The translations under genes and the position numbers were made by a program. A DNA stretch of 49,140 bases, taken from contig QHVA01000069.1 of assembly GCA_003223425.1 (NCBI GenBank), positions 1-49,140 on the forward strand, given 5' to 3'. This document shows, one piece after another, positions 1 through 49,140 of this stretch. This DNA is from Gemmatimonadota bacterium (GTDB lineage Bacteria; Gemmatimonadota; Gemmatimonadetes; Gemmatimonadales; Gemmatimonadaceae). The notes beneath the pieces were generated by a model, which was not told where the DNA came from, did not search any database, and was given only the letters and a program-made list of their open reading frames with translations. The stretch's first letter is position 1, and each line of letters opens with the position of its first letter.

Positions 1-1
1 G

Positions 2-901
2 TTCCTTCCCGGTCTCCGCTCTCCCGTCGCCAACGACGCGCAGGGAGAGCAGGGCAACCCGAAATCGAAAGACAAGGGGATGTACGATCCGAATCACTGG
101 AGCGGCATGGCCAAACGCCGCTGGGCGATGACAGTCGATCTCGCGCGCTGCACCGGCTGCTCGGCCTGTGTGAGCGCATGCTACGCCGAGAATAATATTC
201 CGACGGTCGGTGCCGACTGGCAGGGCGCCAAAGTGCTCCCTGACCGAACCGGATTCGGTGCGAACCTTCTTCGCAGCCGAGAGATGGCGTGGATCCGCAT
301 CGAGCGCTACTACGAAGGCGGCGAAGATGGCGGCGCCGATTTCGACACTCGCTTCGTTCCGATGATGTGCCAGCACTGCGGCAACGCGCCCTGCGAGCCG
401 GTTTGTCCGGTTTACGCTACTTATCACTCGCCCGATGGCTTGAATGTGCAGGTCTACAATCGTTGTGTCGGCACCCGCTACTGCTCGAACAACTGCCCTT
501 ACAAGGTTCGTTACTTCAACTGGTTTGGTTACGGTGAGCCGGCGAGGCCACAGTACGCGTTTCCCGAGCCTCTCAACTGGCAACTGAATCCCGACGTCAC
601 CGTCCGCGGAAAAGGCGTGATGGAAAAGTGCACGTTCTGCGTGCAAAGGATTCGCGAGGCGGAGAATCGTGCGAGCGCCGAGAAGCGCACACTCAGGCCT
701 GACGAATTCACGACAGCCTGCGCCGCTTCGTGCCCATCTCGCGCGATTACGTTCGGTGACGCGGCAGACGAGAACTGGACCGTAACTCAACTCGCGAAAG
801 ACGCACGCGCATACCATGTCTTCGAAGAGCTCAATACATACACCGCGGTCGTCTACTTGAAAAAAGTGAGTCACCCGACCGCGGCAGCGGGGAAGGCATA
901 G
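2..901 (+). CDS. actB: Alternative complex III subunit ActB, iron-sulfur C-terminal part (5' end outside window)
   Basis: This is the ferredoxin-like end of the large peripheral subunit of alternative complex III, the quinol:electron-acceptor oxidoreductase that replaces cytochrome bc1 in many bacteria. The frame is open without a stop from base 2, so the ATG at 80 is internal and the molybdopterin-oxidoreductase-like half lies off the left edge. Four cysteine groups are visible: CTGCSACVSAC, CQHCGNAPCEPVC, CVGTRYCSNNC and CTFCVQRI followed later by CAASCPSRAI. This is the pattern expected for the Fe-S clusters that pass electrons to the cytochrome subunits. The TAG stop lies two bases before actC, in an operon order B-C-D-E-F typical of the complex. 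A stand-alone NrfC/PsrB-like protein is less likely given the open upstream frame and the neighbours. Confidence 0.93.
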   Translation, partial: FLPGLRSPVANDAQGEQGNPKSKDKGMYDPNHWSGMAKRRWAMTVDLARCTGCSACVSACYAENNIPTVGADWQGAKVLPDRTGFGANLLRSREMAWIRIERYYEGGEDGGADFDTRFVPMMCQHCGNAPCEPVCPVYATYHSPDGLNVQVYNRCVGTRYCSNNCPYKVRYFNWFGYGEPARPQYAFPEPLNWQLNPDVTVRGKGVMEKCTFCVQRIREAENRASAEKRTLRPDEFTTACAASCPSRAITFGDAADENWTVTQLAKDARAYHVFEELNTYTAVVYLKKVSHPTAAAGKA

Positions 902-903
902 CG

Positions 904-2367
904 ATGGCGACACTCACACGGCCAGCGCCGGCGCGTGACGAACCGCGTCGTCCGAATCTCGCTACCGCGGGCGTTCAACTGCCGGCAGTAAAGGATTACG
1001 AACAAGTCGATCGCGAGATCATCCGCACATTACAGCCGGCGCTCGGCTGGTTCCTCGGCCTTGGCGTCGCCGTTTTCTTCCTGCTCCTCGGCATCAGCGC
1101 CTGGATGTACCAGATCTACAGCGGCCTTGGCGTCGCGGGGTACAACCCGCCGGTGATGTGGGGCGTTTACATCATCACGTTCGTCTTCTGGATCGGTATC
1201 GGCCACGCCGGCACGTTGATCTCGGCGATCCTCTATTTGTTCCGCGCTGGTTTTCGCACGACGATCTATCGCTGCGCGGAAGCTATGACAGTCTTCGCAG
1301 TCATGACGGCGGCATTGTTCCCGATTCTGCACCTTGGCCGCCCGTGGAAATTCTTCTGGCTCATTCCGTATCCGAACTGGCGTTACATCTGGCCGCAGTT
1401 CAAGAGCCCGCTGGTGTGGGACGTGTTCGCGATTCTCACGTACTTCACGATCTCGAGCACGTTCCTCTTCATCGGATTGATTCCTGATATCGCAGTGCTA
1501 CGCGACCGCGAGGGAATCAGTCCGATCCGAAGGCGCATTTTCTCGGTGCTATCGCTTGGCTGGCGAAACACCGATAACGAATGGCGTCATTTTGCCCGGG
1601 CGTATCTCTTCCTCGCCGCGTTCTCGACACCGCTGGTGCTGTCGGTGCACTCGGTCGTGTCATTCGATTTCGCCATGGCACTGACACCAGGATGGCACAC
1701 GACGATTTTCCCACCCTACTTCGTTGCCGGCGCGATCTTTTCGGGAATGGGGATGGTCTTCACGATCATCATTCCGCTCAGAAAGTTTTTTGGCCTCAAG
1801 CACTACGTCACGATCAACCACCTCGATGCGGCGGCCAAGCTCGCTCTGTTCACCTCGCTGGTCGTCGGCTGCGCGTACATGAGCGAATGGTTCGTGGCGT
1901 GGTTCAGTGGCAACGAAGCCGAGCAAAGCTTTTTCGCGAATCGTATCTGGGGACAGTGGTGGTGGGCGTCGGCGATTCTGTACACATGCAACATGGTGCT
2001 GCCACTTTCGCTATTCGTGCAGCGACTGCGACGAAATGCGGCTTGGTTGTTCATCATTTCATTCACGATCAACATCGGAATGTGGTTCGAGCGGTTCGTG
2101 ATCGTAGTGCCTTCGCTGTCGCACGAGTTCGAGCCATGGCAGTGGACCAGCTATCGTCCGACCTGGGTTGATTATTCGATTCTCGCCGGAAGCTTCGGCT
2201 GGTTCGCTATGTGGTTCATGCTGTTCATCAAGCAGCTGCCCGTAATCGCGATTGCTGAAGTGAAGGAGATAGTTCCGCCGCGACTCAGGACGCAGCATCC
2301 ACACGGAATCGACCCGGCCGGAAGACATTTCGAGTTCGAGCCCGACACGCCGGGAGAGTACGCCTGA
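904..2367 (+). CDS. actC: Alternative complex III integral membrane subunit ActC (NrfD/PsrC family)
   Basis: This 487-residue NrfD/PsrC-family membrane protein is the quinol-oxidising membrane subunit of alternative complex III. After a polar N-terminus of about 50 residues there are roughly ten hydrophobic helices, beginning at about residue 50 (LGWFLGLGVAVFFLLLGI). Family-typical segments include GIGHAGTLISAILYLFR and HLGRPWKFFW. The length is normal for ActC, which is longer than NrfD itself. The start lies two bases after the actB stop, and the stop overlaps the actD start by one base (TGATG at 2365-2369), so it is very likely co-translated with both neighbours. No missing or broken segment is visible. 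Confidence 0.95.
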   Translation: MATLTRPAPARDEPRRPNLATAGVQLPAVKDYEQVDREIIRTLQPALGWFLGLGVAVFFLLLGISAWMYQIYSGLGVAGYNPPVMWGVYIITFVFWIGIGHAGTLISAILYLFRAGFRTTIYRCAEAMTVFAVMTAALFPILHLGRPWKFFWLIPYPNWRYIWPQFKSPLVWDVFAILTYFTISSTFLFIGLIPDIAVLRDREGISPIRRRIFSVLSLGWRNTDNEWRHFARAYLFLAAFSTPLVLSVHSVVSFDFAMALTPGWHTTIFPPYFVAGAIFSGMGMVFTIIIPLRKFFGLKHYVTINHLDAAAKLALFTSLVVGCAYMSEWFVAWFSGNEAEQSFFANRIWGQWWWASAILYTCNMVLPLSLFVQRLRRNAAWLFIISFTINIGMWFERFVIVVPSLSHEFEPWQWTSYRPTWVDYSILAGSFGWFAMWFMLFIKQLPVIAIAEVKEIVPPRLRTQHPHGIDPAGRHFEFEPDTPGEYA

Positions 2368-2867
2368 TGCGCGGCGTACTGGGTGCGTTCCGCGAGCTCG
2401 ATGCAGCCGTCAGCGCGATCGAAGCGCTGAAGCAGAAAAACGTCGGTGCAATTCGTGTCTTCACACCGACGCCCCGTCACGAGCTCGAGGAAGCGATTAC
2501 GGCGCCGCCGAGTCCGGTGAGACGCTTCACTCTTATCGGCGGGTTATTGGGCGTGACGTTCGGCTACTGGATTGCCATTTGGACGTCCGACTTCTGGCCG
2601 CTGGTAGTCGGTGGAAAGCCGATCGCCTCGTGGGTGCCCTACACCATTTTCGGCTTCGAGGTAATGGTGCTGATTGGCGGCCTGTCTACTGTTGTAGGTC
2701 TTCTCATCAACGCGCGCGTTCCCAGACTGACGATGATGGTGGGGTATGACCCGCGCTTCAGTCACGGCGATTACGGCGTTTGGGTCGAATGTCCTCCCGA
2801 GCTGGCCAGGACAGCGGAGGATCTTCTCCGCAAACACGGAGCGGTGGAGGTGCGTCGTGAGCGCTAG
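2367..2867 (+). CDS. actD: Alternative complex III subunit ActD (DUF3341)
   Basis: This 166-residue DUF3341 protein is the small membrane subunit that accompanies ActC in alternative complex III. A short soluble N-terminal domain (about residues 1-50, starting MRGVLGAFRELDAAVSAIEALK) is followed by two membrane helices (about 54-72 and 92-113). The C-terminal soluble part contains DPRFSHGDYGVWV. This soluble-helix-helix-soluble layout is characteristic of the family. The start overlaps the actC stop by one base. The stop at 2865-2867 lies inside the beginning of actE if the GTG at 2857 is used there. The protein has no catalytic residues that I can name; its assignment rests on family pattern and operon position. 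Confidence 0.93.
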   Translation: MRGVLGAFRELDAAVSAIEALKQKNVGAIRVFTPTPRHELEEAITAPPSPVRRFTLIGGLLGVTFGYWIAIWTSDFWPLVVGGKPIASWVPYTIFGFEVMVLIGGLSTVVGLLINARVPRLTMMVGYDPRFSHGDYGVWVECPPELARTAEDLLRKHGAVEVRRER

Positions 2868-3555
2868 GATGCGCTCGATCGTCTTCGCGATCCCGCTGCT
2901 GCTGACCGCTTGCGAGTGGTTCACAGATTTCAAGCGGCAGCCATCGATCTCGACGTGGGAGCCAGTGAAAGACACGCTCACGCCCTCCCGCGGCAATCCG
3001 CAGATGTCTGTCCCGATTACTGGAACGGCGGTCGCCGGATTTCAGGTTTCTTATGGTGCATTCCCGGCGACGATCGATTCGATGGCAACACTCAGGAATC
3101 CGACACCTGCATCGGATTCCTCGCTTGCGAACGGCAGAAAATATTTTCAGATCAATTGCGCTGTCTGTCACGGTGATCGCGCGATGGGAGATGGGCCTGC
3201 GACAGGGTTTGGGATGCCGGGCATCAATCTCACGACCGACATGACCAAGGCTCGCACTGACGGATACATCTTCGGCATGATTCGAAATGGCCGGGGCCTG
3301 ATGCCGCCTTATAACAGAATCGAAGAGATGGATCGCTGGGATGTCGTGAACTACGTCCGCGCGCTCCAGGGAGTCAGCGGAAAGACCGTGCCGGTTGGTC
3401 CGCTCGCTCCGCCAGGCGTTACTGGCGACAAGGTTCCCGGTCCGACAAGAACAGCGCCGAACGTGCCCGCTCCGTTCTACAACCCGCGGGCGTTGCTGAA
3501 TGGTGATTCGGCCAAAGCGGGGTCGGACAGCATCCGCGAGAGAGTGATCCGATGA
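2857..3555 (+). CDS. actE: Alternative complex III monoheme cytochrome c lipoprotein ActE
   Basis: This is a single-heme c-type cytochrome that relays electrons from alternative complex III. The heme-binding motif is CAVCHGDRAMGDG, and a likely axial methionine lies in GLMPPYN before a final helix with DVVNYVRALQG. The N-terminus carries a lipoprotein signal (FAIPLLLTAC), so the protein is probably anchored outside the cytoplasmic membrane. I chose the GTG at 2857 because a GGAGG ribosome site ends six bases upstream. The ATG at 2869 is the alternative and gives a more compact signal peptide. The frame is open further upstream to an ATG at 2746, but that part overlaps actD and is not supported. 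The stop overlaps the actF start (ATGA, 3552-3555). The product is 232 residues from the GTG. Confidence 0.93.
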   Translation: MSARMRSIVFAIPLLLTACEWFTDFKRQPSISTWEPVKDTLTPSRGNPQMSVPITGTAVAGFQVSYGAFPATIDSMATLRNPTPASDSSLANGRKYFQINCAVCHGDRAMGDGPATGFGMPGINLTTDMTKARTDGYIFGMIRNGRGLMPPYNRIEEMDRWDVVNYVRALQGVSGKTVPVGPLAPPGVTGDKVPGPTRTAPNVPAPFYNPRALLNGDSAKAGSDSIRERVIR

Positions 3556-4877
3556 CCACGCACGACGCTCATGCTCCAAGCAGAGAAGAGGTGCTCGTCG
3601 GGATGGATCGGCCTACTGCGCCAATTCTGAAGACGATTTCGTTGCTGCTCGCGGTCGTCGGACTGCTGGTCTTTGTCATTGGCCTGTTCCTCCAGCCAGA
3701 TCGAGTATGGCAGGCACTGCTCGTCAACTGGCTGTACTTCACATCGATATCGTCGGCCGGAGTAACGTTCGTCGCGGTCCAGAGAATCACGACGGCCCGA
3801 TGGTCGAGGCCGATCATTCGATTTCTCGAGGGATACGTCGCTTTTCTCCCCGTTGCGTTCATCTTGCTGCTGCTGATTCTGTTCGTTGGCCGGCATCACA
3901 TCTTCTGGTGGTCGAACCGGATTCCCGAGATTGCCGAGAAGCGCATTTATCTCAATCCGCCGTTTTTCTTTTCGCGCGTGATCGCCATCTCCCTAATTAT
4001 CACCGTGCTCAGTGTCTGGTACATCTACACGTCCGTTAGACTGGACGTCGGAATTGTTCCGGAGTGGGGGGCGAACTGGGCACGCGGAATTCGCGAACGG
4101 ATGCGGCGAGGCTACCGCGACGAGAGACGCGAGCTTCATTCGACGCACTCGCTGCAGGGCAAGCTCGCTGTGTTCCTTGCGTTTGCATTTGCGTTTGGAT
4201 GGATCGTGCTGTCGTGGGATCTCTCCATGTCCCTGGATCCTCACTTTCAGAGCACGATGTACGGCTGGTGGTTCTTCATGGGGGCCTGGGTCGCAGCACT
4301 AGCCAGTTGGACACTGATCGTCATGGCCTGGCGCAGATACCTGGGTCGCTACGACTTGATCCAGGACAAACATTTCCACGACCTGGGCAAGCTCTGTTTC
4401 GCGTTCACTGCATTTTGGGGATACCTCACCTTCGGCCAGTACCTCGTGATCTGGTATGGTAACCTCGGCGAGGAAACGCACTGGATGCGACTTCGGTTGA
4501 TCGAAGGGTGGCGTATTCCGACGCTGACCGGCGTCGCGCTGATGTTCGTGTTTCCATTTTTCGGATTGCTTTCGCGCGCGGCGAAGGTGTTTTTGCCGAC
4601 GCTGGTGCTATTTGCAAGCTGCACGGTCATTGGTCTCTGGGTACATCGGTATCTCGAGGTGTATCCATCGATCTACGGTTCAGTGACGAATATTCCGCTC
4701 GGCTTGTGGGAGATTGGTGTCATGCTCGGACTGCTTGGCATTTGGGGATTCTGCTACTTGTCGTTCATGGATGCCTTCCCGAGGCTACGCGTGCTGTTGA
4801 TGACATCGCCCTATCGGGATGAAGTGCAGGTCCCGGTGAATCCGCGCACCATGGAGCCGCTCCCCGCGCACGAATAG
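3552..4877 (+). CDS. actF: Alternative complex III membrane subunit ActF
   Basis: This 441-residue polytopic membrane protein is the second large membrane subunit of alternative complex III and resembles ActC/NrfD-type proteins. About ten hydrophobic helices are visible, the first at roughly residues 28-50 (ISLLLAVVGLLVFVIGLFL). Family-like segments include FVGRHHIFWWSN and WDLSMSLDPHFQSTMYGWWF. It overlaps actE by four bases and ends the operon. The cytochrome oxidase genes that often follow act clusters are absent; a tRNA gene comes next. The product is complete and of ordinary length. Confidence 0.93.
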   Translation: MTTHDAHAPSREEVLVGMDRPTAPILKTISLLLAVVGLLVFVIGLFLQPDRVWQALLVNWLYFTSISSAGVTFVAVQRITTARWSRPIIRFLEGYVAFLPVAFILLLLILFVGRHHIFWWSNRIPEIAEKRIYLNPPFFFSRVIAISLIITVLSVWYIYTSVRLDVGIVPEWGANWARGIRERMRRGYRDERRELHSTHSLQGKLAVFLAFAFAFGWIVLSWDLSMSLDPHFQSTMYGWWFFMGAWVAALASWTLIVMAWRRYLGRYDLIQDKHFHDLGKLCFAFTAFWGYLTFGQYLVIWYGNLGEETHWMRLRLIEGWRIPTLTGVALMFVFPFFGLLSRAAKVFLPTLVLFASCTVIGLWVHRYLEVYPSIYGSVTNIPLGLWEIGVMLGLLGIWGFCYLSFMDAFPRLRVLLMTSPYRDEVQVPVNPRTMEPLPAHE

Positions 4878-4907
4878 GGCTGCGAACTTCGGAGTGCGGG
4901 CCAACGG

Positions 4908-4977
4908 CAGTTGGTCTCCCAATCCGCAGTTAGTCAGCAGTCCGAAGTGCAGTTGGTCCGCAGTCCGCAGCAGTTAT
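4908..4977. repeat. Degenerate short direct repeats downstream of actF
   Basis: Variants of a ten-base unit (GCAGTTGGTC, GCAGTTAGTC, GCAGTCC, GCAGCAGTT) recur several times between the actF stop and the tRNA promoter. The array is imperfect and short. It has no convincing hairpin with a T-run and no open frame with a ribosome site. I cannot assign a function. Confidence 0.5.
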
Positions 4978-4983
4978 GATGCG

Positions 4984-5013
4984 TTGTCATGGATTGGCCG
5001 CCCCGTCTATATT
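4984..5013 (+). promoter_or_regulatory. Predicted sigma-70-type promoter of the tRNA-Ala gene
   Basis: A -35 box TTGTCA (4984-4989) and a -10 box TATATT (5008-5013) are separated by 18 bases. Each matches five of six bases of the standard consensus. Transcription would begin near 5020, a few bases before the mature tRNA 5' end at 5024. The position and quality make this the clearest promoter in the window, though it is unproven. Confidence 0.7.
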
Positions 5014-5023
5014 TCGCGTCGAG

Positions 5024-5096
5024 GGGGCGTTAGCTCAGCTGGGAGAGCGCCTGGTTTGCAACCAGGAGGTCGCAGGTTCGATCCCTGTACGCTCCA
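5024..5096 (+). tRNA. tRNA-Ala (anticodon TGC)
   Basis: A complete 73-base cloverleaf is visible. The acceptor stem pairs GGGGCGT with ACGCTCC (one G-T wobble). The D arm reads GCTC-AGCTGGGA-GAGC. The anticodon stem CCTGG/CCAGG encloses TTTGCAA, with anticodon TGC at 5057-5059. The T arm pairs GCAGG with CCTGT around TTCGATC. The discriminator base is A, and the terminal CCA is not encoded. The TGC anticodon reads GCA and probably other GCN codons. A good promoter lies just upstream. Confidence 0.97.
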
Positions 5097-5188
5097 TGAA
5101 TCAAATATTCCCGCGCTGTGTTGATGCGCATTGTGATGTGCGGCCAGCACTTCTACTCCAGCGAAGGCGGTTAACTTTCAGAATCGTT

Positions 5189-5219
5189 CCCCGCAAGCGC
5201 TACACGCTTGCGGGGTTTC
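5189..5219 (+). terminator. Hairpin terminator after tRNA-Ala
   Basis: A perfect 11-base-pair stem, CCCCGCAAGCG against CGCTTGCGGGG, encloses a five-base loop and is followed by TTTCT. It lies 93 bases after the tRNA end and well before the kinase start, so it probably ends the tRNA transcript. The T-run is short but the stem is very strong. Confidence 0.8.
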
Positions 5220-5386
5220 TGCATCCGGCGCGAATTTGAGCCGCCATCAGACGGTTCTAACCTCACACGCAAACGCATTTGCGTCGGAAGCGAACCTCAC
5301 AAAAGCTTGCTGGATCGCGTGCCCGTGACAATGTTGGTGCTCTGCGAAGGAGGCTCATTGTCCGCTCGCCGCTTCCGGTCCGCTGC

Positions 5387-8194
5387 ATGAGTGATCCGAT
5401 TGGCCCGATCCGACAAGCCGTCGCCGGCCGTTACGACATCGAGCGCGAAATCGGACAGGGCGCGTTCGCTTCGGTATATCTGGCCAGAGACCTACGCCAC
5501 GACCGTTACGTCGCCTTCAAGGTCCTGAACGCGGACCCCAGTTCAGAAACGAGTGAGCTTCGCTTTTTGCGGGAAATCCGGATGCTCGCCAGCCTCCAGC
5601 ATCCGAACATTCTTCCCTTGATCGACTCGGGCCACGCCGAAGCGATGCTCTATTACGTGATGCCTTATGTGGCTGGTGAATCGCTACGCGACCGAATTTC
5701 GCGAGAGCGTCAGCTTTCACTTGACGCCGCCATAACAATTGCGCGTGAAACGTCGGATGCGCTTGCATGCGCGCACGAGAAGGGAATCATTCACCGCGAC
5801 ATCAAACCCGAGAACATTCTTCTTTCGGCCGGTCATCCGGTGATCGCCGACTTCGGCATCGCACGCGCTATCGACATTGCCGGCGTGCGTCAGCTTACCC
5901 GAACGGGAATAGGTACCCCGGGCACTCCCGCGTACATGAGCCCCGAACAGCTGATGGGGGACAAGGAGGTGGACCAGCGTACCGACATCTACAGTCTGGG
6001 TGCGGTTCTCTACGAGATGCTAACGGGCAAGCCACCGTTCGTCGGCAAGGATGGTTTCGTCAAACGATTCATTGATCCACCGCCCTTGCCCTCGGCATTG
6101 CGCTCAGACCTTCCGCCAGCATTGGACACCATCGTCATCACAGCGTTGGCCCGTGATCCCCGGGACCGTTATGCGACGGCGGGGGAGTTGGCCATTGCGC
6201 TCGAAGGGGCGCGGCCCACGAATGCGCCCGCTTCAGAGAGTCGCGGTCATTCTCATCATTTGGAGCGGCCGATCGAACCGCATCCGAAGCCGGGAGTCGA
6301 GCCGGCGCAAGCCGGAACGGTCAACGACTACGCAATCCCGCAGCTGGCGTCTCCTCCGGAAAACCGGCCCGCTCGTCGTCGCGGTACGGCGATACGCGTA
6401 GCGGCAATAGTTGTCTCGTTGGGCGCTATCGTCGCGGTCGCATTGGCATGGTCTCGCGTGCACCGGGTTGGAGGTTTCGAGCTGACTCCGGCGCGAAGAT
6501 GGGATGTCGTGCTTCCTGACTCGGTTCCGCTCTCATTTGTCGGATCAGCGTCGTCCGGAATCGGACGACCCTCACTGGCCCTGGCGCCGGATGGGAGCCG
6601 CCTGGTCTACGTTGGCCAAACCGGGAGTACAACCGCACTCTACTATCACGACCTCGACAAGGCGGGTTTCACGCGTCTCGGCGGGACGGAGGGTTGTTAT
6701 TATCCGTTCTTTTCTCCCGACGGACGCTGGGTCGCGTTTTACGCTGATGGTTTCCTGAAAAAGGTATCGATTCCGGACGGCCAGGTGATCACGCTCGCTC
6801 GCGTGAAGGACCCGATGGGAGGCGACTGGGACGCAAAGGGACAAATACTTGTTGCTGATGATGAGGGAAGCCGGCCAGCGTGGGTGAGCGATGCCGGAGG
6901 AGTGCCGCAGCCGATCCGGCTTGCCGATAAGCAAGAGCGGCAATGGCGGTACCCGCGCCTCCTGCCCGGCGGCGATTGGGTAATTCACACGGATTGGGAT
7001 GGCGCGCTCGCTATCAGCTCGCTCAAGTCAGGGCGCGAGTACGGCGTTACCAGTGAGGGTGTCACTCGCCGAGACTCGATCGACGTATCCAAGCTGCTCT
7101 TCGGGACTAATCCAGTGTACGTCGAGAGTGGCCACCTCGTGTATCTCTCGGGAGCTGGTGGAATTCTCATGGCTCTCCCGTTCGATGCCGAGAGGCGGCA
7201 GGTATTGGGTCGCGCAGTGCCGGTGTTCGAAGGAGTGCGACAGGAAGCAGAGGGTGGCGGGGGGCAGTTCGCGATCGCGCGCGACGGAACCTTGATATAC
7301 GCTCCTGGCTCTGACGCTGGCATCAGCCAGTTTGTTTGGCTGACACCTCCGGCGAAGTTAGACACGTTACCGTTTCCCAGGGCAAAGTATGGCAGCTTCG
7401 ATTTATCGCCTGACGGCAAGCAGATCTTTGTTCGCATCCAATCACCGTCGGGGCGAGGCGAGCTATGGGTTTTTGACTTGGACCGGCGCGCTCAGACTCG
7501 AATCAACACGCAAGGAACTCCGCTCTACAGTCCGCGGTGGTGGCCCGATGGCAAGCACATCCTCTTTTCGGAATTCATGCCCGGCGGTGGTCTATCGTCT
7601 CCAGTGGTTCGACAATCCGCAGGAAGTTTTTCACGAAGGGACACGCTGCTTACAGCCGCGACGGAGGTTGTTCCCTCTCCAGATGGGAGCAGCCTTGCAG
7701 TCACCGGCCGGCCTAATCAGCCGGGCCTATGGCTGATCCCGACCGAAGGGAACTCTCGTCGACCGATCCAGCTCCTATCAAGCCAGGTCAACTTCATGTC
7801 CTTCTCGCCTGATGGTCGGTGGATCGTTTACGGCGTACCCGATCCGGAGGGGGTCTACATCAGCAGCACAGAAAACCCGGACGAGCGCCACTCGATCTCC
7901 ACCAACGGTGGAGAAGAGCCGAGATGGTCACGGCGCGGCGATCAGATTATTTACAGGAATCGTCAACAGTGGTTCGCGGTCGATGTAACCACTCGCTCTG
8001 GCTTTCATGCCAGTCAGCCCAGGCTGTTGTTCAGCGGTCCCTATTTGAATGTTCCCGGTTGGTCGCATGACATCGCGCCCGATGGTCGCCGACAACTTTT
8101 GCTGCTCGGTCCGCGCGGCGAGACTTCCAGTCGCCTGGTGGCCGTGACAAACTGGCTTTCAGAGGTGAGGCGCCTCGCGCCCGCAGGTAATTAG
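5387..8194 (+). CDS. Transmembrane Ser/Thr protein kinase with C-terminal TolB/WD40-like propeller
   Basis: This 935-residue Hanks-type kinase phosphorylates Ser/Thr on unknown targets and probably senses something through its extracytoplasmic part. The kinase domain spans about residues 16-275. It has the glycine loop GQGAFASV (23-30), Lys45 in VAFKVL, catalytic HRDIKPEN (Asp138), DFG (155-157) and GTPAYMSPEQ (179-188). All the key residues are present, so it should be active. A linker leads to one membrane helix (about 334-357), followed by a long region with repeated SPDGxxW-type blades (FSPDGRWVAFY, LSPDGKQIFV, FSPDGRWIVYG), typical of a TolB/PD40 beta propeller. The ATG at 5387 is chosen because the kinase fold begins a few residues later. 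The frame continues upstream to 5279 without domain support, and no good ribosome site is seen. It appears monocistronic. Confidence 0.93.
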   Translation: MSDPIGPIRQAVAGRYDIEREIGQGAFASVYLARDLRHDRYVAFKVLNADPSSETSELRFLREIRMLASLQHPNILPLIDSGHAEAMLYYVMPYVAGESLRDRISRERQLSLDAAITIARETSDALACAHEKGIIHRDIKPENILLSAGHPVIADFGIARAIDIAGVRQLTRTGIGTPGTPAYMSPEQLMGDKEVDQRTDIYSLGAVLYEMLTGKPPFVGKDGFVKRFIDPPPLPSALRSDLPPALDTIVITALARDPRDRYATAGELAIALEGARPTNAPASESRGHSHHLERPIEPHPKPGVEPAQAGTVNDYAIPQLASPPENRPARRRGTAIRVAAIVVSLGAIVAVALAWSRVHRVGGFELTPARRWDVVLPDSVPLSFVGSASSGIGRPSLALAPDGSRLVYVGQTGSTTALYYHDLDKAGFTRLGGTEGCYYPFFSPDGRWVAFYADGFLKKVSIPDGQVITLARVKDPMGGDWDAKGQILVADDEGSRPAWVSDAGGVPQPIRLADKQERQWRYPRLLPGGDWVIHTDWDGALAISSLKSGREYGVTSEGVTRRDSIDVSKLLFGTNPVYVESGHLVYLSGAGGILMALPFDAERRQVLGRAVPVFEGVRQEAEGGGGQFAIARDGTLIYAPGSDAGISQFVWLTPPAKLDTLPFPRAKYGSFDLSPDGKQIFVRIQSPSGRGELWVFDLDRRAQTRINTQGTPLYSPRWWPDGKHILFSEFMPGGGLSSPVVRQSAGSFSRRDTLLTAATEVVPSPDGSSLAVTGRPNQPGLWLIPTEGNSRRPIQLLSSQVNFMSFSPDGRWIVYGVPDPEGVYISSTENPDERHSISTNGGEEPRWSRRGDQIIYRNRQQWFAVDVTTRSGFHASQPRLLFSGPYLNVPGWSHDIAPDGRRQLLLLGPRGETSSRLVAVTNWLSEVRRLAPAGN

Positions 8195-8204
8195 AGTTGC
8201 TCCA

Positions 8205-8234
8205 GGGGACAGCCGCGCAGAGCTGGCTGGCCCC
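8205..8234. terminator. Hairpin between convergent kinase and receiver genes
   Basis: GGGGACAGCC can pair with GGCTGGCCCC (one mismatch) around a ten-base loop. The hairpin lies between the stop codons of two convergent genes (8194 and 8243). There is no clear T-run on either strand, so a bidirectional terminator role is inferred from position. Confidence 0.55.
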
Positions 8235-8242
8235 TTACTGAA

Positions 8243-9181
8243 TCAGAATACTGGAAGATCGTCGAAGCTGACGATGGCGTCGCCCTCGCCTTGGATCGGA
8301 GCATGATCGAGCGCGCTTTCCGCCCGGTGGACCAGCTCGGCGACGTTGACCTGCGACTCCGCAAGATCCGAAACCGCAGAGTAGCCCGCACGCAGACGAA
8401 CTTTGCCGCCTATGCTTTTGGTCTGCGATGCACGGTCAAGTTCTCGCTGAAGTCTCGCCACCAGAAGCCGAGCGCCGGCAGCGTCGGTATCGGGGGCCAG
8501 AATCGCGAGCCGCAAGTCTCCGACATGTCCGACCACATCCGACTGGCGGCTCTGCTCGCGGAACACGTGCGCGACGTCGGCGAATCCTGCAGCGCTTTCT
8601 TTCCATAGCGTGCTAGAGCCGATTTCGCGGTCGTGGACCTGCGGCGCGAACGCAACGCAGGCAAAAGCTTCGTGTTTTCTGAGAGCGCGTGCGCCAAGCT
8701 TCCCGGCGAGTTGCCTGAGCCCGAACGCAGTATAGAGACCTGTCGTCGAATTCACGAACTCTTCGGCGCGGGTTGTCAGCAACTCGCCACGCGCGCGAAT
8801 GAAAGTTTCGAGTTTAACGAAAACCGGCTCGAGATCGAGAGGGTGACTGCAGTATTCCCAGGCGCCAGCGGCGAAAGCTGCCATGCGTGCGCGAGGATCA
8901 ACTGGTGTGGGTGCAGTAATCACTATCGGAACCGAGTGGTCGAACTGTCCGCCCTCTCGAATTGTGCGACAGACTGCCACTGCTTTCACATCTTCGAGGG
9001 ATTCGTCGAGCACCAGCAGATCGTGATTGGAGAGACGCGCCAACTCCAAGGTTTGGGAGCCGGAACGGGTGTGGGCGACGACGTAGCCGTGCTGCTGAAA
9101 GACGCTCTCCAGGGCCCTACTCATCCAATCGTCGCTGCAGGCAATCAGGGCGAGCGGCGGACGTTCCAGGGACAACTCCAT
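8243..9181 (-). CDS. Response regulator with degenerate GGDEF domain (paralog 1)
   Basis: This 312-residue cytoplasmic protein has an N-terminal receiver (about 8-130) joined to a GGDEF-like domain (about 145-305). The receiver keeps the acidic pair (Asp17/Asp18) and phospho-acceptor Asp59 in LLVLDES. However, the conserved Lys before proline is replaced by His (CSHPLD, 111-116). In the second domain the cyclase signature is replaced by HVGDLRL (219-225), so diguanylate cyclase activity is not expected. The fold markers TGLYTAFGL and DTDAAGARLLVARLQREL remain. The ATG at 9181 is preceded by GAGGAGG at good spacing; the frame runs further up but is unsupported. A GEMM-I riboswitch occupies its leader. 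It is closely similar to the protein at 12746-13678. A role as a phospho-switch or ligand-binding partner is inferred. Confidence 0.88.
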   Translation of the reverse strand: MELSLERPPLALIACSDDWMSRALESVFQQHGYVVAHTRSGSQTLELARLSNHDLLVLDESLEDVKAVAVCRTIREGGQFDHSVPIVITAPTPVDPRARMAAFAAGAWEYCSHPLDLEPVFVKLETFIRARGELLTTRAEEFVNSTTGLYTAFGLRQLAGKLGARALRKHEAFACVAFAPQVHDREIGSSTLWKESAAGFADVAHVFREQSRQSDVVGHVGDLRLAILAPDTDAAGARLLVARLQRELDRASQTKSIGGKVRLRAGYSAVSDLAESQVNVAELVHRAESALDHAPIQGEGDAIVSFDDLPVF

Positions 9182-9202
9182 CGAGCCTCCTCTTCGGTAG
9201 CT

Positions 9203-9281
9203 CGGCCGGCATGGCGCCTTAAGGCGTCTTAGCCCCGCAGCTTTGCGTCGCCACCTTTCGGTGGGTTTGCCTGTTTTCGGA
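9203..9281 (-). promoter_or_regulatory. GEMM-I (cyclic di-GMP type) riboswitch upstream of the receiver/degenerate-GGDEF gene
   Basis: Read on the minus strand, the sequence contains the GEMM core: GGCAAACC, then a hairpin CCACC-GAAA-GGTGG with a GNRA loop, then GACGCAAAGC, then a second helix region with GGGGCTAAG and a GCC-TTAA-GGC hairpin. The GG before CAAACC fits the guanine-bearing, cyclic-di-GMP type rather than the adenine variant that prefers cyclic AMP-GMP, but this is only an alignment by eye. The ribosome site of the downstream gene (GAGGAGG, about 9186-9192) follows within some 20 bases, which favours control of translation. No terminator T-run is visible. The outer P1 stem is weaker than in the two other copies. 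Confidence 0.85.
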
Positions 9282-9290
9282 GGTGCTAAC

Positions 9291-9316
9291 CTGTACGCCG
9301 TTGCGCGCGCGTACAG
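9291..9316. repeat. Inverted repeat CTGTACGC/GCGTACAG upstream of the minus-strand riboswitch
   Basis: A perfect eight-base inverted repeat with a ten-base centre lies immediately upstream of the riboswitch that precedes the receiver gene, where its promoter should be. It could be an operator for a dimeric regulator or simply a hairpin. No regulator gene that would obviously bind it is present. Confidence 0.5.
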
Positions 9317-9444
9317 GGGGTGAACACGGGTCTCTTCTGGAGGACGATTGGTTGGGGCCGGAGTCACTCTCAACGGGCTAGGATTTGACAGGTTTGGCAC
9401 GCAATCTCGCCTGGCGCGGAAGTGGCGGGGACTCCGTCGAACAG

Positions 9445-9467
9445 CTGTTGGCGACGCCCGCCAACAG
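9445..9467. repeat. Perfect nine-base inverted repeat CTGTTGGCG/CGCCAACAG
   Basis: Two perfect arms are separated by five bases (ACGCC). The repeat ends three bases before the 28-base element that is shared with the leader of the lipoprotein gene at 34084. It lacks a T-run, so an operator or structured site is more likely than a terminator. The 34084 leader has no equivalent repeat. Confidence 0.5.
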
Positions 9468-9470
9468 AGG

Positions 9471-9498
9471 GTGACACTTCATTTGACCAATCGTCGCC
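9471..9498 (+). promoter_or_regulatory. Conserved 28-base upstream element (copy 1)
   Basis: This 28-base stretch, starting GTGACACTTCAT and ending CAATCGTCGCC, matches 25 of 28 bases of a stretch at 34285-34312 on the opposite strand. In both places it lies 85-110 bases upstream of a GEMM-I aptamer. A second identical 15-base block (GAACGGCAGGATCGC, here 9554-9568) lies between element and aptamer in both leaders. It may be an activator or promoter region; the function is inferred only from conservation and position. Confidence 0.55.
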
Positions 9499-9501
9499 TA
9501 A

Positions 9502-9532
9502 TTGAACCGGGGAATGCCGGTTCGGGTAGAAT
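9502..9532 (+). promoter_or_regulatory. Possible promoter for the riboswitch-controlled lipoprotein gene
   Basis: TTGAAC (9502-9507) and TAGAAT (9527-9532) are 19 bases apart. Transcription would start near 9540 and include the whole aptamer in a leader of about 160 bases. The -35 box is weak and the spacing long, and the other cassette copy has no equally good match, so this is tentative. Confidence 0.35.
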
Positions 9533-9581
9533 CAAGTTGTGCACGGAATTATTGAACGGCAGGATCGCGCCCTTTGGTGGT

Positions 9582-9664
9582 GTGCGACAAAGGCAAACCC
9601 GGCGAAAGCCGGCGACGCAAAGCTACGAGGCTACAGCGCGCGAGAGCGCGCCACGCCAGTCGGG
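9582..9664 (+). promoter_or_regulatory. GEMM-I (cyclic di-GMP type) riboswitch upstream of Ig-domain lipoprotein
   Basis: All core parts of a GEMM-I aptamer can be read: AAAGGCAAACC, hairpin CCGGC-GAAA-GCCGG, GACGCAAAGC, then TACGAGGCTACA and a GCGCGC-GAGA-GCGCGC hairpin. An outer stem can form between CGAC (9585-9588) and GTCG (9659-9662). The same GTCG also belongs to a downstream hairpin, AGTCGG/CCGACT (9658-9673), so the two pairings exclude each other. The gene's GGGAGG ribosome site follows at about 9683. A guanine pair precedes CAAACC, consistent with cyclic di-GMP. The copy at 34120-34202 is very similar. Confidence 0.9.
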
Positions 9665-9673
9665 CCGCCGACT
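9658..9673 (+). promoter_or_regulatory. Post-aptamer hairpin competing with riboswitch P1
   Basis: AGTCGG and CCGACT pair around GCCG directly after the aptamer. Its left arm reuses the GTCG that would close the aptamer's outer stem. The other cassette copy keeps the same arrangement (AGTCG/CGACT at 34111-34126, minus strand). It is not followed by a T-run, so it may act as an expression platform for translation rather than as a terminator. Confidence 0.5.
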
Positions 9674-9698
9674 TACACTAACGGGAGGTCGCATCCCA

Positions 9699-11321
9699 AT
9701 GCGTAACCTTATCCTCGCAGTGTCCGGCCTCGCATTAGGCGTCACTGCATGTTCGACGAGTACCTCGGCTCCGCCGCTTGGCGCTCCGCCAGTTGCTGCG
9801 CTTTCCGTCACACTTCCGTCCGCGACGTTATTGGTCGGGCAATCGCAGCTCGCCGCGGCGACGCCACGCGACGCAAACGGCACTCCGCTCTCAGACCGCA
9901 CCATAAGTTGGCGTAGCTCAGTGCCAGCGATCGCAGGTGTTGACGCAGCTGGCACGATCACGGCGATTACTCCAGGTACTACAGTGATCAGCGCTTCTGC
10001 GGAGGGCGTGAGCGGTTCCGCCGGTCTCACCGTCGTTGCACAACCTCCAGTACCGGTCTCATCGGTCTCAGTCTCACTCAGCGCATCCTCAGTCGTCGCC
10101 GGACAAAGCGCACGCGCGACTGCAGTTGTTCGAGACGCCGCCGGGAATTCGCTCTCGGGCAGAGTCGTGACGTGGCAGTCTTCGAATTCCGGTGTTGCAA
10201 CGATTTCAGCTGTGGGAGACATCTCTGCAATCGCCGCGGGAACGACCGCGATTACGGCGACCAGCGAGGGTAAGAGCGGGTCAGCGACGCTGACGGTAAC
10301 GGCGCCTCCTCCCGCGCCCGTTGCATCGGTATCGGTTACGCCAGCGAGCGCGAGCGTTCAGGTCGGCGGCACGCAACAGTACACTGCTGTCACTCGCGAC
10401 GCGAACGGCAATGTGCTCACGGGTCGTACCGTGACATGGGCTTCAAACAACCCGGGTGTTGCAACTGTCTCGGGGTCGGGACTGGCTACCGCGGTCGCAG
10501 CAGGTTCAGCAACGATTACGGCGACGAGCGGCGGTATCAGCGGTTCCGCCGGCATCACCGTGACTTCATCGCAAACCTCGACTCCGGTCTTCAGCGACGA
10601 TTTCGAGTCGGGAAACATGAGCAAATGGAATGAGTCGGATCCAACCGTTCAACAGGTCGTGAACGATGCGACACTGGCACATTCCGGTAGATATTTCCTG
10701 CGATTGACCTACGGAATCAACGGCGCGGACGCCTCGTGGTTGAACAAGTATTTCGCCCAGGGATTCACGCAGCTCTACGTTCGGTATTACGTCCGGTTCT
10801 CTTCGAATTTTGTGGGGGGAACCAAGCTCGTTGCTCTGAGAGGAGCGCCAATTGGTCAGCCTTCTGGTGGAGTCGGCCGTGCGGGAATTTGCCCAAATGG
10901 AACGGACTTTTTTTCCTCGGCCGTCGTTAACGACTTTGGCGACACGTACCCCACGAAGATGTACAGCTACTGGCAGGACATGTGGGCGGACTCGAACGGT
11001 CAGTGCTGGGGACGATATGGCCCGACTCCTTCTACAATGCCGTACATCTCTCCGATGCCGGATCTTGCAAAGGGAACCTGGCACAAAATTGAATTTGCTC
11101 TGAGAATGAACAGCTCCGCGAGCACGTCAGATGGTCAGCAAACGCTCTGGGTCGACGGAGTCAAATATGGGGAATGGAAGGGTATCCGATTCGGCGATCC
11201 CGCGCTGCTCAATCTGGGTGTGCTCACGATCAGTGGCTCTGGCAACACGACGCAGATTCAGTCCGTCGATTACGACGATCTGATACTGACCACGGACTAC
11301 CCCTCTCAGTCGCAGCCCTGA
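9699..11321 (+). CDS. Lipoprotein with three bacterial Ig-like (Big_2) domains and a C-terminal beta-sandwich-like domain
   Basis: This 540-residue predicted surface lipoprotein has a signal MRNLILAVSGLALGVTAC with the lipid cysteine at position 18. Three Big_2-type repeats follow (roughly 30-110, 118-198 and 205-288), each with a VSVTxxSxSVxVGQ-like opening and a GxATITATSxGxSGSAxxTV-like end. The C-terminal region (about 300-540) begins FSDDFESGNMSKWN and has the look of a jelly-roll sugar-binding or polysaccharide-lyase-like domain, with YVRYYVRFSSNF and WHKIEFALRMN. I cannot name catalytic residues. This domain differs from the one shared by the three lipoproteins at 31982-37159. The ATG at 9699 has GGGAGGT ten bases upstream. 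The leader carries a GEMM-I riboswitch. A cyclic-di-GMP-controlled adhesin or matrix protein is the likeliest role. Confidence 0.87.
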   Translation: MRNLILAVSGLALGVTACSTSTSAPPLGAPPVAALSVTLPSATLLVGQSQLAAATPRDANGTPLSDRTISWRSSVPAIAGVDAAGTITAITPGTTVISASAEGVSGSAGLTVVAQPPVPVSSVSVSLSASSVVAGQSARATAVVRDAAGNSLSGRVVTWQSSNSGVATISAVGDISAIAAGTTAITATSEGKSGSATLTVTAPPPAPVASVSVTPASASVQVGGTQQYTAVTRDANGNVLTGRTVTWASNNPGVATVSGSGLATAVAAGSATITATSGGISGSAGITVTSSQTSTPVFSDDFESGNMSKWNESDPTVQQVVNDATLAHSGRYFLRLTYGINGADASWLNKYFAQGFTQLYVRYYVRFSSNFVGGTKLVALRGAPIGQPSGGVGRAGICPNGTDFFSSAVVNDFGDTYPTKMYSYWQDMWADSNGQCWGRYGPTPSTMPYISPMPDLAKGTWHKIEFALRMNSSASTSDGQQTLWVDGVKYGEWKGIRFGDPALLNLGVLTISGSGNTTQIQSVDYDDLILTTDYPSQSQP

Positions 11322-11357
11322 TCCGGTTTTAGCAAAGGGATACATATCCTCGCATTC

Positions 11358-11383
11358 CATCCGCCGGCAATCTCCGGCGGATG
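11358..11383. terminator. Bidirectional hairpin between convergent lipoprotein and histidine kinase genes
   Basis: A perfect ten-base stem, CATCCGCCGG against CCGGCGGATG with a six-base loop, sits between the stops at 11321 and 11388. There is no long T-run on either side, so a terminator role rests on stem strength and location. Confidence 0.65.
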
Positions 11384-11387
11384 CGTG

Positions 11388-12563
11388 TTACCAGGCTTGC
11401 CGTAGCTCCAGCACGAATGAGAAGCGCGTCCCCTCGGTGCCTGTATCGACCTGTAACGTGCTTCCCATTGCTTCGACCAGCGTGCGGACGATTGCCAGTC
11501 CGAGTCCGGCGCTGGAGAAGCGGAGCTTCACGCCCTCGGGTGGGAACCCGTAGCACAGCCTCTCGAGTACCTCGTCTGGTATGCCGGGGCCAGTATCCTC
11601 GACCCAGAATTCGACCCGATCGTGGGACAATTCGCTGCAGCCCATTGCGACAGATCCGGCATCGGTGTAGCGCAGAGCATTGGACGTAAGATTGAGCAGC
11701 GCCTGTTGGATGGCAGATGCGTGGCCAATGCGTCCATCATGCTCAGGAAACTCGATTCCCAGAGGAATTCCTTTCTCTTCGCACATCGGCTGCACGATGG
11801 CACTCACAGAGTGCATTGTCTCGCTGACGGAGAAGGGCATTGGCTGTCCTTGCACCAGACCATCGCCCCTCGCGGCGGAGATGAGGTTTGAAACGGTGGT
11901 GCTCAACCCGAATGCTGCCCCGTAAATGAGCCCGAGCTGCCGCTCTCTGATCGGGTTGGGTGACGCCCTCTCGGCGTGGCGCAGAGCATCGACCAGCAGG
12001 AGAATGGAACCGAGTGGGGATCGAATGTCGTGGGCGATCGCGACCACCGCATCCGCGCAATCGGCGCCCGTGAGTCTGGAAATAAACTTGCCCCGGTCAG
12101 TCCGTCTCCACGAATCTTCAGCTTCGTCGAGCTTTATTAGTGTACGCACGACGTCGTTTGCGTTCAGGTCCGCCGTCGTCGACAATTCGGAGAGGAAGTT
12201 CACTTTCAATGTCGAAACGTGTTCGCGAGCTATCACTGGAGGCATTGGAGCTGCGTCGGGCGTCTTGTTGCGCAGGCTCACGATCAACCAGTTGACGACC
12301 TCCCCCAAACGTGTACGCACTTCGAGGCGGGTCTGCTTGGTGCCGAGAGCAATCGTCGTTGCCGTGCGATCCGCAGCGAGCTCGAGCGCGCGCACTAAAG
12401 CGATCACTGCGTCAGGATACAGGGCGGAGGGTTGAGCGGGCTCGGGCGTGTTTCCCTGAGCGTGCGCCCCCGTGCTGACCGCCGCTGAAAAGCGCGGCGC
12501 GTAGTCGTCAAAGCTACTCGCCGACGATTCCGACTTTGTTGCAGCTGGGTCCATCTGCGCCAT
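11388..12563 (-). CDS. Soluble sensor histidine kinase
   Basis: This 391-residue histidine kinase has no membrane helix. The N-terminal about 160 residues hold an uncharacterised, mostly helical region with no PAS or GAF motif that I can recognise. The H-box is IAHDIRSPLGSILLLVD (His178). The ATPase domain has the N-box NLTSNALRYT (291-300), G1 EDTGPGIPDE (322-331) and G2 SSAGLGLAIV (350-359). All are intact, so it should autophosphorylate. The ATG at 12563 is preceded by GGAG at good spacing; the frame continues upstream to an ATG at 12623 without a ribosome site. It lies 182 bases downstream of a receiver protein on the same strand, which makes that receiver, or its paralog at 8243, a candidate partner. 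Its signal is unknown. Confidence 0.9.
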   Translation of the reverse strand: MAQMDPAATKSESSASSFDDYAPRFSAAVSTGAHAQGNTPEPAQPSALYPDAVIALVRALELAADRTATTIALGTKQTRLEVRTRLGEVVNWLIVSLRNKTPDAAPMPPVIAREHVSTLKVNFLSELSTTADLNANDVVRTLIKLDEAEDSWRRTDRGKFISRLTGADCADAVVAIAHDIRSPLGSILLLVDALRHAERASPNPIRERQLGLIYGAAFGLSTTVSNLISAARGDGLVQGQPMPFSVSETMHSVSAIVQPMCEEKGIPLGIEFPEHDGRIGHASAIQQALLNLTSNALRYTDAGSVAMGCSELSHDRVEFWVEDTGPGIPDEVLERLCYGFPPEGVKLRFSSAGLGLAIVRTLVEAMGSTLQVDTGTEGTRFSFVLELRQAW

Positions 12564-12745
12564 GCGTTCTCCGTCACACGATTGACCCACTCGCGGAGGC
12601 CCATATTGGGGGTTAGTACGCATAAGGTCAAGGGTGGCTTACACGTATTGCCGAAGCGTTACGTTGAAAAGCGCATTTTTTTGGCTTTTTGAAGCATCGG
12701 GTTTGCCCCGTCATGGGGTCCCGGACTCAACGAGGCGGCGGCCGC

Positions 12746-13678
12746 TCAGGAAACAGGAAGTTCATCGAAACTCACCACTGCGTCACCTTGTCCGAACGCC
12801 GGAACTTGCGCCAGCGCGCTTTCCGCGCGGTGAACCAGTTCGGTCAGATCCACGTTTGCGGTCGACAAATCCGACACTGCGCAATAGCCGGCTCGCAGCC
12901 GAAACGAACCGGCGACCGTTGTATTCTTCGATGCCTCATCAAGCTCGCGCTGGAGACGCGCGACCAGCAGCCGCGCACCCGCCGCGTCGGTATTTGGCGC
13001 CAGTATCGCGAGCGAAGAGTCGCCTGTCATCCCAACGACATCCGACCTTCTGGCTTGCTCGCGAACGACGTGTGCGACTTCTGCAAACGATCCGCGTTGA
13101 TCACCGCTCCGCAGGGTGGAGTCGGAATCGGTCTGCTGGGGAGAAAAGGCGAGACATGCAAACGCCTCGTGGTTCCGGAGTGCACGCGCTTCGAGTTGTT
13201 CCGCGAGCTGATGCAAACCAAATGGTGTGTACAATCCACTCGCGGGATCCGTAAGCGACTTCGCTTGAGCAGCTGCGAGCTCGTTTCGCGCACGAAGAAA
13301 GGTCCCGAGCTTGAGAAACAGTCCGTCGACGTCGAGGGGAAGATGACAATACTCCCACGCGCCAGCGGCGTACGCTGCCGTCCGACTGGGAAGAGTTGTG
13401 TGCGAGGACGAGATTATCACGATTGGGGTCGCGTGATCGAATAGCGGGTCGTCGCGCAGCGCGACGCAGACTTCGACCCCCGTTAGTTCGTCCATGCGCT
13501 CGTCGAGTATCAACACGTCATAGCCACTGCGTCGGGCCAGCTTGAGCGCCTGCTTCCCCGATCCGGTTCGGGTGACCTTGTATCGTTTCTCTGCGAAAAC
13601 GCTCTCCAGCGAGCGGCACATCCATTCGTCGCTGCAGGCAACCAGCGCAAGAAGGTGATGCGGAGTCGTGCCGGTCAT
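12746..13678 (-). CDS. Response regulator with degenerate GGDEF domain (paralog 2)
   Basis: This 310-residue receiver (about 8-130) plus GGDEF-like protein is closely similar along its whole length to the one at 8243-9181. Phospho-acceptor Asp59 lies in VLILDER and the acidic pair is Asp17/Glu18. The usual Lys before proline is missing (CHLPLD). The cyclase signature is replaced by MTGDSSLAIL, so it should not make cyclic di-GMP. The shared block NTDAAGARLLVARLQREL is retained. Its start overlaps the stop of the sugar epimerase gene (ATGA, 13675-13678), so it is translationally coupled to a polysaccharide gene and lacks the riboswitch seen before paralog 1. The histidine kinase follows on the same strand. 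A phosphorylation-dependent regulator of polysaccharide synthesis is inferred. Confidence 0.88.
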   Translation of the reverse strand: MTGTTPHHLLALVACSDEWMCRSLESVFAEKRYKVTRTGSGKQALKLARRSGYDVLILDERMDELTGVEVCVALRDDPLFDHATPIVIISSSHTTLPSRTAAYAAGAWEYCHLPLDVDGLFLKLGTFLRARNELAAAQAKSLTDPASGLYTPFGLHQLAEQLEARALRNHEAFACLAFSPQQTDSDSTLRSGDQRGSFAEVAHVVREQARRSDVVGMTGDSSLAILAPNTDAAGARLLVARLQRELDEASKNTTVAGSFRLRAGYCAVSDLSTANVDLTELVHRAESALAQVPAFGQGDAVVSFDELPVS

Positions 13679-14778
13679 GACGCCGCCAGGGGCAACGGTG
13701 CTCCGGTACGATGTTCGCGACTATGCGTATTGGCGCCGACGCTTGTCGAGTGGCGGACCGTCGCTGCAACGCTGCGGCCGCCGCTGGCGCGTGCCCTCGC
13801 CACATACCAGTCGAGTGCCTCCGCGAGTCCCTGAGCGACATTGTGAGTGGGAGAGAAAGAAAGCATCGTGCGCGCCTTTTCGATCGAAGCGCTGGAGAAT
13901 CGAATGTCTCCCTGGCGGAACGGGTCGTATTGGGGGGCCGCAAAAGAGAATCGCGGGTCATCCAGCGCCAATCGATCGCGCATCATGTGAAAAAGCTGAT
14001 TCAGAGTTACCGATTCTGCCGACGCCACATTGTACGCTTGACCCGTCGCGTTCGCGTTTCCCACAGTCGCCGCCAGCAGGTTCGCCTGTAGCACGTTGGC
14101 GATGTAGCAGAAATCGCGTGTCGTTTCTCCGTCACCAAAGATCCGACAGCGCTCACCTCTCAACAGAGTGGCAATCCAACGAGGAATCACGGCGGCGTAC
14201 GCTCCCGCAGGATCCTGACGTCGCCCGAACACGTTGAAGTAGCGCAACCCAATTGACTGCAGACCGTAGCTCATTTGGAACGCCAGAGCGTACGTCTCGT
14301 TGGTCGTCTTGCTTGCCGCGTATGGCGAGAGGGGCCGACCGAGTCTGTCCTCGATTTGCGGATATTCCGGGGTGTCACCGTAGACGGCACTCGATGACGC
14401 GTAGACGAATCGCTTGACTCGTGCATCTTTTGCCGCAACCAGCATATTGATGAACCCGTCGACGTTGACCGCGTTCGTTCGAAGCGGATCGTCCACCGAC
14501 CACGGGACGGAGCCCAACGCAGCATGGTGGAGCACGTAATCGGCGCCCTCGCACGCAGTGCGACACGTATCGAGATCCCGAATGTCTCCTTCCACCATCC
14601 GGAAGCGCGCACCGGTCTCGAGTGGCCCGGCGAGGACTTCGTCCAGGTTGGCGCGATGGCCGGTCGAGAAGTTGTCGACGCCGACGACTGTTTGGCCGAG
14701 TGCCAGCAGCTCCTGCAGTAGATTCGAGCCGATGAACCCAGCCACTCCCGTAACGACCCAGACCTTGGGAGCAGACAT
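13675..14778 (-). CDS. NAD-dependent UDP-hexosamine C4 epimerase, WbpP/TviC type
   Basis: This 367-residue extended short-chain dehydrogenase probably interconverts UDP-N-acetyl hexosamines or the corresponding uronic acids for polysaccharide synthesis. The nucleotide-binding motif GVAGFIGSNLLQ starts at about residue 11. The substrate loop HHAALGSVPWSVDDP is the WbpP/TviC type. The catalytic set is SSSAVYGDT with YAASK, and the C-terminal region has GDGETTRDFCY. The last 30 or so residues extend beyond the usual family end. The ATG at 14778 is preferred because the Rossmann strand starts five residues later; a GTG at 14817 is possible. The stop overlaps the receiver gene start, which suggests a shared mRNA. 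UDP-GlcNAc 4-epimerase is the best guess for substrate. Confidence 0.87.
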   Translation of the reverse strand: MSAPKVWVVTGVAGFIGSNLLQELLALGQTVVGVDNFSTGHRANLDEVLAGPLETGARFRMVEGDIRDLDTCRTACEGADYVLHHAALGSVPWSVDDPLRTNAVNVDGFINMLVAAKDARVKRFVYASSSAVYGDTPEYPQIEDRLGRPLSPYAASKTTNETYALAFQMSYGLQSIGLRYFNVFGRRQDPAGAYAAVIPRWIATLLRGERCRIFGDGETTRDFCYIANVLQANLLAATVGNANATGQAYNVASAESVTLNQLFHMMRDRLALDDPRFSFAAPQYDPFRQGDIRFSSASIEKARTMLSFSPTHNVAQGLAEALDWYVARARASGGRSVAATVRHSTSVGANTHSREHRTGAPLPLAAS

Positions 14779-15203
14779 AAGGGTTTCGCGAATGCGACGG
14801 TACGATGCGGAGATCACGAGCTCACAGTGGAAGAGTTACCCGCCGAGCCGATTCAGAGCGGTCGTGCGCGGGAGCACGTCTGCTCGATCATTCGCGCCGC
14901 ATCCGCGGCTTTCTCAGCGACGCGTCAAAGCATCTTCCATTCCCAGCGATCACAAATTCGTGCGATCCATAAGTCCTGTGACCGCAGGCGTTTACGGATC
15001 CGGTCTCAACAGTAACAATTCGCTGCGATGTTTTTCGTGTCGCGGTATTGCCCCATTCCTGTGGTAATCGGACTACAGCAATCAGACTTGAAGAGGCTGG
15101 CCGACCGAACCCTTCAAGCGGCTACCTTAGGATGCATGACGTCTCCGTTTTGTCTCACGCCGTTGCAGCGACGAAGGGCACGAGGGTTACGCGCCTGAAG
15201 GCT
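14779..15203. other. Intergenic region between VanZ-like gene and epimerase
   Basis: These 425 bases separate two minus-strand genes and must hold the epimerase promoter. I see only a weak CGTGC/GCACG hairpin near 14870. There is no riboswitch core, tRNA, convincing small gene or strong terminator. Confidence 0.5.
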
Positions 15204-16508
15204 CTAGTCCGTTAGTGGCTGATGCACCGACCGAGGACCGGCGGCGAAGGCAATCGCGACACCGGTGAGTAGCCCCGCTACTGCAGTGACCCACGATGCG
15301 AGGGGAGCGCGCGGTATTCCAAAATGTGGAGGCACCACCGCAAATCCCACCCACAGCAAGACAATCGCGCCAGGGGCGCGGAGGAATCCTGTGCGAGAGG
15401 CATCAGGTACGCCGGTGGCGGAGGCGAACGTGAGCCAGTAACCAAGCGGGACGAGCAGCAACGCCATCCATATCCGGGTCAGAATCCATTCCAGCGTCGT
15501 TCCAGCGAAATACCACTGGTTCGGGAGAATAAGTGCCCACGCCAGACCAGGATCAACGGCAAGCGCGCGATCGCGCGATTCACGCCGGTTCGTCACGCGC
15601 ATCTCTACCAACCTGGCGTCGTAACGCCCGCTCAGACGCAACGTGTCGCTCGCGTTGCTGCCGTCCGATCCTGTCGGAAAAACGTCGCCAAGCATGAACA
15701 ACAGCCCGCGCAGTCGAAGAGTGCTGGCGCCCGTTCGGAGTCCGAAAACGAGGTCACGATGCCGCTGAGCGAGGAGAACGATTTCCTGCCGTCGATCATC
15801 CGCAACGCGAATTATCGGCGCGAGCTTTGGCGTGGGTCCGGCAGGAATGACGATGGCGCTCACAAATTCTCCACGCGCAAGGTTGTCCCGAAACTCGGCA
15901 GTCTTGGCAAAGCCGTAGTCCGGCACGGTCGTATTGCCGATGGTAGGGGAGATCACGCTTCCCTTGAAGGTCGCAAAATTCTCGAGCTCCCGCGCGACCT
16001 GGCCATAGTAGCGTGTTGGTGGCAGTGAAGGCGCGAGCGCGTAGCTGGATCCAAGCTGGATCAGTATCCAGAATCCGCCCCACACCAGTGCAAGGGTCAT
16101 CGCAGCACGACGCGAAGGGAGCAGCCAATGTCTTGCGTAGTGGGCGGCAGCAAAGCCAAACGCACCGCCCAGCGAATTGCTAATGACATCACCAACGCTG
16201 GCGTCACGTCCGCTAATCGCCAGGTACTGGGCGATCTCGATACTGGCAGAGAGGAGAAATATCGACGCAAAAGCGCGCGACGTGCGGACCCCCGACAGTG
16301 CGAGACCGAGACCGAGAGGTAAAAAAAGAAATATGTTGAGAAGCGCGTCGACGCCGCCGAGGGAACCGCAAATGATGCAGAACGGAGAGCTCTCCGGATG
16401 GCCAGACTGGGGAATCAATGTCGCGGCCAAGATCACGGACAAGCTCGCCACGGAGAGGAAAACGCCTAGTCGTCGAAGCTGTTGCGTCGCGGCAACACTT
16501 GTGGGCAT
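15204..16508 (-). CDS. VanZ-family membrane protein with internal extracytoplasmic beta-rich domain
   Basis: This 434-residue membrane protein starts with a VanZ-like module (about 15-130) that contains NIFLFLPLGLGLAL, SASIEIAQYL and GRDASVGDVISNSLGGAFG. This is the pattern of VanZ proteins linked to exosortase and polysaccharide loci. After another helix near 145 comes a soluble insertion of roughly 150 residues (PTRYYGQVAREL to LSGRYDARLVEMRV), with alternating beta-like segments reminiscent of a concanavalin-like fold. It is followed by three or four more C-terminal helices. Most VanZ-family proteins are much shorter. The ATG at 16508 is used; an in-frame TTG at 16529 is the alternative, and neither has a strong ribosome site. 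It is divergent from the deacetylase gene. The biochemical role is unknown. Confidence 0.8.
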   Translation of the reverse strand: MPTSVAATQQLRRLGVFLSVASLSVILAATLIPQSGHPESSPFCIICGSLGGVDALLNIFLFLPLGLGLALSGVRTSRAFASIFLLSASIEIAQYLAISGRDASVGDVISNSLGGAFGFAAAHYARHWLLPSRRAAMTLALVWGGFWILIQLGSSYALAPSLPPTRYYGQVARELENFATFKGSVISPTIGNTTVPDYGFAKTAEFRDNLARGEFVSAIVIPAGPTPKLAPIIRVADDRRQEIVLLAQRHRDLVFGLRTGASTLRLRGLLFMLGDVFPTGSDGSNASDTLRLSGRYDARLVEMRVTNRRESRDRALAVDPGLAWALILPNQWYFAGTTLEWILTRIWMALLLVPLGYWLTFASATGVPDASRTGFLRAPGAIVLLWVGFAVVPPHFGIPRAPLASWVTAVAGLLTGVAIAFAAGPRSVHQPLTD

Positions 16509-16677
16509 TGGTGATTTCTCGGGCTGCAAGTTCGGGATCGAGAGAAGCAGCTTTCCCCATGTGGCGTAAGGGTATAGCAGCCGTCACCTGACGCGCCGGT
16601 GAAGTTATGCAACTGGCATTTGAAGTGCGAACCCTGAGGACGGGTTCTTGTGCTGTTCGCTGCTTCTCACTTCTTGC

Positions 16678-17565
16678 ATGCCGACATCATCCTGCACGAC
16701 GACACATTTTTTTACCGTCGATGTTGAAGAGTACTTTCAGGTCAAGGCGCTCGAATCGGTTGTCTCGCGTGATCAATGGCTCACCCGTCCGAGCCGCGTC
16801 GCGCGTAGCGTGGATATGCTTCTCGATACGCTGGCGCGGCACGACACGCGAGCAACTTTCTTTTGCCTCGGATGGCTCGCGAACAATCGTGCCGAAGTCG
16901 TTCGCTCGATTGTCCACGCCGGTCACGAGATCGCCTCGCACGGTTTCTCTCACGAGCGCGTCACCGCGCTGAGTCGCGGAGCATTTCGCGACGAGGTGCG
17001 TTCGTCAAAGAGGGCGCTGGAAGATGTGGCTGGCACCGCCGTGTTGGGATTCCGCGCGCCGAGCTTCTCTATCGTTCCCGGTTTTGAATGGGCGCTCGAT
17101 GTCTTGATTGAGGAAGGATACCGGTACGACTCGAGCCTCTTTCCGATTCGGCGCCCGGGATATGGGTATCCCTCAGCCCTCCGGGCGCCGCACGTCATTC
17201 ACCGACCCGTAGGCCAGATTGTGGAGTTCCCGCTCGCAACAACGAGCATCTTTCGTTATCGGGTGCCTGCCGCCGGCGGTGGCTACCTTCGTCAATTTCC
17301 GCTCGGCGTCATTCGTCGTGCATTTCGTGAAGCGAGTGAGCGGCGTGAGCCGGCAACTTTCTACATCCATCCATGGGAAATCGACCCGGATCAGCCGCGG
17401 CTCCCCGTTTCCCGGCTGAACCGACTTCGCCACTATCGCGGGCTTGGTGACACACTTCCCCGAATCGAGCGGCTGCTCGGGGAATTCAGCTTCGGCGCAA
17501 TCGGATCCTACATGCCATCTCTCGAGCGCGCAGCCACGCCACTCGTCAGGTCGGGTGCTGCGTGA
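16678..17565 (+). CDS. Polysaccharide deacetylase, DUF3473/exosortase-A-associated type
   Basis: This 295-residue NodB-fold deacetylase probably removes acetyl groups from a polysaccharide. The catalytic-site motifs are FFTVDVEEYF (metal and base aspartates near 13-15) and ASHGFSHERV (the histidine pair). FRAPSFS supplies the arginine region. The C-terminal portion FYIHPWEIDP followed by HYRGLGDTLPRIERLL marks the DUF3473 extension found in exosortase-A loci. There is no signal peptide, so it may act on a cytoplasmic lipid-linked substrate. The ATG at 16678 fits the family start; a TTG at 16648 is upstream. The stop overlaps the next gene by four bases (GTGA, 17562-17565), opening a tightly packed four-gene run. 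Confidence 0.9.
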   Translation: MPTSSCTTTHFFTVDVEEYFQVKALESVVSRDQWLTRPSRVARSVDMLLDTLARHDTRATFFCLGWLANNRAEVVRSIVHAGHEIASHGFSHERVTALSRGAFRDEVRSSKRALEDVAGTAVLGFRAPSFSIVPGFEWALDVLIEEGYRYDSSLFPIRRPGYGYPSALRAPHVIHRPVGQIVEFPLATTSIFRYRVPAAGGGYLRQFPLGVIRRAFREASERREPATFYIHPWEIDPDQPRLPVSRLNRLRHYRGLGDTLPRIERLLGEFSFGAIGSYMPSLERAATPLVRSGAA

Positions 17566-18587
17566 CCATTACCGTCGCGCGTTACGAGGGGAATGAGTCG
17601 GAATGGGATGGGTTTGCGCGCGAACAGTCGGGGTACACTCATTTTCACCGGCTTCGCTGGCGCACTCTGATCGACAAGGTATTTGGCCATGACTGCATTT
17701 ACCTCGCAGCTCGTGACGTCGAAGGAAATCTGGTGGGAGTGCTTCCGCTCGTGCGCGTCCGTAGCGTCGTGTTCGGGCACTACCTCGTGTCGATGCCGTT
17801 TTTGAATTACGGTGGGCCACTGGGGACACAGGAAGGGATTCGCGCGCTCGTCAATGAGGCTGTCGCGCTTGCGCAAAGTGAAAAGGTCAAGCTGCTCGAA
17901 CTCAGGAATCGAACTGCTATAGAGACACCCCTCGGTGCTTCGCACCGGAAGGTCACGGTTGTTCTCGACTTGCCGTCCACGGCGGAGGAGCTGTTCAACC
18001 GCTTCGACCCGAAACTTCGCAGTCAGATTCGGCGACCTCTGAAAGCGGGAGCCTCGGTCAGGTTCGGTCGCGATCAGATCGCGCCGTTTTTCCGGGTGTT
18101 CTCTCAGCACATGCGCGATCTGGGGACGCCGTCCCAGCCGCTCGCTTTTTTTCAGGAGATCGCGAGGCAATTTCCTGACGACTCGTGGTTCGCGTGCGCT
18201 TACATCGACGGCAGCCCGGTTGCCGCCGGCTGCGGATTCTGCTTTGGTGATGAGTTCGAGATGTCGTGGGCTGCGTCGCTTCGCGCGTTCAATCGGGAAT
18301 CGCCCAACATGCTGCTGTATTGGGCGTGCATGCAGCGGGCGATTGGTGAAGGACTGACGTGCTTCAACTTCGGGCGGTGTACGCCTGGCACCGGCGCCCA
18401 TCGCTTCAAATTGCAGTGGGGCGGACGGGAAGAACCTCTTTGGTGGTATGGCTTCGCCGCCTCGGTCGGAGCAACCACGCCTTCCCCGGATGACCGGGCA
18501 TTCAGGTGGGGTCCGGGGATCTGGCGCCACTTGCCGACATCGATCGCCACAAAAGTCGGTCCGTCGATCGTGCGCTTCATTCCGTGA
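17562..18587 (+). CDS. FemAB/GNAT-like protein associated with polysaccharide loci
   Basis: This 341-residue protein resembles the FemAB-like acyltransferases common in exosortase-A and capsule clusters. Two GNAT-type halves are suggested. The first includes FGHDCIYLAARDVEGNLVGV and MPFLNYGGP. The second includes SWFACAYIDGSPVAAGCGF and NMLLYWACMQRAIGEG, ending with FNFGRCTPGTGAHRFKLQWG. Family members transfer aminoacyl or acyl groups, but the donor and acceptor here are unknown. The GTG start at 17562 overlaps the deacetylase stop, and the TGA stop overlaps the following ATG by one base (18585-18589). No signal peptide is present, so it acts in the cytoplasm. Confidence 0.87.
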   Translation: MTITVARYEGNESEWDGFAREQSGYTHFHRLRWRTLIDKVFGHDCIYLAARDVEGNLVGVLPLVRVRSVVFGHYLVSMPFLNYGGPLGTQEGIRALVNEAVALAQSEKVKLLELRNRTAIETPLGASHRKVTVVLDLPSTAEELFNRFDPKLRSQIRRPLKAGASVRFGRDQIAPFFRVFSQHMRDLGTPSQPLAFFQEIARQFPDDSWFACAYIDGSPVAAGCGFCFGDEFEMSWAASLRAFNRESPNMLLYWACMQRAIGEGLTCFNFGRCTPGTGAHRFKLQWGGREEPLWWYGFAASVGATTPSPDDRAFRWGPGIWRHLPTSIATKVGPSIVRFIP

Positions 18588-19792
18588 TGACGTGGCGCCG
18601 ACAACCACCGGCGTACTCGCCGGTAGATCCAAGATCGTTGGTCGCTGGGGCAGGGGCATGGCTCACCCACGCGTCACCCGCCGAGGAGCGCATCTCGGCG
18701 GATTTGAGCCAACGATATGCGGCGACGGCTGCGCTGCTCGCGGACAGTGGGACATCCGCGCTCGTAATGGTGCTCCGACACGTCGTTGGATACGGCCGAA
18801 CGGTCGCGTACCCTGCTTATGGGTGTATCGACCTAACGGCAGCCGCAGTTCGAGCGGGCGTTCGAGTGAGGTTGTACGATCTCGATCCAAATACACTGAG
18901 CCCTGATCTGGAATCGGTGAAGAAGGCAGTAATGCGCGGCGTGGAGGCGATTGTAGTTGCGCATTTGTACGGCTATCCGGCGGACGTCGCTGCCGTGCGG
19001 GAATTAGCCGATCAGCACGGCATTCCAGTAATCGAGGACGCCGCGCAAGCGGCCGGCGGAACACTGCTCGACAAACGATGTGGGGCGCTCGCGGATCTCT
19101 CGATTCTGAGCTTCGGCCGGGGGAAGGGCATTACGGCTGGCTCGGGAGGAGCGGTGCTCGCGCGCACGACGCCGCATGCTCAATGGATTCAGCGGGCAAG
19201 GGAACGCCTTGGCGCGGGTTCGCGGGGTGGTCGCGAAATTTTCACTCTCGCGGCGCAGTGGATGTTGGCGAGGCCTTCATTGTATCGGATTCCCGCAGCC
19301 CTCCCCGCGCTCAGGCTCGGCGAGATGGTCTATCGCCCCGCTCGCGAGCCACGTTCTATCTCCGCGGCTGCGGCGGCTATTCTTCCGGCTGCGCTGGAGA
19401 TCGAAGAGGGCGATGTCGCAGCCCGGCGCGCACGAGCGGCGGAGATTATCGCAGCGATCGGTTCCTCCCGACGGGTCCTTCCCATTCGTCCGCTGCCCGG
19501 CGCAAGACCGGGTTACCTGCGTCTAGCATTTCTCGATAGTGTAGGGGACATTTCGACCAACCCTAGTCTGGGCGTCCTGCGCGGATATCCAATGACGCTT
19601 GATCAACACGAGCAGCTTCAACCCGCGCTGGCAGCCAGAGAGCGAGCCGGTAAGGGCGCTGAATTTCTCCGCGATCGACTTTTGACGACGGCGGTACACT
19701 CACGTGTGAGCCAGGCGGATATTGCGCGATTTGGCGACTGGATCTACGCGGGAAGCGGACACGCTCGGGTTGAGGAAGCATGGGCGACGTGA
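18587..19792 (+). CDS. DegT/DnrJ/EryC1-family aminotransferase
   Basis: This 401-residue PLP-dependent enzyme belongs to the sugar-aminotransferase family that makes amino sugars from keto sugar nucleotides. AALLADSGTSALVMVL holds the cofactor-phosphate region. VIEDAAQAAGG holds the PLP-pairing aspartate. LSFGRGKGITAGSGGAVL holds the likely catalytic lysine, although spacing around that Lys is slightly different from the usual SFxxxKxxxxGxGG. The C-terminal third is less typical, so the substrate is uncertain. The ATG at 18587 overlaps the preceding stop by one base, and the end overlaps the phosphatase gene by 13 bases. Confidence 0.83.
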   Translation: MTWRRQPPAYSPVDPRSLVAGAGAWLTHASPAEERISADLSQRYAATAALLADSGTSALVMVLRHVVGYGRTVAYPAYGCIDLTAAAVRAGVRVRLYDLDPNTLSPDLESVKKAVMRGVEAIVVAHLYGYPADVAAVRELADQHGIPVIEDAAQAAGGTLLDKRCGALADLSILSFGRGKGITAGSGGAVLARTTPHAQWIQRARERLGAGSRGGREIFTLAAQWMLARPSLYRIPAALPALRLGEMVYRPAREPRSISAAAAAILPAALEIEEGDVAARRARAAEIIAAIGSSRRVLPIRPLPGARPGYLRLAFLDSVGDISTNPSLGVLRGYPMTLDQHEQLQPALAARERAGKGAEFLRDRLLTTAVHSRVSQADIARFGDWIYAGSGHARVEEAWAT

Positions 19793-20376
19793 GCGAAGCG
19801 ACTAGTGATTCGCGCAGTGCGCGAGGGAGGCTGAAGCGCGCCTACGCAGCGGCTCGAAATTTTCCCGATCGCGTTCTGCACCAGCGGCGCCGCGCGGAAG
19901 CGCGCCGACGTGTGCTGCAGCTCGGATCCGTGCGCAGGATTCTCGTAATTTGTTACGGCAATGTTTGCCGCAGTCCTTACCTCGCGGCGATACTGCGCCG
20001 CGGCCTTCAGGGGATCGACGTGAGCTCGGCCGGGTTCGTGGGGCCCGGCCGCCCAGTCCCGAGCAACGCGCTCACTCTCGCCACTCAACGCGGAATCGAC
20101 CTCACCGATTTTCGTTCGCGGCCGGTCTCGCGTGTAGACCCTGCCAGCGCGGATCTCGTTATAGTGATGGAGCCCGGACAGGCGCGTCATCTGTCAGAGA
20201 TATATAGACTGTCACCCGCGAGGATTATCGTCGCTGGTGACCTCGACCCCGTCGTTTCTGGGACGCGTGAGATCCGCGATCCCTGGGGCCAGTCACTCGA
20301 AGTCTTCACGTCCTCGTTCGACCGACTAGACCGCTGCGCCGCGACGTTGATCGCAATCCTACGGCGCGCCTACTGA
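19780..20376 (+). CDS. Low-molecular-weight protein-tyrosine phosphatase with basic N-terminal extension
   Basis: This 198-residue phosphatase is of the Wzb/Ptp class that dephosphorylates tyrosine kinases controlling polysaccharide export. The P-loop is CYGNVCRSP (Cys58, Arg64) and the general acid is Asp167 in IRDPWG, so catalysis should be intact. Residues 1-50 form an unusual Arg-rich, probably helical extension absent from ordinary family members. The gene overlaps the aminotransferase by 13 bases and ends this plus-strand run; its stop overlaps the convergent ligase stop (20370-20376). No Wzc-type kinase is visible in the window. Confidence 0.9.
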   Translation: MGDVSEATSDSRSARGRLKRAYAAARNFPDRVLHQRRRAEARRRVLQLGSVRRILVICYGNVCRSPYLAAILRRGLQGIDVSSAGFVGPGRPVPSNALTLATQRGIDLTDFRSRPVSRVDPASADLVIVMEPGQARHLSEIYRLSPARIIVAGDLDPVVSGTREIRDPWGQSLEVFTSSFDRLDRCAATLIAILRRAY

Positions 20377-21968
20377 CTCCGCGGGCCCAGCTGCCCTTCA
20401 GGGAGCTTCGTCGTCTCTGAGGACGCCGTCGCTTTTAGTTCCTGAAGATCGTGTTTGCCGCTGGCGTTGCGCGGGATCGCCGAGAGAGCCAGGAAATGCG
20501 CGGGCTGCATATAGCGCGGAAGCTCGAGACCGCAAAAGCGACGAAGGCTTTCGACCGTAGCACTTCCGCGCAGGACCACACATGCAATGATTCGCTCGCC
20601 GCGCTGGGGATCCGGTTCAGTGACGATCGCGACCTCCGTGACCAACCCCGATGACTGGATAACGTCGGAGATTTCGTCCGGACTTACCCGAAATCCCATC
20701 GTCTTGATCATTCGATCGCGGCGTCCGACGTAATACAAGCGATTTTCCTCGTCACGTCGGACGAGGTCGCCCGAGTAAACCACACGCTCCGGCTCACCAG
20801 GCTGATAGAATGGGTTTGCGCGGAAAACTCGTCTCGATGACTCCAACTCGCCAATGTACCCAATGGCAACCGTCGGTCCGCCGTGGACCAGCTCGCCAAC
20901 TTCGCCAACCGCGGCCAGCTCACCCGAATCCCCAACCACGTAAACCGTGGATTCGGGAACTGCACGCCCCATTGAGTCGGGGTGTGCATCCACTTCTTCC
21001 GGAGGAAGAAACGTGCTGCGGAAGACTTCCGTCAGGCCATACATGAGGAACAGCCGGGCCTGCGGCTGGGCACGTCGCAGTTCCCGCACGCTTTCGGGCG
21101 GAAGTCGCCCGCCCGCGTTCGTCACGATGCGCAGTGAGTCGAGCCGCGTGTCTCGGAACGCGGAGATTGCGAGCAGCTGTTGCCAGAGCGGCGGAACGGC
21201 GGCGAGCACCGTCACGCGCTCCCTCTGCAAGGTCGCGGCAATCTCCTGAATTAACGTCGAGCGCTCGACGACTAGCGTCGCTCCGACGTAGAGTGAAGTC
21301 GTCAACTGATTGAAGCCGTACACGAAACTGAACGGCAACAGACTCGCTATCCTGTCGTGGCTTTGAAGCGCGAGGTAGCCTGCCACTACGCGAACACCGG
21401 CCCATAAGTTGGCGTGACTCATCAGCACGCCTTTGGGCTGTCCAGTTGACCCGGACGTGTACGTGATTTGGGCCGGTTTGTCACCACTGATTTCCAGGGG
21501 CGCGAAGTCGGTCTCGGCTCCGCCGATCTCGTCGAGGTTGATTAGTTGTGCCTCGGTAACGAGCGCACGGGGGAACGTCCGGAGCAAGCCGCGGTCGACC
21601 AGAAGTACGCGCGCTCGGGAGTGTGTGAGGACGAATTCAATTTGTCTGGGTCGGTAGAGCTCGTTCAGATTTATGCCGACAGCTCCCACTGCAAGCACGG
21701 CAAAAAAAGCCGCGGCCGCGTCCTCGGGTGATCGCGCGAGGAGCGCGCACACGTCGCCTCGTGTGACGCCGAGATCGGCGAGAACCTTTGAGATTGCCGC
21801 GGCGCGTCGACCGAGTTGCCGGAACGTCGTCGTCGTTCCGCGGCTCACTATCGCTGGCTTGTCGCCAAAGAGTTCGACTGCGCGGCGAAGCAACTCCGCG
21901 AAGTTCGAATTGCTCAGCGCGGGCTCAGATCGATCTGTCAAACGCTGAAGAGAAGCACGGCCAATCAT
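20370..21968 (-). CDS. Acyl-AMP ligase (class I adenylate-forming), exosortase-A-associated type
   Basis: This 532-residue enzyme activates a carboxylic acid with ATP and passes it to CoA or a carrier protein. The P-loop-like motif is YTSGSTGQPKG (170-180). YGLTEVFRSTF, YSGDLV and the hinge segment GRRDRMIKTMGFRVSP follow. The C-terminal catalytic lysine lies in NASGKHDLQEL. The acyl carrier protein at 25204 is a natural acceptor. It is the only minus-strand gene between 16678 and 31932 and is divergent from the NAD-synthase-like gene 243 bases away. The ATG at 21968 has a weak ribosome site (GAGATCC). The acyl substrate is unknown. Confidence 0.9.
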   Translation of the reverse strand: MIGRASLQRLTDRSEPALSNSNFAELLRRAVELFGDKPAIVSRGTTTTFRQLGRRAAAISKVLADLGVTRGDVCALLARSPEDAAAAFFAVLAVGAVGINLNELYRPRQIEFVLTHSRARVLLVDRGLLRTFPRALVTEAQLINLDEIGGAETDFAPLEISGDKPAQITYTSGSTGQPKGVLMSHANLWAGVRVVAGYLALQSHDRIASLLPFSFVYGFNQLTTSLYVGATLVVERSTLIQEIAATLQRERVTVLAAVPPLWQQLLAISAFRDTRLDSLRIVTNAGGRLPPESVRELRRAQPQARLFLMYGLTEVFRSTFLPPEEVDAHPDSMGRAVPESTVYVVGDSGELAAVGEVGELVHGGPTVAIGYIGELESSRRVFRANPFYQPGEPERVVYSGDLVRRDEENRLYYVGRRDRMIKTMGFRVSPDEISDVIQSSGLVTEVAIVTEPDPQRGERIIACVVLRGSATVESLRRFCGLELPRYMQPAHFLALSAIPRNASGKHDLQELKATASSETTKLPEGQLGPRSQ

Positions 21969-22161
21969 AGTATGGATCTCACGGATTTGCCTCCCACATC
22001 GCTGTTGCGACCGTGCTACACATTACCGCGTGCGGCACGCTTCAGAGCGCCGCCCCTGGTGCCGCAGGTCGTTGTCCCTGTGTGAGTTAGGCTGTCCAAA
22101 ACGGCCTGCTGATGACGCATCAACGGTGGGAGTCAAGCTTGCACATTGCGCCGTCGTCCTT

Positions 22162-22176
22162 GGCCCCACAGGGGCC
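22162..22176. repeat. Short perfect inverted repeat GGCCCC/GGGGCC
   Basis: A six-base perfect palindromic pair with a three-base centre lies 36 bases upstream of the NAD-synthase-like start, in the divergent promoter region of the ligase and synthase genes. It may be an operator or a leader hairpin; it is short and could be chance in GC-rich DNA. Confidence 0.3.
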
Positions 22177-22211
22177 GGATTTGATGTGGATCCTGTCCGG
22201 ACTTTCTGTCG

Positions 22212-23210
22212 ATGACTGCGACGCTTTCTGCCCTTAGAATCGATTCATCGAACGCCGTTTCGAGAATTACCGCGGCGCTACGCGCGCAACTCGCGTCGAG
22301 CCTCAAACGTCGTGGCCTCGTCGTCGGCATGAGCGGCGGAGTTGACAGCTCGGTCTGTGTCGCGCTTGCGGTGGCTGCTGTCGGGCCGAAGCGTGTATTG
22401 GGACTGTTCATGCCAGAACGAGAAAGCGATCCGGAAAGCCTGCGCATCGCAAGGTCCTTCGCTGCTGACCTCGGCATCGAGCACACGACTGAGGACATCG
22501 CGCCGATCCTCGAAGCCACGGGATGTTACCGGCGCCGAAACGAAGCAATTCGCAGTGTCGTGCCGGAATTCACCGACGACTGGGGTTGCAAGCTTGTTCT
22601 GCCGCCGGATCGGCTGGACGCCGACCGGCTGAACATTACATACCTGGTGGTGCAGCAGCCGGGGGGCACGATGCATCGCGTTCGCCTGCCGGCCGCCGAA
22701 TACAGACAGATCGTTGCGGCGTCCAACTTCAAGCAACGCGTACGAGCGATGCTCGAGTACTACCATGCCGATCGTTTGCACTACGCCGTGGTCGGAACAC
22801 CCAACCGCCTCGAATACGATCAGGGATTTTTCGTGAAAGGAGGCGATGGACTCGCCGACGTGAAACCGATAGCTCACCTGTACAAGAGCCAAGTCTATCA
22901 ATTGGCAGAGTACCTCGGTGTGCCCGTCTCAGTCACTTCTCGGCCGCCCACTACAGATACGTTTTCGCTGCCACAATCGCAGGAAGAATTCTACTACAAC
23001 ATGCCGACGCAGACGCTCGACATCGTTCTTCATGCGCGCAATGAGGGACGGGCGGCGGACGATGTCTCTCAGGAGATCGGGTTCACCGTCGAGCAGGTCG
23101 AACGCGCCTACGCCGACATCGACCAGAAGCGCATGACTACCCGCTACCTGCATCTCGGGCCGCAGTTGGTTGAGCCAGTCGTGACCAGCAGTTCGCCCGG
23201 GCCGGTCTGA
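22212..23210 (+). CDS. NAD-synthase-like PP-loop amidating enzyme
   Basis: This 332-residue protein has the ammonia-dependent NAD synthase fold. The PP-loop is SGGVDSS (41-47). The family segments GTPNRLEYDQGFFVKGGDG and IAHLYKSQVYQLAEYLGVP are also present. NAD synthases adenylate a carboxylate and amidate it with ammonia. Residues after 250 (PPTTDTFSLPQSQEEFYYN) depart from the housekeeping enzyme. The gene is fused translationally to an asparagine-synthase-like amidotransferase by a one-base overlap (TGATG at 23208-23212). No glutaminase domain is attached. It may be the genomic NAD synthase, or a specialised copy that amidates a glycan or carrier-bound acid; the context favours the second, but this is unproven. 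Confidence 0.8.
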   Translation: MTATLSALRIDSSNAVSRITAALRAQLASSLKRRGLVVGMSGGVDSSVCVALAVAAVGPKRVLGLFMPERESDPESLRIARSFAADLGIEHTTEDIAPILEATGCYRRRNEAIRSVVPEFTDDWGCKLVLPPDRLDADRLNITYLVVQQPGGTMHRVRLPAAEYRQIVAASNFKQRVRAMLEYYHADRLHYAVVGTPNRLEYDQGFFVKGGDGLADVKPIAHLYKSQVYQLAEYLGVPVSVTSRPPTTDTFSLPQSQEEFYYNMPTQTLDIVLHARNEGRAADDVSQEIGFTVEQVERAYADIDQKRMTTRYLHLGPQLVEPVVTSSSPGPV

Positions 23211-25180
23211 TGTGTGGAATCGCCGGGATTGCCAGGCAATCGCGAGCAGGGGTCACGGTCGATTCACTCGGCCGGATGGCTGCAGCCATCCGGCACCGTG
23301 GACCCGACGGCTACGGCTTTTACGTCGGACGCCGCGTCGGCTTGGCGCACGTGCGCCTCAGTATCATCGATCTCGCGGGTGGCGCGCAGCCGCTGACGAA
23401 CGAGGACGGACAGATCGTCGTGTCCTACAATGGTGAGATATACAACCATCCCGAGCTTCGCCGGCAGCTCGAAGAACGCGGTCACGTCTTTCGTACTCAC
23501 TCGGACACGGAAGTACTCGTTCACGGCTACGAAGAATGGGGCACCGAGGTTCTCCATCGACTAAACGGCCAGTTCGCGTTCGCGATCTACGACAGGAATC
23601 GTGAGACGGTGTTCGTCGCGCGTGACCGGTTCGGTGTGAGACCGCTGTTCTATGCGCAGCGCAATGGTAATTTCTATTTCGGATCCGAGATCAAGGCAAT
23701 TCTTGCCAGTGGTGAAGTGGAGGCCACGCTCGATCAGCGCGGTTTGGACGAGGTGCTCACCTTCTGGGGTGCGCGGCCTCCGCGCACAGCGTTCGACGGC
23801 ATTGCGTCGCTGGAACCCGGCACTTACGGCATCTGGAAGGATGGAGCGCTTTGGCTCCGCCACTATTACGAGCTCGACTACCCTGAAGCTTCGGACGAGC
23901 CTGTCGACGTAATCGAGCAGCTCGACGAGCTCATGCTTCGCAGCGTCGGAATGAGAATGCGCGCCGACGTGCCAGTGGGCGCGTACGTGAGTGGGGGACT
24001 GGACTCGTCAATCACGGCTTCGCTGGCGGCAACCGCTTCGCCGCACACGCTCCGCAGCTTTTCGATCGCGTTCGAGGACCCTCGCTTCGACGAGAGCGTT
24101 TACCAGCGCGAGGTTGCCGCCGCGATCGGCAGTATCCATGAAGTTGCTTCGATTGGGTCGCAAAGCATCGCGGAAATTTTCCCGAAAGTCCTTTGGCAAA
24201 GCGAGACTCCGCTTCTTCGAACCGCGCCTGTCCCGATGTATCAGCTCGCCAAGCTGACGAAGCAGTCGGGGATCAAGGTCGTGCTTACCGGTGAGGGGGC
24301 CGACGAGCTTTTTCTTGGCTACGATTTGTTCAAGGAGGTTTCGGTGCGTCGGTTTTGCCTGCGACGTCCGGAATCGGTGTATCGGCAGCGGCTCTTCGAC
24401 CGATTGTATCCCTATCTCTCGGTGCCCAATCGGGGAGGCGAATTCTGGCGTCGCTTCTTCCTGGAGGCGGGACAACCGAGTGACCCGCTGTTTTCGCACC
24501 TGCCGCGTTTCCTTCTCAGCTCTCGGACCAAGGAGTTCTACACTCCCGAGTTCAGGACGGGGCTCGGGGGGATCGATGTGATCGCAGAGTTGCGGGCGTC
24601 GCTGCCGACCAGATTTTTCGCCTGGTCGCCGCTGAACAGGGCTGCATACCTCGAGATGACAACGTTGCTGTCGACCTACCTCCTAAGCTCACAGGGGGAT
24701 CGAATGGCGATGGCGCACGGAGTTGAGGGACGGTTTCCGTTTCTCGATCACCGGCTGTTCGAGTTTGCAGCAGCGCTTCCAACCGGGTCTCGACTGCGGG
24801 GGCTGCGCGAGAAGGAAGTCCTCCGCCGGTGGGCAGCCCGAGTGCTACCACCTCGTATCAAGGCGCGCGGGAAGCAGCCATATCGCGCTCCCGATGCGCC
24901 AAGCTTCTTCACATCCGGTGCGCCCGAGTGGATAGCGGATCACCTCACCGCGGACGCATTGAAGCGCGTCGGAGTGTTCTCGCCTATGGCGGTCGCCGGT
25001 CTCCTCCGCCGCTGCCGCTCAGGACTCGCGACGAGCTTCAGAGAGAACCAGGCGATGGTCGGCGTCCTTTCAACGCAGTTGTGGCACCACCAGTTCATAG
25101 AGAGCGCGCACCGCGTCGTTCCGTTGGGGGCTGGCAAAGCATCGGTTCTTCTCGGCGACAACGCGCCAATCCTTACTTGA
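23210..25180 (+). CDS. Asparagine synthase-like glutamine amidotransferase
   Basis: This 656-residue enzyme has an N-terminal class II glutaminase domain with catalytic Cys2 (MCGIAGI) and the conserved SYNGEIYNH segment. A C-terminal synthetase domain has the PP-loop SGGLDSS (261-267) and the segment TGEGADELFLGYD. It should take ammonia from glutamine and amidate a carboxylate by way of an adenylate. Homologs of this length are frequent in exosortase-A polysaccharide loci, where the substrate is not free aspartate for protein synthesis. The start overlaps the NAD-synthase-like gene by one base, and the acyl carrier protein follows 23 bases after the stop. The full set of motifs suggests activity. 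Confidence 0.9.
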   Translation: MCGIAGIARQSRAGVTVDSLGRMAAAIRHRGPDGYGFYVGRRVGLAHVRLSIIDLAGGAQPLTNEDGQIVVSYNGEIYNHPELRRQLEERGHVFRTHSDTEVLVHGYEEWGTEVLHRLNGQFAFAIYDRNRETVFVARDRFGVRPLFYAQRNGNFYFGSEIKAILASGEVEATLDQRGLDEVLTFWGARPPRTAFDGIASLEPGTYGIWKDGALWLRHYYELDYPEASDEPVDVIEQLDELMLRSVGMRMRADVPVGAYVSGGLDSSITASLAATASPHTLRSFSIAFEDPRFDESVYQREVAAAIGSIHEVASIGSQSIAEIFPKVLWQSETPLLRTAPVPMYQLAKLTKQSGIKVVLTGEGADELFLGYDLFKEVSVRRFCLRRPESVYRQRLFDRLYPYLSVPNRGGEFWRRFFLEAGQPSDPLFSHLPRFLLSSRTKEFYTPEFRTGLGGIDVIAELRASLPTRFFAWSPLNRAAYLEMTTLLSTYLLSSQGDRMAMAHGVEGRFPFLDHRLFEFAAALPTGSRLRGLREKEVLRRWAARVLPPRIKARGKQPYRAPDAPSFFTSGAPEWIADHLTADALKRVGVFSPMAVAGLLRRCRSGLATSFRENQAMVGVLSTQLWHHQFIESAHRVVPLGAGKASVLLGDNAPILT

Positions 25181-25203
25181 ACACCAATTTCCCGAACCCG
25201 CCA

Positions 25204-25533
25204 ATGCACAGGACTGAAATCATCGACGCCGACGCACCTACGATTGAATCCGACCCCGCACCCGGCATCTCGGAAGCGGCGATCGTGTCTAGAGTGCGGT
25301 CTTTCGTTCACGAGAATTTCCTCTACATGATGCCCGACTTCGAGCTCGCAGATGACGATCGTCTGTTAGAGAAGGGAGTCGTCGACTCTATGGGCATTGC
25401 CGAGATGATCTCGTTCATCGAAGCCGAGTTCGGAGTATTCGCTACTGAGGCCGAGATCAGCGAGGCGAATTTCGGGTCGCTTCGCGCGATTGCTCGTTTC
25501 GTTGCCGCGAAGCAGCCATACGCCGTGGGCTAG
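25204..25533 (+). CDS. Acyl carrier protein
   Basis: This 109-residue carrier protein has the phosphopantetheine site GVVDSMGIAEMI, with attachment Ser62. About 25 residues precede the carrier fold, more than in fatty-acid ACP. It lies between the amidotransferase and an SGNH-like gene, and an acyl-AMP ligase is encoded nearby, so it probably holds an activated acid for decorating a polysaccharide. The ATG at 25204 is used; the frame is open further upstream inside the amidotransferase gene but that extension has no support. Confidence 0.88.
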   Translation: MHRTEIIDADAPTIESDPAPGISEAAIVSRVRSFVHENFLYMMPDFELADDDRLLEKGVVDSMGIAEMISFIEAEFGVFATEAEISEANFGSLRAIARFVAAKQPYAVG

Positions 25534-25548
25534 GTCGATTCGAAGCCA

Positions 25549-26352
25549 ATGTGGAGTAAACCTGTTGCGATCATGATCGCCGCATCTCTCTCCGTGCCGT
25601 TGTCGCGGATCGACGCGCCCGAACCCCAGTCGAGACACGTCGAAAACTGGCGCGCGGTGGCACGACGCGCTGTTTACTTCGGTCATCAGTCGGTGGGTGC
25701 GGACATCGTAGATGGAATCGAGCATCTCAACAAAGAGCTCGCCCTCGGCTTGCGCATCGTTCAGACATACGAGCCCTCTGCGATCGCCCATCCAGCGTTC
25801 GTGCACTTTCTCGCCGGCGTGAACCAGCATCCGCTGTCGAAAAACGTGGCCATGCTCAACGTTCTTGCCGCACGTCCTCGCGCCGATAGCGCAATCGTGC
25901 TGCTGAAGTATTGTTATGTCGACATCGACCGCGATACTGATGTCCAGGCTTTGTTCGCGTCGTACCGCACCGCGGTCAGCCAGATTCGCTCACGTTTCCC
26001 CGATGTCACCATTGTGCACACCACGGTGCCTGTGACCACCGTCGAAAGCGTGCTCAAGGGACAAGTGAAGCGCTTGCTAGGTAGAGGCTCCGTGCGGCAG
26101 GATGCCATCGCCCGGGGACGTTACAACGCGCTCGTACGGGCCGCATTTGCGGGACGAGAGCCCCTCTTCGACATCGCGCGGGTCGAGGCAACGCGCTCCG
26201 ACGGAAGCCGCGCGGGGTTTGTGATTAATGGTCAGACAATCGAAACGCTAGCACCGGAGAATACGCGTGACGGGGGGCACCTCAACACTCGCGGCCAAAG
26301 AATAGTCGCGAGCGAGCTGCTCAACGTTCTCGCAGGAGCAATCAGAGACTGA
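25549..26352 (+). CDS. Exported SGNH-hydrolase-like protein
   Basis: This 267-residue protein begins with a signal-like hydrophobic segment (VAIMIAASLSVPL, about 6-18). It has an SGNH-type arrangement. The usual GDS block is replaced by FGHQSVG (44-50) with candidate nucleophile Ser48, and the C-terminal block DGGHLNTRGQRIVA supplies an Asp-x-x-His pair. A mid-protein VLLKYCYVDI could be the third block. Related proteins remove or transfer acyl groups on polysaccharides. It starts 15 bases after the carrier-protein stop and ends directly against the next ATG. Acyl-esterase or transferase activity is inferred. Confidence 0.7.
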   Translation: MWSKPVAIMIAASLSVPLSRIDAPEPQSRHVENWRAVARRAVYFGHQSVGADIVDGIEHLNKELALGLRIVQTYEPSAIAHPAFVHFLAGVNQHPLSKNVAMLNVLAARPRADSAIVLLKYCYVDIDRDTDVQALFASYRTAVSQIRSRFPDVTIVHTTVPVTTVESVLKGQVKRLLGRGSVRQDAIARGRYNALVRAAFAGREPLFDIARVEATRSDGSRAGFVINGQTIETLAPENTRDGGHLNTRGQRIVASELLNVLAGAIRD

Positions 26353-27159
26353 ATGAGTACCCGACGCTCTCCCTTCGCCAAGCCGCTGGTTCACCAGCCG
26401 CCTGGGGTTTATGAACCGTTCAAACTTTGTCTGATCCGGCTGCTTCGCGCATCGCTAGGATTGCTTCCCGACGGCTGGCTGCGTGACAACCGCCGACTCG
26501 CCGCACTCTCGGAAAAACTGGAATTGGCTGACTGGTGGCGCAGTGACGGGCTCGCATACAGGGTGTTGCGCGCGAGAAAGATGGGAATGAAAGTGGGCGA
26601 GCGATGCCGGCTGTACTCCCTGCAGATCGCGTCGGAAGCCGAGCTTGTCGAGCTTGGCGACGACGTGATCGTGTCGGGCGACGTGATGTTCGTTACCCAC
26701 GACGGTGCCATCCACGCGGCGCGCGACAAGTTTCCCGACGCTAACGGACACTACGGTCGGATCCGAATCGGCAACGGCTGCTTCCTCGGTATGCGTTCGA
26801 CGATACTGCCGGGGGTAGAGCTTGGCGACAACTGCGTTGTGGCCGCGGGCGCGACGGTGATGGACAGCTTCCCTGCAAACTCAGTTATCGCGGGTAACCC
26901 GGCCACGTATGTCTGCTCGACATCCATCTACATGGAGCTCAGACGCCACAGCGTCGCCACCATTTACGATGCGCTCTATCCTTTCCCTTTGAAAATGCCG
27001 CCGGATTTGCTCGCAGCCCGGATGGCGAATGTTCCCTACAAACTTCCCCGTCGCCGTGAGAAGCGAGGCCCTCCATCGATAACTCCAAATCCGGACTTCC
27101 GCGGAAACGGAGTCGCTGGGCTTCATCGGCACGATCAGGCCGAGGAAGCGGGTAAGTGA
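26353..27159 (+). CDS. Hexapeptide-repeat (left-handed beta helix) acyltransferase, copy 1
   Basis: This 268-residue protein has a helical N-terminus (1-80) and a left-handed beta helix with hexapeptide turns such as VELGDDVIVSGDVMF, IRIGNGCFLGMRSTI and VELGDNCVVAAGATV, ending in VIAGNPA. This is the fold of sugar O-acetyltransferases that use acetyl-CoA. The catalytic-type histidine is probably in THDGAIH. It is clearly related to the protein at 46096-46758 (shared THDGAIH, NGxYGRIxIG, GNPA). The stop overlaps the following glycosyltransferase by four bases (GTGA). A tail of about 40 polar residues follows the fold. Confidence 0.87.
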   Translation: MSTRRSPFAKPLVHQPPGVYEPFKLCLIRLLRASLGLLPDGWLRDNRRLAALSEKLELADWWRSDGLAYRVLRARKMGMKVGERCRLYSLQIASEAELVELGDDVIVSGDVMFVTHDGAIHAARDKFPDANGHYGRIRIGNGCFLGMRSTILPGVELGDNCVVAAGATVMDSFPANSVIAGNPATYVCSTSIYMELRRHSVATIYDALYPFPLKMPPDLLAARMANVPYKLPRRREKRGPPSITPNPDFRGNGVAGLHRHDQAEEAGK

Positions 27160-28322
27160 CGTTTTCGCTGGCCTTCATCGCTGAAGGAGATGCGAACACC
27201 ACTGAGTGCTGGTCGGGGTCGGGACGTGCTTTCGTCGAGGCTCTCCGTGCAGCGGGTGCTCGGGTAGATATTTACGACGCCGAGCTGAAGTCATGGCCGC
27301 GGGCCGCGGCAGCGGCGTTGTCCTATCATCCGACCAAAGCTCGGTGGCGGCAGCGCTACGGTTTGGGTGGCCTTCCGTTTCGCGCTCGCTCGGCGAGAGC
27401 CAATCGCGCCCTCAACTCGGCGGATTGCAAGTACGATGCGATCATACAGGTGGGTGCGACCTTCATGGTCAGCAGCGCAGCACGCCGGAAGGCTCCCTAC
27501 GTTCTGTACTGCGACTCGAATCTCGCGTACGCGACCCGCGGTGCGCCGTACTCTTCTGCGAGTCGACTCGCACCGGGGGAGCTTCAAGCAGCTCTCCAGC
27601 GGGAGCGTCGCGTCTATGATGCCGTCGACAGGATCTGGACGATGAGCAACGCGCTGGCAGCCTCGTTCCAGGACGATTTTGAACAGCCCGGAGAAAAGAT
27701 CACCACGATTTATGCGGGCGCGAACAACTCTCCCCAGCCAGTTCCAGCTGAAAGAGCGCGCTCCCGAATCCTTTTCGTCGGCAAGGACCATTACCGGAAG
27801 GGAAGTGACGTTCTCCTCAGCGCTTTTGAAATCGTGCGCCGCGAGATTCCCGAGGTGGAGCTGCATATGGTCGGTGGAATGCCGGTGGGCGCCGTTGGTC
27901 CCGGGATAGTCGTTCACGGAATTATTTCTCGCGCGTCGGTCGCAGGCAGTCGTCTCTTCGACCATCTCTTTGCGACGTCAACGATCTTTTGCATGCCTTC
28001 GCGTTACGAGCCCTTCGGGATTGCGTTTGTCGAGGCAATGCGGGCCGGCCTTCCGTGCATCGGAACGAGGCGCTGGGCTATGCCGGAGATCATCGACGAC
28101 GGACAAACCGGGTGGCTCGTGCCCGATGGATCCGTCGACGATCTCGCGCGGACACTGATAGTTGCGCTTCGTAACCCGGAAGAATGCGCGCGCAGGGGCG
28201 CATTGGGGCGCGAGCGCAGCCTAGCCGAATTTACCTGGGAACGCGCCGCGGCGCGCGCCATCGAGGACATCCGCCGAATCCGCGAAACTGCCGGCACCAG
28301 CTCGATTGCGGCGGCAAGCTGA
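27156..28322 (+). CDS. Glycosyltransferase, GT4-like (GT-B fold)
   Basis: This 388-residue protein has the C-terminal Rossmann half of GT4 enzymes: ILFVGKDHYRKGSDVLLSAF, then CMPSRYEPFGIAFVEAMRAGLPCIG, with the EPFGIAFVE motif binding the nucleotide sugar. A WAMPEIIDDGQTGWLV segment completes the family pattern. The N-terminal half begins FSLAFIAEGDANTTECWSG. The GTG start overlaps the acyltransferase stop, and a second glycosyltransferase follows eight bases later. The donor and acceptor sugars cannot be read from sequence. Confidence 0.9.
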   Translation: MTFSLAFIAEGDANTTECWSGSGRAFVEALRAAGARVDIYDAELKSWPRAAAAALSYHPTKARWRQRYGLGGLPFRARSARANRALNSADCKYDAIIQVGATFMVSSAARRKAPYVLYCDSNLAYATRGAPYSSASRLAPGELQAALQRERRVYDAVDRIWTMSNALAASFQDDFEQPGEKITTIYAGANNSPQPVPAERARSRILFVGKDHYRKGSDVLLSAFEIVRREIPEVELHMVGGMPVGAVGPGIVVHGIISRASVAGSRLFDHLFATSTIFCMPSRYEPFGIAFVEAMRAGLPCIGTRRWAMPEIIDDGQTGWLVPDGSVDDLARTLIVALRNPEECARRGALGRERSLAEFTWERAAARAIEDIRRIRETAGTSSIAAAS

Positions 28323-28330
28323 CAGCATCA

Positions 28331-29533
28331 ATGCGAATTTGCAAAATCTGGGATTCCGAATACCCGTGGGACGTGCGTGTCGAGAAAGTCGCTCGCTCGT
28401 TGACAGACGCCGGCCACAAAGTCCACCTCGTGGCCCGCAACCGCGACTGGCGACGTGAGCGGGAATCGCTCGCCGAGGCCGAGATACATCGGCTGAAGCC
28501 CTGGCGCATGGTGGGCAAGCGACTCGACACAGCCACGATGTTTCCTGCGTTCTTCAACCCACGATGGATTTCCGCGGTCATGCGGACCGCGCGCGCTAAC
28601 AAAGTGCAAATGTTGCTCGTTCGCGATCTTCCTCTCGCGCCCACAGCTATTTGGGCAGCACGGCGGCTGCACGTTCCCGTCGTGCTCGACATGGCGGAGA
28701 ATTATCCAGCAATGATGCGAGGGTTGTGGGATGCCGGTGTTCAAAGACGCACCGACTTCCTGGTGCGAAACCCGCGAGCAGCGGCGGCGGTCGAACGCTG
28801 GGTGCTTGAGCGCGTGGATCATGTTCTCGTGGTCGTCGACGAATCACGAGAGAGACTGCAGCAGCTGGGAGTGCCAGCAGAGCGAATGACCGTCGTCTCG
28901 AACACTCCTTCAATTTCGCGGCTTCGGGAAGTCTCTCCCAAACTCCACAATGACGGAGATCAACTCGAGCTCATTTATCTGGGTTTGCTGGAGGCTCCTC
29001 GAGGGATTGGCGTCCTAATCGATGCCGTGGCCATGGCGCGGCGCGCTGGCGTGCGGGCGAGACTTACGGTCCTTGGCGACGGCCGGGAGCGACGCAACTT
29101 TGAAGAACGAGCACGCCGACTAGGGTTGGACGAGGAAACGATCCGGTTTCGGGGTCGAGTTCCCTATTCTGACGCCTTGCAGCTCCTGCAGACTGCCGAC
29201 GTTGGTGTTGTGCCTCACACCGCCAACGAAAGCTGGAACACTACCGTCCCGAACAAGCTTTTTGACTACATGGCGGCCGGGTTGGCAGTGCTGACCTCCA
29301 GTGCAAAACCGGCTGCGCGAATTGTGCGCGAAACGGGCGCGGGTGTGGTTTTTCAGGACGGTGCAGTAGCAGACTGTGCGGCTGCTATCGGTAGTCTCTC
29401 CCGTTCTGCATTCCGAGCGGGTTGCGGCGCGAATGGACGCCATGCAGTGCTAAGTCGATTTCACTGGGAACGCGATGCGTCAGAAATGCTCGGCGCGCTT
29501 GACCGTGTTGTGGCGGGATCGAGTCGAATATGA
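28331..29533 (+). CDS. Glycosyltransferase, GT4-like
   Basis: This 400-residue GT-B enzyme begins MRICKIWDSEYPWDVRVEK, the start type of sugar-adding GT4 enzymes in polysaccharide loci. It has LIYLGLLEAPRGIGVLIDA and, in the C-terminal half, DVGVVPHTANESWNTTVPNK followed by LFDYMAAGLAVLTS, with LxPNK/FDYMAAG replacing the more usual E-x7-E pattern. The ATG at 28331 is chosen because upstream sequence to 28184 overlaps the preceding gene and lacks support. Its stop overlaps the deacetylase start by four bases (ATGA). Confidence 0.9.
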   Translation: MRICKIWDSEYPWDVRVEKVARSLTDAGHKVHLVARNRDWRRERESLAEAEIHRLKPWRMVGKRLDTATMFPAFFNPRWISAVMRTARANKVQMLLVRDLPLAPTAIWAARRLHVPVVLDMAENYPAMMRGLWDAGVQRRTDFLVRNPRAAAAVERWVLERVDHVLVVVDESRERLQQLGVPAERMTVVSNTPSISRLREVSPKLHNDGDQLELIYLGLLEAPRGIGVLIDAVAMARRAGVRARLTVLGDGRERRNFEERARRLGLDEETIRFRGRVPYSDALQLLQTADVGVVPHTANESWNTTVPNKLFDYMAAGLAVLTSSAKPAARIVRETGAGVVFQDGAVADCAAAIGSLSRSAFRAGCGANGRHAVLSRFHWERDASEMLGALDRVVAGSSRI

Positions 29534-30522
29534 GTACGTGGTCGTTGCTCGAGCGCGCTTTCGGGTGGGGCGGAATTGTCGCCTATCACGGCATTGGCGA
29601 CGCTCCCCGCGCCGCGGTCATGCACGTATCGCCTCCTCGACTGAGGGCTCAGTTGACCTACCTTCACGAACGCTATACGGTCGTACCTCTTCGAGAGCTT
29701 GTATCGCGCTGGCACGCGCGTCTCTCAACGCGAGGCTGCGTCGCTATCACTTTCGACGATGCGTACGCCGGCGTGTCGGTATACGCGCTACCCATCATGC
29801 GCGATCTTGAAATCCCGGCCACGGTCTTCGTCACCTCGAGGCATGCGGCGCAAGGCGGTTCGTACTGGTGGGATGATATCGAGCGCGAGCGGGCCGCTTT
29901 GCGGGCAGAGTGGACCGACGAGCATGAGGCCCTTGGCATGCCGCGATACGATCCGATGGACGCCAAGGGCGTGGATCGGATTCGACGTCGGGTCATCTGC
30001 AGCTTCGCCGGCCGTTGGCCTGGCCCGATCGTGCAGCGCGATGACACGGTCTGGAGATCGATGAATTGGGACGAGTTGGCCGCATTGGCGGCTGAACCGC
30101 TGGTGGATTTTGGAGTCCACACACTTTCACATCCCGCACTTCCGCTCCTCTCGTACGCAGAGCAGTTGGCGGAGATGCGCGACAATTTATCGCAGCTCAG
30201 AGAGCGGCTCCCCCGCGTTCTGCCAATCGTGGCGTACCCCTACGGTCTTTACGACAGCACGACTGTGCGTGCGGCCCAAGAGGCAGGAATGGTGGCCGGT
30301 TTGACTATGGAGGGTCGAGCGACAGCCGATCATCCTTCGCCGATGACGGTGCCGCGGGTCGGAGCTGGTGAAATACATTCGCCCCCAAGTCTGGGCCGTA
30401 GGCTGAATCGCGCGCTACGCCCGTTCCTGGTCATTCGTAATCGCGGGTCACACCCGCGAGTACCCAGCGATCCACTCGCGCGGCGATTTGACGGAATCAG
30501 TGCAGAACTTCAAACGACATAG
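29530..30522 (+). CDS. Polysaccharide deacetylase (NodB family)
   Basis: This 330-residue deacetylase differs in type from the one at 16678. The NodB motif is AITFDDAYAG and the histidine pair lies in HTLSHPALP. An ATVFVTS segment and the C-terminal YPYGLYD match the family. There is no clear signal peptide, though the first residues (RAFGWGGIVAYHGIGD) are hydrophobic. It overlaps the preceding glycosyltransferase and is followed, 12 bases on, by a CapK-like ligase. It presumably removes acetyl groups from amino sugars in the same polymer. Confidence 0.87.
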   Translation: MSTWSLLERAFGWGGIVAYHGIGDAPRAAVMHVSPPRLRAQLTYLHERYTVVPLRELVSRWHARLSTRGCVAITFDDAYAGVSVYALPIMRDLEIPATVFVTSRHAAQGGSYWWDDIERERAALRAEWTDEHEALGMPRYDPMDAKGVDRIRRRVICSFAGRWPGPIVQRDDTVWRSMNWDELAALAAEPLVDFGVHTLSHPALPLLSYAEQLAEMRDNLSQLRERLPRVLPIVAYPYGLYDSTTVRAAQEAGMVAGLTMEGRATADHPSPMTVPRVGAGEIHSPPSLGRRLNRALRPFLVIRNRGSHPRVPSDPLARRFDGISAELQTT

Positions 30523-30534
30523 AAAGAGGTAATC

Positions 30535-31932
30535 GTGAATCGAGCGCTACGCACTTACACTGGGGCTCCGGTCTGGATGCAGAATCTGCTCCTCTCTGCA
30601 TATGGTGTACGGCTCCGGAGGCTTCGGTATGGATCGGTGGGACAAAAGAAGCTTGCCTCGCTGCGCGAGTCCCAGTGGATGTCAGCAGAGGAAATCCACC
30701 AGTACCAATTGTCGGTCCTCACCGAGGTTGTCGCACGCGCCGCGTCGGATGTGCCCTTTTATCGTCGCCGGGGCTTGGAAGGGATTGATTTTGAGTCCTT
30801 CGACCAACTGCGGGAGCTGCCGCTGCTGACCAAATCCGAGGTCCAGCGCGCCCGCAGCGAACTGATCTCCGACAAATACAGCCGCAGTCGACTCACCGAA
30901 CTGCACACTGGCGGCACAACGGGCAAGCCACTCGCGATCTATGCGGATCGGGCCACGGTGCAGACCCACTACGCCTTCTTTACGCGATTAAAGGAGTGGG
31001 CTGGGATTCGCGATGGCGAACGGGTTGCGACCTTCGCGGGCCGAACTGTGGTGCCCCCAGGCGCTGGCGAACCATACTGGCGCCACAATCGCACCTCAAA
31101 CACGCTGCTTTGCTCGTCCTTTCACGTCGGACCAGCGACAGCTGCGGCATACGTCAAGGCGCTCGCTGACTTCAGTCCACGATTGATCGACGCTTATCCG
31201 TCGAGCATAGAGCCGATCGTCCGCTTCCTGGCTGACGAGCCGATCAGGCGAGTTAGCCCTGCTGCTGTAATCACTTCATCCGAGACATTGTTTCCAGCCG
31301 TGCGGTCGCTCATAGAGCGCGCCTTCGGTTGTGGTGTCTTCGATTATTATTGCGGGGGCGAGATGGCGGCTTTCATCGCACAGTGCGAAGAAGGCACTTA
31401 TCACGTCGCTCCCGAGTTCGGCGTCGTCGAGCTGCTCGCCGACGGACGACCAGTCGGTCCCGGCGAGCGTGGCGAGATCGTGGCCACGCCGTTCATCAAC
31501 CCTGTCATGCCTCTGCTCCGGTACGCGACGGGTGATTCCGCCGTGCGGGGCTCACAGGCGTGTCCCTGCGGACGCGCGGGGCAAACGATCGAACGTATCG
31601 AGGGTCGCATTGACGACGTGATAGTTACTCCCGAGGGTCATTTTGTCGGTCGCCTCGACTCGATCTTTAAGAGCGTATCTTCAATCTCGGAGACGCGCGT
31701 CATCCAGGACGGAATTGATCACGTGCGGGTCGAGATCGTGACCTCGGAGGGGTTTACCGGCCAGATGCAAGGCGAGCTCGAAACTCAGCTTCGCTTGCGA
31801 CTCGGGCCGACTATGCGAATCGACATCGTTCGCGTCGCGGCAATCGGCCGTACCGAGCGCGGAAAACTCCGCACCATGGTCAATCTGGTGTATCGTCAAA
31901 CTTCCACTGGGGTGCAGAAAATCATAACGTGA
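30535..31932 (+). CDS. Phenylacetate-CoA ligase/CapK-family adenylate-forming protein
   Basis: This 465-residue protein of the PaaK/CapK family has the nucleotide-binding motif TGGTTGKPL, FDYYCGGEMAAFI and LRYATGDSAV. A cysteine pair follows in CPCGR. CapK-type members are common in capsule loci, and their acyl substrate is rarely known. The GTG at 30535 has AGAAAGAGGT just upstream. It ends a plus-strand run that starts at 22212, and its stop lies in the left arm of a strong hairpin. It might activate an acid for attachment to the polymer, in parallel with the ligase at 20370. Confidence 0.87.
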   Translation: MNRALRTYTGAPVWMQNLLLSAYGVRLRRLRYGSVGQKKLASLRESQWMSAEEIHQYQLSVLTEVVARAASDVPFYRRRGLEGIDFESFDQLRELPLLTKSEVQRARSELISDKYSRSRLTELHTGGTTGKPLAIYADRATVQTHYAFFTRLKEWAGIRDGERVATFAGRTVVPPGAGEPYWRHNRTSNTLLCSSFHVGPATAAAYVKALADFSPRLIDAYPSSIEPIVRFLADEPIRRVSPAAVITSSETLFPAVRSLIERAFGCGVFDYYCGGEMAAFIAQCEEGTYHVAPEFGVVELLADGRPVGPGERGEIVATPFINPVMPLLRYATGDSAVRGSQACPCGRAGQTIERIEGRIDDVIVTPEGHFVGRLDSIFKSVSSISETRVIQDGIDHVRVEIVTSEGFTGQMQGELETQLRLRLGPTMRIDIVRVAAIGRTERGKLRTMVNLVYRQTSTGVQKIIT

Positions 31933-31965
31933 GACACGGCTGACCAAGCCACCATGTCTCACGTT
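31926..31965. terminator. Strong bidirectional hairpin between convergent genes
   Basis: AACGTGAGACA pairs perfectly with TGTCTCACGTT, and inside them GGCT pairs with AGCC. The hairpin includes the stop codon of the CapK-like gene and lies 16 bases beyond the stop of the convergent lipoprotein gene. No long T-run follows on either strand. Confidence 0.75.
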
Positions 31966-31981
31966 ACGAGGAAAGAAGCCG

Positions 31982-34084
31982 TTACTTGTGCCAGACGACG
32001 AGGTCGTCTACGTCGATGGTGAAGTCACAGCCCGCAAACCAGGTGACGAGGGTGCCCGGAAACTGAATCAAAGAAATGCCGACGGCGCTGTGATCGTAGC
32101 CGTACGCGCTGTTGTCCAGAACCAGGACACCGTCTACCCAGATCTGTTCGTACCCGCCATTGCCGGTGACTATGTGGAGCGTGTATTCGTGCCATGCTCC
32201 GTCATTCGTGGTGCTGAAGCGAAGGCTCTTGTTGATGTTCGACAAGAACGGGTTGGGCATCTGCGTGCTCGAGTTGTCGTGCGTAGTGAACTCGTTGCCC
32301 GCGTTGGGCAGAGCCGTGGCCGGTCCGCCGTCGAGGTTCCCCACTCCCATGGTATAGCGGGGAGCAGGATCGGGCCGCCAGGCCATGAACCACTTCATGC
32401 CCGAGTCGCCTCGTCCGCCGCAAGTTGGATCTGCGCCAACCGACAGACGATAGAAGAATCGGAAGTAAGTATCCGTTGATTGCGGGATTATCATCTCCAA
32501 CAGATTGTCGTACGAGCTGCTGGAGTAGGTGAAGCGCACCGCGGAGCCACTGCGGCCGGGTACAAGTTGTATATCACCGCGATTGGCATATTGCCCGAGA
32601 ATCTCGGCGATTGTCGAATTGTTGAAAGAGTTCTGCACGAGTGTAACATCTCCCGGAGCTGGTTCCGGAGCCGTGATGACAGGTGGGGGCGATACGGTAA
32701 CGCTGGCTGTGCCGCTGATGGTCTCACTCGTTGCAGTAATGGTTGTCGTTCCAGCTGCGACGCCAGTGACTAGGCCTGCGCCTGAGACGGTCGCGAGAGC
32801 TGAGTTGCCGGTCCTCCATGAAACGACACGGCCGGTCAGGACGTTGCCGCTTGCGTCTCGCGTTACTGCGGAGAGCTGCGCCGTCGCGCCGACGATGACG
32901 CTCGATGTGGCGGGCGAGACCGTAACCGATGCTACCGGAACGGGAGCCGGCGCGGTAACAGTGATGGACGCGGTGCCGCTGCGCCCTTCACTCGTGGCGG
33001 TGATCGTGGCAGTACCTGCCGCAACACCTGTCACCAGTCCCGAACCTGAAACTGTCGCGATTCCTGTACTCCCGCTCGACCAGGATACTGTTCGGCCGGT
33101 CAAAACGTTGCCGTTCACGTCCCGCGTTACGGCGGAGAGCTGCACCGTCGCGCCCGCCTGTATGCTTGATGTGGAGGGTGTGACTGCAACCGACGCCACG
33201 GGGACCGGAGCAGGCGCGTTAACCGTCACAGATGCGATGCCGGTACGTCCCTCACTCGAGGCCGTGATTGCAGCAGTACCCGCTGCCACGCCGGTGACCA
33301 GTCCGGAGCTTGAAACCGCTGCGATGCTTGCGTTCGCGCTCGACCAGGTCACCACGCGGCCGCTCAACACGTTGCCGTTCGCGTCTCGCGTCACGGCGGT
33401 GAGCTGCGCGCTCGCTCCTATCAATATGCTGGAGCCAGACGGCGAAACAGAGACTGTTGCGACCGGGATTGGAGCAGGCGTGGTTACTGCCAGCGAAGCG
33501 GAGCCACTCTGGCCTTCACTCGTGGCGCTGATGATGGAGGACCCGGCGGCGACTGCCGAGACATCGCCGTTTGCGGAGACGCTGGCGACGCTTGGATTGG
33601 AGGTCTGCCAGGTCACGACCCGCCCCGAAAGCGAATTGCCAGTTGGATCCAGAAGGGTCGCCGTGGCGCGCCCGGTTTGTCCCACAACCAGCGATGACGG
33701 GTTGAGCGCGACTAATACCGTTGCAACGGGTATTGGTGGCGGAGTAAGGACTGTCAGCGAAGCCTGACCGGTGACACCCTCGCTCGAGGCGATGATGAGG
33801 GCCGCCCCTGGAGCAACCGCGGCGACCATGCCGGAATCATTGACACTCGCACTCTGTGGATTCGAGCTTTGCCAATTGATGGCGCGGCTCAGCGGAGAGC
33901 CGTTCGCATCACGCGCGACGGCAACCCCGTGCTCGGTCTGACCGGGCATGATGGCAGGCGATGGCAACGTAACTGACACCGATGCGACTGGTGTCGTGTC
34001 CGTATACGTTGGCGACGTGTCGTATGACGAACATGCAGTGACGCTCAAACCGAGACTTGCCACTGCCAACATGACGGTACGCAT
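31982..34084 (-). CDS. Lipoprotein with five Big_2 Ig-like domains and shared C-terminal domain (long-stalk paralog)
   Basis: This 700-residue predicted surface lipoprotein has the signal MRTVMLAVASLGLSVTAC, lipid Cys18. Five Big_2 repeats (about 30-456), each beginning PVAxVxV and ending with SxSGxASxxV-like strands, form a stalk. The C-terminal domain (about 470-700) contains GMKWFMAWRPDP, HDNSSTQMPNPFLSNIN and WHEYTLHIVTGNGGYEQIW, and ends GCDFTIDVDDLVVWHK. This looks like a beta-sandwich, possibly sugar-binding, and is shared with the next two lipoproteins. The ATG at 34084 has GGGAGGG upstream; the frame extends to 34243 through the riboswitch and is not coding there. A GEMM-I riboswitch precedes it. 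Confidence 0.87.
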   Translation of the reverse strand: MRTVMLAVASLGLSVTACSSYDTSPTYTDTTPVASVSVTLPSPAIMPGQTEHGVAVARDANGSPLSRAINWQSSNPQSASVNDSGMVAAVAPGAALIIASSEGVTGQASLTVLTPPPIPVATVLVALNPSSLVVGQTGRATATLLDPTGNSLSGRVVTWQTSNPSVASVSANGDVSAVAAGSSIISATSEGQSGSASLAVTTPAPIPVATVSVSPSGSSILIGASAQLTAVTRDANGNVLSGRVVTWSSANASIAAVSSSGLVTGVAAGTAAITASSEGRTGIASVTVNAPAPVPVASVAVTPSTSSIQAGATVQLSAVTRDVNGNVLTGRTVSWSSGSTGIATVSGSGLVTGVAAGTATITATSEGRSGTASITVTAPAPVPVASVTVSPATSSVIVGATAQLSAVTRDASGNVLTGRVVSWRTGNSALATVSGAGLVTGVAAGTTTITATSETISGTASVTVSPPPVITAPEPAPGDVTLVQNSFNNSTIAEILGQYANRGDIQLVPGRSGSAVRFTYSSSSYDNLLEMIIPQSTDTYFRFFYRLSVGADPTCGGRGDSGMKWFMAWRPDPAPRYTMGVGNLDGGPATALPNAGNEFTTHDNSSTQMPNPFLSNINKSLRFSTTNDGAWHEYTLHIVTGNGGYEQIWVDGVLVLDNSAYGYDHSAVGISLIQFPGTLVTWFAGCDFTIDVDDLVVWHK

Positions 34085-34110
34085 AGGAATGCGCCCTCCC
34101 GTGGAGTGTG

Positions 34111-34126
34111 AGTCGGCGGCTCGACT
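34111..34126 (-). promoter_or_regulatory. Post-aptamer hairpin (copy 2)
   Basis: AGTCG and CGACT pair around a six-base loop directly after the second lipoprotein riboswitch. As in copy 1, the aptamer-side arm also carries the GTCG that can close the aptamer's outer stem. Conservation of this overlap in both leaders suggests a switching structure. Confidence 0.5.
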
Positions 34127-34202
34127 GGCATGGCGCGCTCTCGCGCACGGTAGCCTCGTGGCTTTGCGTCGCCGGCTTTCGCCGGGTTTGCCTTTGTCGC
34201 AC
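34120..34202 (-). promoter_or_regulatory. GEMM-I (cyclic di-GMP type) riboswitch upstream of the five-Ig lipoprotein
   Basis: On the minus strand the leader reads GTGCGACAAAGGCAAACC, a CCGGC-GAAA-GCCGG hairpin, GACGCAAAGC, CACGAGGCTAC and a GCGC-GAGA-GCGC hairpin. It is nearly the same as the aptamer at 9582-9664. The outer stem pairs CGAC with GTCG. The ribosome site GGGAGGG follows about 25 bases later. No terminator is visible, so translational control is the simplest reading. The guanine before GCAAACC fits cyclic di-GMP. Confidence 0.9.
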
Positions 34203-34284
34203 ACCTCTATGGAGGCTTGCGATCCTGCCGTTCCGAGTTGCAAGCACTCACCTTATTCGGCGAGGCTCTTTTGCCTTACACATG

Positions 34285-34312
34285 GGCGACGATTGTTCAG
34301 ATGAACTGTCAC
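34285..34312 (-). promoter_or_regulatory. Conserved 28-base upstream element (copy 2)
   Basis: This is the second copy of the element at 9471-9498 (25 of 28 bases identical), upstream of the second lipoprotein riboswitch. The identical 15-base block GAACGGCAGGATCGC lies at 34219-34233 on the same strand, between this element and the aptamer. Its function is unknown; position suggests promoter or activator binding. Confidence 0.55.
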
Positions 34313-34479
34313 GCTACCGGAGGTTGTCCCACTATGGCGCGCAGCTGCAGCCCATTTCGGCATCCTGCCGGTTGGCCCGTCTTTTTCGCGAGGAGTATGC
34401 CATCCGGCCCCGATACAGATGTACGTCGTCAGGCAAATATTTTCGTCCTTGACTGTCTCGGGCATTGGGTGGCAGAGAC

Positions 34480-34517
34480 AAAAAAAGAAACGCTCCGAGC
34501 AACCGACTCGGAGCGTT
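34480..34517 (-). terminator. Intrinsic terminator after the two-Ig lipoprotein gene
   Basis: Read on the minus strand, AACGCTCCGAG pairs perfectly with CTCGGAGCGTT (11 pairs, seven-base loop) and is followed by TTTCTTTTTTT. This is a classic Rho-independent terminator, 25 bases after the stop at 34542. T-rich bases on the other side (ATTTTTTC at 34523-34530) could let it work in both directions. Confidence 0.92.
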
Positions 34518-34541
34518 CCAAGATTTTTTCAAGCGGATGAC

Positions 34542-35933
34542 TCAGTGATGCCAGATCACGAAGTCATCGACGTCGATCGTGAAGTCGCAGCCGCCGAACC
34601 ACGTGACTACCGTGCCTGGAAACTGCACTAGTGAAATCCCGGTGGCGCTGTGATCGTAGTGGTAGGCACTGTCGTCCAGCAACAGAACTCCATCCACCCA
34701 GATTTGTTCGTAGCCGCCATTTCCGGTCACGATGTGCAGCGTGTACTCGTGCCACCTTCCGTCGTTCGTGGTGCTGAAGCGAATGGCGTTGTTGATGTTG
34801 GAGAGAAATGGGTTCGGCATCTGGGTGCTCGAGTTGTCGTGAGACGTGAACTCGTTCCCCAGATTCGGTTGCGCCGACACCGGCCCGCCGTCGAGATCAC
34901 CCACTCCCATCGTGTAGCGGGGTTGGGGATCGGGCCGCCACGCCATGAACCACTTCATGCCTGATCCGCCGCGATCGCCGCAGGTGGGATCTGCGCCAAG
35001 GGAGAGACGATACCAGTAGCGGAAGTAAATATCGGTCGTTTCTGCAAAGCCTCTCTCGATCAGGTTGTCGTACGAGCTGGCGGAGTAAGCGAAGCGAACT
35101 GCCTGACCGCTTCGACCGGGAATCATCTGCATCACTCCGCGTTTCGCGTACTGGGAGAGCGGGCTTGCGCCGTCGAAGTTGTCCTGCCACAAAATCGCGT
35201 CGCCAGACCCCGGCTCTGGTGAACCAGTGGGCGGCGGTGTCGCCGTCACAGCTGTGACAGTGGCAGTTCCACTGACGCCCTCGCTGGTGGCACTTATCGT
35301 AGTAGTTCCTGCAGCGATCGCCGTAACCGTTCCGGTGCCGTCGACGGTCGCGATTCCCGGATTGGCCGACGCCCAGGTGATCGCCCGACCTGTGAGCACC
35401 GCGCCGCTCGCGTCGCGCAGGGTAGCGGTAAGAACAGCGATCTGACCGATTGTGAGAGTAGCCGTCGACGGTGTAATTGTCACTGAAGCCACCGGCGGCG
35501 GTGAGCCCGTGCCACCCGGTCCGGCGACGACGGTTACCGTCGCGCTACCGCTTCTGTTACCTCGCGAAGCAGTGATTACCGCACTCCCAACCCGTACGCC
35601 TGTAACAACGCCAGAATCCGAGACTGTCGCAATCGACGGGTCGCTCGAGGTCCATGTGACTTGTCGATTCACGACCCGACCGTACGCGTCCAGCAGCGTC
35701 GCGGTTGCTTGAGTGTTTTGACCGACCTCCACCACTGTGTCCGCGAGCGTTACAGTCACGGACGCCACAGCCGACCGAGCCTCCGAAGCTGAAAGGCCCG
35801 AGTTGACGCCATTACCCTCAGGTGGGCCGGTTACGCTGTCGGAGCACGAAAGGATGTTGAATATTGCGGCGCCGATTACGGCCCCGCGAAGGGCGGCGCT
35901 CACCGTTGCGCCGCTCGTGAGAGCGTGTCTCAT
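34542..35933 (-). CDS. Lipoprotein with two Big_2 Ig-like domains and shared C-terminal domain (mid-stalk paralog)
   Basis: This 463-residue lipoprotein begins with a signal ending in IFNILSC. Two Big_2 repeats (about 55-135 and 145-225) lead to the same C-terminal domain as its neighbours (about 240-463). That domain holds GMKWFMAWRPDP, HDNSSTQMPNPFLSNIN and WHEYTLHIVTGNGGYEQIW, and ends DVDDFVIWHH. Unlike the five-Ig paralog it has no GEMM core upstream, only a CGCCGT/ACGGCG hairpin at 35999-36016. It ends at a textbook terminator and is divergent from the third paralog. It is probably a surface polysaccharide-binding or matrix protein. Confidence 0.87.
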   Translation of the reverse strand: MRHALTSGATVSAALRGAVIGAAIFNILSCSDSVTGPPEGNGVNSGLSASEARSAVASVTVTLADTVVEVGQNTQATATLLDAYGRVVNRQVTWTSSDPSIATVSDSGVVTGVRVGSAVITASRGNRSGSATVTVVAGPGGTGSPPPVASVTITPSTATLTIGQIAVLTATLRDASGAVLTGRAITWASANPGIATVDGTGTVTAIAAGTTTISATSEGVSGTATVTAVTATPPPTGSPEPGSGDAILWQDNFDGASPLSQYAKRGVMQMIPGRSGQAVRFAYSASSYDNLIERGFAETTDIYFRYWYRLSLGADPTCGDRGGSGMKWFMAWRPDPQPRYTMGVGDLDGGPVSAQPNLGNEFTSHDNSSTQMPNPFLSNINNAIRFSTTNDGRWHEYTLHIVTGNGGYEQIWVDGVLLLDDSAYHYDHSATGISLVQFPGTVVTWFGGCDFTIDVDDFVIWHH

Positions 35934-36367
35934 GGTTAGACCTACGCACTGCGCGACACGCTTCAGTCGAAGCCGCGATCGAACCCACGACTTTTCAACG
36001 CCGTTTTTTGACGGCGCGCAAGATCTATAACGTCAGACGAGGCGACCGCCTCGTCATTAGGTACAGCGTTGGTTCCTGAAGCATCCGCGCTTGGTAAATC
36101 GCGCGCACTTTTGGTGTGAGGCGAATTGCGTGCTACTGTGCCCGTTTGCAGCCGATATTCCGCTCGAGCTTTTGCTTGAACATTGCCGATGTCAGTGAGG
36201 GCGCCCAGCGTGCCGCGCCTTAGGGCGCGCTGCTGGAACATCCTTTGCCTATAACTGTAGGGTTCCCCGCAATGACGTCGAGTGCGGTGACTGTCCTCGA
36301 GAGGTCCACCGATATGCCGCACGGCGGCAGGTCTGGTTATTCGTCGATTGACGGTCGGAGGAAGCTT
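35934..36367. other. Divergent intergenic region with two hairpins
   Basis: This 434-base region separates the two-Ig and zero-Ig lipoprotein genes and must contain both promoters. It holds a CGCCGT-TTTTTG-ACGGCG hairpin (35999-36016) and a longer one (36205-36235). I found no GEMM core, no tRNA and no convincing small gene; the open frame upstream of 36368 lacks a start with a ribosome site. Confidence 0.5.
36205..36235. repeat. Two-part hairpin in the leader of the zero-Ig lipoprotein gene
   Basis: CGCGCC-TTAG-GGCGCG forms the tip, and CCAGC with GCTGG forms a lower stem, separated by a small internal loop. It lies about 130 bases before the start codon. It does not contain the GEMM core bases. 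It may be a structured leader or an operator. Confidence 0.4.
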
Positions 36368-37159
36368 ATGTCGGGTTGGTTCACTAGAGTGCCGCGGAGC
36401 GCGGCCGTACTCTCATCTCTCGCTCTGGCGTGCTCAGGCGCGTCCCCCACACTGACCGGAAATAATTTGGAGCGAAGTGCTCCCGAACCTACTGGCAGCG
36501 ACGTAATTCTTTGGCAGGACGACTTCGATGGGGCAGCTCCTCTGTCCCGATATGCCACTCGCGGCAGCATCCAACCTATCAACGGCCGCTCTGGTCAGGC
36601 ACTGCGTTTCGCTTACTCCAGCAGCTCCGATGACAATCTATTGGAGAAGACGTTCCCGATTACAACCGACATTTATTTCCGCTTCTGGTATCGTCTCTCC
36701 CCGGGCGCGGATCCGACCTGCAACGGGCGCGGTGATTCGGGCATGAAATGGTTCATGGCATGGCGCCCGGATCCGGGCCCCCGCTACACCATGGGAGTTG
36801 GCCACCTCGATGGTGGACCAGTCTCAGCACGGCCCAATCTGGGCAACGAGTTCACGACTCACGATAACTCGAGCACCCAGATGCCAAATCCATTTCTCTC
36901 GAACATCAACAAGACCCTTCGCTTCAGCACTACGAACGACGGAAGGTGGCACGAGTACACACTCCACATCGTGACCGGGAACGGCGGCTACGAACAAATC
37001 TGGATAGACAGCGTGCTCGTTCTAGACAACAGCTCCTATCACTACGATCACAGCGCCACCGGCATTGCTCTCGTTCAATTCCCGGGGACGGTGGTCAACT
37101 GGTTCAGCGGCTGCGACTTCACGATCGACGTCGACGACTTCGTGATCTGGCACAAGTAG
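36368..37159 (+). CDS. Lipoprotein with the shared C-terminal domain and no Ig stalk (short paralog)
   Basis: This 263-residue lipoprotein starts MSGWFTRVPRSAAVLSSLAL and has a lipobox ending at AC (Cys22). After a short linker it has only the domain shared with the two minus-strand neighbours (about 42-263). That domain contains GMKWFMAWRPDP, HDNSSTQMPNPFLSNIN and WHEYTLHIVTGNGGYEQIW, and ends DVDDFVIWHK. The ATG at 36368 has GGAGG seven bases upstream; upstream frame to 36245 is unsupported. The protein identity with its neighbours is very high, pointing to recent duplication or gene conversion. CapA-like and glycosyltransferase genes follow on the same strand. Confidence 0.87.
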   Translation: MSGWFTRVPRSAAVLSSLALACSGASPTLTGNNLERSAPEPTGSDVILWQDDFDGAAPLSRYATRGSIQPINGRSGQALRFAYSSSSDDNLLEKTFPITTDIYFRFWYRLSPGADPTCNGRGDSGMKWFMAWRPDPGPRYTMGVGHLDGGPVSARPNLGNEFTTHDNSSTQMPNPFLSNINKTLRFSTTNDGRWHEYTLHIVTGNGGYEQIWIDSVLVLDNSSYHYDHSATGIALVQFPGTVVNWFSGCDFTIDVDDFVIWHK

Positions 37160-37243
37160 CAACTGCGGGCTTCAGCGCGGCCGCTCTTCGCTGGTCCTTC
37201 TCTGAGCCGGAGACGGAACACCCGCACTTCCACCCCACAATGC

Positions 37244-38332
37244 ATGCGCAGTAACGACGGCAGCGTCGAACACACGTTGGTCGCGGTGGGTGATATTATG
37301 CTCGGTGATTCGGCCATCTGTGTTGGGTTTGGCTTCCACAGCCACTACACCAAGGATGCGAGTCAGGCATTTGCCGATGTTGCGCCGCTACTCCAAAGCG
37401 GCGAGATCGTTCTTGGCAATCTGGAATGCCTTCTCGTAAATACGGGCAGCGGATCCACTCGCTACAGGCGTGATCAAATGCGCGGGGACCCGCAATACGC
37501 CAGTACATTGCGTTCGGCTGGATTTACCGCTTTGAGCGTCGCGAACAATCACGCCATGCAGCACGGTAGAAACGCGTTCGAGGGCACCGTGGAAACCCTG
37601 CGCAAAGCTGGCATCGTCTGCGTCGGATTGCGCGGCGACGATGGGTGGTGCGCGGAGCCAATAACAGTCACGACTCGAGCCGGGTTGCGTGTCGGACTAC
37701 TTGGCTATAGCTGGCGGCCTCGCCAGTACGATACGAGCGAAGCCCCATATGCGGAGGGCGACGTCGATGCAGCGGTCAGCGACGTCCGACGGCTCCGACG
37801 CACGACGGATACGGTGGTCGTGTCGTTACATTGGGGAGAGGACTTCGTTCAGCTTCCGTCGGTTAGCGAAGTAAACACTGCGCATCGAATCATTGACGCT
37901 GGAGCAACCGTCATCGTTGGTCACCATCCGCATGTTGTGCGTCCGGTGGAGCGGTATGCGCGGGGGTTGATCTGCTATAGCCTTGGGAACTTCGTAACTG
38001 ACATGCTCTGGCAGCCCGAGCTCCGCCGGGGCGGAGTTCTCGAGTGTCGACTCGGGCGCGGAGAAGTCAGCGAAATCCGCGTATCGAGCGTTCGTGCGGA
38101 CGATTTGTACCGACCGCTCCGTGAGACGGCAGCGGTCGAAATACTCGACGTTCCGACCAGGGGAATCGCGGAAGCCGCGTATTCCGCCGAAGCCGCGCAC
38201 TCGGTGCGCCGTCAACGACGCTCGGCCTACGGCTTCACCGCGCGCAACACGCGCCGATATCCTCCATCTGTCCTATCGCAAATGCTACTCACGACGCTGC
38301 GCAACAAGATCTTTGCATTGTTTCGGAGATGA
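37244..38332 (+). CDS. CapA-family (poly-gamma-glutamate synthesis/metallophosphatase-like) protein
   Basis: This 362-residue protein has the metallophosphatase-like motifs of CapA: VAVGDIMLGD, LGNLECLLV, VANNHAMQHG, VVSLHWGED and VGHHPHVV. No signal peptide or membrane helix is evident, unlike many CapA proteins. CapA takes part in poly-gamma-glutamate production, but similar proteins occur in many polysaccharide loci with unknown targets; no CapB or CapC homolog is present here. The stop overlaps the following glycosyltransferase start by four bases (ATGA). Confidence 0.88.
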   Translation: MRSNDGSVEHTLVAVGDIMLGDSAICVGFGFHSHYTKDASQAFADVAPLLQSGEIVLGNLECLLVNTGSGSTRYRRDQMRGDPQYASTLRSAGFTALSVANNHAMQHGRNAFEGTVETLRKAGIVCVGLRGDDGWCAEPITVTTRAGLRVGLLGYSWRPRQYDTSEAPYAEGDVDAAVSDVRRLRRTTDTVVVSLHWGEDFVQLPSVSEVNTAHRIIDAGATVIVGHHPHVVRPVERYARGLICYSLGNFVTDMLWQPELRRGGVLECRLGRGEVSEIRVSSVRADDLYRPLRETAAVEILDVPTRGIAEAAYSAEAAHSVRRQRRSAYGFTARNTRRYPPSVLSQMLLTTLRNKIFALFRR

Positions 38333-39537
38333 TCGAAATAGATAGCGCGGAAGCGCAGGGCTCGAGCGTTCGGGGTGAGATCGCAATCCGGTCCGGTGGC
38401 GGCGACGATAATGGGCCGGTCCCTCCGTTGTCGATTCTGCATGTGCTCGCGCCAGCTCCTTTCGGAGGACTCGAGACGGTGGTACGTGCACTCGCCGCGG
38501 GACATGCCCGACGCGGCCACACTGTCCACGTCGCAACGGTAATCTCGCCCCGATCCGACAAGCACCCATTCGTTGCCGCATTGGAAGCGCACGGTGTGCG
38601 GGCGCTGGCGGTTGTGGTCAACCCGCGCGACTATCGCGGCGAGCGAGCCGCTGTGCGCGAGTTGTTCCAGCGGCTCCGTCCCGATGTAGTGCACACGCAC
38701 GGATTTCGAACCGACGTCGTCGTCGGTGGCGTAGCGCGGTCAGAGAGAATCCCTCTCGTCAGTACGTGTCATGGTTTCATCGAGGGCGGGTGGCGCAGCC
38801 GATTCTACCAGTGGCTGCAGCGACGGGCGCTGCGGAGGTTCGATGCAGTCGTCGCGGTTTCATCCTCCGTCGAAAAAAAACTGCGCGACGCTGGAATCGA
38901 TCGGACGAAGCTCCACCTTGTGCGCAATAGCTTCGCGCGGACAGACCAAGCCGTGTCGCGTGACGACGCCAGGCGAATTCTTGGTCTTCCGGCTGTCCCC
39001 GTTATCGGATGGGTGGGACGTCTGTCGGCCGAAAAGGGAGCCGACCTGGCTCTGGACGCGTTCTCGCGCGTGCGTACCGATGGAGTCTACCTCGCGATGG
39101 TCGGCGAAGGACGCGATGCTTCGCGATTGCGTGACCGGGCAGCCGGCTTGGGTATCGACGAGCGGGTGGTGTGGACCGGGGCGGTCCCCGAGGTGGGTCG
39201 GCTGCTCTCGGCGTTCGATGTGTTTTTTTTGAGCTCACGCAGCGAGGGAACGCCCATGGCCTTGCTCGAAGCAATGGCGGCCAAAGTCCCAATCGTGGCA
39301 ACTCGGGTTGGGGGAGTCCCAGATGTCGTCGACGAAACGTTCGCCTGGCTGGTCGACAGCGAAGACGTAGCTGGAATGGCGCTCGCGCTCGACGAGGTCT
39401 TCGCCCAACCTGAACGCGCACGAGCCTCGGCGGAAGCCGCCCGAATACGCCTGGCGGAGAGATTTGGTCCCGATCAGTGGCTCTCGACGTATGAAGATCT
39501 TTATCGGGCGGTCACCCGCGACAAAATCCTTTCGTAA
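38329..39537 (+). CDS. Glycosyltransferase, GT4-like
   Basis: This 402-residue GT-B enzyme has an N-terminal donor-independent half (ILHVLAPAPFGGLETVVRAL). Its C-terminal half has VIGWVGRLSAEKGADLALDAF, then FFLSSRSEGTPMALLEAMAAKVPIVAT read in segments, with the EGTPMALLE motif typical of GT4. The first about 33 residues are polar and extra to the fold. It overlaps CapA by four bases, and the O-antigen ligase gene follows 45 bases later. The transferred sugar is not identifiable. Confidence 0.9.
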   Translation: MIEIDSAEAQGSSVRGEIAIRSGGGDDNGPVPPLSILHVLAPAPFGGLETVVRALAAGHARRGHTVHVATVISPRSDKHPFVAALEAHGVRALAVVVNPRDYRGERAAVRELFQRLRPDVVHTHGFRTDVVVGGVARSERIPLVSTCHGFIEGGWRSRFYQWLQRRALRRFDAVVAVSSSVEKKLRDAGIDRTKLHLVRNSFARTDQAVSRDDARRILGLPAVPVIGWVGRLSAEKGADLALDAFSRVRTDGVYLAMVGEGRDASRLRDRAAGLGIDERVVWTGAVPEVGRLLSAFDVFFLSSRSEGTPMALLEAMAAKVPIVATRVGGVPDVVDETFAWLVDSEDVAGMALALDEVFAQPERARASAEAARIRLAERFGPDQWLSTYEDLYRAVTRDKILS

Positions 39538-39582
39538 CTCACTGCAGGGCTGTATGTTGGACGCCCCACCGCTAAGACTCCA

Positions 39583-41001
39583 ATGACCGTTCCAGGGGCG
39601 CTGCCCCTTGTTCCTAGAGCCGCTTCTGTACGCGGCCGGCGCAAGCCGGTTGGCAGCGCGTCTACAGGCGTGCTCAGCGATCCGTTTCGGCTGTGCCTCA
39701 TGGCGCTCATCGTTTTCTCGTTGAGCAGACTCGGCGGGTATTTCGGAATTCTGCGACTCCTCAGGCCGGCCCTCCTCCTTTTCGTGTTCTGCGTCGGCTA
39801 TGCCTTCCTGCACAAGAAGAAGTTGAACTTTGCGAATCTCACCCAGAGCCTGCCTGTGCGTCTAATCTGGGGCATCGGGCTCGTCTCGATCGGGTCAGCG
39901 GTTTTCGGAATTTCGCTCGGACATTCAGCGACTTACATCCTCGACAGCTTCTCGAAGACGCTAGCGATCACGTTCCTGATGATCCTTACCATTCGAGATA
40001 TCACCGACGTCCGACGTCTATGTTGGGCTTTCGCGCTCGGCGGAATCGTGCTTGCCTACCTTTCGATCTTCGTGATCGGCATCTCGAAGACAAGTGGAGG
40101 CGTGTCTTATGATGCGAACGACGTTGGGGTGTTCATGGTGATGACGCTTCCCCTGGCGCTGATGCTTTTGCAGACTGCTACATCGCGAACCGAGCGCCTG
40201 GTCGCACTCATTGGGATTGGCCTTCTCGCGGTCACGGTGGTCAAGACGCAGTCGCGAGGAGCATTTCTCGGCGTCATTGCCGTAGGACTCGCGCTTTTGT
40301 TGCTGCCGGGAGTCTCACTCGGCCGGCGGCTGCTATTCGTGAGCGCCGCGTGCCTCACAATGTGGGTCTCGGCGCCCAGCGGATACTGGCATTCGATGCA
40401 GAGCATTCTCGACGACCCCAAATCCGATTACAACTGGGACTCTGTCAACGGTCGCCGGAATCTCGCGACGCGTGGGATCGGCTACATGATCGAGTTCCCG
40501 GTTTTCGGGGTCGGAATAGATAACTTTCGTATCGCTGAAGGAACGATCTCGGAAAAGGCGCGCTACCTCGTGCCCGGCCACGGTATCCGCTGGACATCGC
40601 CTCACAATTCATTCGTTCAATCCGGCGCCGAGGCGGGCGTGCCAGGTTTGGTGCTCTGGGTCGCGTTGGTCCTCAGCAATATCGTAATTCCGCTTCAATT
40701 GCGTCGAAGAATGCCCAAGGAATGGCGGAAGGGAACGCCATCACAACGTTTTCTCGCGTCGGCGACAGTATATCTGCCCATCGCGCAGCTCGGCTTCGCC
40801 GTGACCGCGTTCTTCGTGTCCTTTGCCTGGATGGAGCCCCTGTACATGCTCAGCGCGTTAGTCGTGGGACTCGCCCTCGTGGTGAGGCGCGAGTTGCAGT
40901 GGATCGCGCCTGCGCCGCGCATGGCCGGGTTTCGCTCACTGCGGTGGCGCGCTCCGACACAAACCGACCCTTCGTTACCGTCCACACGCGCCCAGGCGTG
41001 A
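39583..41001 (+). CDS. O-antigen ligase/polymerase-family membrane protein (Wzy/WaaL-like)
   Basis: This 472-residue protein has about ten to twelve membrane helices and a large periplasmic loop between about residues 265 and 350. That loop contains RRNLATRGIGYMIEFPVFGVG and WTSPHNSFVQSGAEAG read in segments. The last, with the HN pair, is the hallmark of the WaaL/Wzy_C domain. The protein would join polysaccharide repeats or attach the finished chain. A basic, disordered N-terminus precedes the first helix, and a proline-rich tail follows the last. The stop overlaps the ATP-grasp gene by four bases (GTGA). Confidence 0.88.
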   Translation: MTVPGALPLVPRAASVRGRRKPVGSASTGVLSDPFRLCLMALIVFSLSRLGGYFGILRLLRPALLLFVFCVGYAFLHKKKLNFANLTQSLPVRLIWGIGLVSIGSAVFGISLGHSATYILDSFSKTLAITFLMILTIRDITDVRRLCWAFALGGIVLAYLSIFVIGISKTSGGVSYDANDVGVFMVMTLPLALMLLQTATSRTERLVALIGIGLLAVTVVKTQSRGAFLGVIAVGLALLLLPGVSLGRRLLFVSAACLTMWVSAPSGYWHSMQSILDDPKSDYNWDSVNGRRNLATRGIGYMIEFPVFGVGIDNFRIAEGTISEKARYLVPGHGIRWTSPHNSFVQSGAEAGVPGLVLWVALVLSNIVIPLQLRRRMPKEWRKGTPSQRFLASATVYLPIAQLGFAVTAFFVSFAWMEPLYMLSALVVGLALVVRRELQWIAPAPRMAGFRSLRWRAPTQTDPSLPSTRAQA

Positions 41002-42191
41002 GTCGCTCAGTTCTCGTCACCGATGGCGACGAGAGGTCAGCTCTGGCCGTGGTCCGCTCACTTGGACGAAGTGGGCATCAAGTCTACGTATGTTCGACGA
41101 GCGGCCGATCGATCGCGGGCGCTTCCCGCTACGCAGCAGGTGAGCAGAAGGTCGCTGATTCGCTGGCGAGTCCGGCGGCGTTCACAAGCGATCTCCACAA
41201 GGTAATTGTCGAGTTGGGCATCGAGCTCCTACTGCCCATGACTGAGCAGGCTTTCAACGCGATTTTTGCGGATCCCGAGCGATTTACCGGCGTCTCGATG
41301 CCGACCGCGTCCGCGCAAGCATTTCTTGCAATCTCCGACAAGGAGGCAGTAATGAAAGCTGCCGCCGCTTCTGGACTGCGAGTGCCGGCCCAGGTTGTTG
41401 TTGCTGGATTGAGCGACGTTGAAACGTTAGATGAGTGTGAGCTGTGCTTTCCCGTCGTGGTCAAACCGGCGCGGTCAATCGCGCGATCAGATGGAAAGCA
41501 ATTCAAGGTGGGAGTCAAGCATTGCGCTGATGCTGCCGCGTTGCGTCACGCCCTGGCTGCGATTCCGACTAACGCTTATCCCCTACTTGTACAGCAGCGT
41601 GTCATCGGGCCCGGCGTTGGCATATTCCTGCTCCTCTGGGATGCGGAGTTGGTAGCGACGTTCGCGCATCGCCGTATCAGAGAGAAGCCTCCCGCGGGCG
41701 GCGTGAGCGTGTACCGGGAAAGCATTCGCGCCGATCCGGCACTGGTCGACCAGTCGCGACGGCTTTTGGACTCCTTTGGCTGGCGCGGGGTGGCTATGAT
41801 CGAGTACAAGATCGACGAACGGACCGGCACCCCGTTTATAATGGAGATAAACGGCCGCTTCTGGGGCTCGCTGCAGCTCGCTATCGACGCCGGCGTAGAT
41901 TTTCCATCTCTCCTGATTGCGCGCGCCGATGGCGAAGTGGTCTACGGACCGTCGCAGTACAAGGTTGGCATCCGAAGCAAGTGGGAATGGGGCGAGGTGG
42001 ACTATGCACGTGCGCGCTTTTGGCGGTCCGACGAGCAGCTGTCACTCCCTCCTGGGTCTCCCGGTCGAGTGCGAGCTGTATTGGGGCTCTTGATTCCGTG
42101 GCGGCCGCGCGATCGCTTCGAGGTTTTTCGCCTCGGCGATCCCCGACCGTTTTTCCGCGAAACCGTACAGTACTTCGCTGGTCGACGATAA
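40998..42191 (+). CDS. ATP-grasp-family ligase
   Basis: This 397-residue ATP-grasp protein is likely to form an amide or similar bond with acyl-phosphate chemistry. It starts SRSVLVTDGDERSALAVVR read from a GTG at 40998 that overlaps the O-antigen ligase stop; the frame is open upstream within that gene but is unsupported. The ATP-binding segment is FPVVVKPARS, and the metal-binding segment is FIMEINGRFWGSLQLAI, with Glu and Asn as expected. It resembles carbamoyl-phosphate-synthase-like ATP-grasp enzymes in capsule loci. The substrate could be an amino acid added to a uronic acid. The stop overlaps the next gene by one base (TAATG). Confidence 0.85.
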   Translation: MSRSVLVTDGDERSALAVVRSLGRSGHQVYVCSTSGRSIAGASRYAAGEQKVADSLASPAAFTSDLHKVIVELGIELLLPMTEQAFNAIFADPERFTGVSMPTASAQAFLAISDKEAVMKAAAASGLRVPAQVVVAGLSDVETLDECELCFPVVVKPARSIARSDGKQFKVGVKHCADAAALRHALAAIPTNAYPLLVQQRVIGPGVGIFLLLWDAELVATFAHRRIREKPPAGGVSVYRESIRADPALVDQSRRLLDSFGWRGVAMIEYKIDERTGTPFIMEINGRFWGSLQLAIDAGVDFPSLLIARADGEVVYGPSQYKVGIRSKWEWGEVDYARARFWRSDEQLSLPPGSPGRVRAVLGLLIPWRPRDRFEVFRLGDPRPFFRETVQYFAGRR

Positions 42192-43339
42192 TGCGCCGCC
42201 TGCGAGTGCTGCACGTCATCCAGAATCTCAACTACGGAGGAATGGAGCGTGTTCTTGCCGACATCGCGCGGTATTGTGATCGCGCGCGATTCGAGACCCA
42301 TGTGCTCTGCCTGCAGTACCTGGGACGGTTCTCGGAGGGGCTAGAGAAGGTCGCCACGCTTCACCTAGCTGCGCCAATGTCCCGCGCGTCGATGTTCTGG
42401 CCTCGCACGCTCGCGAACCAGATGCGATCCATTGCACCAGATGTGGTGCATTCTCACAGTGGCGTCTGGTACAAGGCGACGCTTGCAGCAAGAATGGCGG
42501 GCGTACCCAGAATCGTGCACACAGAGCACGGACGGGCGAAGCCTGACCCATTCCGGAGCCGCGTCGTCGATAGCATTGGTGCGCTGCGCTCTCACGTCGT
42601 CGTCGCCGTGTCTGCCGCGCTCGGCGCGCAGCTGCGGCGAGACGTCCACGTGCCGGAGCGGAAGATTCTCGTCATCCCAAACGGCGTTGACACAGCGACG
42701 TTTCGGCCGCGGGCTGACAATGGGCGTCTGCGCTCAGAGCTCGGGCTCTCACCGAATACGCCGGTCATCGGCAGTATCGGCCGGCTGGAGCCGATCAAAG
42801 GCTACGGCGTGATGATCGACGCATTTGATCGCTTGCGACGGAGGGGAGCCGATCGCGGCGCCGTTCTCATTATCGGTGGCCAGGGGAGTGAGCGCGCCGC
42901 TCTTGAACAACGAATACGTGAGCACCGCCTGGATGGTTCGGTGTTTCTACTCGGCTGGCGTGACGACGTGCATGATCTTCACTGCGCCTTCAAGCTGTTC
43001 ACAATGTCATCCATCAGCGAGGGAACCTCGATCAGTCTTCTCGAGGCGATGAGCGCCGGTCTCGCGCCGGTCGTGACCGATGTTGGTGGAAATGCGGCGG
43101 TGCTCGGACCGCAACTAAGTCATCGACTAGTGCCGAGCGCGAATCCCGAGGCACTCGCTTCTGCCTGGCAGGAGATTCTTGAGAACTCCGAAGGGTTGAA
43201 GTGCGACGGCCTCAAGGCGCGCCAGCGGGTGCAGGAAGCGTTTGGACTCGAGGCAATGGTGCGCTCATATGAGCGCGCCTACGTCGGCACCGGCGACGGC
43301 GCTGCTTCTCACGCTAGCAGCTCATCGTACACGCTTTGA
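42191..43339 (+). CDS. Glycosyltransferase, GT4-like
   Basis: This 382-residue GT-B enzyme begins LRVLHVIQNLNYGGMERVL, a strong GT4 N-terminus, and has DVVHSHSGVWYKATLAAR. The donor-binding half contains VIGSIGRLEPIKGYGVMIDA and SSISEGTSISLLEAMSAGLAP. The ATG at 42191 overlaps the ATP-grasp stop by one base. The C-terminus overlaps the convergent glycosyltransferase gene by 31 bases. The sugar donor is not identifiable; the closing residues (ASHASSSSYTL) are low in complexity and derive from the overlap. Confidence 0.9.
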   Translation: MRRLRVLHVIQNLNYGGMERVLADIARYCDRARFETHVLCLQYLGRFSEGLEKVATLHLAAPMSRASMFWPRTLANQMRSIAPDVVHSHSGVWYKATLAARMAGVPRIVHTEHGRAKPDPFRSRVVDSIGALRSHVVVAVSAALGAQLRRDVHVPERKILVIPNGVDTATFRPRADNGRLRSELGLSPNTPVIGSIGRLEPIKGYGVMIDAFDRLRRRGADRGAVLIIGGQGSERAALEQRIREHRLDGSVFLLGWRDDVHDLHCAFKLFTMSSISEGTSISLLEAMSAGLAPVVTDVGGNAAVLGPQLSHRLVPSANPEALASAWQEILENSEGLKCDGLKARQRVQEAFGLEAMVRSYERAYVGTGDGAASHASSSSYTL

Positions 43340-44505
43340 ACGCGGCTGGTCGTCCGCTGCGCAGTGAATTCTTGCGCCCGGGCAATCGCCACATCCGCGT
43401 GCGCCGTGACAAGTCCGGGATTCTCAACTACTCGCCAGAGCAGGGCGCTTAGCTCCGCCGGTTTTCGCGGGTCGAACGTCCAGCCGCCGCCATCGGTCAT
43501 GATCTCGAGAGGACCACCCAGCGCGGACGCAATGACCAACCGCCCGAGCGCCATCCCCTCGAGCACGACGAGTCCGAACGGTTCCGGGCGTGTTGAGGCA
43601 TGGAGCACGACATCGGCGGCGTTCATCAAATCAGGAACATCACGACGTCCGCCGAGGAAGCGGCAGCACGAGTCCAGATTGTGAGTGCGGACGAGATCGT
43701 CCAGGCGGCGGCGGTAGGCCACATCGTGAGGGTCGTCTGCTCCGGCGAACACCAAGTAGATCCTGGATCGTATCTCCGATGGAAGCGCGGCGAGCGCCAG
43801 CAGAACCACGTCCTGTCCTTTCCAGTCGCGCAGATGCCCGGCCATTACAACCAGGAGTCTGTCGGCAGTGACGCCGAGCTCCTCACGAACGCTTGAGGGC
43901 GATCGTTTCACGCTGCGCACAAGCTCCTCACCGTCGACGCCGTCTTCGATTTGCGAAATCCTCTCGCAAGGAAAGTGAGCATCCTTGAGGAGGCCGTTCA
44001 CATACGAGCTGATTGCGATGTAGCGGTCGAAACGACAGGCTAGCCAGTGGATCAGTTTGTTGTTGATCGGGTACAGCTCACCGCGAAGGTGCGTAACGCA
44101 GGGAATACCAACGAGCCGCGCCGCAGGTAGCCAGTCGTAATAACTGTATGAAGGGGAATTGTTGATGTGCACGAGGTCGATTCGCTCGCCCCGCAGCAGC
44201 GCCACGCGACGCGTGATCGCCTCGGCAAATCCCATGAGACGACGCGGCCTGAACCAGCGTGCGTGCGCACCGTGCTCGCGACGCCATTGCTCGTCCCACG
44301 TGAGCACGTGGAATCCATCCGCACGGAGCCGGTTGACGAGCGGATTGTCCTCGTAGAACAGTGCAACAGGAAGGTAGCGATCGCGGTCAAGGTGGCGGAC
44401 CAGGTCGAACATCGCACGGTGAGATCCCCCGAACGTTCCATCGTGATTGGTCTCGACCAGAAGAATTCTTCGTGGCGGAGTGCCGTTCGTCGAATGGAGC
44501 TTCAC
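43309..44505 (-). CDS. Glycosyltransferase, GT4-like
   Basis: This 398-residue GT-B enzyme begins with RRILLVETNHDGTFGGSHRA and carries LLVVMAGHLRDWKGQDVVLL. The nucleotide-sugar motif lies in LHASTRPEPFGLVVLEGMAL, with EPFGLVVLE. The GTG at 44505 overlaps the flippase stop (GTGA on the minus strand, 44502-44505). The frame runs upstream through the flippase gene to 45066 but that part is not coding for this protein. The ribosome site is weak, consistent with translational coupling. Its 3' end overlaps the convergent glycosyltransferase by 31 bases. Confidence 0.9.
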   Translation of the reverse strand: MKLHSTNGTPPRRILLVETNHDGTFGGSHRAMFDLVRHLDRDRYLPVALFYEDNPLVNRLRADGFHVLTWDEQWRREHGAHARWFRPRRLMGFAEAITRRVALLRGERIDLVHINNSPSYSYYDWLPAARLVGIPCVTHLRGELYPINNKLIHWLACRFDRYIAISSYVNGLLKDAHFPCERISQIEDGVDGEELVRSVKRSPSSVREELGVTADRLLVVMAGHLRDWKGQDVVLLALAALPSEIRSRIYLVFAGADDPHDVAYRRRLDDLVRTHNLDSCCRFLGGRRDVPDLMNAADVVLHASTRPEPFGLVVLEGMALGRLVIASALGGPLEIMTDGGGWTFDPRKPAELSALLWRVVENPGLVTAHADVAIARAQEFTAQRTTSRVQSVYDELLA

Positions 44506-46076
44506 GCGGGTGCCAGTCGGGTCGCCAGCGTTCTGACACGCGCCGCCGCGAACTTCTTTATCTCGGCCCTGTCGCTCTCGTCGAGCAATGTCGCCCAGAC
44601 GGCAACGGCGTACGCAACGAAGAGAACGAGGCCAAGCGCCAGTTCCATCGCCAAGTTGGCCGGACGCAAATAGAGCGCAGCGACGCACGCAATCGTCGAA
44701 TAGCTGGCGATGCGGAGAGTGGGCAGCCAGCCATAAGCGATGGGCCACAGCCGCTGCCCAAAGCGCCAGTGAAATCCAAGCCGGACGACGAAGGCGATCA
44801 GCGTCGCCCAGGCGGCGCCAAATCCGCCAAAGCGCGGTATCAGCAGCGCGTACAACGCGACGCAGGCTGCGACCGAGGCCCAAATGCTGTAGGTGGCATA
44901 CTTGGTTCGCTCGGAGATATCGATTCCGAACTCGACGACAGCGACCCATCCCTGGACGATGTAAGCAGCGAGGATGATCGGTACGATGTCCGCTGCCTGC
45001 CAGAACTCCTGATGCGCGACAATTCGAAGAACGGGATGAACGAAAAGCGCAATTCCCGTCGCGCACGTGAAAGCAATGAGATTCAGGTACCGGAAGCCCT
45101 GAGCATTTTTCGAGTCACGTGTCGCGCGATCATCGCGCGCGTACTCAAAACGGTGCGGCGTCCATGCGCGGAAGTACGGTGCCATCCCCACCTGGTCGAG
45201 CATGAACCCGAACTGGTAGGCGAGCCCATACAGCCCCACCACCGCCAAGCCGCCGTATTTGTCGAGAAAGAGTCTGTCGCCAAAGCTCACGATGAACGTC
45301 CCGAGCGTGCCGATCTGATACGGTAGCCCGAATCGCCGCAAGTCGAGCAGTGCTTTTCTGCGAATTACAAAGCCAACTCGCCGCACCATCCACGCAACGG
45401 TAAGACTTCCGATTACGAGGTTGACAAACAGCGAGCTGAGGAGGATCCCCCCCGGTCCCCAGTGAAAGAATACGAGAAAGAGGATGTTCAGGCTTAACTG
45501 GAGTACGAGTCGCAGCACTGATACCGCGCTGAATAAGATCGCACGCCTCTCGATTTGCATGAAGATGAGCGGGACGATTGACAGCGAGCCGAGTGTGAAG
45601 TTTGCCGCGGCGAGATAAACCAGCTGCTTGGTGTAGGCGCCGTGAAGCAGGTGCTGCCAAATCGGCTGCGCGAAAGCAACGAGCAGTATCGTTCCTATCA
45701 GGTTGAGGCCAACCTGCATTGAGATCGCGCTTCCCAGAACGGCGCGGCGGTCGTGCTCCACCTCGGTCTTGAAGTAGAACCTCATGACTCCCGCCGTGCA
45801 CCCGGCACTAACGAGGATTGCAACGACATCCGAGGTCATGTCGAGCAGCTGCAGAATTCCGTAGTCTGCCGGGGTGAGCGCACGCGTATATACAGGCAGC
45901 ATGATCAATGACGCCGCCCGGCTGAGGAGCATGCCGAGGAAATAGATCATGGTTTCGCGAGCGATTTTCTGTCGCCCGCTGGAACCCGGTACCTGAGCGG
46001 ACGCGGTCCCGACAGTCTCGATCATCGCGTCGCCGTCGAGCGCGCGCTGGGGTTCCGTCAAAACTGCTGTCGTCAA
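44502..46076 (-). CDS. Polysaccharide flippase (Wzx/MATE-like)
   Basis: This 524-residue protein has about twelve to fourteen membrane helices and is of the Wzx polysaccharide-exporter type that flips lipid-linked oligosaccharide across the inner membrane. The N-terminal helix begins MIYFLGMLLSRAASLIMLPVYTR, read in two segments, the pattern typical of the family start, with LTPADYGILQLLD next. The assigned start is the TTG at 46076, which has GGAG seven bases upstream; ATG at 46025 is the alternative. The first 35-40 residues are polar. Together with the O-antigen ligase it forms a Wzx/Wzy-type assembly route. It overlaps the downstream glycosyltransferase start. Confidence 0.9.
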   Translation of the reverse strand: MTTAVLTEPQRALDGDAMIETVGTASAQVPGSSGRQKIARETMIYFLGMLLSRAASLIMLPVYTRALTPADYGILQLLDMTSDVVAILVSAGCTAGVMRFYFKTEVEHDRRAVLGSAISMQVGLNLIGTILLVAFAQPIWQHLLHGAYTKQLVYLAAANFTLGSLSIVPLIFMQIERRAILFSAVSVLRLVLQLSLNILFLVFFHWGPGGILLSSLFVNLVIGSLTVAWMVRRVGFVIRRKALLDLRRFGLPYQIGTLGTFIVSFGDRLFLDKYGGLAVVGLYGLAYQFGFMLDQVGMAPYFRAWTPHRFEYARDDRATRDSKNAQGFRYLNLIAFTCATGIALFVHPVLRIVAHQEFWQAADIVPIILAAYIVQGWVAVVEFGIDISERTKYATYSIWASVAACVALYALLIPRFGGFGAAWATLIAFVVRLGFHWRFGQRLWPIAYGWLPTLRIASYSTIACVAALYLRPANLAMELALGLVLFVAYAVAVWATLLDESDRAEIKKFAAARVRTLATRLAPA

Positions 46077-46095
46077 ATTTTCTCCGGCGCGCTGT

Positions 46096-46758
46096 TTAGC
46101 TTGCCCTAGTCTCTGCGGGAACTGGCCGGCGCGCTTCGCTGAAGGGGAGGTGTGCCACCCGCTGTAAGATCAGCTCCTCCGGGATAACGGTGGGGAAGCG
46201 GTATACGGGATCGATAATCGTGTTTGGACTCTCTTCGTTCATCCGTATCCATGCCGAGCGATGAGCAATAACTACGGCTGGGTTTCCGCGAATTACGGAA
46301 TTATCGGCAAAACTGTGAACCACCACTGAACCCGGACAGACAATGCAATTGTCACCGATGCGAACGTTTGGCATGATGATCGAGCCGAAACCGATGAAGC
46401 AGTTCCGGCCGATGGAGATGCGCCCGTAGTAACCGTTTATGTCGGGAATCTCGTTGTAGGCTGCACTGTGAATTGCACCGTCGTGCGTCAGCAGCACGAC
46501 TTTGCCGGACATGATCGTGTTGTCGCCTATGTCGACAAGGCGCGGCTCAGAGAAAATGTCGAGGCCGAAGAACCGGCAATTCTTCCCGACCTTCGCTCCC
46601 ATATCCTTCGTCCGCTCGACGCGGTATTGCACCACGTCCGTGCGATACAGCTCTCCGAGCTGGAGACGGCGCCGGAATTTGACGAGCTTCGGGGATGAGA
46701 AAGCCTCTCGGTCGAGGACAAATCGTAGCAGGCGAATGATCTGCAGTTTCAGCTTCAT
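46096..46758 (-). CDS. Hexapeptide-repeat acyltransferase, copy 2
   Basis: This 220-residue left-handed beta-helix protein is related to the one at 26353-27159. It shares the helix YRVERTKDMGAKVGKNCRF, THDGAIH, INGYYGRISIG, RIGNDNCIV-like turns and VIRGNPAVV. It likely O-acetylates a sugar of the same polysaccharide. The ATG at 46758 matches the paralog's fold start (KLKLQIIRLLRFVL); upstream frame to a TTG at 46911 lacks a ribosome site. It heads a minus-strand group with the flippase (19-base gap) and a glycosyltransferase. Confidence 0.85.
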   Translation of the reverse strand: MKLKLQIIRLLRFVLDREAFSSPKLVKFRRRLQLGELYRTDVVQYRVERTKDMGAKVGKNCRFFGLDIFSEPRLVDIGDNTIMSGKVVLLTHDGAIHSAAYNEIPDINGYYGRISIGRNCFIGFGSIIMPNVRIGDNCIVCPGSVVVHSFADNSVIRGNPAVVIAHRSAWIRMNEESPNTIIDPVYRFPTVIPEELILQRVAHLPFSEARRPVPAETRAS

Positions 46759-47117
46759 TGATGTCAACGGAAGGTGGCAGTTAGTCCGCGGGAGGTGCAG
46801 TTCAAATGCCACCTGCAAGCGGGCCGTTACCACTTGCTCACGAGTGCATGTATCCTCTGTCGCCACATTCGCTAACGCGACGACGCGGTCTGATTCAGCG
46901 GTGGGAGACAAGAAGGAGACACGCCGCGCTTTTGTGGCAACCCTGCAACAGCAGACGATGGCACCAGTGCGCTAACACCCGCTGATGCAGTGAGTTAACG
47001 CACTGCGACAGGCGGTACATGGCTTGCCCCCGGTCGGCTCGTCGAATGCGCGCGTTCTATCCCAGTCAAGCGCCGCCATCGGTCCCTCAAAATCTTACCT
47101 ATCGGAATAGAGGACGA
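46759..47117. other. Divergent intergenic region before the PIG-L-like lipoprotein
   Basis: These 359 bases separate the acyltransferase and the plus-strand lipoprotein and must hold both promoters. The only notable structure is the imperfect inverted repeat at 46965-47005. No riboswitch core, RNA gene or supported small frame was seen. Confidence 0.5.
46965..47005. repeat. Near-perfect 12-base inverted repeat CAGTGCGCTAAC/GTTAACGCACTG
   Basis: The arms match at 11 of 12 positions and are separated by 17 bases. It lies about 110 bases before the lipoprotein start in a divergent promoter region. The spacing suits an operator for a dimeric regulator as well as a hairpin; no T-run follows. Confidence 0.5.
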
Positions 47118-49140
47118 ATGTTCTCATCAACCAATCGCCTCGGCTTTCGCTCCCGCGTAGCAGCCGGGCTTATCGCGGGTCTATCGATCCTGGCTGGCTG
47201 CGAACACGCGCTGACGACCGAAAGCACGCGTGGTTTAGCGCCAGAGTTGCCCCGGCTCGTCGTGAACCCAGGTGATTACGTCAAGATCTACGTCCACGCC
47301 TTCCAGGATGACTGGGAGCTGTTTATGGGCGACCGCGTCACCACCGGGCTTCAGACCGTACCCAATGTGGTGTTCATCTACACGACGGCTGGAGATGGCA
47401 ATCAGAGCGCCACCTATTGGCAGTACCGGGAACGCGCGTCCCAAGCAGCAATGGATGTGTTGATTGGTGCTGGCAGTTGGACTTGCGCCAATCAGCCTAT
47501 ACAGGCGCATCAGATCTGGCGCTGCGTCAAAGGTGGTGCGGTCGCCTATTTCATGAGGCTTCCCGATGGTGCGCCGAGCGGCGAAGGATACTCGGGCAGA
47601 GGCAGCATGGCTATGCTGCGGGACGGTCAGCAGGCAACTCTCGCCGCTCTCGACGGATCGACGACGTACACGTCATGGACTGACTTCTACACGACGATTC
47701 GCGCGATAGTCGACTACGAGTCGAACAACCAGGCCGCGCCATTCGTTGAGGTTCACGCGCCGGAGTACGACCGTACCGCAAACCCGAACGACCACCCGGA
47801 TCACCTCGCTACGGCCGACGCAGTGCATGCGGCTGCAGGCACACGGTCCTGGAACCTCGCGTGGTACGTCGACTACCAGACGAAAAACCTCGCCGTCAAC
47901 CTGACGCAGGCGCAGCACGACCTCAAGCAGGCAGTTTTTTACGCATACGACAACTTCATGGGAGCCGGCGGGTACGGACGCGAGCAATGGGAGTCTGATT
48001 ACCAAGCCTGGCTTTCGCGAACCTACGTACGTACGGCGATATCGACGCCTCCCCCACCTCCAGCCACACCGACGAACCTTCAGGCAGTCGCACGCTCCGG
48101 AACCCGCATCGATCTTACATGGACCGATAACGCTACCAACGAGACGGGATATTACGTAGAGCGCGCGCCGGACGTCGCAGGAGTCGCCGGCACGTACACG
48201 CAGATCGCAACGCTCGCGAGCAACTCCAACAGCTTCAGCAGCACGGCTCTGTCATCGAACACCGCGTACTGGTTCCGCGTTCGCGCCTTCAACGCGACTG
48301 ATGTCTCCGCCTATTCGAACCAAACCAGCGCAACCACGTTCCTCGTGCCGGCGGCGCCGACGAACTTGCAGGGTCAGGCGATCTCCACGACCAGAATCGA
48401 CCTCACGTGGACAGACAACGCCACTAACGAGACTGCCTATCTACTCGAACGCGCGCCGGACAATGCTGGAGTTGCGGGCACGTACGCGCAGATTGCCTCG
48501 CTCGCTGCAGGGTCTACGGCCTACAGCAATACGGGACTGAATGCGAATACCCGGTATTGGTACCGCGTTCGTGCGGCTACAACAACGGACTCGTCGGCGT
48601 ACGCTACGCCGACCTCCGTGACCACGCAGCAGGGACCTGCGGCGCCCACCAACCTGCAGGCAGTGGTGATTTCCGCGACGCAGATCAATCTGACGTGGAC
48701 AGACAATGCTACTACCGAGACCGGATATACCGTCGAGCGGGCTCCCGACAACAGCGGTGCGCCCGGCACCTTTGCCGCGATCGCGACGCTTCCCACCAAC
48801 TCCGTCAGCTACAGCGATGTCGCGGCGAGCCCTAATACCCGCTACTGGTACCGCGTTCGCGACTTCACAGCTCTCGACGTGTCGGCATATTCGGCGCAGG
48901 TGAACGCTACAACGCCGCCACTTCCGCCTGCCGCGCCCACCAACCTCCAGGCGCAGGGGACCTCATCGTCCAGCGTCGACTTGTCGTGGACCGACAACGC
49001 GGACAACGAAACCGGATTTCTGATCGAGCGCGCACCGGATAATGCAGGAACTCCTGGCACCTTTGCTCAGATCGCATCGGTCGGAGCCAATGTCGTCGCG
49101 TTCTCAAACACCTTGCTCAACCCGAGCACTCGGTACTGGT
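47118..49140 (+). CDS. PIG-L-like deacetylase lipoprotein with fibronectin type III repeats (3' end outside window)
   Basis: The frame is open from the ATG at 47118 to the right edge with no stop. A lipoprotein signal ends ILAGC (Cys28). Residues about 50-300 resemble PIG-L/LmbE zinc-dependent deacetylases: IYVHAFQDDWELFMGD (59-73 region) stands for the AHPDD block, and NDHPDHLATADAVHA (about 224-238) for the histidine block. The usual first-block histidine is Phe62 here, with a histidine two residues earlier (His60). Fibronectin type III repeats follow. The protein could remove acyl groups from a surface polymer, or have become a binding protein. Codon use looks like its neighbours. AGGA lies just upstream of the start. 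Confidence 0.8.
   Translation, partial: MFSSTNRLGFRSRVAAGLIAGLSILAGCEHALTTESTRGLAPELPRLVVNPGDYVKIYVHAFQDDWELFMGDRVTTGLQTVPNVVFIYTTAGDGNQSATYWQYRERASQAAMDVLIGAGSWTCANQPIQAHQIWRCVKGGAVAYFMRLPDGAPSGEGYSGRGSMAMLRDGQQATLAALDGSTTYTSWTDFYTTIRAIVDYESNNQAAPFVEVHAPEYDRTANPNDHPDHLATADAVHAAAGTRSWNLAWYVDYQTKNLAVNLTQAQHDLKQAVFYAYDNFMGAGGYGREQWESDYQAWLSRTYVRTAISTPPPPPATPTNLQAVARSGTRIDLTWTDNATNETGYYVERAPDVAGVAGTYTQIATLASNSNSFSSTALSSNTAYWFRVRAFNATDVSAYSNQTSATTFLVPAAPTNLQGQAISTTRIDLTWTDNATNETAYLLERAPDNAGVAGTYAQIASLAAGSTAYSNTGLNANTRYWYRVRAATTTDSSAYATPTSVTTQQGPAAPTNLQAVVISATQINLTWTDNATTETGYTVERAPDNSGAPGTFAAIATLPTNSVSYSDVAASPNTRYWYRVRDFTALDVSAYSAQVNATTPPLPPAAPTNLQAQGTSSSSVDLSWTDNADNETGFLIERAPDNAGTPGTFAQIASVGANVVAFSNTLLNPSTRYW
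48063..49140 (+). repeat. Array of fibronectin type III repeats in the lipoprotein gene
   Basis: Repeats begin at 48063, 48354, 48642 and 48933, with units of 291, 288 and 291 bases and the last cut by the edge. Each opens APTNLQ-like, continues with DLTWTDNATNET and YVERAPDNAG-type strands, and ends RYWYRVRA-like. Similarity between units is high enough to suggest recent tandem duplication. Confidence 0.9.

Follow-up and report, generated by a model that had tools for sequence, protein, structure and literature searches.

The window analysed here, a stretch of 49,140 nucleotides, is one entire contig of a Gemmatimonadaceae MAG (2.5 Mb, 86% complete), in which polysaccharide genes are accompanied by three c-di-GMP-I aptamers, R1, R2 and R3. 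As a sequence-only reading had proposed, these precede one receiver/degenerate-GGDEF gene and two genes for Ig-domain (Big_2) lipoproteins, with R1 and R2 transcribed divergently from a common intergenic region. Gemmatimonadota are abundant soil bacteria, and little is known of their regulation. The features of the three leaders are the following (SD, Shine-Dalgarno):

8243-9181, minus strand: P0001, target of R1, receiver plus degenerate GGDEF (PF00072, PF00990) with a conserved I-site RxxD
9186-9192, minus strand: R1 SD GAGGAGG, read from the sequence, immediately 3' of the aptamer and 4 nt upstream of the target's ATG (9181)
9193-9281, minus strand: R1, c-di-GMP-I aptamer (76.4 bits, E 2.4e-13)
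9279-9292, minus strand: R1 anti-SD CACCUCC with a competing small hairpin AGGU-N4-ACCU, from the sequence and two-state folding
9343-9367, minus strand: R1 predicted ECF-type promoter GTGAC-N16-CGTC, from motif enrichment upstream of leaders
9471-9495, plus strand: R2 predicted ECF-type promoter GTGAC-N16-CGTC, from motif enrichment
9561-9588, plus strand: R2 5' exchange element, a GGAUCGC...GCGAC hairpin with an alternative pairing to the ribosome-binding region, from folding
9582-9672, plus strand: R2, c-di-GMP-I aptamer in the leader of lipoprotein P0003 (64.6 bits, E 1.8e-10)
9683-9688, plus strand: R2 SD GGGAGG, read from the sequence
9699-11321, plus strand: P0003, target of R2, lipoprotein with three Big_2 and a C-terminal PF14099/CBM-like domain
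31982-34084, minus strand: P0002, target of R3, lipoprotein with five Big_2 and a C-terminal polysaccharide-lyase-like domain
34095-34100, minus strand: R3 SD GGGAGG, read from the sequence
34112-34202, minus strand: R3, c-di-GMP-I aptamer in the leader of lipoprotein P0002 (63.0 bits, E 4.5e-10)
34196-34227, minus strand: R3 5' exchange element, containing an SD-like GAGG and the anti-SD GCCUCC (34216-34211)
34288-34312, minus strand: R3 predicted ECF-type promoter GTGAC-N16-CGTC, from motif enrichment

The three GEMM-I riboswitches had been claimed earlier with an Rfam covariance-model search as the check, and this search (cmscan, Rfam 15) returned all three as c-di-GMP-I (RF01051) matches, full length (model positions 1-87) and, at 63-76 bits, above the gathering threshold of 35 bits; the claimed positions were right, with 3' ends drawn 8-10 nt too short. 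The only other Rfam match in the window was one tRNA. The alignments of R1, R2 and R3 contain GGCAAA, GCAAAG and ACC/GCC, retain the ligand contacts G20, A47 and C92 (Vc2 numbering), and form 5-6 of the 6 pairs of the P1 helix that closes the junction. Since none of 14 control genomes gave an RF01051 match and, in relatives, orthologous aptamers precede orthologous genes, these aptamers are not chance matches. Taken singly, the three are ordinary GEMM-I riboswitches, new members of a known family. At least one c-di-GMP-I aptamer was found in 123 of 179 Gemmatimonadaceae genomes, and no prior report of c-di-GMP riboswitches in Gemmatimonadota was found in the open-licence literature.

The host genome carries five c-di-GMP-I aptamers, two of them outside the window: R4 precedes an M15-peptidase-like exported protein, and R5 a 30-codon lipopeptide-like frame overlapping a LuxR-type response-regulator gene. 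In R5 (L005, G000:C89, ~1620-2344), the stop of the lipopeptide-like frame overlaps the TTG start of the response regulator, making translational coupling possible, and a near-identical lipopeptide frame follows an aptamer in G010:C238. A genome of a sister family (G037) displays two triple-tandem c-di-GMP-I aptamer arrays (G037:C36:1983-2385 and G037:C3:4761-5163).

In P0001, the GGDEF signature is replaced by GDLRL, a sequence that varies among orthologues, and the I-site RxxD (RQSD) is invariant across five orthologues; the I-site of its paralogue in the window (12746-13678) is RRSD. On the basis of these motifs, P0001 is probably a c-di-GMP-binding effector and not a cyclase. The R1 aptamer has an orthologue preceding the orthologous gene in four relatives, and the R1 gene has its named relatives in the Gemmatimonadetes MAGs palsa_1239, palsa_1244, AG39, Chersky.30_11 and UBA4718. 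A conserved block on the minus strand of the window (11388-14817), comprising a histidine kinase, the second REC-degenerate GGDEF protein (I-site RRSD) and an NAD-dependent epimerase, consists of genes that adjoin the R1 gene in relatives.

Regarding the lipoproteins, the earlier label of adhesin is unproven, as the C-termini of both P0002 and P0003 weakly resemble polysaccharide lyases or carbohydrate-binding modules: both gave weak, below-cut-off matches to PF14099 polysaccharide lyase, and P0003 also to a carbohydrate-binding module. The glucuronan lyase match was lost with a two-sequence profile of the C-terminal domains, a scan of named genomes with the lyase-like domain gave no match, and the AlphaFold models of both domains have a pLDDT of 34-37. 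That these C-termini bind or cleave glycan is hypothetical; if matrix polysaccharide were what they cleave, dispersal at low c-di-GMP would be in keeping with an OFF switch. A paralogue of the R3 lipoprotein lies at 34542-35933 (minus strand), with a C-terminal domain 75% identical and two Big_2, and it has neither an aptamer nor an exact promoter motif; it probably arose by tandem duplication, with the leader either lost or gained.

We extended the analysis to a family-wide set of 145 Gemmatimonadaceae aptamers with their flanks, assessing the downstream genes of 135. The distance from aptamer to start codon has a median of 23 nt and is at most 35 nt in 119/135. A strict lipobox pattern was present in 93 of the 135 downstream genes, and a lipobox or an export-like N-terminus in 121; the corresponding counts for comparison frames in the fetched loci, which include some target genes, were 12/66 and 25/66. 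The proposed connection of c-di-GMP with surface proteins therefore holds, the targets being mostly exported across the family. A c-di-GMP riboswitch with a surface-protein target is also described for Bc2 of Bacillus thuringiensis, which lies ahead of the surface adhesion protein gene cap and differs in that its target is a Firmicute collagen-adhesion gene (PMC4933901).

Upstream of 69 of the 145 leaders we identified the motif GTNAC-N16/17-[CA]GTC, compared with 3.6 in shuffles and 7 on the opposite strand, and its spacing peaks at 16 (36 cases) and 17 (35 cases), with other spacings mostly at 1-5 cases and at most 10. The motif precedes all five leaders of the host genome, and three of its four matches in the window are those at R1, R2 and R3; across the whole host genome it is not enriched (63 matches vs 132 in the control). 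About half of the leaders have no exact match, and the motif was found at 0 of the 12 located leaders outside Gemmatimonadaceae. A conserved box, TTCATNTGANNAATCGTCGCC, was considered as a separate element and rejected, as it corresponds to the promoter spacer plus the -10 box in one leader group.

In box form and spacing, the motif resembles the promoters of ECF sigma factors, as it consists of two boxes at a set spacing with CGTC at -10. Alternatively, a transcription factor could bind it, or it could be an ancestral relic that was copied together with the leader, and it would then be no promoter. Partial conservation of the spacer within one leader group is what common descent would give, and the cognate sigma factor was not found: the host genome has 18 Sigma70_r2 matches, no examined sigma gene carried the motif upstream (the sigma ORF was located in about half of the loci), and no autoregulated ECF candidate was found. 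Nevertheless, exact matches occur in otherwise dissimilar leaders of many genera, with the motif in 60 of 129 non-redundant leaders (low k-mer similarity) compared with 0.9 in shuffles, and the spacings of 16 and 17 are about equally used in this set (32 and 28), as expected of a promoter. We thus regard the transcription-factor or relic explanation as unlikely, albeit one to be kept in mind, and treat the motif as a predicted promoter. The same arrangement, GTNAC-N16/17-CGTC, lies upstream of Sec-exported proteins at L214, L217, L219 and L230, of which L214, L217 and L230 have no Rfam-recognised aptamer at the motif; these loci are possible further members of the promoter regulon.

In most leaders, the nucleotides separating the aptamer from the start codon cannot accommodate an additional hairpin of the terminator or anti-SD kind, and the stretch just 5' of the aptamer is complementary to the SD region and can pair either in a hairpin of its own or, through P1, with the SD. 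A conserved hairpin of the R2/R3 group, GGAUCGC...GCGAC, pairs the anti-SD with an SD-like GAGG, and P1 needs the same strand as this hairpin, whereby the anti-SD is released to pair with the SD; in R1, a 4-bp P1 is formed (CCUC/GAGG) and the SD GAGGAGG pairs with the CCUC of CACCUCC. The pairing of a leader's own 5' and 3' flanks (-36.4 kcal/mol) was stronger than that obtained with dinucleotide-shuffled 5' flanks (-31.8; p 7e-12) or GC-matched swaps (-32.9; p 5e-8), and own pairing also exceeded same-genome swaps (-36.5 vs -33.6; n=55, p 8e-4). Scoring SD pairing with all pairings permitted gave a bimodal result, owing to competition from the 5' hairpin, and was replaced by a two-state test; the energy of the 5'-3' helix minus that of the 5' hairpin was -1.5 for own and +2.3 for swapped flanks (p 2e-8, n=96). 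From the superior pairing of own flanks over shuffled, GC-matched and same-genome swapped ones we infer a translational OFF switch, and R1, R2 and R3 are probably genuine c-di-GMP-I riboswitches working as translational OFF switches, this being the better reading of their sign.

The flank energies of R1 and R4 taken alone were no better than those of swaps, and the register of P1 is variable, with 78/145 leaders forming five or six of the six pairs, a modest excess over the swap mean of 58 (maximum 70). The two states lie no more than 2 kcal/mol apart in R1, R2 and R3. In the P1 state, R2, R3 and R5 have a closed SD; that of R2 is largely base-paired in either state. Without P1, the ATG of the R2/R3 group sits in a small local hairpin, and the ligand-free state of this group is therefore not clearly open.

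This local hairpin (CGCAU-N4-AUGCG), from which the ATG is freer once P1 forms, is an argument for the opposite sign, a translational ON switch in which c-di-GMP would open the start codon and adhesive lipoproteins would appear in the biofilm state. A precedent is given by Vc1 before gbpA of Vibrio cholerae, likewise a GEMM-I leader preceding a secreted colonisation factor, which raises expression with c-di-GMP and in which no SD or terminator platform is recognised, unlike the OFF platform predicted for the window leaders (PMC4744006). An ON switch nonetheless appears improbable, as the SD of R2 and R3 is almost fully paired in the P1 state (0.01-0.03 unpaired), the R1 SD is itself within P1, and the absence of P1 leaves the SD as well as the ATG of the R5 pair more accessible.

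According to the OFF reading, the leader transcript would begin at the GTNAC-N16/17-[CA]GTC promoter, which an alternative sigma factor of the ECF type probably recognises, and would carry the anti-SD in its 5' part. When no ligand is present, the anti-SD would be kept in a hairpin with the SD-like sequence, leaving the true SD free; upon c-di-GMP binding, P1 would close, the hairpin would be lost, and the anti-SD would block initiation by pairing with the true SD immediately downstream of the aptamer. Production of the two Ig-repeat lipoproteins and of the probable c-di-GMP effector would hence require an active promoter and low c-di-GMP.

P1-based OFF logic is known from Vc2 of Vibrio cholerae, a translational OFF switch with P1 as the key element (PMC9262584), with which the window leaders share the aptamer family, G20 and, by prediction only, the OFF logic through P1. 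They differ from Vc2 in that an exchange hairpin upstream of the aptamer contains the anti-SD and the SD lies directly 3', in their targets, and in their shared promoter-like motif; what is new is this motif plus the flanking platform for SD exchange across a regulon of exported proteins, and we met no earlier description of an exchange element 5' of the aptamer. More tentatively, c-di-GMP riboswitches may act together with an alternative sigma factor to define one surface-protein regulon in Gemmatimonadaceae, in which a dedicated promoter and a 5' anti-SD/SD-mimic exchange hairpin would act as a sigma AND NOT c-di-GMP gate over tens of lipoprotein genes. If true, this would constitute a lineage-wide, sequence-defined regulon tying c-di-GMP to the cell surface, the RNA platform would be compact and testable with reporters, and the promoter motif should point to its sigma factor.

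The regulon so outlined is distinct from the one previously suggested, a three-switch cluster governing the polysaccharide locus as a whole. Some association does recur, since lipoprotein units of the R2/R3 type are found inside homologous polysaccharide clusters in two relatives (G011 and G014) and beside one homologous glycosyltransferase in a third (G010). However, no polysaccharide gene of the window is preceded by an aptamer in the Rfam scan, two of the five host-genome aptamers are located elsewhere, and the three-switch cluster is not conserved in relatives: in four of them, the R1 gene retains its epimerase, second REC-GGDEF and histidine kinase neighbours with no R2 lipoprotein between, and the R1-R2 pair is thus lineage-specific. 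A locus-wide polysaccharide regulon is accordingly very doubtful and did not withstand the comparison as originally stated; the better-defined unit is the set of leaders scattered over the genome and the family, with their common promoter-like motif and SD-exchange platform.

As for the ligand, position 20, a selectivity factor (PMC9262584), is G in R1, R2 and R3, none of which has the A20 of cyclic AMP-GMP variants, and in 135 of the 145 family leaders; G20 favours c-di-GMP over cyclic AMP-GMP as the predicted ligand of the three. The host genome contains 10 GGDEF matches and 1 EAL match, so c-di-GMP is probably made in the host. Sensing of cyclic AMP-GMP instead is most improbable: members of RF01051 bind either ligand and the family set includes nine G20A variants, the substitution linked to binding of cyclic AMP-GMP, but R1, R2 and R3 all carry G20.

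The Geobacter pilM riboswitch, a GEMM-I variant, is a transcriptional ON switch for cyclic AMP-GMP (PMC9262584); it belongs to the same Rfam family as the window aptamers and differs in having the selectivity change, which is absent from the window aptamers and present in some relatives. Three such A20 variants (L086, L088 and L094, at G011:C15:58005-58092, G014:C110:8065-8152 and G010:C3:1311-1400) have a GACGCAGAGC/GACACAGAGC core and, directly 3', a terminator-like GGCGGCTTTTTT able to pair with the 3' strand of the aptamer; they are possible cyclic AMP-GMP transcriptional ON switches. Further A20 variants were found in G015, G027 (two), G029, G178 and G193.
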